In this document: one piece after another, positions 1 through 64,000 of the stretch | How positions within the stretch are numbered: position 1 is the stretch's first letter | How the letters are laid out: each line of letters starts with the position of its first letter | Assembly: GCA_963082975.1 (NCBI GenBank) | Contig: OY720345.1 | Location: forward strand, 76,663,034-76,727,033 | Source: Labia minor | Lineage: Eukaryota; Arthropoda; Insecta; Dermaptera; Spongiphoridae | Reading direction: 5' to 3' | DNA: 64,000 nt | Notes under the pieces: generated by a model | Database searches by the model: none | What the model was told of the DNA's origin: nothing | The model's input: the letters and a program-made list of their open reading frames with translations, nothing else | Translations under genes and position numbers: made by a program

Positions 1-357
1 CCGGAACACAGAAGATGCTTCGAAAAAACCCCGAAGAATTAACTGAAGACCCCTGTCTTTATTTTCTCCAACTATTCAGAATTCTAACTATATCTGGAGA
101 TGCAAAGAGGTTATGCAATTCCTCGTTATGCAATATTCGCCATTCTCCGGTGACCTCATCTTTCTTTGGCCCATAAATGCTTCGCAGAATCCTATTCTCA
201 AATACTCTAAATCTACTCTCGTCAGCTAAGGTCATAGACCATGCCACACACCCATATAATACAACCGGTAAAATAATTGTTTTATATATTTTAACTTTTA
301 TCCCCTTTGATAATAATTTTGATGCAATAAGCCCCTTTATTGCATGATAACAGGCTT
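1..357 (-). pseudogene. 3' end of a non-LTR retrotransposon (LINE), truncated
   Basis: The minus strand between 247 and 59 reads as the last part of a LINE reverse-transcriptase polyprotein: a GCVAWSMTL-like stretch, then RVFENRIL, GPKKDEVTGEW and HNEEL. In this family this block follows the reverse-transcriptase domain. A stop comes soon after and the left end runs off the window. The DNA from about 248 to 357 still matches the upstream coding part seen near 17160-17280 and 23990-24110 (KIKIYKTII..), so the copy is 5'-truncated at about 357, as is usual for target-primed insertion. No functional product is expected. The family call is confident; the clade (RTE, CR1 or Jockey-like) is not settled. 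Confidence 0.75.
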
Positions 358-728
358 ATTATTAAATTCAATTGCTAATTAATTACAAACTTTGATTTAA
401 TTTTTAATATGAAATAAATAACATTTCTTTATTATCAATTACCTCTTTATAATTTATTATTATATGATTTATTATAATTCTGTTAAATTCTTTTTATTAT
501 TAAATATTAATTTTATCTTAATTTAATATCTGACATTTCTTCTGAATGAATTCAACTTTCCTTTCCTTTATCAATATATGTATATGTATTAAATACATAT
601 AAATTATAATATAAAGAGTTTGTATGTTGCTTGCTTAGAATTTTAAACTTTTTACGCATGATGGATGGATATATGATATGAATTGTAAGAATTTTACTTC
701 CCTGCCCTGCAATAAATTTAATACAAAA
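358..728. other. AT-rich spacer, nothing recognised
   Basis: Between the LINE tail and the first family A element the DNA is very AT-rich and shows no coding stretch, TIR or tandem array that I can support. Confidence 0.5.
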
Positions 729-1386
729 TAAGTTGACCTGTGGCCAGGTCCGAACCGACCGACGGTTTGAAATAAATTAATTTCCAGCTACAGAAACAAT
801 TTCAAATAATTTTCATATATCTATTAATGTAATAAAAAACAGATATGGATACATAAATAATAAAAATAAACATGTTTAATTTTATTTTATTTATAATATA
901 TATGCAAGACCAGGCTGTGACGTCATGAATGGCTGGATGACGTCATATAATTTTAAATCAAGAAAAAACTAATAAATATGATTTTTCTCGAGGATAAAAC
1001 CAATACAAAGTGCATGATTCGTGGTGATATATAAAAAAATCTCCTTTGGTGTGAAAATAACCCTTTCCTTCCTATCGTCGATCGCTAATACTACCACTTC
1101 CGGTTTCCGGAATTGCACCAAAAGTTGATCAATTCATCCCACTGATGCATTAAGTAAATATACCAAATTTCATCAAAATCGGTTGAGCCGTTCAGGCTGT
1201 ACACATCTATACGGACGGACAGACGGACGGACAGACGGACGGACGGACGGACGGACAGACGGACAGTCATCATGCTAAAAATACTTTTTTCTGTTTAGAA
1301 AATGCATGATTCGTGGAGATATGTAAAAATCTCCACATGTGAAATTTGGTGTGAAAACAATACCTCCCTTACTATCGTCGGTCGGT
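729..1386 (-). mobile_element. Helentron-type non-autonomous element, family A copy 1
   Basis: A 658-bp repeat. Read on the minus strand it begins ACCGACCGACGATAG and ends with CGTCGGTCGGT, a 25-30 bp tail containing the hairpin GACCT..AGGTC, then CTTA. The inverted repeat is thus at the very 5' end but subterminal at the 3' end, the asymmetric layout described for Helentrons and their short derivatives (HINEs, including DINE-1). A GGAC/AGAC microsatellite sits inside (1213-1264), and T runs flank both ends on the minus strand. It has no coding capacity. The similarity to four other copies in this window is seen directly; the Helentron assignment rests on structure. Confidence 0.75.
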
Positions 1387-1742
1387 AAAAATAGAATAGA
1401 AGGTGTAAATATGGTCTACCCTTTTTCTAACTCCAATATCAGATATTAAAAAATAACTTGAAGTAAAATTTATACCTGTTACATAGAGTAGGACAAGTTT
1501 ATTAGATATTTTGAAGTGTAGTTTAAGTTCTCAAATTATTTCATTTTGTATTAACGAAGGATTTTTAATTTTTTTAGAAAATCAATATTCGAGAAGTGGT
1601 GATGCAAATATGGACTATTTTAAAAATCCCTAATGAAATAACATTTATGTGTTTTAGTACATGTTTAATTAAAAAAAAAACAGAAATCTTACCACTTGAA
1701 ATTATTGGGTTGTTCCATAAATTCACCAGTAAACCATGCTTT

Positions 1743-1747
1743 TCTGT
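1743..1747 (+). other. target-site duplication of the BEL/Pao element, left copy
   Basis: TCTGT directly before the left LTR is repeated at 7248-7252 directly after the right LTR. A 4-6 bp duplication is normal for BEL/Pao elements. The perfect match shows that both ends come from the same insertion event. Confidence 0.85.
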
Positions 1748-2208
1748 TGTTTGGGACAAATCGTAACCCTTCAACCATTTCCCCTGACCCCTCCTTTTTA
1801 TGAGTGTACGGAAGCGCGCTCTGGCGAAGACACTATATACACTTAATATACATTCTTTACATATAGACTTTACGCTGGGATGTTCTGTGTAGAAAAACCG
1901 CATATAATATCCGCTTTCTTACCAGTTATATATAACACCCGCTTTTTCACCCGCTACATATACATCTACACACAATCATCTCACACCCGCCTATAAGCAG
2001 GAAGAAACACGCGTTTTTCCTGCCCTTTCACCGCGCAAATGTACATCGCAACCCGCAAGACGGAAGGGACAGTTTAACAGCAAAGTGTTGGTCACCATCA
2101 TCCTAGCGTGGTAAGTACACTCACTGTTCCTTTCATCGAACCAGCCCAACCCGCAGGAAACGGAGATTAAAACCGTCTAACTGCGAACGGTTTGCTTCGT
2201 CTCATTCA
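1748..2208 (+). repeat. 5' LTR of BEL/Pao element
   Basis: 461 bp, starting TGTTTGGGACAAATCG and ending CTCATTCA, with TG..CA ends. Read side by side with the right LTR at 6787-7247 I found no difference, and both have the same length, so the insertion is young. Confidence 0.9.
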
Positions 2209-2295
2209 TTGGTCCTTCAAGCACGGATATCCATTCATTGGTCCTTCAAGCACGGATATCCATTCATTGGTCATTCGAACAAGTATCTCCATCCG
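2209..2295 (+). promoter_or_regulatory. candidate primer-binding site, in three tandem 29-bp units
   Basis: Directly after the 5' LTR the sequence TTGGTCCTTCAAGC opens a 29-bp unit that occurs twice exactly and a third time diverged (2209-2237, 2238-2266, 2267-2295). A primer-binding site complementary to a tRNA 3' end is expected at this place and would begin with TGG. Each unit ends in CATTCA, like the LTR itself, so the repeat regenerates an LTR-end/PBS-like junction. The tRNA was not identified. Confidence 0.5.
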
Positions 2296-2830
2296 TTACA
2301 TTGTTCCTTTAAGAATCAGAAATCCTTTGGTGTTTTTATACCTAGGATATCATTTCTGCATTCTTTCCAGACCGCGAACCCCCGCGGACCATCCGGTCTA
2401 AACGCTTTCATAATTTTTCCTTATCTTTTATACTATTGATTGTTCTCAAACACGCCCGCAATAATAATTAATTTGATTAAGAAATTAAATAATTAATAAT
2501 TTATTATTTTTATTAATTGGGTATAATATTAATATTAATATTTTGTTTAATTGCGATGAAAGCAAAGAAAATTTCATATATATTTTTTCATTCAGGATAA
2601 AGTTCAAAGTTATTTTATAAAAATATTATAAATGTATTGTTTAAATCCTATTTAAATTTATAAATAATACATATTGAGTTATAAATAATAATTCTATGTA
2701 AATTGATTTTTATTAAAACATTTTAGAATAAAAATATAAATAGTATATATATATAAATATATATTAGAATTTAAAATATAAATAAAATTAAATAATTTTG
2801 ACTGGAATTTAATTCAACTATATATTTATA

Positions 2831-5800
2831 ATGAATTCTGAAATTAGGCTTTCGATTGCGGAAGCGAAAAAGGAAGCTTATTATGAGAAAATTACGGAAT
2901 TATATAATAAATCAAAATATATTTCTTCTCGCGATTCTAAAGAAAATACCTCATTTTTAGCCGCAACTGAATCCATAGATAATTTAAGGGAAGAATATAT
3001 TAAATTGATTGGTGAAATTAATGAATTAAATATATCTTTGGATGAAAAGTATAAACCTTCCTTTAAGGCTTGGTTAAACTTCGAGGATATTTATAATATG
3101 GTCAAAGCCGAGAGACTGTCCATCCTCGAACACCGCAAATCATCCACTACAGCTCCTGTAGGTCAATCTGATCGCAAAATAAATCTACCTCCAATTGCAA
3201 TTAAGCAATTTGATGGACTACCGCAAAATTGGAATCTATTTTATGAAAGTTTTAAAATTAATATTCACGAAAACCGCAACCTGTCTAATTCTGAACGTAT
3301 ACAGTACCTCGTTGGCAGTTTAACTGGTAAGGCACGTTCAATTCTTATAGGCATTCGACCTGACGCAGATAATTACCTCCACATTTGGAAGGAATTAGAA
3401 AAAAAATATCAAGATAAACGGGCCCTCGGGGAAGCGTATTTAAACCAAATTCATGCATTGAAATATCCATCAATTAATAACTCTTCAAGTTTAGAAACTT
3501 TCATCGAACGTTTTGATGCTTCGATAGCCGCTTTTAAATCTTTAAAAATTGAAGATGCGTTAGATTTTATTTTTCTTTATTGGGGTTTAAGAAAGGTAGA
3601 TACACAAACCGCGCAAAATTTTGAAATATCTGTTCGAGATAAAGAAATCCCTTCGCTTAATGATTTTATTACATTTGTTAAACAACGAGTGAAAATTTTA
3701 GACCGTATTCCGAACATAAAAAAAGATTCCGAATTTTCCGCGAAATTACAAGTTACAAAAAATAATTTTCATTCGCATTTAACAGCTAACTCTGAAAAAT
3801 CTATAGATAAATGTATCATTTGCAATTTAGAAAATCATAACTTAATTTTTAAATGTTTTAAATTCCAAAACTTTCCCGTGAAAAAAAGGATCGAAATTGT
3901 TCATAAAAAATCATTATGTTCCAATTGTTTGAGTAGTAAGCATATTGATAAAAATTGCAAATCAAAAAATACATGTTTTATCTGTAAGAAACGCCATCAT
4001 ACCCTTCTACACGACCCTGAGAGGAGAAGAGAGGAGGTCTCCAATTCGAGAAGAGGTGGGGATACTTCTCCTTATCCCTCCGCTCACACGCCCCCCTCCA
4101 CCTTTGAACCTGTAGTAGCTATGAGTCAATCGACTAATCAAATATTTTTGGCAACAGCGCAAATCAACACGCTGGACTCGAGAGGTCGTATCCAGACCAT
4201 TCGGGCGTTAATTGACAGCGGCTCACAAGGTCATATTATCACTAATTCCTGTATTAAAAAACTAAAATTAAATTATTCTAAATTAAAACATCACTCGCTC
4301 AGCGGCATCGGTGGACATAAAACTTTCGTATTAGGTCGTTGTTCTTTTAAATTCTTTTCCCGAATGCCATCCGCAATTGAATATTCAATAGACGCGTTAG
4401 TGGTTAATACGATAACCAATAAATTACCATCTCAATCCATTAGTCCGGGAGAGTTTAAATATCTCGGAGGCATCGCTTTGGCCGATGACAGCTTTTACAA
4501 ACCGGGTGAGATTGATTTGGTAATTGGAGCATCGCTGTTTTCAAAATTATTATTATCGGGACGAATTAAGGCGCCTAATAACTTCCCAGACGCTATAGAA
4601 ACCACGCTAGGGTATATTCTTTTGGGGGAATTTAACTCATCCCAATCGAATAATGAATGGCTTTCTCTTCACATTTGGAATGAAATGTCAATTGAAAAAA
4701 CTTTAGAAAAATTCTGGGAAATTGAGGAGGTCCCTAATGAGAAATTGTTGAGTGAGGACGATAATAAATGTGAAAAACTATACGAGGATACTATTAAAAG
4801 GGAAAATGATGGAAGATATCTTGTTTGTCTCCCTTTTAAGGAAGATCCTCAATTGCTAGGCAATTCTTTTGAAATAGCAAAAAATAGATTCTTCTCACTT
4901 GAAAGAAAATTAAATAATTCACTTCAAATGCGCTTAGAATATAATAAAGTTATACAGAATTATATTGATAATAATTATTTATCGCTAGTAGAAAACCCTG
5001 ATATAGATAAAGGGTATATTATTCCGCACCACGGGGTTTGGAAAGAGGACAAAATATCCTCTAAATTAAGAATTGTATTAGACGCGAGCGCTAAGAGTGA
5101 TAGTCATCGCGCCCTTAATGACATTTTATATACAGGGCCTAATTTACAAAATAACTTATTTATCATATTATTAAATTTTCGATTATTTCGCTGGGCTCTA
5201 ACAACGGACATTAAACAAATGTACCTTCAGATAGGGGTTAAATCGGAACATAGAAAATTTCAAAGATTAATATATAGATTTAACTCCAAGGACGCTATAT
5301 CAATTTACGAATTTAATCGCCTTGCTTTCGGGTTAAATTGTAGTCCATTTCTCGCAATGAGAACTCTTCGCCAATTAGTATTTGAAAAAGGTAAAAATTT
5401 TCCATTAGCCGCAACAATCATTCAAAGAGATAGCTATATGGATGACATATGCACCTCTTTAATGACTGAAAATGAAACATATAAATCCCGTTATAAAATA
5501 GAAAATATATTGGCTTTCTCAGATTCGACAGTAGCCCTAAATTGGATACATTCCTCTCCACATAAATGGAAGTGTTTTGTGTCCAATAGGGTAGCAAAAA
5601 TTCATTCGTACTTAGAAGCTAAACATTTTTATTATATTGATGGAAAAACGAACCCGGCTGACTGCCTATCCCGCGGTCTCACTCCCGCTAAATTGTTAAA
5701 TCATCCCTTATGGTTTCATGGACCGTCTTGGGCTTATTCTAAAAGCCCAAATGAATGGCCGGTTAAGTCATTTAAATCTGATATTCATGAAACATTTCCG

Positions 5801-6613
5801 GAAATAAAACTTATAGCGTTAACTAACATACAAATTAATAAAAAATCTAATGTTATATATGATTTAACTTTACGAATTTCCTCTTGGAAAAAATTACTAA
5901 AAATTATAATGTATATTTTTAAATTTATAAATATAGTCTGTCCAAAAAATAAAATATCTAATAATTCTAATATAGATATTGCAGAAATTAAATTGTTAAG
6001 GACTATACAAAAGTTACATTTTTCCAAGGAATATGAAACTATTAAATTGAATAAAATTTTACCCCGCCATCTCCAAAAACTCAATCCAATAATTGAGGGA
6101 GGTTTGATCCGCGTAGGAGGTCGCTTGAGAAATGCTGATGTCTCCTATGATAATAAACACCCAATTTTATTACCTAGTGATGAAATTGTGGTGGAAAATT
6201 TAATTATTTGTTACCATAGAAAATATTGCCATTCTGGGGCTAATTTATTATTATCGCTTATTAGGCAAAGATTTTGGATTATTTCTGGGAGAAATTTAAT
6301 CAAACGCCTAGTTAGACAATGCAATACATGTTTTCGCCTTCGTCCACGCCCTTTATACCCTCTAATGGCAGATTTACCCGCATGCCGCGTACGTCCCAGC
6401 AATGCCTTTCATCACACTGCTACAAATCCGATAAAGGTCGGAACTATTGTAGTGATGCAGATGGACAATGTCCATCCTTTAAAGTGGCCTATGGGAGTGG
6501 TGGAAAAAGTGATTTTTGGCTCGGACGGAATTCCGAGGGTCGCATGGATAAAAACCAAATCCGGTTCATATAAACGACCGGTGGTCCGTCTGTGTCGGCT
6601 ACCTACTCAATAA
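2831..6613 (+). CDS. BEL/Pao retrotransposon Gag-Pol polyprotein, open but internally deleted
   Basis: 1260 residues without a stop. In order: a BEL-type Gag (DUF1759-like, about 100-290); three cysteine/histidine knuckles (about 328-342, 363-376, 382-394, the middle one C-x2-C-x4-H-x4-C); an aspartic protease with DSGSQ near 462; a reverse transcriptase with IVLDASAKS, DIKQMYLQI and YMDD at 869-872; an RNase H stretch (FSDSTVALNWI) only about 25 residues after YMDD; an integrase zinc-binding segment near 1127-1170 (H..H..CNTC); and a C-terminal DUF5641-like tail. Two expected parts are missing in frame: the RT thumb to early RNase H, and the whole DDE integrase core between MADLP and the tail. 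BEL polyproteins usually exceed 1600 residues. The element cannot integrate alone, yet its LTRs look identical. Confidence 0.9.
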   Translation: MNSEIRLSIAEAKKEAYYEKITELYNKSKYISSRDSKENTSFLAATESIDNLREEYIKLIGEINELNISLDEKYKPSFKAWLNFEDIYNMVKAERLSILEHRKSSTTAPVGQSDRKINLPPIAIKQFDGLPQNWNLFYESFKINIHENRNLSNSERIQYLVGSLTGKARSILIGIRPDADNYLHIWKELEKKYQDKRALGEAYLNQIHALKYPSINNSSSLETFIERFDASIAAFKSLKIEDALDFIFLYWGLRKVDTQTAQNFEISVRDKEIPSLNDFITFVKQRVKILDRIPNIKKDSEFSAKLQVTKNNFHSHLTANSEKSIDKCIICNLENHNLIFKCFKFQNFPVKKRIEIVHKKSLCSNCLSSKHIDKNCKSKNTCFICKKRHHTLLHDPERRREEVSNSRRGGDTSPYPSAHTPPSTFEPVVAMSQSTNQIFLATAQINTLDSRGRIQTIRALIDSGSQGHIITNSCIKKLKLNYSKLKHHSLSGIGGHKTFVLGRCSFKFFSRMPSAIEYSIDALVVNTITNKLPSQSISPGEFKYLGGIALADDSFYKPGEIDLVIGASLFSKLLLSGRIKAPNNFPDAIETTLGYILLGEFNSSQSNNEWLSLHIWNEMSIEKTLEKFWEIEEVPNEKLLSEDDNKCEKLYEDTIKRENDGRYLVCLPFKEDPQLLGNSFEIAKNRFFSLERKLNNSLQMRLEYNKVIQNYIDNNYLSLVENPDIDKGYIIPHHGVWKEDKISSKLRIVLDASAKSDSHRALNDILYTGPNLQNNLFIILLNFRLFRWALTTDIKQMYLQIGVKSEHRKFQRLIYRFNSKDAISIYEFNRLAFGLNCSPFLAMRTLRQLVFEKGKNFPLAATIIQRDSYMDDICTSLMTENETYKSRYKIENILAFSDSTVALNWIHSSPHKWKCFVSNRVAKIHSYLEAKHFYYIDGKTNPADCLSRGLTPAKLLNHPLWFHGPSWAYSKSPNEWPVKSFKSDIHETFPEIKLIALTNIQINKKSNVIYDLTLRISSWKKLLKIIMYIFKFINIVCPKNKISNNSNIDIAEIKLLRTIQKLHFSKEYETIKLNKILPRHLQKLNPIIEGGLIRVGGRLRNADVSYDNKHPILLPSDEIVVENLIICYHRKYCHSGANLLLSLIRQRFWIISGRNLIKRLVRQCNTCFRLRPRPLYPLMADLPACRVRPSNAFHHTATNPIKVGTIVVMQMDNVHPLKWPMGVVEKVIFGSDGIPRVAWIKTKSGSYKRPVVRLCRLPTQ

Positions 6614-6769
6614 TGGAAAACTCTCCATTATTTCTCCGGGCCCAAATAGGTTACGGAGAAATTTATTTTATTTATTTTATTTATTTACTTAATATTTTTT
6701 GATCTTTTCTTTTCTTTGTTTCGCATTAAAAGGGGTATCGCTAGTTTTAAGATTTTGTTTTGAAGAATC

Positions 6770-6786
6770 CTTCAAGAGTGGGGGCA
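6770..6786 (+). promoter_or_regulatory. candidate polypurine tract of the BEL element
   Basis: AAGAGTGGGGG followed by CA directly precedes the 3' LTR, the place where plus-strand DNA synthesis is primed in LTR elements. The call is based on position and purine content only. Confidence 0.5.
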
Positions 6787-7247
6787 TGTTTGGGACAAAT
6801 CGTAACCCTTCAACCATTTCCCCTGACCCCTCCTTTTTATGAGTGTACGGAAGCGCGCTCTGGCGAAGACACTATATACACTTAATATACATTCTTTACA
6901 TATAGACTTTACGCTGGGATGTTCTGTGTAGAAAAACCGCATATAATATCCGCTTTCTTACCAGTTATATATAACACCCGCTTTTTCACCCGCTACATAT
7001 ACATCTACACACAATCATCTCACACCCGCCTATAAGCAGGAAGAAACACGCGTTTTTCCTGCCCTTTCACCGCGCAAATGTACATCGCAACCCGCAAGAC
7101 GGAAGGGACAGTTTAACAGCAAAGTGTTGGTCACCATCATCCTAGCGTGGTAAGTACACTCACTGTTCCTTTCATCGAACCAGCCCAACCCGCAGGAAAC
7201 GGAGATTAAAACCGTCTAACTGCGAACGGTTTGCTTCGTCTCATTCA
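6787..7247 (+). repeat. 3' LTR of BEL/Pao element
   Basis: 461 bp, apparently identical to the left LTR. It ends CTCATTCA and is followed by the target duplication TCTGT at 7248-7252. Confidence 0.9.
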
Positions 7248-7890
7248 TCTGTAATTAATGGAACTTCATTTTTCTTGGACGATGATCGTTTTTGTTTAAC
7301 ATTATTATAAACGATCCATTTTTCGTTTCCCGTAATTATACGCTTCAAAAGTGGATCAATTTCAAATCAAAAGCAGGGTTTCTGTCAATTAAATTGTTTT
7401 TTGATAAGTTATGCGACACTCATACATCAGACTTACTGATCATTCCGACAATTGCTCTAATTGTCTCACAACTCTTGACTTTTAATTTTTAGGTTCTTAT
7501 GTTGTACTCTAACAAGTTGTTTTTTGACAATCAGTTTTAAATGGTGTAAATAACTATTAACCTGAATTAACACACCAGTGACTAGACGATATTTACACCA
7601 TCACGTCAATTTGAACCTACGATCACATTATTTTACTGGTTTTAATTTAATATAGTAAAAGTTTGAAGCTTAAATAAAATGCATTTAATGTCTACACCAC
7701 TAATTATGTGAACAATTTTCTGGAGAGCGTGAAACTAAACAATCAAAGTATCACATTATCTAATAATCAATCCGACCTCAAAATGGCCTAACATTAATAG
7801 AGCACTGCGGGTATCACCTCAAATAATCCCCATGAGAGTAGAGTATTATTATGCAAGCATAAAAATCTGATTGTCCATATTTGCATCGTA

Positions 7891-9641
7891 GCCCATATTT
7901 ACAGCTTCTTCTTTCATTCTAATAATTCTCTGAAATACAAAAATAAATATATTTTTGTTTTAATTACTAAATAAGAATTATTATTTAAATCATAATTTAA
8001 ATTAATTAATTTATTCAAAAAGTTTTCATTTTAATTTATTAGATCGTATTTATTTAGTACTTTTTTATTTTAAAATAAAAATTTAATCTTTCTTTAATTA
8101 ACATTTTAATAGAAAATATGATAATAAAAAAAATGAATAGGAGTATTTTAAAAGATATATATATATATATATATATATATAAGTTATTTAAATTTCAAGC
8201 AATGGTTTGATTTTGATGTTTTTTGACACTTGATAAAGATTTAGTTCTAAAATGCAACATAATACATATAATGTATGTACAATTCATTTTAGTGACTTTT
8301 CAAAATTAAAAAAAAAAATAAATGTACATTAAAAGATGTTTACTAATATAATAATAAAATTTTTTTGAAATTTTCGAAATTTTTTAAAAGTATTTAATTA
8401 GAAAATTCACAAATTATCATGGAAACTATCATCGCGAAGAATGATATTTCCATTTTAATAAATAAATATTTAATGTTATTATTCCATCCAAGCATATGAA
8501 ATTAATTGTAATGACTTTAGAGATCCGATTAAACCACCGGAGCAAGTCAATGTGGAGGGATGTAACGAAGAAGACAGAGAATAAGGGGTTGCAAAGGAAA
8601 AGTTAAACAAGGCACGTAATAAAAGACTCCACTTCGTATCTAGATTTGGAAGGAGGTGGAAATGTAAATACCAGGGAGTATATAAGCTGTTTTGTAAAAA
8701 GACCCTGTAACTAGGTGGAGGGTGGTGATAAATTTTCAGATAAAAAAAAAAGAAAAAAAGAAAGGAACGGCTAAAATTCTCAAACATATTTCATCTTAAT
8801 TGAAGGCGTTTTAATTTTTTTTTAAATGGGTTTATGCAAATGAATAAGAATATGATTGCAGTGGAAATTAGAACATATATCTTCGGAAATGAAGAAGACA
8901 AGATAAATCATTCTTTGTGAGAAATGATCTAGAAAAATAACTTTCCAACAATTCAAAATGGGAAAAGGACCATACAATCTGCCAGATGTAAGTAATCAGT
9001 GGCTTTAAAGACAATTAAAATTAATTTGATTTTCAAAAACAAAAAAAAACAAAGATTGTTTTCAGTTATCTTATAAGTGAAGTTCCTCCCTCAAAATATT
9101 TAATTTAATTAAATTATTTTTTTTTTTTTTATTTATTGATTTCTTTTTATTGTTCTCTCTCTTTTCGAGATTTTACATGAATAATTCTAATTACAAACAA
9201 TTTTAGAGAGAGAGAAAAATTTATTTCTGTTATTAATATATTAAGTATAATTATTAAATTGGAAAAAAGAAAAATATCTACATCCCAAATCAATTTATAA
9301 ATTTTATATTATATCGTATAAAAATAATAATTAAAATAGATTAAAAAAAAGAGTTTAACATTTAGAAAAATAAAATTGTATCAAAATTTATTTATGAATA
9401 TTGTTTCTAAATTATTTTAAAATCATTTTTATATTAGTATTTTTAAATTAAAAAAAACAAAATCTATTCTGTTTAAACTTAATCTTAAGATCAAGGCATC
9501 AAACCTCACCAAATTAAATATTTAAATTATAACATACTAGTAATAGTTGAGAAGACTGAGACTAAAAAATATAAGTATAAATCTCTCCAAATAACCAATA
9601 ATTCAATTTTATTTCTATGCAATTAAATTTCTTTAAAAATA
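7891..9641. other. AT-rich intergenic DNA, nothing firm
   Basis: Contains an (AT)n run at 8156-8180. A stretch at about 8460-8720 is less AT-rich and reads GACTTTAG..GGAGCAAGTC..GTGGAGGGATG; it may be old transposon coding sequence but I could not place it. No supported gene. Confidence 0.4.
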
Positions 9642-10149
9642 TAAAATAATTTTTCTATAAGACTGTCAAACTTTATGGATGGATGAATTGCTTCATATTC
9701 AGCTAAAAACGTTGGGCGCTTTTAGTTTTCATTTGATTTCTATGCAATTAACTTCCTTTATAGAGCTATAATTCATATATATACATACATAGCACACTAA
9801 AACACTTCATTAACAAGTAACACTATTTCTTCTAATATTACCAACTGTTTTGGATTTGATTGATAATATGTAAATTTAATAAAATAATAATTCTTTTAAA
9901 ATTTGTTACATACTTTGATATAAATATAGTTTACAGTGATAAATAATAAAACATTAATTTCTTATCTCTTAATCTATCAATTTTATTGCATAATAAAAAA
10001 AATTGTCATTTTAGGTCATTGTTATTATTACAAAAATTTGTCTTGATGTTTCATATAAATAAATAAAACTAAATGTGCCCAACGTTTTTACTTGAATATG
10101 AAGCAATTCATCCACAAACTTTGTCAGGCTTATAGAAAAATTATTTTAT
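9642..10149. mobile_element. non-autonomous DNA element with ~75-bp terminal inverted repeats
   Basis: The left arm (9642-9716: ATAATTTTTCTATAAG..GAATTGCTTCATATTC..AACGTTGGGC) is matched in reverse complement at 10074-10148 with a few differences. About 360 bp of AT-rich non-coding DNA lies between. The phrase ATTTCTATGCAATTAA occurs both just outside the left arm (about 9611) and inside the element (about 9738). A MITE or foldback-type element is the best call; no superfamily is assigned. Confidence 0.65.
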
Positions 10150-10894
10150 TCTTTTTAGTCCAAGAGAAAAACGTTATTTTATAAAAAAATTTTATATTTA
10201 TAATAATTATGTATAATAATTATTATAATAATATGTAGATGATGAACCGATTTAAGTTAGTTAACAAATATTTTACATTTCTTGTCAAACAATATCTCAT
10301 CATTGCCAAAAATTGACTGGATAGCCGAGGTAAATTTAAATAAATTTATTAAATAATAAGAATAATTTATTGTATAATCATCAATGAGGATTTATACACA
10401 CCAACATTCAACAATTTTTCTATAATTAATTATAATTTTTCTATTATAGAATTATTCTATATCATCAGTTTATTTAAGTTCTCTTTTGTTTTTTGTTTTT
10501 TGGTCGGAATTAAGTCATTACTCACTTCATATTAATTAAATTACTATTTCTTTGGTGTAGGTATGAGATTTTCAAAAGAACAAAATTTTATAATTGATTA
10601 ATGCGAATAATTAAGTTATAATGAACAATCATAATAAAATTATTTAGTATCAAAAAACCAATAAAATAACGTTTAAAAATCTAAAGAAACTTTTTTAATT
10701 AAAACTAGTTTTTGTGAAGATTTTAAAAAGATGCAATTTAAAGAAAATTAGTTGAAAATACCCTAAAAAAAACTACTTTAGTGGCATATGTGCCAAAAGA
10801 AAAAGTTTTACTTTCTTGAATAATTTATTATGAAATCTTTTAATTAATTTTAGCTTGTTTGTATAAGAATTAAGAACAATATTATTCTTTAAAT
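10150..10894. other. AT-rich spacer, nothing recognised
   Basis: No coding region, TIR or tandem array that I can support in this stretch. Confidence 0.4.
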
Positions 10895-11230
10895 TTAAAT
10901 AGATTCTCAGACCGCCTTCGGAGCTCTTCGCACCTTAACAAGGGGTTCTGCCCCCAGAAGCCCGAGGTAATACGTAATATTTGGTTCAAAGTCTCTATGC
11001 AAAATGTTTTCATTTATTTGATTTCAATCAGTTTATTATAACATTCATTTCCTTTTCGTGTTCTTATTTATTTTTTAATTTTATCAATAAATTAAATAAA
11101 TATTTTATTGTATATGTTATTTGTTGCAATATTCATTAATATTTATTTTAGTATTCGTTTTTATTATCAATTATCGTTTATTGAATAATTTTTATAACGT
11201 TTTTATTTATTATAATGAAATTTAAAAAAA
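10895..11230 (-). mobile_element. degenerate Helitron family C fragment
   Basis: TCAGACCGCCTTCGGAGCTC and the downstream GGGGTTCTGCCCCC align with the terminal hairpin region of the family C copies at 16620, 25303 and 39915, and TAATATTTGGTTCAAAG follows at the expected distance. The terminal CTAG is lost and the far end cannot be placed. Confidence 0.5.
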
Positions 11231-12343
11231 TCTAATGTATGAGACTTGAGTCTCTTTAAAACTTATAACACACTATTTTAACTAATTCCCCCCCAACTCC
11301 CCACAACCATACAAAATAAAAATAAATTCAAATATTTATTTTTTAATTTAAATACGATTTAATTTAAACTTAACCCCCACCCTCGGCCAAGCAATTCCCG
11401 CGCCTGCCCCTACCCCATTCCAACAAAACCTAACCTAACCTAACTTAACCTCGTTATATATTGTAAGAGGTGGGTAAATTTTAACTAAAGAGATGTCTAA
11501 TTCAAAAAAAAAAAAAATAAATAAATAAAATAAAAATCTTTGTCAAAATTACTTCTTTATCACCTATAACGTTTGAGAGAGTAGAAGACTGTGGTGGAGG
11601 GGAAATCACCCCTCATGCACCAACTCTTACCTCCTCGACTATAAATGTTTTTAATTTGGCTAGAACACTTTCCGTTTTTTAAAAAATTTAAAATAGAGGG
11701 AGAGAGAGAGAGATGTTTTTTATATGTACCAAGAATATTTCTTCGTCATTTTTAAGTTTTTCAAATCAATTTTTTGAACGTATAAAAAGAAATTAATCTC
11801 ATATTTTAGAGCTAACCTCGTGACTAATAGCTTGAAATCCCCCTAAAATTTAAAAATTGAATGTCGAATAATGAACAAATTATGAATATGAAGTAGCATA
11901 ACAATTTTAACTTTTCTACATCCTCTTTTTACACTTTATTTGTGTCTTTGAGGAGAAAAGGTAGTTTTTTAAGCAATTTTATTGTGGCACATTCATAATG
12001 ATTTTTTATAACTTTGTGTTTTTATAACATTCAAAAAGGTTCGCCATCCCTGGTTTATATCATTAATATCATTTATATCATTTGTCTGAAAAATCATATT
12101 TTGATTTGCATATAATCTATAAATCACTTTTGTTCTTAAAATATATTGATAATTAATAATTAAGCAATGAATCTAAAAAAAAGACAATTTAATTTAGTCA
12201 TTTTATGTGACGTTTTAAAAATATTTTTGACTTCATAAAACACTAAAAGAAATAATTTCTGTTTTTTTTTATTCGTCATAAATAAAATGTATTCACTCTT
12301 TACTCCTAAATAGAAAAGAAGAAATATTCAAATAAAATAAGAA
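11231..12343. other. AT-rich spacer with a (CCTAA)n tract
   Basis: No gene seen. A C-rich patch at 11285-11310 and 11375-11452 includes ACCTAACCTAACCTAACTTAACC (three exact CCTAA units) at about 11428-11450, the complement of the arthropod telomere repeat TTAGG. Confidence 0.5.
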
Positions 12344-12655
12344 CATACGTTCCCAAAACTTTTTGATTCGTAGACCCCTTGTCATGTTTTTCGGTTTTGG
12401 GCAGACCCCCTACTTATCTTGAAAAGTTTACCTTTTTTTAGAGCCTTTTTCGAAAATGTTTAAGAGCCATATCGAAAAAAAAATTATCTTTTTTTTAGAG
12501 CCATATTAAATTGAATTAGAAGATAGTATATTGTAAGTAAATAGGCTTGAAATCCTCTATTCTAGACCCCTATTTTTATTTCATGGACCCCCAAATTTTT
12601 TATTCGCTGACGTAGACCCCTTGCAGGTTGCCATAGACCACTTTGGGAACCACTG
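12344..12655. mobile_element. hAT-type MITE
   Basis: The right end reads TTTGGGAACCACTG, the reverse complement of the common hAT terminus CAGTGGTTCCCAAA. The left end has CGTTCCCAAAACTTT. Both ends continue with a GTAGACCCCTTG block in opposite orientation. Flanks ATAAGAA and ACAAGAA may be a decayed 8-bp duplication. There is no transposase. Confidence 0.6.
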
Positions 12656-14074
12656 ACAAGAATAATTTTAAAATAATAATAATGATTTAATATAAATATG
12701 ATCTAAATATTTTATTAAATTAATTAAAATAAGAATTTTTCTATTTCTTATATTCAAATTTAAATTCAGCATAGAAATTCTTTTTAACTGAAATATTTTA
12801 TAAATTAACTGATCAGATGTTTTTTGTATTTAATTATAAAAAAGATAACATGAAAATATATATATTAGTTCAATAGCTCTTGCTTGAAATCAAAATAAGA
12901 AAAACAAGTAAATATATTCGGAGTTGTCTCGAGATATATAAAATAGAATATAGAATACGAGTAATATATAATATATATAATGTAACGCCCACGCTGTTTA
13001 GCTAATAGAAGCTTCCGAGCTTTAAAATTATTCCCAAATTTATAATTAATTCATTCTAATAAAATATCTGCCTTTATAATCAGTTGTAATTTTTTTAATG
13101 CAGATTAAAAATACTTTGAAACTGTTGTTAATGTATCACATTAATTTTTCGTTATTATAACTTTTAATGAAATAATAATATTTAGATATATTTCAAAGAC
13201 ACCTAATAAAATTCTTGTTTAATAAATGAAAGTATTAAAAACTGACCTTTTCTATTATCTATAATTAAAGGAGAATGTTAAAATGATTTCTATTTAAATT
13301 TCAATTGATTTTTGATTTTGATAATCATGTAGAATTCTCAGAAAATAATTGATATTGAAAGAATAAATATTTATCAGAATTTATCATTTTTTTAGATAAA
13401 TTAAACAATAAATTACAAGATAAAAGAAAAAAAGAAAATAAATTAGCCCTGCCGTTTGGGCGTCTCTAGAATAAATGTCATTTCAAATTGGAAATAAAAA
13501 AATTATATTTACTTAATGAATAATAATATTCAAATATATATTAAAAAAATCAACTCATATTGAATAGAAAATATTAAAAAATATAATAATAATAATAAAT
13601 AGAAATATATATACCAATATATATATATATATATACCAATATATATATATATATATATATACCAATATATATATATATATATAGGGTACGATATATATAT
13701 ATCCTATTATATTAAATGACATGAGAAAAATGAAATAGAAAAGAGATTAATTAGAAGAAAAGAAGATATATACATTTTCAAATTCTAATAAAATGTGTAA
13801 ATAATTTTAAATTAAATTTTGAGTAATGTGCAGATATATCACGTTAAATATATATATATATATATAAATTAATAAATAAAATATCATTCATAATATGAAT
13901 ATGAAATAAAAAACAAATATGATATTTTTCTATTAAAATAATTATTAAAAAAAATCAGTAAATCATTTGAGACTTTATTACAATGATGGTAGAGGTGATG
14001 TTAATTGATCGCTTTATATTGGTGAATTATGATAATTTCAATAGAAAATACACTTACGGTTTTGATATAGTAGA
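12656..14074. repeat. AT-rich spacer with TA microsatellites
   Basis: Long TA runs punctuated by ACCA at 13610-13690 and a further TA run at 13850-13866. No gene or element recognised. Confidence 0.5.
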
Positions 14075-14205
14075 GAGAGAAAGAGCGTCATCGCCGCCCG
14101 CCTGGTTTTTGTTGGCATGCGCACTCACACAACGAAATCGACTGACTGACTGAGTGAGCGAGCGTTCACTCGACTAGGAGCCCCTGGCATTTAGGCAACC
14201 AGCAA
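14075..14205. promoter_or_regulatory. isolated GC-rich island, possible promoter or regulatory site
   Basis: In otherwise AT-rich DNA, this short stretch starts with a GAGAGAGAAAGAG run, then has GCCGCCCGCC, GGCATGCGCACTCACAC (close to the NRF-1-type palindrome) and a CGACTGACTGACTGAGTGAG stretch. No coding exon was recognised on either side. A promoter of a gene outside the window or with unrecognised exons is possible; the call is weak. Confidence 0.3.
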
Positions 14206-14960
14206 TACAAGCCAACCAATTTAAACTTGAAATATTTAAATAGTATACTCTATTATAAATTATTAAATGTATTAATTCTGCATCTAATATTTCCATAAAA
14301 ATTTTTAATAAGCATGCAAAAATTTTAAAATAAATTTATATATTTGAATTTTCTAATATAAGAAACGAATGGTTATCAATTTTAATGGAATTTAGAAAAA
14401 AAATAAACAAATAAAAATTTTAAAAGAAACTATTGGAAAATCAAATATGATTTATAGTATAATATCAAGATAATATCAAGATGATAGATATATCATATAT
14501 ATTAGGTTTTTTGGAATATTGTTTTGATATTTTCATAAATGGGTTTAAATAGAATTAATAAAAATAGAAAAGTAAAGAGCTATCAAAAGATGATTTAAAT
14601 ACGAGATAAAAAAAGAAAATTTAAACAAAATTTATACAAAATTGATTAAGGTTCCTTAAGTTTATACCAGTCTATGCCAGTAGGTATAGATGATTATTAA
14701 GAATAAGTAAATTTGAAAATTTACTTTATTTAATAAGTTAATTAGTGTTTCATATTTTCTCTCTTTAAATGACAGTGGGGTAAAAAAGATCATCCACCCC
14801 CTTTTGTATTGAATGTGGTGTGTGATTCTATTTATCCGATCATAAGATTTAAAGTTTTTAACAAAATTTTCACTGATAACATTTTGTTGAAATAAGAAGA
14901 CTTTTTGGATTAATACTATATTTTTGTGAGTTTTGCAAATTTATGAAATTTATTTGTTTT
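14206..14960. other. AT-rich spacer, nothing recognised
   Basis: No supported feature. Confidence 0.4.
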
Positions 14961-15218
14961 CAACTGCTTTTAGCTTGAATGGTCCTTTTGCGAATGAGCT
15001 GCATTTGTCAAAAGTTGTTAAAAATCTACGAATTTTGAATAATGCCCGTATACAAAATTTCATTATTCTAGCTCAAACCGTTTTTGCGTAATCTTTTCTA
15101 CACACACAGAGAGAAACATTTTTCTCAGCCTTATTGTAAATGACTCAGAGGCCTTCAAAACGTATAACATCATCATCAAAATCTCGCCATCGAAAATTTT
15201 CGTGATCACAATCTCTCA
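14961..15218 (+). mobile_element. family B Helentron-type relic, right half
   Basis: A diverged copy of the right part of family B (CATTTGTCAAAAGTTG, TTTCATTATTCTAGCTCAAA, ACACACACAGAGAG, CAAAACGTATAA, CGAAAATTTTCGTGATC). It stops where a Helitron has inserted at 15219, within sequence that should lead to the family B right terminus. Confidence 0.6.
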
Positions 15219-15528
15219 TCTATATATATAAAAAAAAGTTTTTGTCTGCACATGCTAGAATGGGAGAGGAAAAAGATATTGATGGGGAGACCGATTGGAA
15301 AACGTCCGCTTTGAAAACCAAGAACATAATTAATTTACTGATTAAATTAAAATATATTTTAAATAAGAACACGAAAAGAAATGAATGTTTTATGTAATAT
15401 ACTGATTGAAACAAAATGGATGAAAACCTTTTACTACTCTTAACCAAATTCTATGTACCACTCGGGGGTACAGGGGGCGAAGCCCCCGTCTAGGTGTGAA
15501 GAGCGCCGAAGGCGCTCTGAGCAGCTAG
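15219..15528 (+). mobile_element. short non-autonomous Helitron, family C
   Basis: 310 bp with the textbook Helitron signature: it begins TC (15219-15220), ends CTAG (15525-15528), has the hairpin AGAGCGCC-GAA-GGCGCTCT a few bases before the end, and sits between A (15218) and T (15529) with no target duplication. The same terminal block recurs in reverse at 16620, 25303 and 39915. It has no coding capacity. Confidence 0.8.
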
Positions 15529-16308
15529 TATATTATATATTAGAAATGATATAACGAATATTAGAAATTAAAATAAACATTTAAATTTTATAAACATTCT
15601 TTCTGTGGGAATTTCTAGAATTATTAATTTTATATTCATTGTCGATAAAATATGCAAAAAAAATTAAATTCTAAACAATTTTTATATATAGGTATATGTA
15701 TTGAATATTATTCTAAAAACTATCTTTATATGATATATTTTTTTCAATGAATACCTATCCTTTGTCTACTTTTATTTATTTGAAACTGTGGAATATAAGT
15801 TTTTCTTTTTCTTGATCTTCTAATACTAATTTATTAAGACATTTTCGTCTGAAAGCTTTTTTATAAATTTGTCAAGATGGATAAGCTAAAATGCACATTC
15901 CAAATATAAATTTCATTACTAATACTAACAATTTACAATAAAAATAATAATAAGTTTAAATAAAAAAGATAAATTCATAATAAATTATTTCTGTTACTTA
16001 TAATTTCTAATAATTCTAAATTGAAATTACAATTATATGGTATATTAAAAATTAATATTTTATATGAAAAGAAAGTTTTTATAATATTTTGTTGGAAAAG
16101 AAATTCAATTACTGTTTAAATTTAAATTAATTTACATTGACCCTAATAAAATATTTTATAAATATAATCATATATAAACATTTTATTACATTAATGTTGG
16201 TTAACTTGTCATATTCATTTTTTCCAAAAATAATTAAATTTTAAAATTTGTTAGTAATTATAATTATTCTTTATTTATTTATTCTTATTATAATTAGGTA
16301 CTAGGGAA
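15529..16308. other. AT-rich spacer, nothing recognised
   Basis: No supported feature. Confidence 0.4.
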
Positions 16309-16400
16309 AATAAGATAAGGTAAACCCGGTGGATATGACGTACAATTCGGGTTGTGCTAAATTTTAGCGTCATATATCCCTCGGTTTTATCTTAAATTTC
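16309..16400. repeat. imperfect palindrome
   Basis: AAGATAAGGTAAACCCGGTG and GATATGACG on the left are mirrored by CGTCATATATCCC and TCGGTTTTATCTT on the right, with about 25 bp between. It could be a tiny foldback element or a transcribed hairpin. Confidence 0.5.
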
Positions 16401-16619
16401 TTTCTATTTGTTTAAAATTTTCCCTAAATTTTTATGAAAATCATGAATAATTTATTGAATAAATTTTAAAAATGAATAGATCTGTAAAATGTATTATTTA
16501 TGAGAAAAAATCATTTTAATTTATTTTCTTTAATTAAATTTATTATATATATATATATATAATATCATATATATTCAAATCAATTCCGATTTAAAAAAAA
16601 CATTATATTTATTGTATTA

Positions 16620-18394
16620 CTAGCTGCTCAGAGCTCCTTCGCCGCTCTTCAAATCTAGACGGGGGCTCCGCCCCCTGTACCCCCGAGTGGTACATAGTAT
16701 TTGGTTGAAAGTAGTAAAAGGTTTTCATCCATTTTGTTTCAAACAATGTATAACATAAAACATTCATTTCTTATTGTGTTATTATTTAAAATATATTTTA
16801 ATTTATTTAGTAAATGAATTATATATATTATTATTGAATATGTTATATCTATCTACTCGAAAGTTCTTGGCAGCTACAACCACATTTCTCCAAGTGTCCC
16901 CGGTGACCTCATCTTTCTTTGGCCAATAAATGCTGGAAAGAATAATCTGAATCTACTCTCATCTCCCAGGGTCATAGACCATGCGTGGCTCAACGGTACT
17001 CGATAGTTCTTGGCAGCTACAACCACATTTCTCCAAGTGTCCTTATCCTGAACCTCTGTTCCATCTCTCGTACGTCATTCCCTCATCTTTCTTTGGCCCA
17101 TAAATGCTGGGGAGAATCCTATTCTCAAATACTCTGAATCCACTCTCATCTCCTAAGATCATAGACCATGTCTCACACTCATATAATACAACAGACAAAA
17201 TAATTGTTTTATATATTTTAATTTTCATTCCCTTTTATAATAATTTTGATGAGATAAGCCTCTTTACTGCATGATAGCAGGCGTTTCCCGATTGCAACTT
17301 CGATTTAAATTCTTCTCAAATATTATTATCCTTCGTGATTACATTCAATTTTTCTACATATTCAAATTCTACATTTTGTTTGTTAATACTGCTCCTGTTT
17401 GTTTCTAAATATATTTATTTATCATTATTAATTTCAAACCTCATCTCTTTTCCTACCTCGATTAATTTTTCCTCGCTATCTGTAATTGCAATTGCCGAAT
17501 CTCCTATTATATTTAAGTCGTCTGGGTAACCTAATATTTTACAATTGATTTCCACATCTTACTCTTTCTTTACTACCTTCAAGATAAATTTTAAGATCAA
17601 AATTTGAAAAAGTTTATCCGGATCTATTGAGTCATGCGTAGGTTTTACTAAAGTCTACAAATAATTAGTGAACAGAATTATTGAATTCGCGGTTTTTTTA
17701 ATATCTGTCATAATGAAAATATCTTAATTAATGTTGATCGATTTGGCCTGAACCCGCAATGATATCGTCTAATATTTCCTCCGCCTATAGATAATAAGTA
17801 TTGCATATGTTATAATAGAGTATAATATTTCTTGATCATTTAATTTTGATATTTTAATTTCATTGCTTGATTTTTATTGAATATTTTTAATTATAATAAA
17901 ATTTGAGAAAATGCAAAGTTAGAGACTTGAGACAATTTATAAAAATTAATTTATAAAAATTAACGGTATAAAAGTATTGATAAAACTAAAGATAAATTAA
18001 CAATATATACATTCATTAATAGTATTAATTTAAATTAATGGATTTATTTGATTTTTTATTATTAAGTTCATTTATTATTTTTTTTAGATCATAGTTAATT
18101 CCCTCCCTTAAAATAAAAGAAGTATTCAAATATAGAAAGAATAAATACAAAATAATTTAAGTTAAATATGATTTAAATATTTTATTATATTAATTAAAAT
18201 GAGAACTTTTTTAGAATAAATTATTTAATTGAAATGATATTTGAATATTAGAATTTAAAATAAAAAGTTAAATATTATAATAATTCTTTGATTGGGAATT
18301 TCTTTTTTGTTTGTTTCTATGACAGCAAAAAAGTAAACAAATTACATACATACATACATACATACATACAAACACTCTCCTTTATATATATAGA
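16620..18394 (-). mobile_element. Helitron family C copy carrying a LINE fragment
   Basis: On the minus strand it begins TC (18394-18393), has A outside, and ends in CTAG at 16620 with T outside; the terminal hairpin is degenerate here. The middle holds LINE sequence (16852-17780, listed separately). A CATA microsatellite lies near the TC end (18342-18368). The copy at 39915-41064 has LINE sequence joined at the same point, so the fragment was probably captured before these copies spread. Confidence 0.7.
16852..17780 (-). pseudogene. LINE reverse-transcriptase fragment inside a Helitron
   Basis: On the minus strand, from high to low coordinates: a degraded CGFRPNRST motif (about 17760), a motif A region (about 17640, KPTHDSIDPDKL), and the C-terminal KIKIYKTIILSVVLYECETWS..RVFENRIL..GPKKDEG block (17228-17043). 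Shorter duplicated tails of the same LINE lie at 16852-17040. Stops and deletions throughout. It is homologous to 1-357, 23745-24600, 44935-45087 and 63885-64000. Confidence 0.7.
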
Positions 18395-18640
18395 TTATTA
18401 ATATCATATGATATTTTAAAAACAATCAATTTCTTTTTTGGATATTCATTTTAAATATTAATTAAAAATAGATATTATTTCAATTAAATCGTTTAATAAA
18501 TAACGCAATATTCATTAAACTTTAAACAATCTATTTAGCTCTTAAAGTTTAGGATTTTTAAAGTAGATAGATATTAGTTTTAAAATTAATAATATGAATA
18601 TGATTTATATAATTATGATTATTTTCTTTATTATCTAATA
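18395..18640. other. AT-rich spacer, nothing recognised
   Basis: Short AT-rich interval between the Helitron and the hAT element. Confidence 0.4.
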
Positions 18641-18786
18641 CAGTGGTTCTCAACAAGGGGTACGCAGGTGTTGTCCGAGGGGTACAGTTTAGCTTCCGTA
18701 TAAAATGGCGATTTTTATTAATTTTTTGTGATAATAATAAATTTTCTAGATTTTTTAATATGTTAATAAAACATAAAGTAATATAA

Positions 18787-20018
18787 TTGCATACCTTTGA
18801 GTTTTTCAAGCAAAAAATAGTAATATGGATAGAAAGAGTTAAGAGATATGAAGTTGATTGTTTTAATTCGTTTGATTCTTACTTGTTGGAAAACAATACT
18901 TCAATAAATTTTAATTTTAAAAAGAAAATTTTAGAACATCTTTCAAATCTGTCAAGCCCTTTCATAGAGTATTTTCCAAAAAACAAAAACATTGAAAATG
19001 ATATGTGGATAGCAGATCCGTTTTCAAAAAATAATAAGTTGACCTGTGGCCAGGTCCGAACCGACCGACGGTTTGAAATAAATTAATTTCCAGCTACAGA
19101 AACAATTTCAAATAATTTTAATATATCTATTAATGTAATAAAAAACAGATATGGATACATAAATAATAAATATAAACATTTTTAATTGTATTTTATTTAT
19201 AATATATATGCAAGACCAGGCTGTGACGTCATGAATGGCTGGATGACGTCATATAATTTTAAATCAAGAAAAAACTAATAAATATGATTTTTCTCGAGGA
19301 TAAAACCAATACAAAGTGCATGATTCGTGGTGATATATTATAAAAAAATCTCCTTTGGTGTGAAAATAACCCTTTCCTTCCTATCGTCGATCGCTAATAC
19401 TACCACTTCCGGTTTCCGGAATTGCACCAAAAGTTGATCAATTCATCCCACTGATGCATTAAGTAAATATACCAAATTTCATCAAAATCGGTTGAGCCGT
19501 TCAGGCTGTACACATCTATACGGACGGACAGACGGACAGACGGACAGACGGACGGACAGACATCATGCTAAAAATACTTTTTTCTGTTAAGAAAATGCAT
19601 GATTCGTGGAGATATGTAAAAATCTCCACATGTGAAATTTGGTGTGAAAACAATACCTCCCTTACTATCGTCGGTCGGTAAAAACTATTCGGGTTTATCT
19701 TCAAAAGAAGAAGAAGAACTTATTGTGAAATTTGCTACGACTCCACATATAAAGAAAAATTTCCTTGTGTGCCTGTTTCGACATTTTGGATTACACTTCA
19801 AGAACTTTTTCCAAATGTTGCTAAAAAGGCCATTAAACGACTTTTGCCGTTTGTCACTACTTATTTATGTGAAAGCGGCTTTGCAAAATATTGTGATACA
19901 AAAACAAAAAAAAAAAAAATAAGTTAAACGCATCAGCGGACATTCGATGTCAATTGACGTCTTGGGAACCAAATTATGAAAAATTTGCTGAAAATTTAAC
20001 ACAGCAAGTTTCTCATTA
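18787..20018 (+). pseudogene. hAT transposase relic (ZBED5/FAM200-like), in two pieces
   Basis: Piece one (18787-19033) contains ILEHLSNLSSPFIEYFP and MWIADPFS, typical of the region before the dimerisation domain in hAT transposases of the ZBED5/FAM200 type. Piece two (about 19685-20018) starts SSKEEEELIVKFATT and, after a frameshift, gives LFPNVAKKAIKRLLPF and YLCESGF, the hallmark C-terminal dimerisation block, then a poly-A tract and the end of the protein. A family A element sits between them. Truncated at the 5' end, frameshifted, inactive. Confidence 0.75.
19034..19679 (-). mobile_element. Helentron-type element, family A copy 2
   Basis: 646 bp, nearly the same as copy 1, inserted in the hAT relic. 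On the minus strand TTTTT precedes ACCGACC and TTATTTTTTG follows CTTA, so again the junctions are T-tracts. The GGAC/AGAC microsatellite (19521-19561) is shorter than in copy 1. Confidence 0.75.
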
Positions 20019-20324
20019 GCAATAAAATTCATTTATTTGTAATTAGTTATTTGTTTATTATATATTTTATATTTATTGTTTCTGTTTATAATTTAATCAT
20101 GTATTGGCATTTTTCTTTATTGTTTTATTATTTTTCACTATTAAACATACATTTATATTTTTTTTAATTTCACAAAATAAAATTTCAGAAATGAATGAAT
20201 GAAATCTAGATACTTTTATTTTAACCTTAATCTTGCATTTAAAAAAAACTAATAGGAAAAGGGTACTTACAAAAATATGTAAAACTATGGGGTACGCGCC
20301 TGAAAAAAAGGTTGAGAACCACTG

Positions 20325-21062
20325 ATCTAATGGAAGTAATGTGATACATTTGCTAGAAATTTATTTAATTTACTTGAACATTAAATTGATTTATAGACCA
20401 AAAATAAAATATAAAATATAATAAAGTGTAATAAATATGTAATTTCTATTCAATTTTTCCTATTTTTATTTATTTTATAATATTATATTATTATTATTTT
20501 AATTAAAACAGCAACAGGTTGTTAAAACCTTTTCAATTTGTTTTGATATCTATTTGACATAATTAAACGATTTAATAAAGCATCATTTCCTTTAAATTTT
20601 AAATGTAATTTTTATCTATAAATTCTTGTTGAACTTTAATCGATTGATTTTTTTTATATAAGTTATAAGATAATTCAATTACAAAGATATATTTAACTTG
20701 ACGTCTTTATATAGAAACTAGAGGTTTCATCCAAATATATATTCATTTATAAACTTACAATACACAGACTGGCAATAACAAATAAAAATCATATAATTCT
20801 TGGGAACTTGAAACATTTAGAAATATTAAAATAAAATTTTCGATATTTCATCATATCATATTTGTAAAACAATTATTCTATTAGATTCGTAGCTCTTTGA
20901 AAGTTCAAAAATAAACTTTCAATTATTAAATTATTATGAATTGAAAATATTAAATATTAATATTAATAATATATTATATAATTATTAATAATATTATTAT
21001 TAATAATATTATATTGTATTATTTAATATTATTATTAAAATATTACTATTTACTATATATAT
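20325..21062. other. AT-rich spacer, nothing recognised
   Basis: After the hAT target duplication (20325-20332) no supported feature is seen. Confidence 0.4.
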
Positions 21063-21945
21063 AAGTACCGGGACCCCGAGCCTCGGCTCGGTACTTAAGT
21101 TAAAAAAAATGATTCATTATTATTGGATTTGGCTGGTAATATTAATACCTGGGACACCGAGCTCTCGCTCTACCCTTTAAAAAATATTGATATACAATTC
21201 TTTAATTATTTATTACAATTATTAAATGTATTAAATAATATTTTATTGAAAAAATATTAAAAATTATAAAACTATCTAAAACTTAATTAATAAAAGAACA
21301 ATGAATAAATAAATCACGAAAATAGATAAAAAAAAATGCACGCGGCGAGTTTCGATCCTTCGAACTCGGGGAGTAAAAATAATTGTTTTTACCACTGGTC
21401 TAACATATTTTGATAAAAACAAACATTTTTACCATCTTTCAAAGACATTTATTTGTTTTGTTGTTTTTTTTTTGAGAGAGATTAATAAATATATATATAT
21501 TTTATTAAAAATAAATATTTTTAATTTTATTTCGAAATTAAATAATGAATTTTAAAATATTTTAAATATAAAAAAATGTTAATACAATATCATTTAAAAA
21601 AAAGCGGGAGTCAACCAACCGTATTTTATTTTTAAAATTTATTTTTTTTTTATTTTCGAAATTAAATTCGAAATTAAATAATAAATTTTAAAATATTTTA
21701 AATATAAAAAAAATATTAATACAATATCCTTTAAAAAAAGGCGGGAGTAAAATTCCAAATGACGTCACACCCATATATAATTTTTAATTAAGAAATTAAT
21801 AATGAAGCTGTATGTTTCAAGAGATGTGATCAATAAAACTCAATTTTTCTTTATAAATACTATATCTAGTGTGAATTTGAAAAAAATCGTTAGAGCGGTT
21901 TTTGAGAACCAATATATATATATATAGAAATATAGAAATATAGAT
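21063..21945 (-). mobile_element. composite Helitron/Helentron-like repeat, family D
   Basis: The left side carries a strong hairpin AAGTACCG..CGGTACTT (21063-21096) and a diverged second version (about 21140-21180). The centre has a tRNA-like piece and a tandem duplication of about 120 bp (21508-21613 and 21630-21750, both ending in GCGGGAGT). The right side carries GACGTCA and TTTTTAATTAAGAAATTAATAATGA, similar to family A, then AAAAAATCGTTAGAGCGG just before a TA microsatellite. The far end resembles the TC..TATATA start of family C on the minus strand. Boundaries are approximate. Confidence 0.45.
21341..21412 (-). pseudogene. tRNA-like sequence (SINE head or tRNA pseudogene)
   Basis: On the minus strand TTAGACCAGTGGTA resembles a Pol III box A and GGATCGAAACTC a box B. 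Between them GTAAAAA..TTTTTAC can form an anticodon-type arm. Stems are imperfect and no 3' CCA-type end is clear, so a working tRNA is unlikely. Confidence 0.4.
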
Positions 21946-21967
21946 ATATACAATTTTAGCTAGCATA

Positions 21968-21995
21968 ATAAGATAAGATAAGATAAGATAAGATA
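21968..21995 (+). repeat. (AAGAT)n microsatellite
   Basis: About five tandem AAGAT units. Confidence 0.85.
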
Positions 21996-22203
21996 CCATG
22001 AGGGGATATTAAAAATTTTCTTAATCTGGCGAAAAACAATTTGTATTTTTATGTAATTATTTTTTAAACCTTTCGAATAACTAAAATGTTTATATTTTTT
22101 TAGAATTTAAAAATAAATACTTATAAATATTTTCCAAAAATTTTTTTTTAATGGGAAGCTCAGCTTTCAAACATATGTTTAGAATATGAATTCTATTAAA
22201 AAA

Positions 22204-22840
22204 TTAGCTGGAGTGTCTCCACTCGACTATCTCGCAATTTGAATTGGATTAAATAACATAATATATTATATTTAAATTAAATTTAATTAATTATAAATTA
22301 TAAATAATAAATATTAAACCAGCGCATGTTTGGCTTTTTATTGATGGCACCATGGCACGTGTTGGCGCGTGAGATTTGCAGTGTTAAAAAATTAATTCTG
22401 GTACTTTCAGCAATTCAATCAAGCTGAAATTCTATATATATAAGTTTTTTACAATCTTCAATCAAGTTAAAAACTATCAAACATATATTTTTATTTTTAC
22501 GGTTACTTTAGAGGAAAAAAAATCAAAACGTTGTAGGTAATGACCCTCTTCCGGTTAAGCTACATTTCTCAAAAGTTGATAGAAAACTATGAATTTTGAA
22601 TAATGTCCATGTACCAAATTTCATCATTCTAGCTCAAACCGTTTTTGCGTAATCTTGTCTACATACATACACACACACACATACACACACACATACACAC
22701 ACACATACACACACACACACACAGAGACATTTTTCTCAACCTTAGTGAAAATGATTCAGGAACCTTCAAAACGTATAAAAACATCAAAATCTCGACATCG
22801 AAAATTTTCGTGATCGCAATACTATCTCTGGCGAGATAGT
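22204..22840 (-). mobile_element. Helentron-type element, family B, complete copy
   Basis: 637 bp. On the minus strand it starts ACTATCTCGCCAGAGATAGT (itself a hairpin) and near its end has GCGAGATAGT, then a hairpin TGGAGACACTCCA and a short tail. The inverted repeat is terminal on one side and subterminal on the other, as in family A. An AC microsatellite (22670-22722) lies inside. No coding capacity; long apparent reading frames across the AC run are artefacts. Confidence 0.75.
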
Positions 22841-23744
22841 AATAAATAAAAATAAAAATTAAGAAATTTTTTGGATTCCCCCCCTCCCTCAAAAATATAA
22901 ATTCTTATAAATATTTAAAAAAAAAATGTTTAAGGGGAAGTGAGGCTCAGCTTTCAAACATATTATTTATTATTATTCTATTATTATTTATTTTTATTCT
23001 ATTATTAAATTAAAATTAAATTATAATATTTATTTTATTGTAAATATATTACTAATGATAATAGTTTCAGTCTTTTCTCTTTTGTCATTTTATAAGATAA
23101 ATGTTTTTATTAGATTAGTACACTTAGATATAAGTATAAAATCTAATTATCATTTATTTTCTTTCACCGTTTACACACAAACACACACTAATTGAAGAGT
23201 CAAGCAAAAGCGCATTGCATTTTGAATATCCAAAAGGGTGGTTGAGGTCTCTTATCAAAACTTGAGAGGAAACTACCTTTACCTCCTCTCCCTATGCCCT
23301 ATCTAAACCTTGATTCCCCTTTGGCCCTCATGTAATTTTGACATCAATTCAAATTCTCTCTCTCTCTCTTACATTTTCACTTCTCTTGCTTTCTTTGCAT
23401 TGCATTCTCGTCCACGATCTCCTTTGTATTCATTCAATCTTTGCTCCTATTTTTTTCCAAATCAATGATTCGCAAATGTTTTCCTTCTTTATTTTAACCA
23501 AGATTTTCCATCATACTTGCTTTCGACATAGAAGATTCTTTTTTATTTATTATATTTAAATTAAATATATTATGTAAATTTTTTTACTCACTATAAAAAA
23601 CAGGTATGATAATATAAATAAAATTGTATTTTGTTTTTAATTTAAATTATTCTCTCTATCTATATTAGTAAAAGTACTATTTTGTTAAACCTTTTAAAAA
23701 TTGTAAATAATTGTATATACACTATAATATATGCTACGGAAAAG
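22841..23744. other. AT-rich spacer with a CT-rich patch
   Basis: Around 23230-23530 the + strand is rich in C and T with a (CT)n run at 23356-23369. No gene recognised. Confidence 0.4.
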
Positions 23745-24600
23745 TCAAAAGTTCTAGGCTGCAGTAACCAGATTTCCCCAAATATCCCTATCCTTATTTT
23801 CTCCCATCTCTCTTATGTCCCTTCCTACATTGATTCCCGCAAATATATTTTTTGCCAATCTTTCCTCTCCCTTTCTAGCCACGTGACCTAGCCATCAAAG
23901 CCTTCTTGATTTTATAACCCTTACCATGTCTGGAGATTCATAGAGGTCATGCAATACCTCATTATGTAAATCATAAACCATAACTCACAATGATATAATA
24001 CAACCGGCAAAATAATTGTTTTATTTATTTTAATTTTAATTCCTTTGGATAATAATTTTGACGAGATAAGTCCCTTTACTGCATAATAACAAGCGTTACC
24101 CGATTGTAACCTCGATTTAAATTCTTCTCGTATATTATTATCCTTCGTGATTACAGAACCTAAGTATTTAATTTCTTCTACATTTTCAAATTCTACGTTT
24201 TGTTTGTATATTAATATTTTGTGTAATAATACTATACCTCTCTGATACTAAATATTTTTAGCACTATATATTTATAGTGTCTATTAATTTGTTTACCTTA
24301 ATTCTACCTCTTTAATTGAATTTGTCGAATATCCTATAATATTTAAATCGTCCGTGTAACCTAATACTTGAATTTTTTCGCCCAATTGGATTTAGTTTGA
24401 TTCCTCCCCAATTTATCGTATTCTAATTCTAAAATTGGTGATAGAGCGTCCCTTTGTTTTAAACCATTATGAATTTCGAAAGTTTCTGAGCATCTTACTC
24501 TTCTTTTTCTACCCTCAAGACAAATCCGAATCATACAGACAATTTTTTTAGGAATTCCTATCAATATTAAAATTTATTACAGTTTTCTCCGATATAAAGG
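23745..24600 (-). pseudogene. LINE reverse-transcriptase/C-terminal fragment
   Basis: Minus-strand reading from 24564: GIPKKIVCMIRICLEGRKRR, then NGLKQRDALSPILE, which corresponds to the conserved G.(K/R)QGDALSP block of LINE reverse transcriptases with G changed to R. Further down come the HDL..SPDMVR, GHVAR and nearby C-terminal blocks (about 23990-23760). Frameshifts and stops separate the parts, so it is dead. It extends further into the RT domain than the copy at 1-357. Confidence 0.7.
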
Positions 24601-25302
24601 GTCACACTTTGCTAAATTTTAAGAAATATATAAATATTATTTCTAAATACAACAACAAAAAAAAAAAAATCAAAAACAAAAATATAATCAATTTCACATG
24701 AATTAAATTGTTATTTTTTTTATTCTCTAAAAAAGATTTTATTTTTTTATTTTTTAAAAAACTCAGTTTTTGCATTTCATTTCGATACAATTTACCAACG
24801 AGTTAAAATTGAGAATATTTACATATATCCCTTTTGGGCCTTTCAAATAGACGTATGGACAAACATACAAACAAGAACACGCCCACACACAGAATACTCT
24901 TGTGTATTTATCGTTTGCTTTGAAGGACGATTTATCGCGCCATTGATTCCATCTGTCTGGTTCTCTCTCCTCGCCTTCTCTCTTTTTCCAATCTTGTTAT
25001 TTCTTTCCTTTCTTGTTTCTTTCTACAAAAAAGGGATAAGTTTTAAAAAAAAAAAAAAAAGAAAACAAAACGTTAGGAATTTCTATTTGTGCGAACGAAC
25101 TTTGTTTGACTAAGAAATTATTTATTTATTTTTTTAAATTATTTATATAAAAGAAAATAAGATTATCTTTGTCAATTAAGAGATTTTATATTTTCATACT
25201 TTAATAAATATTTTTTTCTTTCTATATTATCCTATTAATATTGAATTTTTAATGTTTTCAGTCAGGTGAGACTTTGGATTTTTTTCTTCTTTTATTATTA
25301 TA
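24601..25302. other. AT-rich spacer, nothing recognised
   Basis: A slightly less AT-rich patch at 24830-25020 has no recognised content. Confidence 0.4.
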
Positions 25303-25874
25303 CTAGCTGCTCAGAGCGCCTTCGACGCTCTCCACACCTAGAAGGGGGCTCTGCCCCTGTAGACCCTAAAGTCTATCTTTTTTTACCCTCTCTTCTTTTT
25401 CTTCTTCTGTCTCAGTAGAGCGACCTGCTGCATGTAAGACCCCCTTTTCTCTCTCAAAATGAGACCCAATTAATCGTTTTTTAATTTTAGATTCCCTATC
25501 TGTTTTGTAATTCTAACAAATCAGATGACCCTACCTGACTTAATTTTAAACGTTCTTTCCTTTGCCTTCTATTTTTTAAATACCTACTTAAATTTGATTT
25601 TTTCGGTGGCAGTCTGGAAAAAAAATTACTAACTAAAACGTAGAGTCAAATTAGAAATTTGTTGTTATCGGTTGCCATGGTAACGTTACGTTTGTATGGG
25701 AAAAAGAAAGGTTTTTCCGGCAATTATTTGATTTTTTCTCGTCATAAAAACCATCAGTGGACTTCAACGAACATTTAAAAAAATAATTGGCAAAATTGGT
25801 CCAGGCGTTATAGAGTTATGGGCTTACAAACACATTTTGCGATTCTTATAACGTTTTTTTTTCTATATTATAGA
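25303..25874 (-). mobile_element. non-autonomous Helitron, family C
   Basis: 572 bp. On the minus strand it starts TC (25874-25873), ends CTAG (25306-25303) and has the GAGCGTC..GGCGCTC hairpin just before the end; A and T flank it as Helitrons require. Near the TC end is the phrase GGCAAAATTGGTCCAGGCGT with GTTATGGGCTTACAAACAC. No coding region. Confidence 0.75.
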
Positions 25875-26602
25875 TATGAAAAGGTGAATTTAGAGAATAA
25901 ATATTTTTTGTAAATGCATGTCTTATGAATTGTGAATTTTCACTACAATTCAAAAGCGTCCAGTATTTTAACTACTTATTTTAATACATTGCTCAAATGA
26001 ACATTCTCGAAAATTCAAAATAAATAATACATAAATTTAATATGAAAAGTTTGTATTATACCTATTTAAGTTTACAAGGTTTAAATTCTTAATGATTTTT
26101 CCCAGATGCAAGAGAGCACATAACTTTTATTTGACTGAATATATATATATATATATATATAATCTAAATGATATCTAATTTCATTGGTAGAAAAGATTAA
26201 AATTTACAACAACTTTCATATAGGAATATGAATATTAATCCCTAAGGGAATTATTACACCTAGTTCTGTCCTTGTTGGGAACGTGTTATAATTAAATTGG
26301 TAACTTTCTCAAGGCCTTTAAGAGAACACTTCCCTTTCCTGCAAAGTATTTGTTTCTAACTATAATAGATATATAAAATTAAAAATATTTCATTATAATT
26401 CAATTAATTTTCTTCCTTAAAAATCATTTTAAAAAAATAAATAAATAAGTAAAATATTTTTATAATATCACTCAATCTTCCTCTAATTCTTATATTTTCT
26501 TAGTTTTATTTCCCTAATCATCTCTCATATTGATTTCATCAATAATAATAATAATAATAAAAATAAAATATACATGTATTTTAGAAATATATCGTATAAT
26601 AG
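25875..26602. other. AT-rich spacer
   Basis: Contains a (TA)n run at 26140-26162 and an (ATA)n run at about 26540-26560. No gene seen. Confidence 0.45.
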
Positions 26603-27396
26603 TAGTGTACAACTAAGTTCCCAATGTTTGTTAAGATGTCTCAAGAAGTAAGGGCTGGTCGATTGTGCATTAACCAAAACCTCATGAACCAAGTTTAGAC
26701 ATATAGAAAACAAACCACTTTGACGTTTGATTTGGTTTTTGCGTTATATACTTAAAGTTATGTGAAAATATCTGATTATGTACTAAATAATCATCATTTA
26801 TGGTAAGTGTTGCTTTTATTCTTTCATTGAAGCGCATCGAGAACTAAAAAAAGATTACGGAGATGCTGCTCTTAGTGAAACAACGGTTAAGACGGGATTT
26901 CGATGTTGACGAGCGTACGCCAATAACCGTTGAAGACGCTGTTGCAACCGAAAGAAAACCTGGAAACATTACTGGAAAATGGTATCGGACTCGATTAATG
27001 TTATTGTGCCAAGCACTGTTTGAAAAGCAACCACAATATGAGCAGAGGCATGAACAAGTGATTCTATATAGAAAAGATCAAATTGGAAATTCTACCCCAT
27101 CCACCATATTACCTAGATATTGCGCCTTCCGTTTATTATTTGTTCCATTCGATGACATACTGTCTAATCAATAGTTCTGCTCATATAATGACATCTCAAA
27201 ATGGCTTGATTCGTGGATAGCTTCAAAAGAATAACACTTCTACCGAGACGGTTTTCAAGCACTAACAGAAATATGAGAAAAAGTTATGCAAGCGATGGTC
27301 AATATTTTGAATGATTCATTTTATAACAATTTCTTCACAATAAAGTGGTATTTTCATCAAAAAAGAAAACAGGGAAAAGTTAGTTGTGCACCTATT
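26603..27396 (+). pseudogene. mariner element, internally deleted
   Basis: The ends carry GTGTACAACTAAGTTCCC (left) and, read inward from the right, GGTGCACAACTAACTTTTCC, a mariner-type TIR with TA outside. The interior reads as transposase pieces: near the start MSQEVRAG-like, in the middle VKQRLRRDFDVDER, later a YLDIAPS.YYLFHSM block (about 27100-27160) and ISKWLDSWIASKE before the end. These match the C-terminal catalytic part of mariner transposases. Several stops and shifts; about 0.8 kb against a usual 1.3 kb. Confidence 0.7.
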
Positions 27397-27597
27397 ACTA
27401 AATTATTTGTTATCGTATATACAATCATATAATTGACTCTTACCTTTTATATATTAATTTAAATATGAATGAATACAAAAATTTTATTAATTTAAACAAA
27501 ATAATGATAAAATGTAGTCTTCTTTTAATCAAGAATATTTTTCTTTTGAAATTAGGCTGATAGATTATAAGAATGCACATATTGAATTAACAAATTA

Positions 27598-27704
27598 TTA
27601 TTATATTTATTAATTTTAATTTATAATTTAATTAATTTAAATATAATATATGTTAATTAATCCAATTCAAATTGCGAGATAGTCTTATGGAGACACTCCA
27701 GCTT
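27598..27704 (-). mobile_element. family B terminal fragment
   Basis: Only the hairpin end is kept: GCGAGATAGT, then TGGAGACACTCCAGCTTA. The remainder of the element is missing, so this is a truncated copy. Confidence 0.65.
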
Positions 27705-28360
27705 ATTATTAATTGAGTCAAGATGATTTACACATTGAGGAAAATTATAAAATTATTTTATAGTGTTACAAAAAATAAAAAAAAAATATGTTGTGTTAAG
27801 TTTAATAATATAAAATTACTCAATAATACTTGTAGTAAATGTATTATATGGTAAGTACATATATTGTATAAAATATTGAATTGATAACAATCTACAAATT
27901 GGTATCATTTATATCATCTTTTCTTTTATTATTAAATTCTTGAAAAAGGAAATACTATAAATTTATCAACGCAAAGAGAAGAATAACTTTATTAAAAATT
28001 TCATCTCTGGAATAAATCTTTTTTTTTTGTCTATTTTAACTTAAATTAAAGTTGAGTAAGAAGGAAGTATTTTCAGAATATAAAAATTTAATAAAAATAC
28101 TATCTCTATCTATCTCTAGGAAATCTTCTATATTTGAAGATAACAAATTCGTAAAATGGAAAGAGAACATTGGGTTGGAGTTTTCTTTCTTAATGACAAA
28201 CAAGATTAATCCATCTGCTCGTCTTAATAACATTGACCTAAAAATATTTCGTCATTCTCTTTGAAAATACCCATTCATTTCATTATTATGTTTTGTAGTT
28301 ATTAGATAGATTAAAAAATTTGTACAATTTATAAAATTTAACATAATTATAAAAAAAAAA
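27705..28360. other. AT-rich spacer, nothing recognised
   Basis: No supported feature. Short open stretches on both strands around 28036-28264 overlap each other and match nothing I know. Confidence 0.4.
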
Positions 28361-28850
28361 TTAGCTGGAGTGTCTCCACTCGATTATCTCGCAAATTGAA
28401 TTGGATTAAATGACATAATATATTATATTTAAATTAAATTAAATTAATTATAAATTATAAATTAAAATTAATAGATAATTTTTATTAAACCAGCGCATGC
28501 TTGGCTCTTTGTTGATGGCACCACGTCACGTGTTGGCGCGTGAGATTTGCAGTGTTAAAAAATTAATTCTGGTACTTTCAGCGATTCAATCAAGCTGAAA
28601 TTCTATATATAGTAGTTTTATACACTTTTTAATCATGTGAAAAATTATCAAACATATATCTTTATTTTTACGGTCAGATTAGATTAGAAGAAAAAAAATT
28701 AAAACGTTGTGGGTAATGACCTTCTTCTGGTTGAATTACATTTCTCAAAAGTTGATAAAAAACTACGAATTTTGAATAATCCCCATGTACCAAATTTCAT
28801 GATTCTAGCTCAAACCGTTTTTGCGTAATCTTGTCTACACACACACATAC
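28361..28850 (-). mobile_element. family B element, broken at the microsatellite
   Basis: The hairpin end and body match the complete copy at 22204-22840, but the sequence stops in the ACACACATAC run and is joined directly to a family A fragment. The ACTATCTCGCC terminus is lost. Confidence 0.7.
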
Positions 28851-29271
28851 ATTTTTATTTTTTATTTTAATTTATTTATAATATATAAGAGTAGGAGCTG
28901 GCTGTGACGTCATATAATTTTAAATTAAGAAAAAGATGATTTTTCTCGAGAATAAAATCAAAACATTCGTGGAGATATTTAAAAATTCTTCTCATGTGAA
29001 ATTTGGTGTGAAAATAACCCTTCCCTTCCTATCGTCGATCGCTAATACTACCACTTTCGGTTTCCGGATTTGCACCAACAGTTGATCAATCCATCATACT
29101 GATGCATTAAGTAAATATACCAAATTTCATCAAAATCAAGCTGTACACATCTATACAGACGGACGGACGGACAGACATCATGCTAAAAATACTTTTTTCT
29201 GTTAAGAAAATGCATGATTCGTGGAGATATGTAAAAATCTCCACATGTGAAATTTGGTGTGAAAACTTACC
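28851..29271 (-). mobile_element. family A fragment fused to family B
   Basis: Matches family A from the TTTATTTATAATATATA stretch through GACGTCA, the GGAC microsatellite (29158-29172) and up to ACTTACCTCCCTT, but lacks both termini. No spacer separates it from the family B piece. Confidence 0.7.
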
Positions 29272-30333
29272 TCCCTTTCATCAATTTTTTTTTTGTTTAA
29301 ATTTGTACATAATAAAAATGTTTAATTTTGCCATTGGATTATAAATTCAAAATATTATCAATTTATCTAGTCATTTGGGGTGGGATAAACTACATGCATG
29401 CAGTGATGTGAATCAGAACGGATGGGATCATTATTGTATCGTGTGTCTTTCAGTCCTTGATGTACCATTCCTCCCTATATGGTAAATTGGCTCAAATTTG
29501 AATTCACTTGGATAAACTAGGTGTGTTGTATATACATCCAACAACCCCCTCCCCCTCACCCACAACTCTCCCCCCCTTCTTCCACCCTTCCACCTCTGCA
29601 CATAGTATACGCCTCAACAGAAACTTAGGCAACCGTAAGCATTAGTCTAAATATGTATAACAAACATTTATTTATAAATATATTTCTAATAAACATTTAT
29701 ATATTTCTCATAAAACAAGTTGAAATGTTATGTCAATTAATGAAAATATTTTAAGATATTTATAGAAAAGGTTAAAAAATTTAAAATTTTTTTTTAATTG
29801 ATATAAATTTGAATAAAAATATTATTAAATATAATATTATAATTATTATTATGATATGATTATTATTATAATAGATTTTAGTCGGAGTGTAGTTAGTTAA
29901 TGATAATCTTGACATGTTACAATTGGGTCTTAAAAGATCTCTCATTCCATTTATGTCATTTCTATGTCCAATGATTTTGCTTGCTTGGATGCTAGACTAG
30001 ACCCAGATTATAGAATCCAAATCAAGTTTGTTTTATCTTATGATACAGTATTAAGATTTATATGATTGGATACATTTCTAGAGTAATATATTAGAGTTTA
30101 ATAAAAATAAAAAAATAAAAAAAATTCACTTTTTCTTTTACGTATAATATGTAAAACAATTTTGGAATATAAAGAAGGGTGATATATTTGATCCAGCCGA
30201 ATAACTTATTTTATGTTCGATGTTTCACTTTGCTTCTAAATGATAAATTTTTTTGCTTTCTCATCTTTCTTATTCCATCTAATAGTCACGATTCAATAAC
30301 TTATAAAATAATCTTAAATTTTATCATTTTTAT
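29272..30333. other. AT-rich spacer with a C-rich patch
   Basis: A C-rich patch lies at 29540-29600. No gene or element recognised. Confidence 0.4.
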
Positions 30334-31430
30334 ACTATCTCGCCAGAGATAGTATTGCGATCACGAAAATTTTCGATGTCGAGATTTTGATGTTTTTATA
30401 CGTTTTGAAGGTCCCTGAGTCATTTTCACTAAGATTGAGAAAAATGTCTGTATGTGTCTGTGTGTATGTGTATGTGTGGGTGGGTGGGTGTATGTGTGTA
30501 TGTATGTAGACAAGATTACGCAAAAACGGTTTGAGCTAGAATCATGAAATTTGGTATATGGGAATGATTCAAAATTCGTAGTTTTCTATCAACTTTTGAG
30601 AAATGTAGCTCAACCGGAAGAGGATCATTACCTACAACGTTTTGATTTTTTTCCTCTAAAGTGACCGTAAAAATAAAGATATATGTTTGATAGTTTTTAA
30701 CTTGATTGAAGATTGTAAAAAACTTATATATGTTACGGTAAAAGTAGATATTGTGGCAAATGTACACATTTTCCGGTAAATGTGCACATTAGCCTCCTCA
30801 TTTGGGTAATGTGCATTCAACTAACATTTACAATTTCAAATAAGGGAAATGTACATTGAATTCACAATGACCATGTCGTTTTGGTAAATGTGAGCATAGA
30901 TTACTAATTAATGCCATAGTATACTGATATAATTTAAGATATTTAGAGAAATAAGACTCAGGTAAGTTAAAATTTTAATTTTTCTACAAAAAATTATTTT
31001 TTAGTTAGAATTTTTGAAAAACAATGGAACAAAAAGAAAAATTTAAAAACCAACTAGAACAGATTGTATCACAAAAAACAAAAATATTGTATATGTACAT
31101 ATACATTATATTCAGTTCACATATATCTAACTTTTTGGGAAATGTACACATTTTCCGGTAAATGTGTACATTTCCCAAGAGTGTACATTTACCGTAACAT
31201 ATATATAGAATTTCAGCTTGATTGAATCGCTGAAAGTTCCGGAATTTTTTAACACTGCAAATCACGCGCCAACACGTGACGTGGTGCCATCAACAAACAT
31301 GCGCTGATTTAATAAATATTATTTATTAATTTTCATTTATAATTAATTAAATTTTTTAATTTAAATATAATATATGTTAATTAATTCAATTCAAATTTGC
31401 GAGATAGTCGAGTGGAGACACTCCAGCTTA
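30334..31430 (-). mobile_element. family B element, complete, split by a TIR element
   Basis: Oriented opposite to the copy at 22204 in the window. It begins ACTATCTCGCCAGAGATAGT at 30334 and ends TGGAGACACTCCAGCTTA at 31430; T or A/T runs flank it. The extra length over 637 bp is a 467-bp insertion at 30732-31198. The TATATA stretch at that site is duplicated. Confidence 0.75.
30732..31198. mobile_element. TIR element with repeated subterminal motifs
   Basis: Ends are GTTACGGTAAA and TTTACCGTAAC, perfect inverted repeats. Both sub-ends carry repeats of the phrase GGTAAATGTGCACATT or AAATGTACACATTTTCCGG, in both orientations. It lies inside a family B element at an AT repeat, so the exact target duplication (up to about 6 bp of AT) cannot be fixed. 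No transposase coding. Confidence 0.7.
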
Positions 31431-31855
31431 TTTTTTTTAATAATAGTAAAAAAAAATGTTTTTCATCAAAAGTCTATTGCAAGTATCTTAAAATATTATC
31501 TTCTTTTATATATTTGTTGGTATTTATTCAATTTTATTATTTAAATTTATAACTTTAATATAATTAATTTACCATTAAATATTATATTATAATTGAATTA
31601 TACAAGAAGTTTTATTCAATGCTAATTTTATTTTTTTTATATTAAATCATTAAGATAATTTTTAAAAAAAGATCGCTTGCTATCTAGAAAGCCAGGTTAA
31701 TATACCCAAAATTGTTGAGTAGCCAGTTTCACAGAACTTTTTGATCTTCCTGACTGTCTTCTTAGCTGTCAATATTACTGTAAGACCCTTTGGAAAATAT
31801 CACATGTCGAATGGATTGCTTATTGTGCAAATGTCTTATTAAAGATGAAACCTTA
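31431..31855. other. AT-rich spacer, nothing recognised
   Basis: Around 31670-31850 the base composition is less extreme but I see no recognisable content. Confidence 0.4.
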
Positions 31856-32325
31856 ATAACCAGCGCGTGTTTGACTCTGTTGATGGCACCACGTCACATG
31901 CTGGCGCGTGATTAGCAGTAAACGTAATAAAAAATTAATTCCGGTGCTTTCAGCGATTTAATCAAGCTGAAATTCTATATATAGCAGTTTTATACATTTT
32001 TTATTCATGTGGAAAAACTATCAAACATATTACGGTCACTTTAGAGGAAAAAAAATCAAAATGTGGTAGGTAATGACCCTCTTCCGGATAAGCTACATTT
32101 CTCAAAAGTTGATAGAAAACTACGAATTTTGAATAATGCCCGTGTACCAAATTTCATTATTCTAACCTCAAACCGTTTTTTGCGTAATCTTGTCTACATA
32201 CTCACACACACACACACACAGACACATACAGACATTTTTCTCAATCTTAGTGAAAATGACTGTGACCTTCAAAACGTATAAAAACATTAAAATCTCGACA
32301 TTTTTCGTGATCGCAATACTATATA
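31856..32325 (-). mobile_element. family B relic without the hairpin end
   Basis: Starts inside the body (CCAGCGCGTGTTTGACTC) and runs through the AC microsatellite (32203-32220) to TTTTTCGTGATCGCAATACTAT, where the terminal repeat is degraded. Confidence 0.6.
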
Positions 32326-33793
32326 TTAAAAATAAACATATTTTATAAAGGAAGTTTAGTTTTCTATTATATATTAAAGGAGCTTATATGAAAAAATAAA
32401 GATTTGTATTTGGAGACAATAAAATATATAAAATATTATTTTATTTATTTTTTTTTTATTTTAACTCAATATTTATTTAATATTTTTTTATTTATATATA
32501 TTATTTATCTTTTTTTTTAATTAAAAAAAAATCTTATTTATTAAAATGTCTTTAAAAGAATAAATAAGAGGAATGTATTCTAAATAAATCGTGTTTTGTG
32601 AAAAAAAGAACGTTTTAAATAATATTTTCATTGGAATTGAAATTCCCTGCTCTATTGATTGTCTCACTCACTTGTCCAAGCCATTTGATTAAGCAAAACC
32701 ACAGAATCACCTTCCGTTGGCTCGATGGGTGGAGGATTCGAATGGGGATTCAACTGGAGAATGGAATCTGGTCCAGATTTCAACGTCCGTCGATCACACA
32801 TTCACTCCCCTTCCTCTAGGTTATATACCCACCACCACCACTACCATTCAATGGATTAAAACAATGATTTCAATTCATATATTGGGTGGGAGTGATTTAT
32901 CAGGAATAGAATGGGAATTGTTCATGATTAAAGGAACCCTTGCAAGAGAAAGGTTGGGAAAAAGATTGATACCTGCTGCCTTCCATTTCTAAAATAGATA
33001 AGTTACAATAGAGCTATATACACGAGATAGATCGAATGTGTTTCTCTTTGAAATTATTTAGAAATATTTAGAATGCCTTTTCTATTTGTTGTTGAAAGCC
33101 TTTTCAAATAAATTTCAGATAGATGTCATTTAGGAGGAGTAATATTTTCTATAACAAAAATAAAAGAACATAGTAGTAATTAATGAGATTAAAATGACAG
33201 AAACTGATATACGAAAAGTTATTGAAGGTTATTCTATCATGAATATTTTTGTGACATGAAAGGGTAATATATAAAAGCCTAAAATGAATGTATGTATGTA
33301 TGTATGTATATATGTACTAATACCTATGTATGTATGTATGTATGTTTGTATGAATGTGTGTGAGTGGATGTATAGATGTGTGATTCAAAAGAAAAGTTCA
33401 TTCTAAATAGCAGAGTGTATTGCAATGGGGGTAGAGGCTTAATCAATGGTTTGATTCGCAATTTTGCCTGTGTGCTGAAAGGGTGCGAGGAAAATACTTG
33501 AGTTCCATTTATGGGTAATGTCGTCATTTGCCCTTTCCTAAAGCAGTTCGATTGCGAACATCAGCAGAAATTGAAGAGATGCCGATTGGTTACGTTCCTA
33601 AAACCCAAAAGGGACGGACAAATAGACGAATTCATTTATAGAAAGGACTATTATTAAATTATATTCTCGGTAAAATACCTATAAAGGTAGTAATGAAACC
33701 TACATAAGACAAATAATATACCATAAATAGTATTTTAAAGATGTTAAGTAACTTTCATTATATTGATTGAATATTAATGTTCGTTTTAATAAA
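32326..33793. other. spacer with less AT-rich segments and an ATGT microsatellite
   Basis: 32630-33000 and 33370-33620 are clearly less AT-rich. Short open frames there (32631-32819, 32717-32992) overlap in different phases and match no family I know. An ATGT/ATGTT microsatellite occupies 33289-33350. These patches may be old transposon remains or exons of an unknown gene; no call is supported. Confidence 0.35.
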
Positions 33794-34358
33794 TTAGCTG
33801 GAGTGTCTCCACTCGGCTATCTCGCAATTTGAATTGGATTAAATAACATATATTATATTTAAATTAAATTTAATTAATTATAAATTATAATTAATAAATA
33901 ATATTTATTAAACCAGCGCGTATCGGACTCTTTGTTGATGGCACCACGTCACGTGTTGGCGCGTGAGATTTGCTGTCGTGTTAAAAAATTAATTCCGGTA
34001 CTTTCAGCGATTCAATCAAGCTGAAATTCTATATATAGCAGTTTTATACAATTATTAATTATGTGAAAAAGTATCAAACATATATCTTTATTTTTACGCT
34101 CACTTTAGAGTAGAGGAAAAAAATTAAAACGTTGTAGGTAATGAACCTATTCCTGATGAGCTACATTTCTCAAAAGTTGATAGAAAACTACGAATTTTGA
34201 ATAATGCCCGTATACCAAATTTCATGATTCTAGCTTAAACCGTTTTTGCGTAATATTGTCTACATAAACACACACACAGACATTTTTCTTAACCTTAGTG
34301 AAAATTACTTAGGGGACCTTCAAAACGTATAAAAACATCTAAATCCCAACATCGAAAT
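33794..34358 (-). mobile_element. family B element, one end missing
   Basis: The hairpin end (TTAGCTGGAGTGTCTCCACTCG at 33794 onward) and body match the complete copy. It ends at CATCGAAATTTATATA, so the ACTATCTCGCC terminus is lost. Confidence 0.65.
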
Positions 34359-34896
34359 TTATATATATTCTCACTCTATTGTAATTTATAGATTACACAA
34401 AGTAAGAAAAGTTTCATATGATATTAAAAAAAAATAATGAGAAATAAACTCTTAGAGTAATTTTTTTTTATCAAAAGACACAGTTAATATTAAATTTTTT
34501 TTATGCAATATTTAATATTAAACCAAGAAAATTAGATTCTATCTCTCTCAGAGGACATTTATCTTTTTCTATCGTAATGACCTCACTATATTTCGAAATA
34601 AATATATATTATTAAGATTCAAATTTTAAAAAAAAAAAAATTTTAGATTCAAAATATGTTAGTGTTATTAATTCACATGCCATATTTTTTTAAAAATTTT
34701 AGTTTAAGTTGAAAATATTTAGATATTATTTTTTTGGAAATTCTCTTTTTATACTCAAGAGACATCAAAATACTTATAATTTTCTATTGAAATCTCATAT
34801 ATCAAAACAATTCAAAAGAAAATTATTCAATATATCCTCCTAATTAATAACTTTTTTTAATCATCAATCCCTAAAAATTGTATAATTCTCTCATCG
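34359..34896. other. AT-rich spacer, nothing recognised
   Basis: No supported feature. Confidence 0.4.
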
Positions 34897-34897
34897 A

Positions 34898-34916
34898 GGG
34901 GAGGGGAGGGGAGGGG
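34898..34916 (+). repeat. G-quadruplex-type tract
   Basis: Four GGGG runs separated by single A bases. It stands out in AT-rich DNA and lies just outside a family A element. Confidence 0.7.
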
Positions 34917-34930
34917 TGAGAAAAAGAAAA

Positions 34931-35519
34931 TAAGTTGACCTGTGGCCAGGTCCGAACCGACCGACGGTTTGAAATAAATTAATTTCCAGCTACAGAAACA
35001 ATTTCAAATAATTTTTATATATCTATTAATGTAATAAAAAACAGATATGGATAGAACATAAATATTTTTAATTTTATTTTATTTATAATATATATGTAAG
35101 ACGTCATGAATGGCTGGATGACGTCATATAATTTTAATTAAGAAAAAACTAATAAAGATGATTTTTCTCGAGTATAAAACCAATGCAAAGTGAATGATTC
35201 GTGATGATATGTAAAAAATCTCCTCATGTGAAATTTGGTATGAAAATAACCCTTCCCTTCCTATCGCTAATACTACCACTTCCGGTTTCCGGATTTGCAC
35301 CAAAAGTTAATCAATTCATCATACTGATGCATTAAGTAAATATACCAAATTTCATCAAAATCAAGCTGTACACATCTATACGGACGGACGGACGGACAGA
35401 CATCATGCTAAAAATACTTTTTTCTGTTAAGAAAATGCATGATTCGTGGAGATATGTAAAAATCTCCACATGTGAAATTTGGTGTGAAAACAATACCTCC
35501 CTTACTATCGTCGGTCGGT
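34931..35519 (-). mobile_element. Helentron-type element, family A copy 3
   Basis: 589 bp with both termini. It has internal deletions around the GACGTCA block and the ATCAAAATC region, and only four GGAC-type units. The flanks on the minus strand are TTTTT and TTTTC. Confidence 0.75.
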
Positions 35520-36744
35520 AAAAATGTATCTTATCTGATTTTTAAAATATTGATAAAATTAAATTTTTATAAAAATCAATAAGACGAATGATTAGATAGA
35601 TTAATAATATTTAGTTCGAAATTTTGTTAGTTTCGCCTTGAAACATTCAATTTAATTGTATATTTTTCTTTTCTTAAAATAGAATTAACATGATTGTGAA
35701 GTTAGAATTAAGCATTGGAATCTAATTAAAAAAGAAAATGTCGCATTACAAAGTTTTTGATATTTTGGCATAATATTGAATTACAATTAAATTATTTAGA
35801 AATCTGAGAATGTATAAACTTTAATCCTTCAAAAAAAAGATAAATAATTATTATTTATAAAAATTATATACTAAATTGAGAAATTGTGTATAAAGAAGGT
35901 ATTAAATTATATTTTATTATAAAAACTCTCCACTTACTATAAATGTATTGAAATTACAAATGGTATTCTAAATGAAAATTGTATAAATTCAATTAGTATA
36001 TTAGTATATAGATATATATATATATATATATATATCCCATTATTTTAGCATCTGATATATTCCATGCTTTTAAACTGATCAAATTTGTTATTTATTAATT
36101 TATTATAAAAATAAACTAATAATTAAAATGTTTCAATGTTTTTAAATTAATGAATAATTTTATGTGAATTTTTTTTTTTTTTTAAATCTCTAAATTTTGA
36201 TTTGCATATTTAAATCTAATAAAATATGTGAAAAGTGTGGTGTATCTCAGGAGTTCATCTCATGGTTTGAGCTTGCGGGCTTCCAATCCCTTCCTTTTCT
36301 CTCCTCAGTTTGGTTAGCCCCCCCCCCCCCCCACCTCCCCCAACTCTATCTCATCTTTCTTTCCTACCATTTCCCGAATGAGCCCAGTCCCCAGAGCGAG
36401 AAGCTTCTTTACACCCCATACTTACTCTTCATTCATTTTTTTTTCTTTATGAAAATCGACAGCGCCTAAGAACGCTCAAAGGGAGAAAAGCTGAAAGACT
36501 GACAATACATCTACACCTTGAGGGGGATTTACTTACATATTGACTTTCTTTTCTATTTTTTTTTCATTTTTTGTATTTTCTTTTTAAAAGACACAGAGAT
36601 CTTTTAAAGGGGTAAAGATCAATAATTTTTAATTATCTTTTATTCTATGAATGCCTCAAGAGTACAACTACAAAATAACAAAAAATAAAAAAAATTATCT
36701 CTAATTATGAATTTAAAAAGGAAAAACTATTGTATGATTAATCT
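35520..36744. other. spacer with TA run, C homopolymer and CT-rich patch
   Basis: (TA)n at 36011-36034; a run of about 16 C bases near 36318-36334; 36200-36560 is pyrimidine-rich. No gene recognised. Confidence 0.4.
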
Positions 36745-37068
36745 ATAGGGGTATAGGTATTTGTCTACACTTGTATTTAAAAAAAACCTCGGACTTTGTA
36801 CGTCCTATGCAAGGACAACGCCTATCAAGCCGGTTATATCAATGAGGAGGTGTCCTATGATCAGTAGAGCGGGTTCTCTCAACCTTTACCATGATTTTGA
36901 TGAGGCCCTATCAAGTAGCTATTCCCCAATGTTGTTCCCGGAGGCTGGGTTGACTCCGTCCCATAGACCCCAGCTAGGGAAATTCCCTTGCCAGGCCCGG
37001 GACTTGAACACGGGACCATATGAATGTGAGGCAGGTTCTCTACCCACACACCCAATGGCGCCTACTTG
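36745..37068 (-). mobile_element. tRNA-derived SINE
   Basis: On the minus strand it starts with a tRNA-like head: GGCGCCATTGGGTGTGTGGG, box A GTGGGTAGAGAACCTG, then box B GTGTTCAAGTCCC. A body of about 230 bp without coding follows and ends near CAAGTGTAGACAAATACC. A second head is at 51310-51438. A Pol III-transcribed SINE mobilised by a LINE is the natural reading. Confidence 0.65.
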
Positions 37069-37662
37069 AATTTATTATTCCAAAATATTTTAATTTAATT
37101 TTTTTTTATAAAAGAATGGGTTTGAAATAATTATAACTAATAAATGATAAAATGTATATATAATTAATAATTAATAGTGTGTTAATACCATATAGTAGTA
37201 ATAATCCAGATATTAAATTTGATCTATTCTAGAAGAAATTTCCCTCTTTTAGTTTATTATACTAGATTAAAATAGAAAATGTTTATGTAATTTAATATTA
37301 TTATTATTATTAATAATATTATTATTATAGTGAAATAAGATTAGGAGCTCATTACCGTCTTTCATGTTTCCCTATTCACATAGCATCTCTCCAAATACGT
37401 AGACGTCCCTCTCCCCTTTATAGCCCATCATTATCATCATTAAGATCCATTTATATATTATCTCATCCCCACTCTTATTTAATCTGTTGTCTATCATTAT
37501 GCATTCTCTATAATTGATCTCTCTATTAGAGAATATTTTTTTCAAGTAAAAATATTCCAATGAAATAATGTAATAAATAATTAATTTATAAATTTGATGA
37601 TTTTGATATTTTTTCTTTATCAAAATACAAAAGAACATAATAATTTAGTATTACTATAAAGT
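37069..37662. other. AT-rich spacer, nothing recognised
   Basis: Contains short TTA/TAA repeats at 37295-37330. No supported gene. Confidence 0.4.
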
Positions 37663-38200
37663 AGTGATTCTCAACTTTTTTGGCACTCTTTTAACGGTTT
37701 AAAAATTTGGCGGCACACAAAGAAAAAGATAAGTGTAAAGCCTAATTTACACGGGCTTAGTACTTGTCATTAGTTCAGGGGTGTGTTTTTGAACGCCCGC
37801 CGGCCTGTTGAAAAAGTTGGCTCATATTTTGATTTTTCATGTCTCTAAAAATAAAAGATAAATTTTATTATTAGTGTTTTCGAAATATGGTCCTCCGGCT
37901 CGGAAGACATTTTGAAAATTGGCCCGCATTTAAAAGTATTTGCCCACCCCTGAACTAATGACAGGTACTAAGCCCGTGTAAATTGGGCTTAATGGATGGT
38001 CTGTGGTGTAAAAGTTATTTACTTATTTAACATATTGAAAAAATTGAAAAAAGTCGAAAATGTTTAAGAGCCTGATCGCAAAAACATTTTACCTTTTTTT
38101 TACATACATACATATAAAATAAATAAGTACTTTTTCTTAATTTGAACTTTACATTTGTAAAATTTGTCGGCACATTTTGAAAATCTCGCCAATAGTATAA
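37663..38200. mobile_element. hAT-like fragment, one terminus only
   Basis: TAGTGATTCTCAACTTTTTTGGCAC at its left edge resembles the hAT terminus CAGTGGTTCTCAAC, and GGCGGCACAC follows. No matching right terminus was found. A palindromic element lies inside it (37738-37991). Confidence 0.4.
37738..37991. mobile_element. palindromic TIR element
   Basis: About 55-bp arms: AAGCCTAATTTACACGGGCTT at the left and its reverse complement at the right, meeting a CAGGGGTG / CACCCCTG pair about 38 bp in. The inner pair resembles hAT ends, but its flanks are reverse complements, not direct repeats, so one element with long TIRs is the simpler reading. Confidence 0.6.
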
Positions 38201-38692
38201 TTTATAAAGATAGATATACAAATATATAATAATAGATTAAAAAAATATCGATGATGAAAAGATGAAAGAAGTGGTTTTTCGATTATTAAGCAATTACTTA
38301 TATTTAATAAAATATAGATGAAGGGTGGATAGTATAAAGTATTGTTTTCGGAGACGGTAAAGTTTATTAACTTTTTTTAAAAACGAGCTCTATCGCCAAA
38401 GGCAAATACTTGTAAAGAAAAGATCAGAAATTTTAATTGGATGTCATTCTTATCCTCCGAAAACATTAAAAGAAAAAAAAATTGAATATTTTTTTTTTTA
38501 TTTTTTTTTTTTTTTTAATAAACATTCTCAATTAATTCTTAAAATAGAATTTTAAAATATTCTGTTTTTATAATTATATTTGTCATTCTTAATTTTTAAT
38601 TAAATCTCAAGTTAGAAGAAGATTATTTGTGATTTATTAAGAAAAAAAAAACTGTCAACAAATCAAATTATTTAATAAACAATATTCACCAT
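38201..38692. other. AT-rich spacer, nothing recognised
   Basis: Long T and A runs; no supported feature. Confidence 0.4.
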
Positions 38693-38694
38693 TA

Positions 38695-39854
38695 AGGTAA
38701 TGGCACCTATAGATGACATGGCACCTATAGATGACACTTTTGAATTTAAACTAAAAAAATAAGCAAATTTTAAAACATACGCGGAATTTTTTTTTTTAAA
38801 TGATAGTTTTGTTTTTCCACCACCTGAGATTTCCTACAACAATACAATAAGTCGCCCTATTTTTTATCTTTTAAATTGAAAAGCAGAAAGGATCGTCAAC
38901 AATTGATTTTTTCAACAAATCTTAAAGATAACCTTAAGGGAAGTAATGTTCTTAATTAGTATTTTATGTTTTTATTTTCATATTTATCAATAATTTAATA
39001 ACTACATTATAAAATAGACTTAATATAGATATAAATCACTTCAATTTAAACACCTAATTTTTAAAAGTATCTTTTTTATCAACCGTGTCATCTATAGGTG
39101 CCCCTAAAAATTGTTTTTCCTATAGATGAAAGCAATGTCAGCTATAAGTAGGTTTTTAAAAAAATTGTCTATTATATTAATAGATGTAAAGAGGAGATAA
39201 TTTTATATAATTCACAACCAAGTTGCATGTCTGAATAAAGGTGACACTGTGTTTTATCTTTAGGTTTTTCATTGTCAGAAAATTTTTTTCTGTTCCAGAA
39301 CTTCAAACACTATTTTTTTGAAAATTTTTTTAAATTACTCTGTTCTCAATGTATAAATAAAAATGCATAATTAAAAAAAGATTTGTTTAAAATCAATTTT
39401 TTATTTTATTATAATAATCAGCTAAAAATAAAATCAATCACAATAAATATATCTAATGTATCATTTTATGAAACCTGATTTTTTTATTATAACTAAAGTT
39501 AAATCAGCAACAAGGTGTTGGAAAGATGTTTTACTTTGTAAATAAATAAGTTGAAGATAAAGAGAGCAAGCGAAGTGAAAAAAAGTAGATGTCATCTTTG
39601 GGTTCCATAATTGTCATCATTAGGTTCCACCAAAATTTTTGGTGTCATCTATAGGTGCCTTTTGATTACTTTGAAAAAAAATTATATTTCCTCTTAAACT
39701 CATATAAAAGTTTAAAATATTTATCCTGGTGATAAAAGGTAAGATAAGCTTTATAATAACCAAAAGATTTTTTTTGTGAGACGTATAGTTTCAGTTTTAT
39801 AAAAGAAAATAGCGACAAGAGCGCTTAAAATGTCATCTATTGGTGCCATTACCT
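38695..39854. mobile_element. non-autonomous TIR element (TA target) with repeated internal sites
   Basis: 1160 bp with ends AGGTAATGGCACCTATAGAT and its reverse complement (one mismatch), TA on both sides. The phrase GGCACCTATAGATGACA occurs twice in tandem at the left end and recurs in reverse at about 39087, 39641 and 39831, with a weaker copy near 39120. Such repeated subterminal sites usually bind the transposase. No coding region for one. Confidence 0.7.
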
Positions 39855-39914
39855 TAATATAAAAATGAATGTATTTATTATGTTTGAAATACAAATCTTT
39901 ACAAAATTATAATA

Positions 39915-41064
39915 GACTGCTGCTCAGAGCGCCTTCGGCGCTCTTCACACCTAGACGGGGGCTCCGCCCCCTGTACCCCCGAGTGGTACATAGTATTTGG
40001 TTGAAAGTAGTAAAAGGTTTTCATCCATTTTGTTTCAATCCGTATATTTATAAAACATTCATTTCTTTTTGTTTTCTTATTCAAAATCTATTTTAATTTA
40101 ATCAGTAAATTAATTATATATATTATTATTATTGTATATGTTATATCTATCTATCTATGTGGCTCAAAGATACTCGAAAGTTCTTGGCCGCAACAACCAC
40201 ATTTCTCCAAGTGTCCTATCCTAAGCCCTTGTCCCATCTCTCTTACGTCCCTTCCTACGCGTCAATAAATTTAAAAAATATATCCAATTTAAAAATGTCA
40301 AAAATTTAAAACAACTTTATATCATCATATTTTAATTTTATATATAATATATATATATATTTAGTAATTAATAATAGAGTAATTAAATTAAAATAAAAAA
40401 CAAAGATAATATAATTCAGTCATTTTAATTCAGGTTAAATAATATTTTTTTTTATTATTCAATGATAAAATTTATATATTATTATATATATATTATAGAA
40501 AAGAAGAAATATTCAATTAAATAAAAAATAATTTAAGATAAAAATATGATCTAATAAATATTTTAATTAAATTGAGAACTTTTAGAATAAATTATTTAAT
40601 TGAATTGATATTTGTATATTAGAATTTAAAATAAAAAGTGAAATATTATAATAATTCTTCGATTGGGAATCGCTATGATAATTCATTGTTTGAAATGATT
40701 CCGCTAGGCCGACAGTGAGCCGCGAGCTGCTCTTGAATGAACAACACGGAGAATTATATAAACTTTAAAAAAATAATTTCTGCGGTTATTGATAAGATAT
40801 TAATAAAATTTATAGCCTATGTTACTCTAGAGGTATATAAGAATATTGTGATGTAATTTCAAAGAAATCGGTTCAGCGAATTCTGAGTCTATAAAATAGT
40901 AATTTTCCGGACAGACAGACCGACAGACAGACAGACAGACAGACAGACGTGAAAAATTCTAAAGTCACTTTTGGATTCTAGAGGTCATGAAACGCGAAGA
41001 TATGCAAAAATTTTTAAATTCTGAGCAATGTGCAGACAAAAACCTTTTTTTATATATATATAGA
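39915..41064 (-). mobile_element. Helitron family C copy with captured LINE fragment
   Basis: On the minus strand it starts TC at 41064-41063 after A, and ends in the perfect hairpin AGAGCGCC-GAA-GGCGCTCT (about 39925); the terminal CTAG is altered. GACAGACAG microsatellite at 40911-40947. LINE sequence (GTTCTTGGCCGCAACAACC..) lies at 40155-40262, at the same internal point as in the 16620 copy. Its TC end abuts the satellite array exactly. Confidence 0.7.
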
Positions 41065-41065
41065 T

Positions 41066-44000
41066 TTTTAAAAATTTCTTTTTTTAATTTTACCGTCAAA
41101 GTTATGAAAGGTTGGCCGACGATAACCCTCGGTTTTCGGCATAAAAAAATAATTATTCATCAGAAATATCAATAATAAATTTTTTTAATATTTTTATGAT
41201 GTAAAATGAACGAATTTATTATTTATTTAAAAAAATTTCATTTTTTAATTTTACAGTAAAAATTATGAAAGATCATCGTAGGATGACCCTCCGTTTTCGG
41301 CATAAAAAAATAATTATTCATCAGAAATATCAATAATATTTTTTTTTAATATTTTTATGATGTTAAATGAACGAATTTATTAATTATTTAAAAAAAATTT
41401 CATTTTTTAATTTTACAGTAAAAATTATGAAAGGTCATCGTAGGATGACCCTCCGTTTTCGGCATAAAAAAATAATTATTCATCAGAAATATCAATAATA
41501 AATTATTTTAATATTTTTATGATGTAAAATGAACGAATTTATTATTTATTTAAAAAAAATTTCATTTTTTAATTTTACAGTAAAAATTATGAAAGGTCAT
41601 CGTAGGATGACCCTCCGTTTTCGGCATAAAAAAATAATTATTCATCAGAAATATCAATAATATTCTTGTTTAATATTTGTATGATGTTAAATTGAACGAA
41701 TTTATTATTTTTATATTAAAAATTTCATTTTTTAATTTTATCTTAAAAATTATGAAAGGTCATCGTAGGATGATGACCCTCCGTTTTCGGCATAAAAAAA
41801 TAATTATTCATCAGAAATATCAATAATATTCTTTTTTAATATTTTTATGATGTTAAATTGAACAAATTTATTATTTTTTTATTAAAAATTTCATTTTTTA
41901 ATTTTACAGTAAAAATTATGAAAGGTCATCGTAGGTGACCCTCCGTTTTCGGGATAAAAAAATAATTATTCATCAGAAATATCAATAATATTCTTTTTTA
42001 ATATTTTTATGATGTTAAATTGAACGAATTTATTATTTTTTTATTAAAAATTTCATTTTTACCGACCGACGATAGTAAGGGAGGTATTGTTTTCACACCA
42101 AATTTCACATGTGGAGATTTTTACATATCTCCACGAATCATGCATTTTCTAAACAGAAAAAAGTATTTTTAGCATGATGTCTGTCCGTCTGTCCGTCCGT
42201 CTGTCCGTCTGTCCGTCCGTATAGATGTGTACAGCCTGAACGGCTCAACCGATTTTGATGAAATTTGGCATATTTACTTAATGCATCAGTGGGATGAATT
42301 GATCAACTTTTGGTGCAATTCCGGAAACCGGAAATGGTAGTATTAGCGATCGACGATAGGAAGGAAAGGGTTATTTTCACACCAAAGGAGATTTTTTTAT
42401 ATATCACCACGAATCATGCACTTTGTATTGGTTTTATCCTCGAGAAAAATCATATTTATTAGTTTTTTCTTGATTTAAAATTATATGACGTCATCCAACC
42501 ATTCATGACGTCACAGCCTGGTCTTGCATATATATTATAAATAAAATAAAATTAAAAATGTTTATATTTATTATTTAAGTATCCATTGTTTTTTATTACA
42601 TTAATAGATATATGAAAATTATTTGAAATTGTTTCTGTAGCTTGAAATTAATTTATTTCAAACCGTCGGTCGGTTCGGACCTGGTCACAGGTCAACTTAT
42701 TTAATTTTATCTTAAAAATTATGAAAGGTCATCGTAGGATGACCCTCCGTTTTCGGCATAAAAAAATAATTATTCATCAGAAATATCAATAATATATTTT
42801 TTTAATATTTTTATTATGTAAAATAAACGAATTTATTATTTTTTTATTAAAAATTTCATTTTTTAATTTTATCTTAAAAATTATGAAAGGTCATCGTAGG
42901 ATGATGACCATCCGTTTTCGGCATAAAAAAATAATTATTTTATGATGTAAAATGAACGAATTTATTATTTATTTTTAAAAATTTCTTTTTTTAATTTTAC
43001 CGTCAAAGTTATGAAAGGTTGGCCGACGATAACCCTCGGTTTTCGGCATAAAAAAATAATTATTCATCAGAAATATCAATAATAAATTTTTTTAATATTT
43101 TTATGATGTAAAATGAACGAATTTATTATTTATTTAAAAAAATTTCATTTTTTAATTTTACAGTAAAAATTATGAAAGGTCATCGTAGGATGACCTTCCG
43201 TTTTCGACATAAAAAAATATTTATTCATCAGAAATATCAATAATATTTTTTTTTAATATTTTTATGATGTTAAATGAACGAATTTATTAATTATTTAAAA
43301 AAAATTTCATTTTTTAATTTTACAGTAAAAATTATGAAATGTCATCGTAGGATGACCCTCCGTTTTCGGCATAAAAAAATAATTATTCATCAGAAATATC
43401 AATAATAAATTTTTTTAATATTTTTATGATGTAAAATGAACGAATTTATTATTTATTTAAAAAAATTTCATTTTTTAATTTTACAGTAAAAATTATGAAA
43501 GGTCATCGTAGGATGACCCTCCGTTTTCGGCATAAAAAAATAATTATTCATCAGAAATATCAATAATAAATTATTTTAATATTTTTATGATGTAAAATGA
43601 ACGAATTTATTATTTATTTAAAAAAAATTTCATTTTTTAATTTTACAGTAAAAATTATGAAAGGTCATCGTAGGATGACCCTCCGTTTTCGGCATAAAAA
43701 AATAATTATTCTTCAGAAATATCAATAATATTTTTTTTTAATATTTTTATGATGTTAAATGAACGAATTTATTATTTATTTAAAAAAAATTTCATTTTTT
43801 AATTTTACAGTAAAAATTATGAAATGTCATCGTAGGATGACCCTCCGTTTTCGGCATAAAAAAATAATTATTCATCAGAAATATCAATAATAAATTTTTT
43901 TAATATTTTTATGATGTAAAATGAACGAATTTATTATTTATTTAAAAAAATTTCATTTTTTAATTTTACAGTAAAAATTATGAAAGGTCATCGTAGGATG

Positions 44001-44940
44001 ACCCTCCGTTTTCGGCATAAAAAAATAATTATTCATCAGAAATATCAATAATAAATGTTTTTAATATTTTTATGATGTTAAATGAACGAATTTATTAATT
44101 ATTTAAAAAAAATTTCATTTTTTAATTTTACAGTAAAAATTATGAAAGGTCATCGTAGGATGACCCTCCGTTTTCGGCATAAAAAAATAATTATTCATCA
44201 GAAATATCAATAATATTTTTTTTTAATATTTTTATGATGTTAAATGAACGAATTTATTAATTATTTAAAAAAAATTTCATTTTTTAATTTTACAGTAAAA
44301 ATTATGAAAGGTCATCGTAGGATGACCCTCCGTTTTCGGCATAAAAAAATAATTATTCATCAGAAATATCAATAATAAATTTTTTTAATATTTTTATGAT
44401 GTAAAATGAACGAATTTATTATTTATTTAAAAAAAATTTCATTTTTTAATTTTACAGTAAAAATTATGAAAGGTCATCGTAGGATGACCCTCCGTTTTCG
44501 GCATAAAAAAATAATTATTCTTCAGAAATATCAATAATATTTTTTTTTAATATTTTTATGATGTTAAATGAACGAATTTATTATTTATTTAAAAAAAATT
44601 TCATTTTTTAATTTTACAGTAAAAATTATGAAAGGTCATCGTAGGATGACCCTCCGTTTTCGGCATAAAAAAATAATTATTCATCAGAAATATCAATAAT
44701 ATTCTTTTTTAATATTTTTATAATGTTAAATTGAACGAATTTATTATTTTTTTATTAAAAATTTCATTTTTTAATTTTATCTTAAAAATTATGAAAGGTC
44801 ATCGTAGGATGATGACCCTCCGTTTTCGGCATAAAAAAATAATTATTTTATGATGTAAAATGAATGAATTTATTATTTATTTTTAAAAATTTCTTTTTTT
44901 AATTTTACCGTCAAAATTATGAAAGTTTGGCCAACATAAA
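41066..44940 (+). repeat. satellite array, ~162-bp monomer, about 20 units
   Basis: A monomer of about 161-163 bp repeats head to tail, with a core GGTCATCGTAGGATGACC, then CTCCGTTTTCGGCATAAAAA and ATTATTCATCAGAAATATC. The core is a perfect hairpin (GGTCATC/GATGACC). Cores lie near 41273, 41434, 41598, 41761, 41928, 42727, 42890 and then from 43178 to 44796. Two monomers (41106, 43013) have the variant GGTTGGCCGACGATAACC instead, and each block ends in a short monomer that lacks the ATTCATCAGAAATATC part. A family A element interrupts the array at 42061-42699. The right edge runs into a LINE fragment. Confidence 0.9.
42061..42699 (+). mobile_element. Helentron-type element, family A copy 4, inside the satellite
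   Basis: 639 bp from ACCGACCGACGATAG to AGGTCAACTTA, so the element's own 5' end is on the left here. The monomer reads CATTTTT before it and TTTAATTTTATC after it. Against an unbroken monomer (CATTTTTTAATTTTA) this fits insertion into the T run with at most 2 T duplicated or counted as element ends. Confidence 0.8.
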
Positions 44941-45087
44941 AAATACTTATGAACTATAGACGGATGAAGTATTATGAGATATAATTGCGGCTTAAGGCTA
45001 AATCGTTCAATATTAATTAATATATTTTCATTATGACAACCACAAATTCAAAATTTCTGTTCACTAATTATTTGTAGACTTTAGTAA
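44935..45087 (+). pseudogene. LINE reverse-transcriptase fragment at the satellite edge
   Basis: ACTATAGACGGATGAAGTATTATG..GCGGCTTAAGG..AATCGTTC and TTCACTAATTATTTGTAGAC match the LINE inside the Helitron at 17648-17775, where the better-kept copy translates as a CGFRPNRST-type motif and an RT motif A region. Dead fragment. Confidence 0.6.
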
Positions 45088-45431
45088 AATATATATATAT
45101 AAATTGTTTTGTTTCATATGAAATATTTTTATATCATTCCAAAGCTTTAATAAATGCTTTCTATTTTATAGAATATTTTAAAAAAATTAACAAAATATAA
45201 ATTAAGCAAAACTCAAATGCCAGTCTTCCATTTAACCCCTAAAAAATGTAATTTTTTTTTATTTTATTTATAATCAAGATTTTGGATGGATTATTTCTTT
45301 GAAATTTAATCATGATGAAAAAAAATAAAAATTAAGATGGTTTCAGACCAAATGATAAATTATCCAAAAAGGGAAATAACTATTACCAATTATTAATTAG
45401 TATTTTGCAATTTTAATATTAATATTGAAAT
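45088..45431. other. AT-rich spacer, nothing recognised
   Basis: No supported feature. Confidence 0.4.
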
Positions 45432-46495
45432 TGTAACGTTTAAAATTACGCGCTCGAGCTTCCCTCTGGTGACGAGTGACTGTCGATTGTTGCCAAGCTA
45501 ACTTTTTACCGACCGACGATAGTAAGGGAGGTATTGTTTTCACACCAAATTTCACATGTTGTGATTTTTACATATCTCCACGAATCATGCATTTTCTAAA
45601 CAGAAAAAAGTATTTTTAGCATGATGTCTGTCCGTCCGTCTGTCCGTCCGTATAGATGTGTACAGCCTGAACGGCTCAACCGATTTTGATGAAATTTGGT
45701 ATATTTTCTTAATGCATCAGTGGGATGAATTGATCAACTTTTGGTGCAAATCCGTGAACCGGAAGTGGTAGTATTAGCGATCGACGATAGGAAGGGAAGG
45801 GTTATTTTCACACCAAATTTCACATGAGGAGATTTTTTTATATATTACCACGAATCATGCACTTTGTATTGGTTTTATCCTCGGGAAAATCATATTTATT
45901 AGTTTTTTCTTGATTTAAAATTATATGACGTCATCCAGCCATTCATGACGTCACAGCCTGGTCTTACATATAAATATATACATATATTATAAATAAATTA
46001 AAATTAAAAATATTTATGTTATATGCCTATATGTTTTTTATTACATTAATAGATATATTAAAATTATTTGAAATTGTTTCTGTAGCTGGAAATTAATTTA
46101 CTTCAAACCGTCGGTCGGTTCGGACCTGGCCACAGGTCAACTTATTTTTTTCTGCGTTGCCGATGTCTCTGTTAAGCTTATCGTTTTCTCTCTTTTGAAT
46201 TTAGAAATTTAAAATATCTTATCATCTCTAAAGTATATATATGAATCACTGCTCAAATTCAAAAATTATCTTTTGTCACGGTGAGTAAAAGAAATAAAAA
46301 AATAACTACTTGTAAACATATATATATTATTCATAATTTACTACTAATTTACTACTAATTTGTTCATTCTTTATTTTAGTTTTTTATAATAAGTATAAGT
46401 CTTTGTATTATGTTGCCATCCCAGCCGAATCCTGGTCAATAAATAAATTATTTAATTCATCAATTTTTTTTTATTTTTATTTTTCCTTGTTATTT
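45432..46495 (+). repeat. candidate 5' LTR, split by a family A element
   Basis: Begins TGTAACG and ends TTTACA directly before a primer-binding site. Without the family A insertion (45508-46144) it is about 430 bp. An AATAAATAAA stretch lies near its end (46437). No second LTR was found downstream, so the call rests on the TG..CA ends and the PBS. Confidence 0.5.
45508..46144 (+). mobile_element. Helentron-type element, family A copy 5
   Basis: 637 bp, both termini present; preceded by CTTTTT and followed by TTTTTTTC, again a T-tract target. The GGAC/AGAC microsatellite is short here (about 45625-45650). Confidence 0.8.
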
Positions 46496-46499
46496 ACAA

Positions 46500-46520
46500 A
46501 TGGCGCCCGAAAGGTGGAAC
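46500..46520 (+). promoter_or_regulatory. retroelement primer-binding site
   Basis: TGGCGCCCGAAAGGTGGAAC directly follows the candidate LTR. TGGCGCCCGAA is the well-known complement of a lysine-type tRNA 3' end used by many LTR elements; the tRNA assignment is from memory of that motif. Confidence 0.65.
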
Positions 46521-47055
46521 TGGCAGCCTAATCAACAAGACTTTTGAATCGAAGAAGATTAGAAGGTACCGTCTCTTAAATGAACACTTAACAACTTTTT
46601 TGTTGAAAAGATATTTCTTCCTTCCAATTTCATATTTTATTATTATTTAAAACAATTTCTTATATTATTAATATTTCTTATATTATTATTTTGTATATTA
46701 AAAGAAGAAAATAATCCTTTAATATTTCAAAGTATAAATATCATTTCAAATATTAAATAACTATTTTGATCTAATTTCATTTAAATTAAATTATTTCTAA
46801 AATCTAAATTAATTTATCTATGTATAAAATTTACATAATTTATTAATAATAATAATAATAATAAAACATTATATAAATACCAAAAAAAAAATATTATATA
46901 TATTCTTTTGTAAACTTACCGTGACATTGAAATTTAACTTAAACTTTTTATTTTTGAATTTTTTAAAATTTTCTTTGCTCTATCTAATAAATAATAGATA
47001 GATATTTACTATATTTCCAGAAAGCTCACATATCCTTCTCATAAACTTATTCACA

Positions 47056-47565
47056 ATGGAGATTAAGCATGAAGAAAATAATATTATCCTCCAAGCCGAA
47101 AGAGAAGATATATTTACCCTCATTAACGATATATATAAAAAGTCCAAAACTCTTACTATAGAGACAGTAGAACTATTCCGCATTTACTATGAGAGACTCA
47201 ATGAATTAGAAGTCGAATTTATAAATGTTCAGAATAAAATTCGTCTGCATAATGCTACCACATCTGATAAATCTCTTTGTTTAGAGACCACACAAACTAA
47301 TTGCGCTACCTTTAACCTAATTGACGCCACAAAAGAAAATTATTTCAAATTTCGAAAAGCTATTCCTCCAGAGACAACTTCGAATAATTCCGTAGCGTCT
47401 GGGGCAACTAATAATAATCCTTCATCAATTAATAATCTACCTAAATTAGAATTACCTACATTTTCAGGCAAACTGGACGATTGGCCTGAATTTATTGCTT
47501 TATTTGACAGCTTAGTTCACAAAGAGCCGTCACTTTCTATTATTCGAAAATTTCATTATTATTGA
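47056..47565 (+). pseudogene. BEL/Pao-type Gag, truncated
   Basis: 169 residues. An N-terminal helical part is followed by LPKLELPTFSGKLDDWPEF and LFDSLVH, the signature of the BEL/Pao Gag (DUF1759). It stops at FHYY, well before the zinc knuckles. It is a different family member from the element at 1748-7247 (same fold and motif order, little identity). It sits about 540 bp after the PBS, as expected for this element. Confidence 0.7.
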
Positions 47566-47817
47566 ACAACTGTCAAAATTATATATATATATATACATAG
47601 TAGATAAATTTTATTTAGAATATTTGGTGATTATCTTAAATATTATCTATCATAATTGTATTATTAATATATATATTGAAGTGTTATTTTGGGTCAGTAA
47701 GGGAAAAAAATATAAAAGAAAATTTTATGTAAAAAAAGTTGAACATTTTTTATTGAAATTTTTTAAGTGTGTTATTTGAATATATAAAAAAAAGGGTTTG
47801 AAGGATTAAAGAAGGGT

Positions 47818-48288
47818 GTAAAAATGGTCTCAACAAGGGTATAATGGTAGCACTTTGGAATAGTAAATCCAGCTTCAGGGTGAAGTTCTTTAGATATTGA
47901 GGAGGTTAGAGAAACCAAGGAAGACCCCGCAACTCGAACAGGTGGATTCTTGTACTGAAGATGCGTGGTTCCAACGAATCCCAGCTGATGGTCGGCAATG
48001 TTGTCTTGGTTTCTCTCTGCAGGAACTCTTTCACTCTCTGGATGTTGTTTTTTTTCCAATATGGCGGACGAACACGCTGTTTTTTGGTTTTTTTTTGTTC
48101 TCCACCAATTTTTTTATGATCCTCTCACTTATCATTCACTTCTCTAAGTCCTCCTGCTCAACCTTTCGCTCCGACCGGCTGCTCTTCTCCCTCCACATAA
48201 CTTTTATGGTTCTCCAGGCTCTCAGCCAATCGGGTGTTCTAATTCGGCTCCGAGTCGGGGAGGATTTGATTCTTGACCCTGGCTTAAC
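47818..48288 (-). repeat. possible solo LTR
   Basis: Less AT-rich block bounded by TGTAAAAATGG and GGCTTAACA. On the minus strand it has a TATA-like CCATAAAAG and downstream GGTCGGAGCG, which suits an LTR promoter. I found no clear target duplication and no second copy in the window. Overlapping open frames on both strands (47772-48059 minus, 47897-48337 plus) match nothing I know. Confidence 0.3.
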
Positions 48289-48337
48289 AGGACTTAATTG
48301 GAATTTTGATTTTTTTTTGGGTTTCATATTAATTTAA

Positions 48338-48414
48338 GCAATTCTGGAGAATATCCCATTCTTTATTTAATTTCACAGGAAATTCTTCAAAAAATAAAAT
48401 TCTCCAGAATTGCT
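48338..48414. repeat. inverted repeat around 46 bp
   Basis: AGCAATTCTGGAGAAT and ATTCTCCAGAATTGCT form exact arms. It separates the possible LTR from the Gypsy piece. Confidence 0.6.
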
Positions 48415-48468
48415 ATCATTAAAATTTCATTACAAAATATATATATATAATTAAGCTATATATTTATT

Positions 48469-50435
48469 ATGTCTACCAATCAAGGAGTTAATAATTGTAA
48501 TTATAGTGTAACTCCAATACAACAATCAGCCTCGTTGGCACCTTCAACAACATCTACACCATCAACAAATTCGCTTGCGAATAATTTCAATCATCGTTCA
48601 CGTCACCGTGATGGTCATCATCGAAGATCTCGTTCTCGTTCCCGCTCCCGTTCTCGTCCCGTTCCCGGTCACCATTTCGTTATTCTCGCGATGATTATCA
48701 ATACCGAGATCACATCGTCACCGACATCGCTCAAGTCGACGATATGATGATGGTGAATTCGATTACCATTCACGTCGTCATCGTACCAAATATTCTTACC
48801 GTGTTCATCATTCATCATCAGCCATAGCATCTGTTCTCGCCCGACCCGATTTTTCGCTACCGTTCACTCTGCAAACAGACGCAAGTAATACCGGCTTAGG
48901 CGCAGTCCTATCTCAAATACAAGAAGGACACGAGCGAGTCATTGCCTATTGTTCAAGAACTTTAAATTCAGCCGAACGTAATTATAGCGTCACTGAAAAG
49001 GAATGTCTCGCCGTTCTCTTTGGCATTGAAAAAAATCGCCATTACTTGGACGGGTATTCTTTTACTGTTGTTACCGATCACGCAAGCCTCAAATGGCTTA
49101 TTAACCTTAAGGATCCCACTGGACGTCTAGCCAGATGGGCACTCCGATTACAAGCTTATACTTTTGATGTCCAATATCGAAAGGGTAAACTTAATACCGT
49201 TGCCGATGCTCTTTCTCGTATCGTTGTCGTTGCTTCTCTTGCCTCTACCGTAGACAACAAATCGAATCCACCGACCCAGCAGGACTCCCCAGACGAGTGG
49301 TATGATCGGAAGTATTATAGAGTACTTAATTCGCCAAGAGATCATCCTCGATGGTTGATTCAAAACGGCCAACTCTTATACCACCGTAAAAATCCATTAA
49401 AAGGTGAACTCGAGGATCCCTCTGAAGAATGGAAAGTGGTTGTCCCTAAACGTCTTAGACAAGCTATATTGCGCGAATGTCATGACTACCCCAAATCGGG
49501 ACATCTTGGAATATACAAGACTTACGACAGAGTCATTCGATCTTATTATTGGCCTGGCGTATACCAAGATGTTTATAATTATGTTCGTCATTGTGACTTA
49601 TGTCAACGGGTGAAGCCCCCAAATGCTCCACCAATGGGACTCATGTACCCTCGTTATATCAAACAACCTTGGGAAGTAGTATCCGTTGATATTATGGGTC
49701 CATATCCCCGCAGTTCTCAATGAAATGTCTATCTTTTAGTTTTCGTGGATGTGTTTTCTAAGTGCGTCGAATTATGCCCACTAAGAAGAGCCACCTCTAA
49801 CGTGATAGTCGCAAAGCTAAAAGCACAAATATTACATCGGTTTGGTGCTCCAGTTCAACTGATCACGGATAACGCCAAAAATTTTGTTAGTTCTCTAGTG
49901 GATAAAGTTTCTAAAGATTGTGGGATAAAAAGAGTCAACACCCCTTTTTATCACTCACAAGCAAATCCTACCGAACGGTCAAATCGTAATATAAAACAAC
50001 TTATTGATTCTTATCTTGGGAAAACCCACCAAAAATTGATGAAAAGCTTGGGGAAATTCAATTTGCCCTGAATTCTTCCGTTCACGAATCCACAAAATTT
50101 AGTCCCGCATTTTTAAATTTTGGTAGAGAGCTTCGGCCACTTCAACCGATCTGTGAAACTGAAATTCTAGATGATGGAGGAACAAATCAAGAACTTTGGG
50201 TTCAGAAAATTAGTAAAATTCCCGAAGTCCATCACCTAGCAGAGGAAAACTCCCTCCATGCTAGTATGAATCAAAGTCGACGATATAATCTTCGTAGAAG
50301 GCCCGATAAATTCCATCCTGGTGATGTTGTCTTGAAGAGAATCACCCAACTCTCATCTGCCGCTGACAAGATAGCTTCCAAGTTAAATCCTAAATATGAG
50401 GGTCCATATACTGTTATATACTGTTATCTCTGTGT
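48469..50435 (+). pseudogene. Ty3/Gypsy retrotransposon: Gag tail fused to RNase H and integrase
   Basis: The first part is Ser/Thr/Asn-rich, then Arg/Ser-rich (SRSRSRSR) and, after a shift near 48660, Arg/His/Ser-rich, running directly into ARPDFSLPF and QTDASNTGLGAVL, the start of the Gypsy RNase H region. Protease and reverse transcriptase are therefore deleted. Next come RNase H (YSVTEKECLAVLFGIEK, TDHASLKWL, NTVADALSR), the integrase zinc finger (H..H..CDLC, about 49480-49605) and a catalytic core with VDIMGPYP, ITDNAKNF and NPTERSNR, D and E about 35 apart. Defects: an in-frame TGA at 49721, a frameshift near 50040 and a 10-bp duplication (ATATACTGTT) near 50410. No 3' LTR seen. Confidence 0.85.
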
Positions 50436-51309
50436 ATGAATATGATAAAACCTCGAAACCACTAATATGTATATTGTAATGTAAAGGGAATATTATAGTA
50501 GATAAAATATTTCCTGTGAGATAAAAAGAAACCATTTCCTTTTCATTGATGTTTCAATCAAACTAACAAGAAATAAAATTCATTAAGTAATTGAATATGT
50601 TTTACTATCGAAAATTACGAAAATTCTATAAAAATTTATAATTCTCAATATATTATTAAAATTTATAAATTTATTATTTTTCTCTCTCTTTAGGTAAATT
50701 AAAATTATGTGATAAAATAATTTTGTAAACACTTTTATCGATAATTATTAAAAGAATTCGATAACTTCAAGCTAATTTAAATTCTTTCAAGAATCTTGTT
50801 AACATGACAAATTAATCTTTTAATTCAATTTAATTACATGCCGGTTAATTGACTTAAAATGTAAAAAGTCGTTTTAATTTATTTTCCTATGGCTTCTAAC
50901 ACAATTAAAAAAATATATATTATATGTATGATTATGTATTATATATATCTACCATATATGCTTTACTTAGGTAATCCAATAATATACATTATATATATGT
51001 ATCTCAAACATTCAAGAATCAAAAATATAATAATTAATGAAAATAAAATCAAATTAATTATTCATTAATTTGTGCTCATGTAAATATAATAATAATTATT
51101 TTTAAGACTTTTCAATTATATTATCATTTCAGTATATCAAAGCCTTAATTTATTTTTTATTTTCTTATTTATTCTTTAATTTATTCATTTATTGATTAAA
51201 TATTATACTAAACATATTATATTGTATATGTTATAATAGAAGACAATATTATATTAATTTTCTTGGTAGATATACTGAGATGAAGAGGGAGGGGGTGGGG
51301 GCAAGTATG
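50436..51309. other. AT-rich spacer, nothing recognised
   Basis: TA-rich throughout; no supported feature. Confidence 0.4.
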
Positions 51310-51438
51310 TCGGATCGACAATGCAAAGTCCTATAGACCCCAGATAGAGCAATTCCCTTGCTAGGCCTGGGACTTGAACCCGGGACCACGAGAATGTGAG
51401 GCAGCTTCGCTAACTTCTCACCCTGTGGCGCCTTAAGC
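51310..51438 (-). mobile_element. tRNA-derived SINE head, truncated
   Basis: On the minus strand GGCGCCACAGGGTGAGAAGT, a box A-like AGTTAGCGAAGCTG and box B GGGTTCAAGTCCC, followed by CAGGCCTAGCAAGGGAATTG. It matches the head and early body of the SINE at 36745-37068 and then ends. Confidence 0.65.
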
Positions 51439-51588
51439 TTTGCATATTTTTTTTTTAAATTAATTATTTGATTTTTTTTCATTACAGGGTTTTGCACTAA
51501 TATAAATAACATTATTCAATAGTATATAAATAAATTCAAAATAAATATAAACAAAATTTTATTTAAAAACCAAATTTGAGTCATTAAG

Positions 51589-52110
51589 TTATTCTATACC
51601 TCTTGCATACAGTTGTCTACTTTCAACTGTTCTTTGGTTGTTTCGTTTCATTTGAATTCTAACGAGCTTCTTCCTAGTATATTTAATGGTTTTAAGGGTC
51701 CTTGAGATGGTATTTCGGCTCTTCAAAATTCCTTCAGAAACCAATTCTTCATGAAGAATCTCTAAAGAGATAAGGAGAAATTTTATTTTTTTTCCTCCAT
51801 TTGGTGTCTCTTTTCTTCCTTTTTTAGTAAAAACTATTTCCTCCCTATTTTGTTTTATTAATTTATAAACGGCCGAAATTGAGAGGTCAAGATTTTCAGG
51901 TATTTCTTTGACTGAAGCATTTCTTTCAAATACTCGTCTTACACCTTTAATTATTTCCGAGATAACCATGTTTCGTTTTTTTCTTGAGTTATTTATGGGT
52001 TCGGAGTCTACAGAAGATTCTTCTTCAGGTAGAAATATTTCGACTTCAGAGTCGTTATAATTTAAAGTCATTTGGGTCAAAAAAAAAAGATGAAAACAAA
52101 ATAAATACAA
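51589..52110 (-). pseudogene. IS630/Tc1/mariner-type transposase, N-terminal fragment
   Basis: 173 residues. A charged leader is followed by a helix-turn-helix-like segment (VKEIPENLDLSISAVYKLIK), a linker and a second one (ILKSRNTISRTLKTIKYTRK), then KLVRIQMKRNN..SRQLYARG. This order is that of the paired DNA-binding domain of IS630/Tc1-like transposases, in the branch with YTRKKL..ERN. The DDE domain that should follow is absent: a stop comes soon after and downstream DNA is AT-rich spacer. It may be a truncated pseudogene or, less likely, a retained DNA-binding protein, since the frame is open. Confidence 0.55.
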
Positions 52111-52330
52111 TAATTAATAAATAAATTTAGATTAATTTAATTTATTAGTGTTCAAATTTCAACGATTTTTTGCAACAGATAAAAATTATTTGTATTTATT
52201 TTGATTTCATTTATATAAATCATTGAATAATTTTATTTATTATAATGCATAACCCTGTATTATGATAATAATATTTTCTGAGAACATTTTATAAAATTTA
52301 ATATATATATATATATATATATATTATTAT

Positions 52331-52605
52331 TATTTGCGTTTGGACCATCTAGGATCACGCAAAGCTCCCATACATTTAAGGGTATTGATGTTAAGTGGGC
52401 CCATATATGAATGTTCTTTAGGTGTTAACTTTATTCTTCATTTTGTGTGCTCGTGAAGATCCGGATCCTCCAGGTGACGGGTAAATTGGGTACCACCTGG
52501 AGTTATTCTCATCACGATCTATTGTTGCTTATAGTTGTTTGTTTTTGAAGTAGTCCTGCTGGTGCAGGGCTGTATAGAACCAGGGCTTGTCAGTTCCTGG
52601 AGATA
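52331..52605. other. GC-richer segment between TA microsatellites
   Basis: Bounded by (TA)n at 52300-52322 and 52601-52618. It has CCAGGTG..CACCTGG and CCTGC..GCAGG inverted pairs and no open frame. It could be an old SINE-like insert, or untranslated or regulatory sequence of eIF4G, whose first recognised exon is about 200 bp downstream. No assignment. Confidence 0.35.
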
Positions 52606-52812
52606 TATATATATATATTTATTTAAAAAATATACTTTTACTCCAATTCCACTAATTAATTATTTTTTTAGTGGTTTAAACAATAACTTCTTGATAAATG
52701 ATTTGTAATTAATTAAAATTTATTTATAATACAAATTTTATCTTAACAGACAAAATGTGTTAAAAAAAGAATGTAATAAGAGTTCCATCAGCGATTTTTT
52801 CTTTCCTACTAT

Positions 52813-55800
52813 AGCTTTGCAATATCCACAATTTCTGCCAAACTTTTCATTTTCCAACCAGCAAAGACAACAGAATCATCATAATTATTATCAAGCAACT
52901 GCTTCGGCTACACCTCCAAATCTAATGTTAAATTCTCAAAATATATATCCTTATCAAAACAATCAATGTATGTATAATTCAATTATAAATCATTTTTTTA
53001 ATCTTGATTAATTTTATTATGAATGATACAAATTATTTTTTTAAATTATATTAAACATAAGATCTTTTTTGTTTCAGTATATTATAATGTAGCACAAAGA
53101 CCTGCAGCCCCTGCAGTGACTGGACAACAAGTTCAACAGGGTGCGCAAACTCAGTCATTACCTCTTATACAACAGCATCCAATGCAACTTTCTATGGTAA
53201 CAATGCCAATGCAACCTGTTTCTACAGGTCAACAACCTCAAACTCAAACTCAAACTCAGAAAAGTATATTTTCAACTAATTTACTTATTTATCATAATAA
53301 TTATTCATTTAAATATTATTAATTTACAAAATTTATTTTTTAGAAATGAAATTATAAAATTTTACATTCTTGATTTTTTTTATAATAAATCACAATATTT
53401 TCTTGATTTTTTCAGACTGTAGAACTTACAGCCCCCTGTTGTATCTGCAAATACCAATGCACCAGCAGTTCATGTGTGTTAAAAAAATGAATACGTCAGA
53501 TAGCTCACAAATTAAAGCAAGTAATATTAAAAATGTTAGGCCAACGATTAATCAAAGCTCAAACAATCTTTCTCAAGACAAAGGAAAAATAAAAGATGAA
53601 AAGGAGCAATCTCCTCCCGTTGACTTTTAACTAAAAATATACAGCCTTCTGCTAATCAAAATAAACATACAGCTAAGGTATTTTTATTCTCTAAATAAAT
53701 AGTTATTAATTAATAATCCAAGTGATAGATAAAAATTGATTCTTAAAAAGAAAAAAATTTATGAATATTCTAAATTGTAATTTTTCCTAACAATCATACT
53801 AATAGATAAGTTATATATTTTTCCTCCAAGATAAATAATTTATATACTCTAATTAGAATTGATTTTAAATGAACCACTAGACTATTTTGATTAAAGAAAG
53901 GTTTATGGAAATTTAGTCCTTTGTAATTGGGACGCATTTTGAGTTTTTCTGCTTTCTTGTTACGCATTAATTTTAGTGATTGCGTATTTATTCATGTTAA
54001 GGAGTTTGAAGAATTTAGATATAGCGAGTTTGTTTATGTTTACCAGTTAACAATCCATTTTTTTTTCTTCAATAATAAATTTGAAATAATAGGCAGTACC
54101 CTGGTAATCTTATCAGGGGATATTTATTAAATATGGGTTGTCTCAAATGTTTTTGCTTCTGTAAGGTAAATTAATTGAAATTTTTTACTAATTTTCACGC
54201 CTGACATAAACATAATAAATTAGAAATATGGGGGTATATAATTTTCACTTCAAATTTTTATTATTTTAACATTAACATAGAGAGACACATTTTTCTCTTA
54301 TTCATCAATTTTTAAACACAATTATCGAAAAACGATGAATAATTTTCATTTATTAGGTATATTTCAGGTATTAGGTTCAAAGATTTAATATATTATAAAG
54401 ATTCATTATATAGTTCATTCATTCACGAGCCTTAAATTCTCGAAATTGAGATTCTTAAAATAAATTCTTAAGCAAATTTTATGATTATTATTAAAACTGA
54501 TTTTTTTTTTCTAGAAACGCTCTGAGAAAACTTCCAAGTCGAAAGATCGGGAGCGTCCTAGTGCGGCTCCGGGGAGCAATGCTCCGTCAAACGAGACTTT
54601 GTCTTGTAATACTGGTCCAATTCCGAGGGAAATCCCCTTATCAAATATTGCATCTAACGAATCTTGCCGTTTTGTTCCTGCGGGATATCTTGACGGGTAA
54701 ATCATTTTCAATAATAAGTTTTTTTAGGTTGTTCCATATTTAACGTAAATAAAATATTCGATCTAGTTAATAAAAATAGAAATAATTAATTTATATATAA
54801 AATTAATGGAAATAAAATCACTTTTTATCACAAAAACATTTAAAGTTTACATCTAAAACTGATAAACAAGAATTTCTTTAATTGCTATCTTAATATTTTA
54901 ATTCTCGAAACTAGTCTTGTAATTTTCCATTTTTTCATTTCATTATATTAATTTCATGATCCGCTTTTATTATAATTATAAATATTTCATTCTTTTAACA
55001 AGTAATTTGTCTTTTATGCTAATATATTTTAATTCAATGATTTTTCTTCTAATATTTTCCCATTTGATATATATTTGATTCCATTTAATTCATACATTTA
55101 ATTATAGTAATCATGATTCCATTCCATAAAAGTTATTATATATTATAAATTTTAAGTGAAAAAAACAAATTTGATAAGAGTAGGAATTTAAAATTCACAT
55201 AAATTAGTTTTATTATAGAGAACATAGAAAAAAATAAAATATTACAAAAATGATACTGGTTAAATGCGTTTACTATGGATATTTAATAAATATAATTTAG
55301 ATTGTCTTCATTAAAAATGGGACTTTTTTAAAAAACAAATTATATTGAAAATAAATTAAGTAAATTAGAAAAATATATTTTTTTTTAATATAATATTGAT
55401 GGTTTCAGATTGGTGAAACCTTCTCCATCTAAAGATTCGATTCCTACTAGTGGTTTCACCACCACTAAAGCTGAAAATAATGCTTTACCTGTAGAATTTT
55501 CACCGTTACCTGATTTATCAAATGTTCAACCTGCTGAAACTACTCATTCTCAGGCTAATGTAAATTCTAATTCTAGCGATGATGAAAGTAAGTACCATTT
55601 ATTTATGTATAAGTGAAATAGATAGTTTTATATTTTTAATTATTAAAATGACGAAACTAGAGTTGTTGAAATAATGTATTAACCAACTTTTTAAAGTTTC
55701 AATTCTAGAAGACTTTCTTTTATTATCAAATTTAATCAAAGTTTTTTGAAAAATAGAAAAATTTTTCTATTTTACATTTTGATATTATTCAGAAAATTTG

Positions 55801-56495
55801 CAATTGTCTTGGCAGAAATTGCATTTTTGAAAACTATTTTAGTTTTTTGCACTTATATATATTGAATATTATTGCAGAATTTTTGAATTAATTTTTAATA
55901 TAAATAAACATTTTCTAAATTTGTTTTTTTTTTATTTGATTTTCAGGTTCAAACGAGAAAAAATCCAAAAGAGGAAGTCAAGTTGGAAGTACAAACACTT
56001 CCGTTTTCAATACAACCTCCAAAAGTGTTGAGCCTGAATTGTCGGATAGTGCTACTCCAACAATTGATCAACTTGTTTCTGGAGAGCCATCTCCTCCTGT
56101 ATCTGCCAACCAGGCCCCAACTATAATGAAAGATCTTTCATCTATAGAAGATGAAAAATATTTACAAGTTAAAACTTCTAACAATATACCTTCACAAATT
56201 GAAGATAAAAATTCCAATATATCCAATAGTATTTCGAATTCTTCTTCAAGACCTGAATCACCTACAATTCAAAATAATAATTTTGAGCAGAAACTAGCCG
56301 TTGTTCCAAACATGTTTCTTAAAGCTAATGAATCATCTGAAAATGATGAAAAAGAGAAATTAGATAATAAAAATGATATAAATACAGAAACTACAGAAAC
56401 TACTAATCACTTAACCGAAACAAAAACTGAACCTTCAGTTCCTGTTGTAAACAAAACTGAGCCAACTCCTCGAAGTAATCTTAAATATTCACAAG
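52813..56495 (+). other. eIF4G N-terminal low-complexity region
   Basis: Exons 1-6 encode Gln/Asn/Pro-rich, then Ser/Lys-rich sequence (e.g. [36 protein letters not shown]). This fits the poorly conserved N-terminal half of eIF4G, where the poly(A)-binding protein contact usually lies; I could not point to that site. Exon 3 (from 53416) reads in frame as [19 protein letters not shown] and meets a TAA at 53628-53630. A small piece [11 protein letters not shown] at 53644-53676 followed by GTATTT joins well to KRSEKTSK of exon 4, so a splice is misplaced or the true exon is shorter. Confidence 0.6.
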
Positions 56496-59400
56496 GTAAA
56501 TTTTTATTCCTGGCCAAAATTTGCAATATATATATATATAATTAGATTTTTATATTTTGTATTTCTAAATAATTGATTTTTGACATTTAGATCAATGGAG
56601 CCCGGTTAATCCTCTTGGTAAAAAGAAATATGGCCGAGAATTCCTTTTGGAGTTAATGAATGATCCTGAATCAAAGAAGAAACCTGATAATCTTCCAGAT
56701 TTAGATGTTGTTATGAATAGTACCAGGGTAAATTATTTTCTATTTATTACTTGTTATTTTAAAAGAATAATTATTAAATTAAATTACGGCCTGTAAATAT
56801 CAAATTTTAAAATTTAAAATTTCTCAACTAATAAAAATAAATATAAATGAATTTACAAATATTTTTTTTTATATTCTATAGCAAACCTTATCAAAACGAA
56901 ATAGTCAACAAGGCAAGCCTAACAAAGGAGGAAAACAAAATTTAATTCAATTTTCAATATCACTCAAAGAAGATGTTAAGCTTCATGAATCAGATAATGC
57001 TTGGAAACCTGGAAGATTTAAAGGAACTTCCATACCTAATGTAGATAATGAAATTCAAAAAACAGACGATTTATATAAAAGAGTTAGAGGTGTTTTGAAT
57101 AAATTAACACCTCAAAAGTTCGATACTTTGGTAAATCAAGTTAAAGAATTACCGATTGATAATTCACAAAGATTGAAAGGTGTAATCGATTTAGTTTTCG
57201 ATAAGGTGTGTATTAAATTAATCCAATTTTTTTAATAAATTATTATTTTCTTTTTCTTTTTATTTCAAATTTAATTGTTTACTTCTAGGCCGTCGATGAG
57301 CCATCATTTTCAGTTGCTTACGCTACAATGTGTAAAGTTCTTCAAAACATGGCGGTCCCTAATTCTTCCAATACAAAACCTGGTGAAAAAGTTGAAACGG
57401 GTAATTTTCGAAAAATTTTAATCAATAGATGTCAAGAAGAATTTGAAAAAAATAAAGAAGCAGAAATTGATAAAGATAAAAAGCTTGAGGAAATTAAAAA
57501 TTGTGTAGATCCCGTAAGTTATTATATTATATATACAGATTAAATAAAACAATAAAATGATTATTACATTATTTAATGAAAGTAGTGAAGCTAAAAATAT
57601 TTTAAGGATAATTTCTTTATGATTAAATATAATTAATAAAAAATGAAAATATTAATAAATCGTTCTTTAATAATTGTGTGAAAAAAATTGTATTTTTAGG
57701 AAAAAAAGAAAGAATTACAATTGCAATTTGATGAAGATTGGAGAAAAATTCGAATGAAATCCTTGGGAAATATAAGGTACTAATAATTTGTTTAATAGAA
57801 AAGAAAGATTGAATATTTATTTAGAACACTTGTCTTTATTTTTGAATGATGAAACTATTTTTTATGTCAGACTAGAGTTTCTGAGTATCTTTGACGATTT
57901 TAAAATCTGAACATTATAAATTAAAGTTTCTATTTCTTCTCTTATATGTTCATCTATTTATCATTTAACTACAAATATATTTTTAGATTCATTGGAGAAT
58001 TATACAAATTATCGATGTTGACTGTAAATATAATGATCCGATGTATCAAACATTTACTAAGCGGAGGTGATGAAGAAAGTTTAGAATGTCTATGTAAATT
58101 ACTTACGACAATTGGAAAAGATCTTGAAAGTAAAAGTAATAATAATTATCAGGTAATTATTTAATAATTTTAATCTTTCTATTATATATAATTATTTTTT
58201 AATTTTAATCTTAATATTTTTTTTAGGATCTCGGTCCCTATATAGATCAAATGAAACAGCTTGCAAATCGAAGAGGAGAAATTTCATCTCGGGTCCATTT
58301 TATGGTACAAGATGTGGAAGAATTGCGATTAAATAAATGGGTTCCCAGAAGAGATGAATCTAATCCAAAAACTATCGATCAAATTCAAAAAGAAGCTGAT
58401 CGTGAAAGAGAGACAATAGAAACTCTTAATTTAAATACTATGAATACTCCTCGAAAGGATGATAGACTTCAAGATCGTAGAAAACTTAGTAAGTTCGCTC
58501 CTATTGACTTTAAAATGAAAAATAATGTAAAAGCATGTCCACTCAAGTTAGATTTGCCTTAAAAATAAATAATCATTAATTATATATTAAAACCATTGAT
58601 TGATATTCGTTTCTTGTGAATTCATTAATTTATCAAAAATTAAATTTTTTCAGAAAATGAGGAATGGCAATCGGTATCTTGGAGAAGGCCTGCTCCTTTT
58701 GATTTAACAAAAATTAAACAATTAAAGGTTAGTTAGTTAACACTTTATTTTTAATATAATCTCAAATTTTCATCAAAATAATTTTTTAATATATATTATT
58801 TCGAAAATTATAAATAATTTACTTTAACATCCTAATAATATATAATATAATCAACAGTATTGAAATAAATTTATTATTATTTTGTTTTAAAGTTCATTTT
58901 TCTTATAATGTTTTTCTCTTCTATAGCAAGGGTCACTTGATACCCATTTACAACTTGGCTATAAAGGCAAATTTTCACAATGGCGCAGAGGAGTTTCCAC
59001 GAAAACGGATGAGAAAAAATCAGCTTCATTTAATAGTAACAAATTTGCTGCATTAGATACAAGTGATGATAAACGTTCTTCATATCTCATGAGATCTTCA
59101 AATACTTTAGGATTGGACGTAGAAAGTGAACGTAAAAGAATGCTTAGCTCACATAAAAATGAAGGTAAAACCATAAATGCATAATAATGATAATAAACTA
59201 TTTATTTAAATTTTTAGCAATACCTTATTTTATTTGAATATTTTTCAATTTAGCTAGAGCAACTCCTCCGGTTTCTCGTTCTAATTCAAGGGATAATTCA
59301 TCATCATCACATAGAGATGCCCATAATTCTCTCCCTTTTTCAAATGTTGGGATATCCCCATCAGTAACATCTTCAAGTGGAGTTGGACAAACTTCAAATA

Positions 59401-60746
59401 TTACTCCAACTACAAGACCAATTATTCCTCCAAATACATCACATAATCTCAATTCAACATCTGGACTATTGAAAGCTCCAGTAAAATTAGATGAAAATCA
59501 ACTGAAACTACATACATCAAATATTCTTGATGAATATTTATCAAACGACAATTTAAAAGTAATTATATTTTCTTGATTCATACACACTTTTATATATATA
59601 TATGTAATATATATGATGAATATTCTTTTTCTTATTAATTTCATTGAAGATTTATTTTGGAATTCCTCGTTACTGAATTTTATAGATTTTAAATTATATA
59701 TATCTTATTATTTTCTTTCAATTAATTATAATTATTTGAATTATAGGAACTCTCAGATAATGTTCTTGAGGAATTAATTGAAGAACAACGATCTGAATTT
59801 GTTAATATTTTACTTAACCTTGGAATTGAAAGATCGGTTAATGTTCGCGAAAGCATTTCTAAAATGTTAATACATCTTGTATCAAATGATATTTTGAAAG
59901 TTGATGATATCTTGAATGGGTATGTTTAAACTTAATTTTTATATTTAATTAATAATTATTTATATTATTTTAATATTATTTATATTTTTAGTTTTATGGA
60001 TATATTTGATTTAGCTAAAGATATTATCATTGATGTTCCCAAGTTTTGGAACTTTGCTGCGGATTTCCTTGGTAATTAAACTTTTTTAATATTTTTTTCC
60101 ATCTTAAGCATTTTATATATATAATAAATAATTTAAACATGATGATAATTTATTTACGGATCTCTATGATGGATTGAAGCTCAACAGGGCTGAAAAAACT
60201 AAATTATTATTTTGATTTGATATATTTCTATAATAAGTTATTATTTAATGTATTTTCATTTTTTTTAGCCCCACTTATTACTTCGAAATCCATTTCTTGG
60301 GCTCAATTCCGAGATGCTATTAAAATTAAAGATATTGATTGTTCTAAACTTCTTCCTCATTTATTTCAAATAATTGTGAAGACTCAGGTAATGAATAATA
60401 AATCAGTTTATATTATTTATAATTAATTTTACATGCATATTTTAATTTTGTATTTTAAATAAAATGATGAAACATAACTTTTTAAGTCAGACTAGAGTTT
60501 CTGAGATAACTTGATGAAAATTGATTCTGAGGGAAAAAAAACTATTTTTTATGTATAAATAAATTTATAAAATTTAGTAATTATAAAGAAAAAAGAGAAA
60601 ATGGTTTATTTTTGCGAATTCAACAATTATTTTTTTTGTTTTAGAATCCTGCAACTATACGTCAAGAAATGGAATCTCAAAACGTTGAAATTAAAGATTT
60701 TATTTCTGGTGAACTTTCACAAGAGAGTGAAATTTTAATATTATAA
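52813..60746 (+). CDS. eIF4G: eukaryotic translation initiation factor 4 gamma (eIF4G), 5' end unresolved
   Basis: Scaffold of the cap-binding complex: it binds eIF4E, eIF4A and, through them, brings mRNA to the small ribosomal subunit in the cytoplasm. I read 19 exons with GT..AG introns and kept phase: 52813-52967, 53078-53263, 53416-about 53676, 54515-54696, 55409-55587, 55947-56495, 56591-56727, 56882-57205, 57289-57513, 57700-57776, 57987-58152, 58227-58488, 58654-58727, 58927-59164, 59254-59558, 59747-59919, 59992-60071, 60269-60387, 60645-60746 (TAA). Diagnostic parts are a YGREFLLEL eIF4E site, the MIF4G domain with FIGELYKL, and an MA3 domain. There is no W2 domain after MA3. The start codon was not found; the acceptor TTTCCTACTATAG before 52813 suggests more exons upstream. 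The third exon has a frame problem. Gene identity is firm; the two 5' exons are moderate. Confidence 0.9.
56591..56727 (+). other. eIF4G exon with the eIF4E-binding motif
   Basis: [11 protein letters not shown], coded at 56626-56658, fits the canonical Y-x4-L-hydrophobic motif that docks on the back of eIF4[11 protein letters not shown] precedes it, as in other animal eIF4G proteins (W.P.N..GKK.Y). Confidence 0.85.
56882..58488 (+). other. eIF4G MIF4G domain exons
   Basis: Starts with WKPGRFKG and the [16 protein letters not shown] helix, then [32 protein letters not shown], the [19 protein letters not shown] hallmark split by an intron, and [15 protein letters not shown]. This HEAT-repeat domain binds eIF4A. 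The last exon ([18 protein letters not shown]) closes the domain. Confidence 0.85.
59559..60746 (+). other. eIF4G MA3 domain and C-terminus
   Basis: The exons at 59747, 59992, 60269 and 60645 encode an MA3 domain ([57 protein letters not shown]). MA3 starts at the end of exon 15 ([13 protein letters not shown]). The protein ends 34 residues into the last exon at SQESEILIL, before any W2 domain, which in vertebrates binds the kinase Mnk. Confidence 0.75.
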
Positions 60747-61189
60747 TTTATTAAGACATTTATATAAATAGTATTTCATATTATACAATTTTATTTTTTT
60801 TAAAAATATAAATTAAAAAATTTAACTTTTTCTTTTTGTTAGTTTCAATACAAAATACACCTCTATCATAATTATAAGTATATAATTTTCCAATTTTATT
60901 CATTTTAATGACAATTATTTCTTATTTATATTTTTTTATAGACACATCATTTTCCAATGAAATTTACCATTCCCTATAAGATAATGACAAAACAGTTGGA
61001 AACCTCTATTCCATTTATACTTCAAAACTAATTCTTAAAACAGACTTTGTGACAGACAATTAAATGCATTGAAATCAGACATTACAATTTTAATTAAATT
61101 TTTCTAATATAAATCTGAACGGCTAATCATTTGGTTTTTCTTTTTAGCTATACCAAAGTGACTATTATAAACTTGAAATGAATTGCCTA
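60747..61189. other. eIF4G 3' flank, no clear poly(A) signal
   Basis: AT-rich. No canonical AATAAA was picked out close after the stop codon. Confidence 0.4.
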
Positions 61190-62308
61190 TTAAATTTTAA
61201 AAAAAAACAATGGTACGACTAGACGGGATAATTTAATTATTTTGTCTCTCATGAACGAGACATTATTGAACAAGAAATATTTTTTATACGACAGACTTTT
61301 ATCTAATTCCCAATTTTTTATGAGAGACGGGACATATTTTTCTATATTTGGTTCATGACTTATTGCATTTAAACTTGGAGACTTAGCAATTTTTTTATTT
61401 CTAACCGTTAACAGACTTGACTCAGACAGAATTTCATTTATTAATGATTTATTTAGACTATGATGGGACGTACGATTGACAATATCCGCATGTATGTTTT
61501 TAGTTACTTTTATAGACTCGATTTTATTTTTTAAGTGCTGGAAAAATTCATTAGGATGTTTATTTGAGAGATCATTTCGTTGGCTAATTTCAGGCTCGGT
61601 TTCTGTTAATGATGGCTTTTCATTCACAGACAGAACGACATAAGACAGACTATCAGGACAATTATTACTATTAACATTATTAATTTCAATTATTGATTCA
61701 CAAATTTTTTCTTTTAAATTTACATAAGACAGACGAGGGGGATTATTATTACAATTATTTTTAACATTATGATTAGTGTTATTATTAATTTCAATTTCCG
61801 TATCAAAAGGTTTATTATTTAAATTTACACTGGACGGACTAGCAGGACTAATATTATTAATATCATTAACACTATTAATTTCAATTAATGGATCAAAAGT
61901 TTTTTCATTTAATTTTACATAAGACGGACAAGAAGAATTATTATCACTATTAATATTAACACTATCATTATTCTTATTATCAATTTCACTTACTGTAATA
62001 AAAGTTTCATTATTTAAATCTACAGAAGACGGACTAAAAGGCTTCTTATTACTATTAATTTTAACACTATCACAATTTTTATTATCAAATTCAATTACTG
62101 TATTAAACGTTTTAATATTTAAATTTACAGAAGACAGACAAGAAGAACTATTATTTCTATTAATTTTAACACTATCATTGTTCTTATTATCAATTTCATT
62201 TACGGTATCAAAAGTTTTATTATTTAAATTTACAGAATACGGACAAGACGAATTATTATTACTATTATTAATATTATGACTATCATTAACTTCATGATCT
62301 AATATAAT
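61190..62308 (-). pseudogene. retroelement-associated open frame with six 35-residue repeats
   Basis: On the minus strand one frame stays open from about 62308 to the stop at 61190. From 62285 to about 61640 it encodes tandem repeats: SVNLNNKTFDTVNEIDNKN followed by DSVKINRNNSSSCLS and so on. The anchor AAATTTAC lies at 61716, 61821, 61911, 62016, 62121 and 62226, so the unit is 105 bp (35 residues), with one of 90 bp. Length changes by whole codons keep the frame. After the repeats comes a non-repetitive part (EPEISQRNDLSNKHPNEFF..) ending KIIKLSRLVVPLFFFKI. No start codon precedes the repeats in this frame; upstream it overlaps the Gag-linked frame by 17 bp. It looks like a downstream, frameshifted part of the element at 62292-63563. 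Confidence 0.5.
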
Positions 62309-63563
62309 TTACTAACACAATATGATATTTAATTTTGCAAACAACTACTAATTGATTTCTATAAAAAAGCTTGGGACGGGTGCCTTGCTTTGAATGTCTC
62401 GAAATATGCGATGCCTTGTTTTTATTATTTATTATTAAAATTTTATTCGATATAACTCCCGTGTATTTTCTATAGGAGATTGAAAAAAAATTATTGTTTT
62501 TATTTATTCTAATTTGAATGGGCCCAAGGGGGGTGTGTGTTTTAAATTTATCAATTATATTGCAGGTACTTTCCATTTCTAATTTCTCTTGCTCTTCGCT
62601 ACCTGACACTACACCTATCAGAACAATGGGCATCTTTCTCCATGACATTACCTCTGTGGGCTCCTTAGAATTTATTTTGACTGCGTCCATCGGTATATTT
62701 TTCCTTTTTGTAAATTCTTTTATCGGGACACTGGGAATTATTTTCATGCATGTGTCAATTTTTTCTTTTAATTTTCTCTACTCTGGTCCCTTCCCTATTG
62801 TTTGTATATTTTCTTTATTATCCCTATTTGGACTTTTTGAAATTTGAATTTTGCTAATAGACATTGCCTCCGGGGCCTGGTCAATTCTTTCTTTTAAATT
62901 TACTATTTCTGGTACCTGCTCTTTTATTACAATTTCTCTATTTTCCAACCCAATATTTATTTTTTCAATTTTGTCTGACTTAGTTATATTGTCTATAAAC
63001 GATACATTTTCATTTTGACCCTCTATTTTTTTGATTTGCTCTATTTTTAATTTTTGCCTATTAAAATCTGACTGTCTACCCGCTTCTACGTCTGGTTTCA
63101 TTAGGTCCAGAATTTGTTGGGGCATGCCATTGTTTCTAAATTGGGGGAGTTGGTTAACATTTCGTGAGGTGAAATGATTAAAAGGGCCTTGCGAATTGTG
63201 GTAGCGGGGAGGGGGGTGGTAATTTTGATAATTATTAGAATGAGAGTGATTTCTGGGAGCGAATTGTCTATTGTAATTTGAATCGTAGGGATTACTCTCG
63301 CTTTTTGTTTCGCGAAATATGTGCCTAGGATCCTTTCTTAAATCTTCCCAGATGGTTAGATTTACGTGGGTCAGCATTTCATTGGCACGGCCTTGAATTT
63401 TATCTCTAACGTACCTGAGGAGAAATTCGTGCTGGTCATAAGGAAATGCGCTATAAATTTTATCTACCGTATTAATAAATCTTTGGAGTACGTTTGACTC
63501 GCCCTTAAAGATAGGAATACATTGTAACAAATGATCTGTATTCATTTTCATCATTAATTTCAT
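62292..63563 (-). pseudogene. Gypsy-type Gag with an internal deletion and an in-frame stop
   Basis: From 63563 (inner Met at 63545) the protein reads CIPIFKGESNVLQRFINTVD, then RYVRDKIQGRANEML and LTIWEDLRKD, the pattern of Gypsy/Ty3 Gag proteins of insects. The expected continuation is missing; after RKD an Asn/Pro/His-rich tail begins (RQFAPRNHSHSNNYQNYHPP). A Lys/Glu/Ile-rich stretch follows and ends in KGPE with TAG at 62778. The same frame is open beyond this stop for about 160 residues (MKIIPSVPIKEFTKRK..) until TGA at 62292. No protease, RT or LTR was found nearby. Its upstream side borders satellite DNA at 63619. Confidence 0.65.
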
Positions 63564-63618
63564 TTTTCAATTACTTTATTTATTGTATTATTTATTTTGA
63601 TTATTATTATTTTAATTA

Positions 63619-63884
63619 TGAAATGTTGGCCGACGATGACCCTTCGTTTTCGGCATAAAAAAATAATTATTTTATGATGTAAAATGAACGAATTTATTAT
63701 TTATTTTTAAAAATTTCAATTTTTAATTTTACCGTAAAAATTATGAGAGGTAAAAATTAATTATAATATTTATAATATATTTTTTTAATATTTTTATTAT
63801 GTAAAATGAAAGAATATATTATTTATTTTTAAAAATTTCTTTTTTTAATTTTACCGCTAAAATTATGAAAGTTTGGCCAACTTA
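63619..63884 (+). repeat. short second copy of the 162-bp satellite
   Basis: GAAATGTTGGCCGACGATGACCC, then CTTCGTTTTCGGCATAAAAA and the short monomer form (AATAATTATTTTATGATG). It is the variant that starts and ends blocks in the large array, followed by one degenerate monomer and then GAAAGTTTGGCCAAC. Confidence 0.75.
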
Positions 63885-64000
63885 AAAAATACTTATGGAC
63901 TATAGACGGATGAAGTATTATGAGATATAATTGCGGCTTAAGGCCAAATCGTTCAATATTAATTAATATATTTTCATTATGACAACCACAAATTCAAAAT
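63885..64000 (+). pseudogene. LINE reverse-transcriptase fragment, runs off the window
   Basis: Nearly the same sequence as 44935-45055 (ACTATAGACGGATGAAGTATTATG onward), joined to the satellite at the same base. Confidence 0.65.

Follow-up and report, generated by a model that had tools for sequence, protein, structure and literature searches.

Two abundant repeat families of Labia minor with the layout of Helentron-associated elements, one with a candidate coding partner

Introduction

HINEs and Helentrons, as described in the accessible text of Thomas, Vadnagara and Pritham (2014, PMC4067079), have subterminal inverted arms and a 3′ palindrome. According to the same text, HINEs occupy T-rich targets with variable numbers of Ts and no clear target modification, some copies have microsatellites, and the autonomous Helentron partner encodes a Rep/helicase with a fused Exo_endo_phos_2 endonuclease and shares ends with them. 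Helitron2, in the available part of Bao and Jurka (2013, PMC3627910), has its 5′ arm at 0–2 bp and its 3′ arm 20–30 bp from the ends and a 5′ hairpin that includes the arm, and one family inserts after a run of Ts without duplication.

Two repeat families, A and B, in a 64-kb stretch of Labia minor DNA (the window) resemble the HINEs and Helentrons of PMC4067079, as far as its accessible text goes, in their arms, 3′ palindrome, T-rich target and microsatellites, and a putative partner of B resembles them in its Rep/helicase, its Exo_endo_phos_2 match and the ends held in common. By the same text they differ in the distance from the 3′ arm to the end, which is 22–25 nt in A and B compared to 38–60 in mite families, and the putative partner has a weak Ulp1/SENP-like domain where OTU proteases are named for Helentrons. 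Helitron2, as given in the available part of PMC3627910, is like A and B in arm positions and T-run insertion and like B in its 5′ hairpin, whereas A has no 5′-terminal hairpin. In the accessible portions of PMC2374699 and PMC3630058, DINE-1, mini-me and Helitron2_Cv of Diptera are like A in having a block A interrupted by a GTCY microsatellite, and the dipteran layout is like that of both families in its conserved core (by layout), variable middle, subterminal arms, 3′ hairpin and TT target. The arms listed there for DINE-1 differ from those of A and B, however, and the GTGT/GTAT microsatellite of B is unlike GTCY.

We consider A and B to be non-autonomous Helentron-associated elements (HINEs, DINE-1-like), B with a candidate coding partner, and put the probability of this reading at about 0.9. 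The families are new; the Helentron (rolling-circle) kind was already known.

Results

Layout and copies in the window

The window contains five full copies of A and one partial copy, and two copies of B with both ends and five fragments (Table 1), in agreement with the five A and several B copies of the original prediction, whose coordinates for A1 and B1 were exact. The arms ACCGACCGACG / CGTCGGTCGGT were kept in all five full A copies. Inverted arms, terminal at the 5′ end and subterminal at the 3′ end (25 nt from the terminus in A, 22 nt in B), were found in five A and two B copies, as had been described from the sequence, and the hairpin and CTTA/CTAA tail reported beyond the 3′ arm were also present in both families, followed by Ts. 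Two details required correction: the A hairpin reads GACCTG..CAGGTC rather than AGGTC..GACCT, and the supposedly central microsatellite starts some 120 bp in from the 5′ end.

When the window was scanned for this layout, with a structural scan designed after A and B had been seen, seven matches were obtained, namely the five full-length copies of A and the two copies of B with both ends; 20 Markov-resampled windows gave 0 matches. Together with the alignments, the scan supports the Helentron/DINE-1 layout originally proposed. The A hairpin downstream of the 3′ arm has an energy of −10.1 kcal/mol (z −3.8); the corresponding B hairpin has a perfect but weak stem of unexceptional stability (z −1.3 and −0.7). 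At its 5′ terminus B has a hairpin including the arm (−8.0 kcal/mol, z −3.0), which the original prediction had missed, and no such hairpin was found in A (z +0.96).

Table 1. Features of families A and B in the window.
Feature	Position	Strand	Evidence
A1, full-length family A	729..1386	(-)	sequence comparison and structural scan
5′ arm ACCGACCGACG of A1	1376..1386	(-)	
Conserved core TGATGAAATTTGGTA in A1, downstream of (GTCY)n microsatellite	1161..1175	(-)	
3′ arm CGTCGGTCGGT of A1, 25 nt from 3′ terminus	754..764	(-)	
3′ hairpin GACCTG-GCCA-CAGGTC of A1	735..750	(-)	
A2, full-length family A	19035..19679	(-)	sequence comparison and structural scan
A5, full-length family A	34931..35519	(-)	sequence comparison and structural scan
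A3, full-length family A within 162-bp satellite array	42061..42699	(+)	exact empty site
A4, full-length family A	45508..46144	(+)	sequence comparison and structural scan
A6, partial A, both terminal arms absent, 3′ side joined to B2	28857..29277	(-)	
B1, full-length family B	22204..22840	(-)	sequence comparison and structural scan
5′-terminal hairpin ACTATCTC-GCCA-GAGATAGT of B1, includes 5′ arm	22821..22840	(-)	
Conserved core TGATGAAATTTGGTA in B1	22612-22626		
B2, 5′-truncated B, 3′ end intact, starts in microsatellite	28361..28851	(-)	
B3, B missing its 5′ arm, 3′ end intact	33794..34360	(-)	
B4, family B, both ends present, broken by MITE-like insert	30334..31430	(+)	
MITE-like foreign insert in B4, ~467 bp	30732-31198		
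B5, B without either terminus	31858..32322	(-)	
B6, fragment of B 5′ region	14978..15212	(-)	
B7, fragment of B 3′ end	27603..27703	(+)	

Genome-wide, 22,311 A and 30,818 B 3′ ends were counted with at most 3 mismatches (604 Mb, chromosome-scale sequence), and reversed-sequence controls for both gave 0. Because the ends are so numerous, the density of A and B in the window is ordinary. The copies in the window had been taken as a sign that both families were active here; both are indeed present, but as a sign of local activity this is weak, since the genome-wide counts predict about 2.4 A and 3.3 B ends in 64 kb, where 5 and 5 were seen.

Insertion sites

The satellite array around A3 provided an exact empty site, in which CA-T6-AA became CA-T5-[A]-T3-AA, with [A] denoting the element; T6 was found in 17 of 17 uninterrupted satellite monomers matched, as opposed to T5+T3 around A3. 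In another exact empty site, from an A nested in A, T6 had likewise become T5+T3. The net change at these two sites was +2 T with no longer duplication, a change that a 2-bp TT duplication would also explain. An A inserted in B had T6+T3 flanks, at a place where four B copies of the window have 7 or 8 Ts.

The flanks were examined more widely with terminal patterns. At least four Ts preceded 28 of 35 A 5′ matches (exactly five in 18 of the 35) and at least TT followed 29 of 31 A 3′ matches, counts that include some internal or stray pattern matches. For B, 12 loci including B1 itself were fetched; 5′ matches from 11 of these (n=12) stood after at least five Ts in ten cases and after ATT in two, and TT or more followed all 12 3′ matches. 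The claimed insertion in T-tracts is therefore seen in the flanks of both families and in the empty sites of A, and these data support insertion of A in T-tracts without a long target duplication; for B the evidence is from flanks. Neither long duplications nor LINE or SINE ends, which would have spoken against the original prediction, were met in what was examined, the empty sites being those of A.

Kinship of A and B

Although the two families had been described as unrelated in sequence, A 24–293 and B 19–296 are colinear in alignment. With their 5′ halves only, A1 and B1 score 32–33, compared to a maximum of 21 in 1000 shuffles and of 19 in 1746 other pieces of the window, which rules out that A and B are unrelated. 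The core TGATGAAATTTGGTA was present with at most 2 mismatches in 6/6 A and 6/7 B copies, the B copy without it being a 3′ fragment. The match is strongest for A1/B1: among 20 A–B pairs of 5′ parts, 12 score higher than any of the 1746 other pieces and the remaining 8 do not, and three of the four B copies in this test are truncated or interrupted. Full-length A scores 33 with B and 22 with the reverse complement of B, but this is a poor test because unrelated AT-rich window pieces score up to 31, whereas the 5′ halves alone separate the A–B match well from other window pieces. The families differ in their terminal arms, their 3′ halves and the 5′ hairpin of B.

These comparisons indicate that a colinear 5′ block can be common to HINE families whose terminal arms differ, and thus families may be related through the block while their recognition ends turn over. 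The core pattern gave 0 matches in viral contigs, a set from which records near this genome were possibly left out, and a literature search for the core and terminal sequences found none. The junction of A6 with B2 at 28857/28851 hints at an A/B fusion at the microsatellite; a junction of this type was absent from eight further loci fetched.

Candidate coding partners

The search by ends for a Rep-helicase-endonuclease element that the original prediction had suggested gave one locus for B and, among the RepHel loci compared, none for A. The B locus, C1:47862609-47874777, is 12.2 kb long with 3.9 kb of its middle unread, and in it the B 5′ end and the last 41 bp of B flank an open frame of 2181 aa. 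The 5′ end corresponds to B 1–525 at 93%, from the exact terminus. The frame contains Helitron_like_N (Rep) and PIF1 helicase (1e-18) domains and a match to Exo_endo_phos_2 at 3.9e-4 and 20.7 bits, which is below the Pfam cut-off of 27.4. A series GDFN...QIDIVL...YHKPV, which we take to be the endonuclease motif, is readable by eye. The tail of the frame is Ulp1/SENP-like but weakly scoring, and relatives of its last 500 aa were found at 93–97% and 76–90%. A literature search found no mention of Helentron together with Ulp1; Helitron and Ulp1 were co-mentioned. A putative second copy of the element, recognized by a 97% match to these last 500 aa, is at C1:44694181-44695669.

We believe this element is likely the autonomous partner of B and, judging from the ends in common, would drive it. 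It is conceivable that a 5′ and a 3′ fragment of B came by chance to lie on either side of an unrelated Helentron, in the same orientation, given that B ends are frequent (30,818), that 5′-only and 3′-only fragments of B exist in the window, and that nesting does happen, as with the A copy (1–553) within this very locus. We regard such a coincidence as unlikely, because by arithmetic a B 3′ end on the same strand would be expected about 3% of the time in the ~1.3 kb downstream, and because the 5′ piece begins exactly at the terminus and has the same orientation and the match at the 3′ end is confined to the last 41 bp, at 100%. Over the last 60 bp, B1 and the candidate agree at 48/60 positions (80%), at the threshold of the rule given in the accessible text of PMC4067079, and the other fetched B copies agree at 45–48/60.

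Among 30 RepHel loci with 1.5-kb flanks, an A end was found only at L079, and no A partner was found in this set; the A 3′ end adjoining L079 is part of a separate full A copy that lies outside the RepHel. The partner of A is probably a related Helentron, and further candidate loci that bear an endonuclease are at C1:55.79 Mb, C63 and C2:16.28 Mb. Frames of 1537–1655 aa were found at L061–L067 and L069, and at L063, compared with L062 only, no A or B end was in the shared element, with B fragments just outside. L057 and L059 were rejected as partners, being canonical Helitron1 elements with open frames. L083/L081 encode DUF6570-Rep-PIF1 (Pfam on part of the frame) with a C-terminus that stops after the helicase, and the 5′ end of this element is TTTACCACG.

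Discussion

DINE-1 was once classed as a cut-and-paste MITE. Were A and B also MITEs with a TT target duplication, the net +2 T at the two exact empty sites and the short, inverted arms would be explained, and Yang and Barbash reported TT duplication in DINE-1 (available text of PMC2374699). However, the arms are asymmetric, terminal at the 5′ end and subterminal at the 3′ end, with a 3′ hairpin, and the one element found with B ends among the RepHel loci searched has a Rep, a helicase and a match to an endonuclease rather than a DDE transposase; a MITE origin is very improbable. Still less probable is derivation from canonical Helitron1 (5′ TC, 3′ CTRR). Open-frame elements of that kind are in the same genome (L057/L059), and the 5′ blocks of A and the L057 element score 22, against maxima of 20 in 1000 shuffles and 19 in 1746 window pieces. 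The score for B with the L057 element is 11, however, and 716 of 1000 shuffles are as good. The L057 element has the form TC...hairpin...CTAG and is inserted between A and T, whereas A and B have arms, lack 5′ TC and insert between Ts; their termini (5′ A after a T run, 3′ CTWA then Ts) fail to fit Helitron1.

As Helentron-associated elements, A and B would keep cis signals only: the 5′ terminal arm, the 5′ block with microsatellite and core, the 3′ arm 22–25 nt from the end, the terminator hairpin and CTWA. We infer that a Rep/PIF1-helicase/endonuclease supplied in trans would introduce nicks at T-rich sites in donor and target, and that rolling-circle replication would copy one strand, its end being marked by the arms and the 3′ hairpin. 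The new copy would then enter between Ts without a long duplication.

The candidate ties a very abundant short repeat (~30,000 B ends) to a Helentron with an open frame in the same genome, and so trans-mobilization of HINEs becomes testable. We further speculate, with the balance of probability against it, that the B driver is a Helentron polyprotein ending in a SENP/Ulp1-type cysteine protease and that the microsatellite-core 5′ block is an ancient cis module common to HINE families with different arms, and partly to canonical Helitron1 here. If this speculation is correct, the 5′ block would have a function and could be swapped among rolling-circle lineages, instead of being a by-product of descent.

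A minor observation concerns a derivative of A. One locus, L034, is a 98% copy of A 305–658 only, and it begins at the internal repeat of A that resembles its 5′ end; this was a single case.

Ends, layout and abundance of A and B

BLAST of A1 and B1, one copy of each family, against the window (C2:76663034-76727033 of the 604-Mb, 71-contig genome), followed by alignments, identified five full copies and one partial copy of A, and two copies of B with both ends plus five fragments. The termini in these alignments were sharp, running from ACCGACCGACG to CGTCGGTCGGT-TCG-GACCTG-GCCA-CAGGTC-AACTTA in A and from ACTATCTCGC to GCGAGATAGT-CGAG-TGGAG-ACA-CTCCA-GCTWA in B. The original prediction was of a Helentron-type layout, with a 5' arm, its 3' partner, a hairpin and a CTTA or CTAA tail, and this was borne out by a structural scan for arm, 3' arm, hairpin and CTWATT to which the arm letters were not supplied. 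All seven matches in the window were the five full A and two full B copies, and 20 Markov-resampled windows gave none; the scan was devised once A and B had been seen, so that it measures specificity, not discovery. In folding, the 5' terminus of B formed a perfect hairpin including the arm (-8.0 kcal/mol, z -3.0) and that of A no such hairpin (z +0.96), while the 3' hairpin was strong in A (z -3.8) and weak in B (z -1.3 and -0.7).

Genome-wide, with up to three mismatches, the 36-bp 3' end of A occurred 22,311 times and the 32-bp 3' end of B 30,818 times; reversed-pattern controls of both had no occurrence. At ~0.6 kb per end the families would make up roughly 5% of the genome, an upper figure since many copies will be truncated. 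The window holds five 3' ends of each, against the ~2.4 (A) and ~3.3 (B) expected, and the cluster is therefore not special.

Within A, the 5' end is repeated internally at ~299-383. At L034:576-930, a copy of A 305-658 alone (98% identical) starts at this repeat, which hints that the internal site can serve as an alternative start. Two other A-related loci (L036, L041) retain only ~1-295 and a piece close to the 3' end, separated by a different middle.

Positions of features in the window and, where a contig or locus is named, elsewhere in the genome
Feature	Position	Strand	Details
LTR retrotransposon	1748-7247		LTRs identical over 462/462 aligned bases; 5-bp repeat TCTGT at both flanks
Its single 1266-aa frame	2813-6613		
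A6 and B2	28361-29277		joined at microsatellite region, as if B 3' end acquired by A body
MITE-like insert	30732-31198		~467 bp, inside B4; inverted ends GTTACGGTAAA/TTTACCGTAAC
Match to L057 Helitron1 5' block	~40561-41160	-	strong alignment, score up to 238
162-bp satellite array	41070-44847		broken by A3
Diverged satellite relative	63570-64000		window's end
Ty3/gypsy-type fragment	48695-49723		RT_RNaseH 3e-40; Integrase_H2C2 1.3e-23
Putative B partner	C1:47862609-47874777	-	12,169 bp
Ulp1/SENP-like motif	L099:1695-2200 (C1:47863894 onward)		C-terminus of partner frame, beyond endonuclease
Second copy, matched by frame's last 500 aa	C1:44694181-44695669		93-97%
Decayed relative	C10:37189978-37191414		76-90%; a further, overlapping match at 37%

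A related 5' block

The two families had been described as unrelated in sequence, which did not hold for their 5' halves. A1 24-293 and B1 19-296 aligned colinearly at ~60%, spanning the microsatellite. With microsatellites removed, the 5' halves scored 32, whereas 1000 dinucleotide shuffles averaged 11.0 (s.d. 1.55) and reached 21 at most; a second cut scored 33 (shuffle maximum 17), and 1746 other 300-bp window pieces, on both strands, scored at most 19 with the 5' parts. Twenty A-B pairs (five A by four B copies, truncated or interrupted B copies included) scored 13-33, with 12 above 19, among them all five pairings with B1. The core TGATGAAATTTGGTA (up to two mismatches) occurred 14 times in the window versus 0.75 expected, and 12 of these lay one each in six A and six B copies. 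The full-length comparison was less clear (33, versus up to 26 in shuffles, 22 for the reverse complement and up to 31 for unrelated AT-rich window pieces), and the case for a relation thus rests on the 5' half; the 3' halves had only shorter AT-rich matches. Judged by these alignments, A and B share a related 5' block.

Target sites

The predicted insertion into T-tracts was confirmed at two exact empty sites of A. A3 interrupts the satellite array as CA-T5-[A]-T3-AA, and the empty site read CA-TTTTTT-AA in 17/17 uninterrupted monomers matched; at L029, where A is nested in A, T6 likewise became T5+T3. The net gain at both was two Ts. These may be element ends without duplication, following PMC4067079, or a TT duplication, following PMC2374699; the empty sites fit both readings and do not separate them. 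At L008, an A within B is flanked by T6+T3; the run at that place is 7 or 8 Ts long in four B copies of the window.

Runs of T also adjoined most other ends. In the window and fetched loci, a sample picked from best matches and including a few internal sites, exactly five Ts preceded A 5' matches in 18/35 and four or more in 28/35, and two or more followed A 3' matches in 29/31. Twelve B 5' matches, in 11 of 12 fetched loci (one being B1), followed five or more Ts (10/12) or ATT (2/12); the 12 B 3' matches in these loci were all followed by TT or more.

A putative autonomous partner of B

A Helitron_like_N search of the genome gave 104 places. Among 30 Rep-helicase (RepHel) loci with 1.5-kb flanks, only L079 contained an A or B end, and further reading around L062/L063, L057/L059, L083/L081, L079 and C1:47868109 yielded a match to B ends at the last of these, which we regard as the putative autonomous partner of B. 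TTTTT precedes its B 5' end, which begins at C1:47874777; B 1-525 is matched there at 93%, and 316-552 is then repeated at 89%. A 2181-aa stop-free frame carries Helitron_like_N, and its last 835 aa match PIF1 (1e-18) and, both below cut-off (curated for the former), Exo_endo_phos_2 (3.9e-4) and Peptidase_C48 (0.01). B's last 41 bp follow, identical, ~1.2 kb past the frame, ending CTAA then TTTT at C1:47862609. Over the final 60 bp, agreement is 48/60 with B1 and 45-48/60 with other fetched B copies, which equals or falls slightly short of the 80% set for a subfamily in PMC4067079. The candidate was read on either side of a 3.9-kb stretch between 47866401 and 47870299. Its 5' non-coding part holds a nested, 3'-truncated A copy (1-553); the T5 on its left also occurs in uninterrupted repeats of its flank, a left side only and not a full empty site.

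Besides the two relatives in the table, a protein search with the frame's last 500 aa gave more distant matches at 41% and 33%. Short endonuclease matches at 35-41% were also numerous and probably derive from LINEs. In the C48 region a series HW...FDS...YDCGVY is readable by eye, which we take to be the Ulp1/SENP-like cysteine-protease motif, and a PDB sequence search listed SENP8 (E 0.017). This is suggestive, not proof, of such a protease at the C-terminus. No paper with both 'Helentron' and 'Ulp1' was found in a limited literature collection.

No partner for A was found among the RepHel loci examined (the 30 with flanks and those read further). L079 was rejected because the A end there is part of a distinct, full-length A element. 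It is possible that the B driver mobilises A too; that the arms differ argues for a different driver.

Comparison with known elements

A and B are two new families of non-autonomous Helentron-associated elements (HINEs), ordinary in kind. To the original prediction our analysis adds the related 5' block, exact A empty sites, copy numbers and, for B, one well-matching putative autonomous Helentron. Their plan is that of DINE-1 (PMC2374699), in which a GTCY-rich repeat sits within a conserved block, followed by a middle that varies and then by a 3' end. The 5'-terminal hairpin including the arm, described for Helitron2 in PMC3627910, is present in B but not A.

The same genome contains a canonical Helitron1 with a 2039-aa frame (L057), and close to the TC end of this element lie (GTCT)n and a similar core. 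The 5' block of the element scored 22 against that of A (shuffle maximum 20, window-piece maximum 19), a narrow margin that makes kinship a lead only, and 11, with no alignment, against B. By its own match to this block, the window holds a Helitron1-type copy too.

Among the other elements, the identical LTRs and TCTGT repeat indicate a very recent insertion of the LTR retrotransposon, which we take, from its frame, to be of BEL/Pao type.
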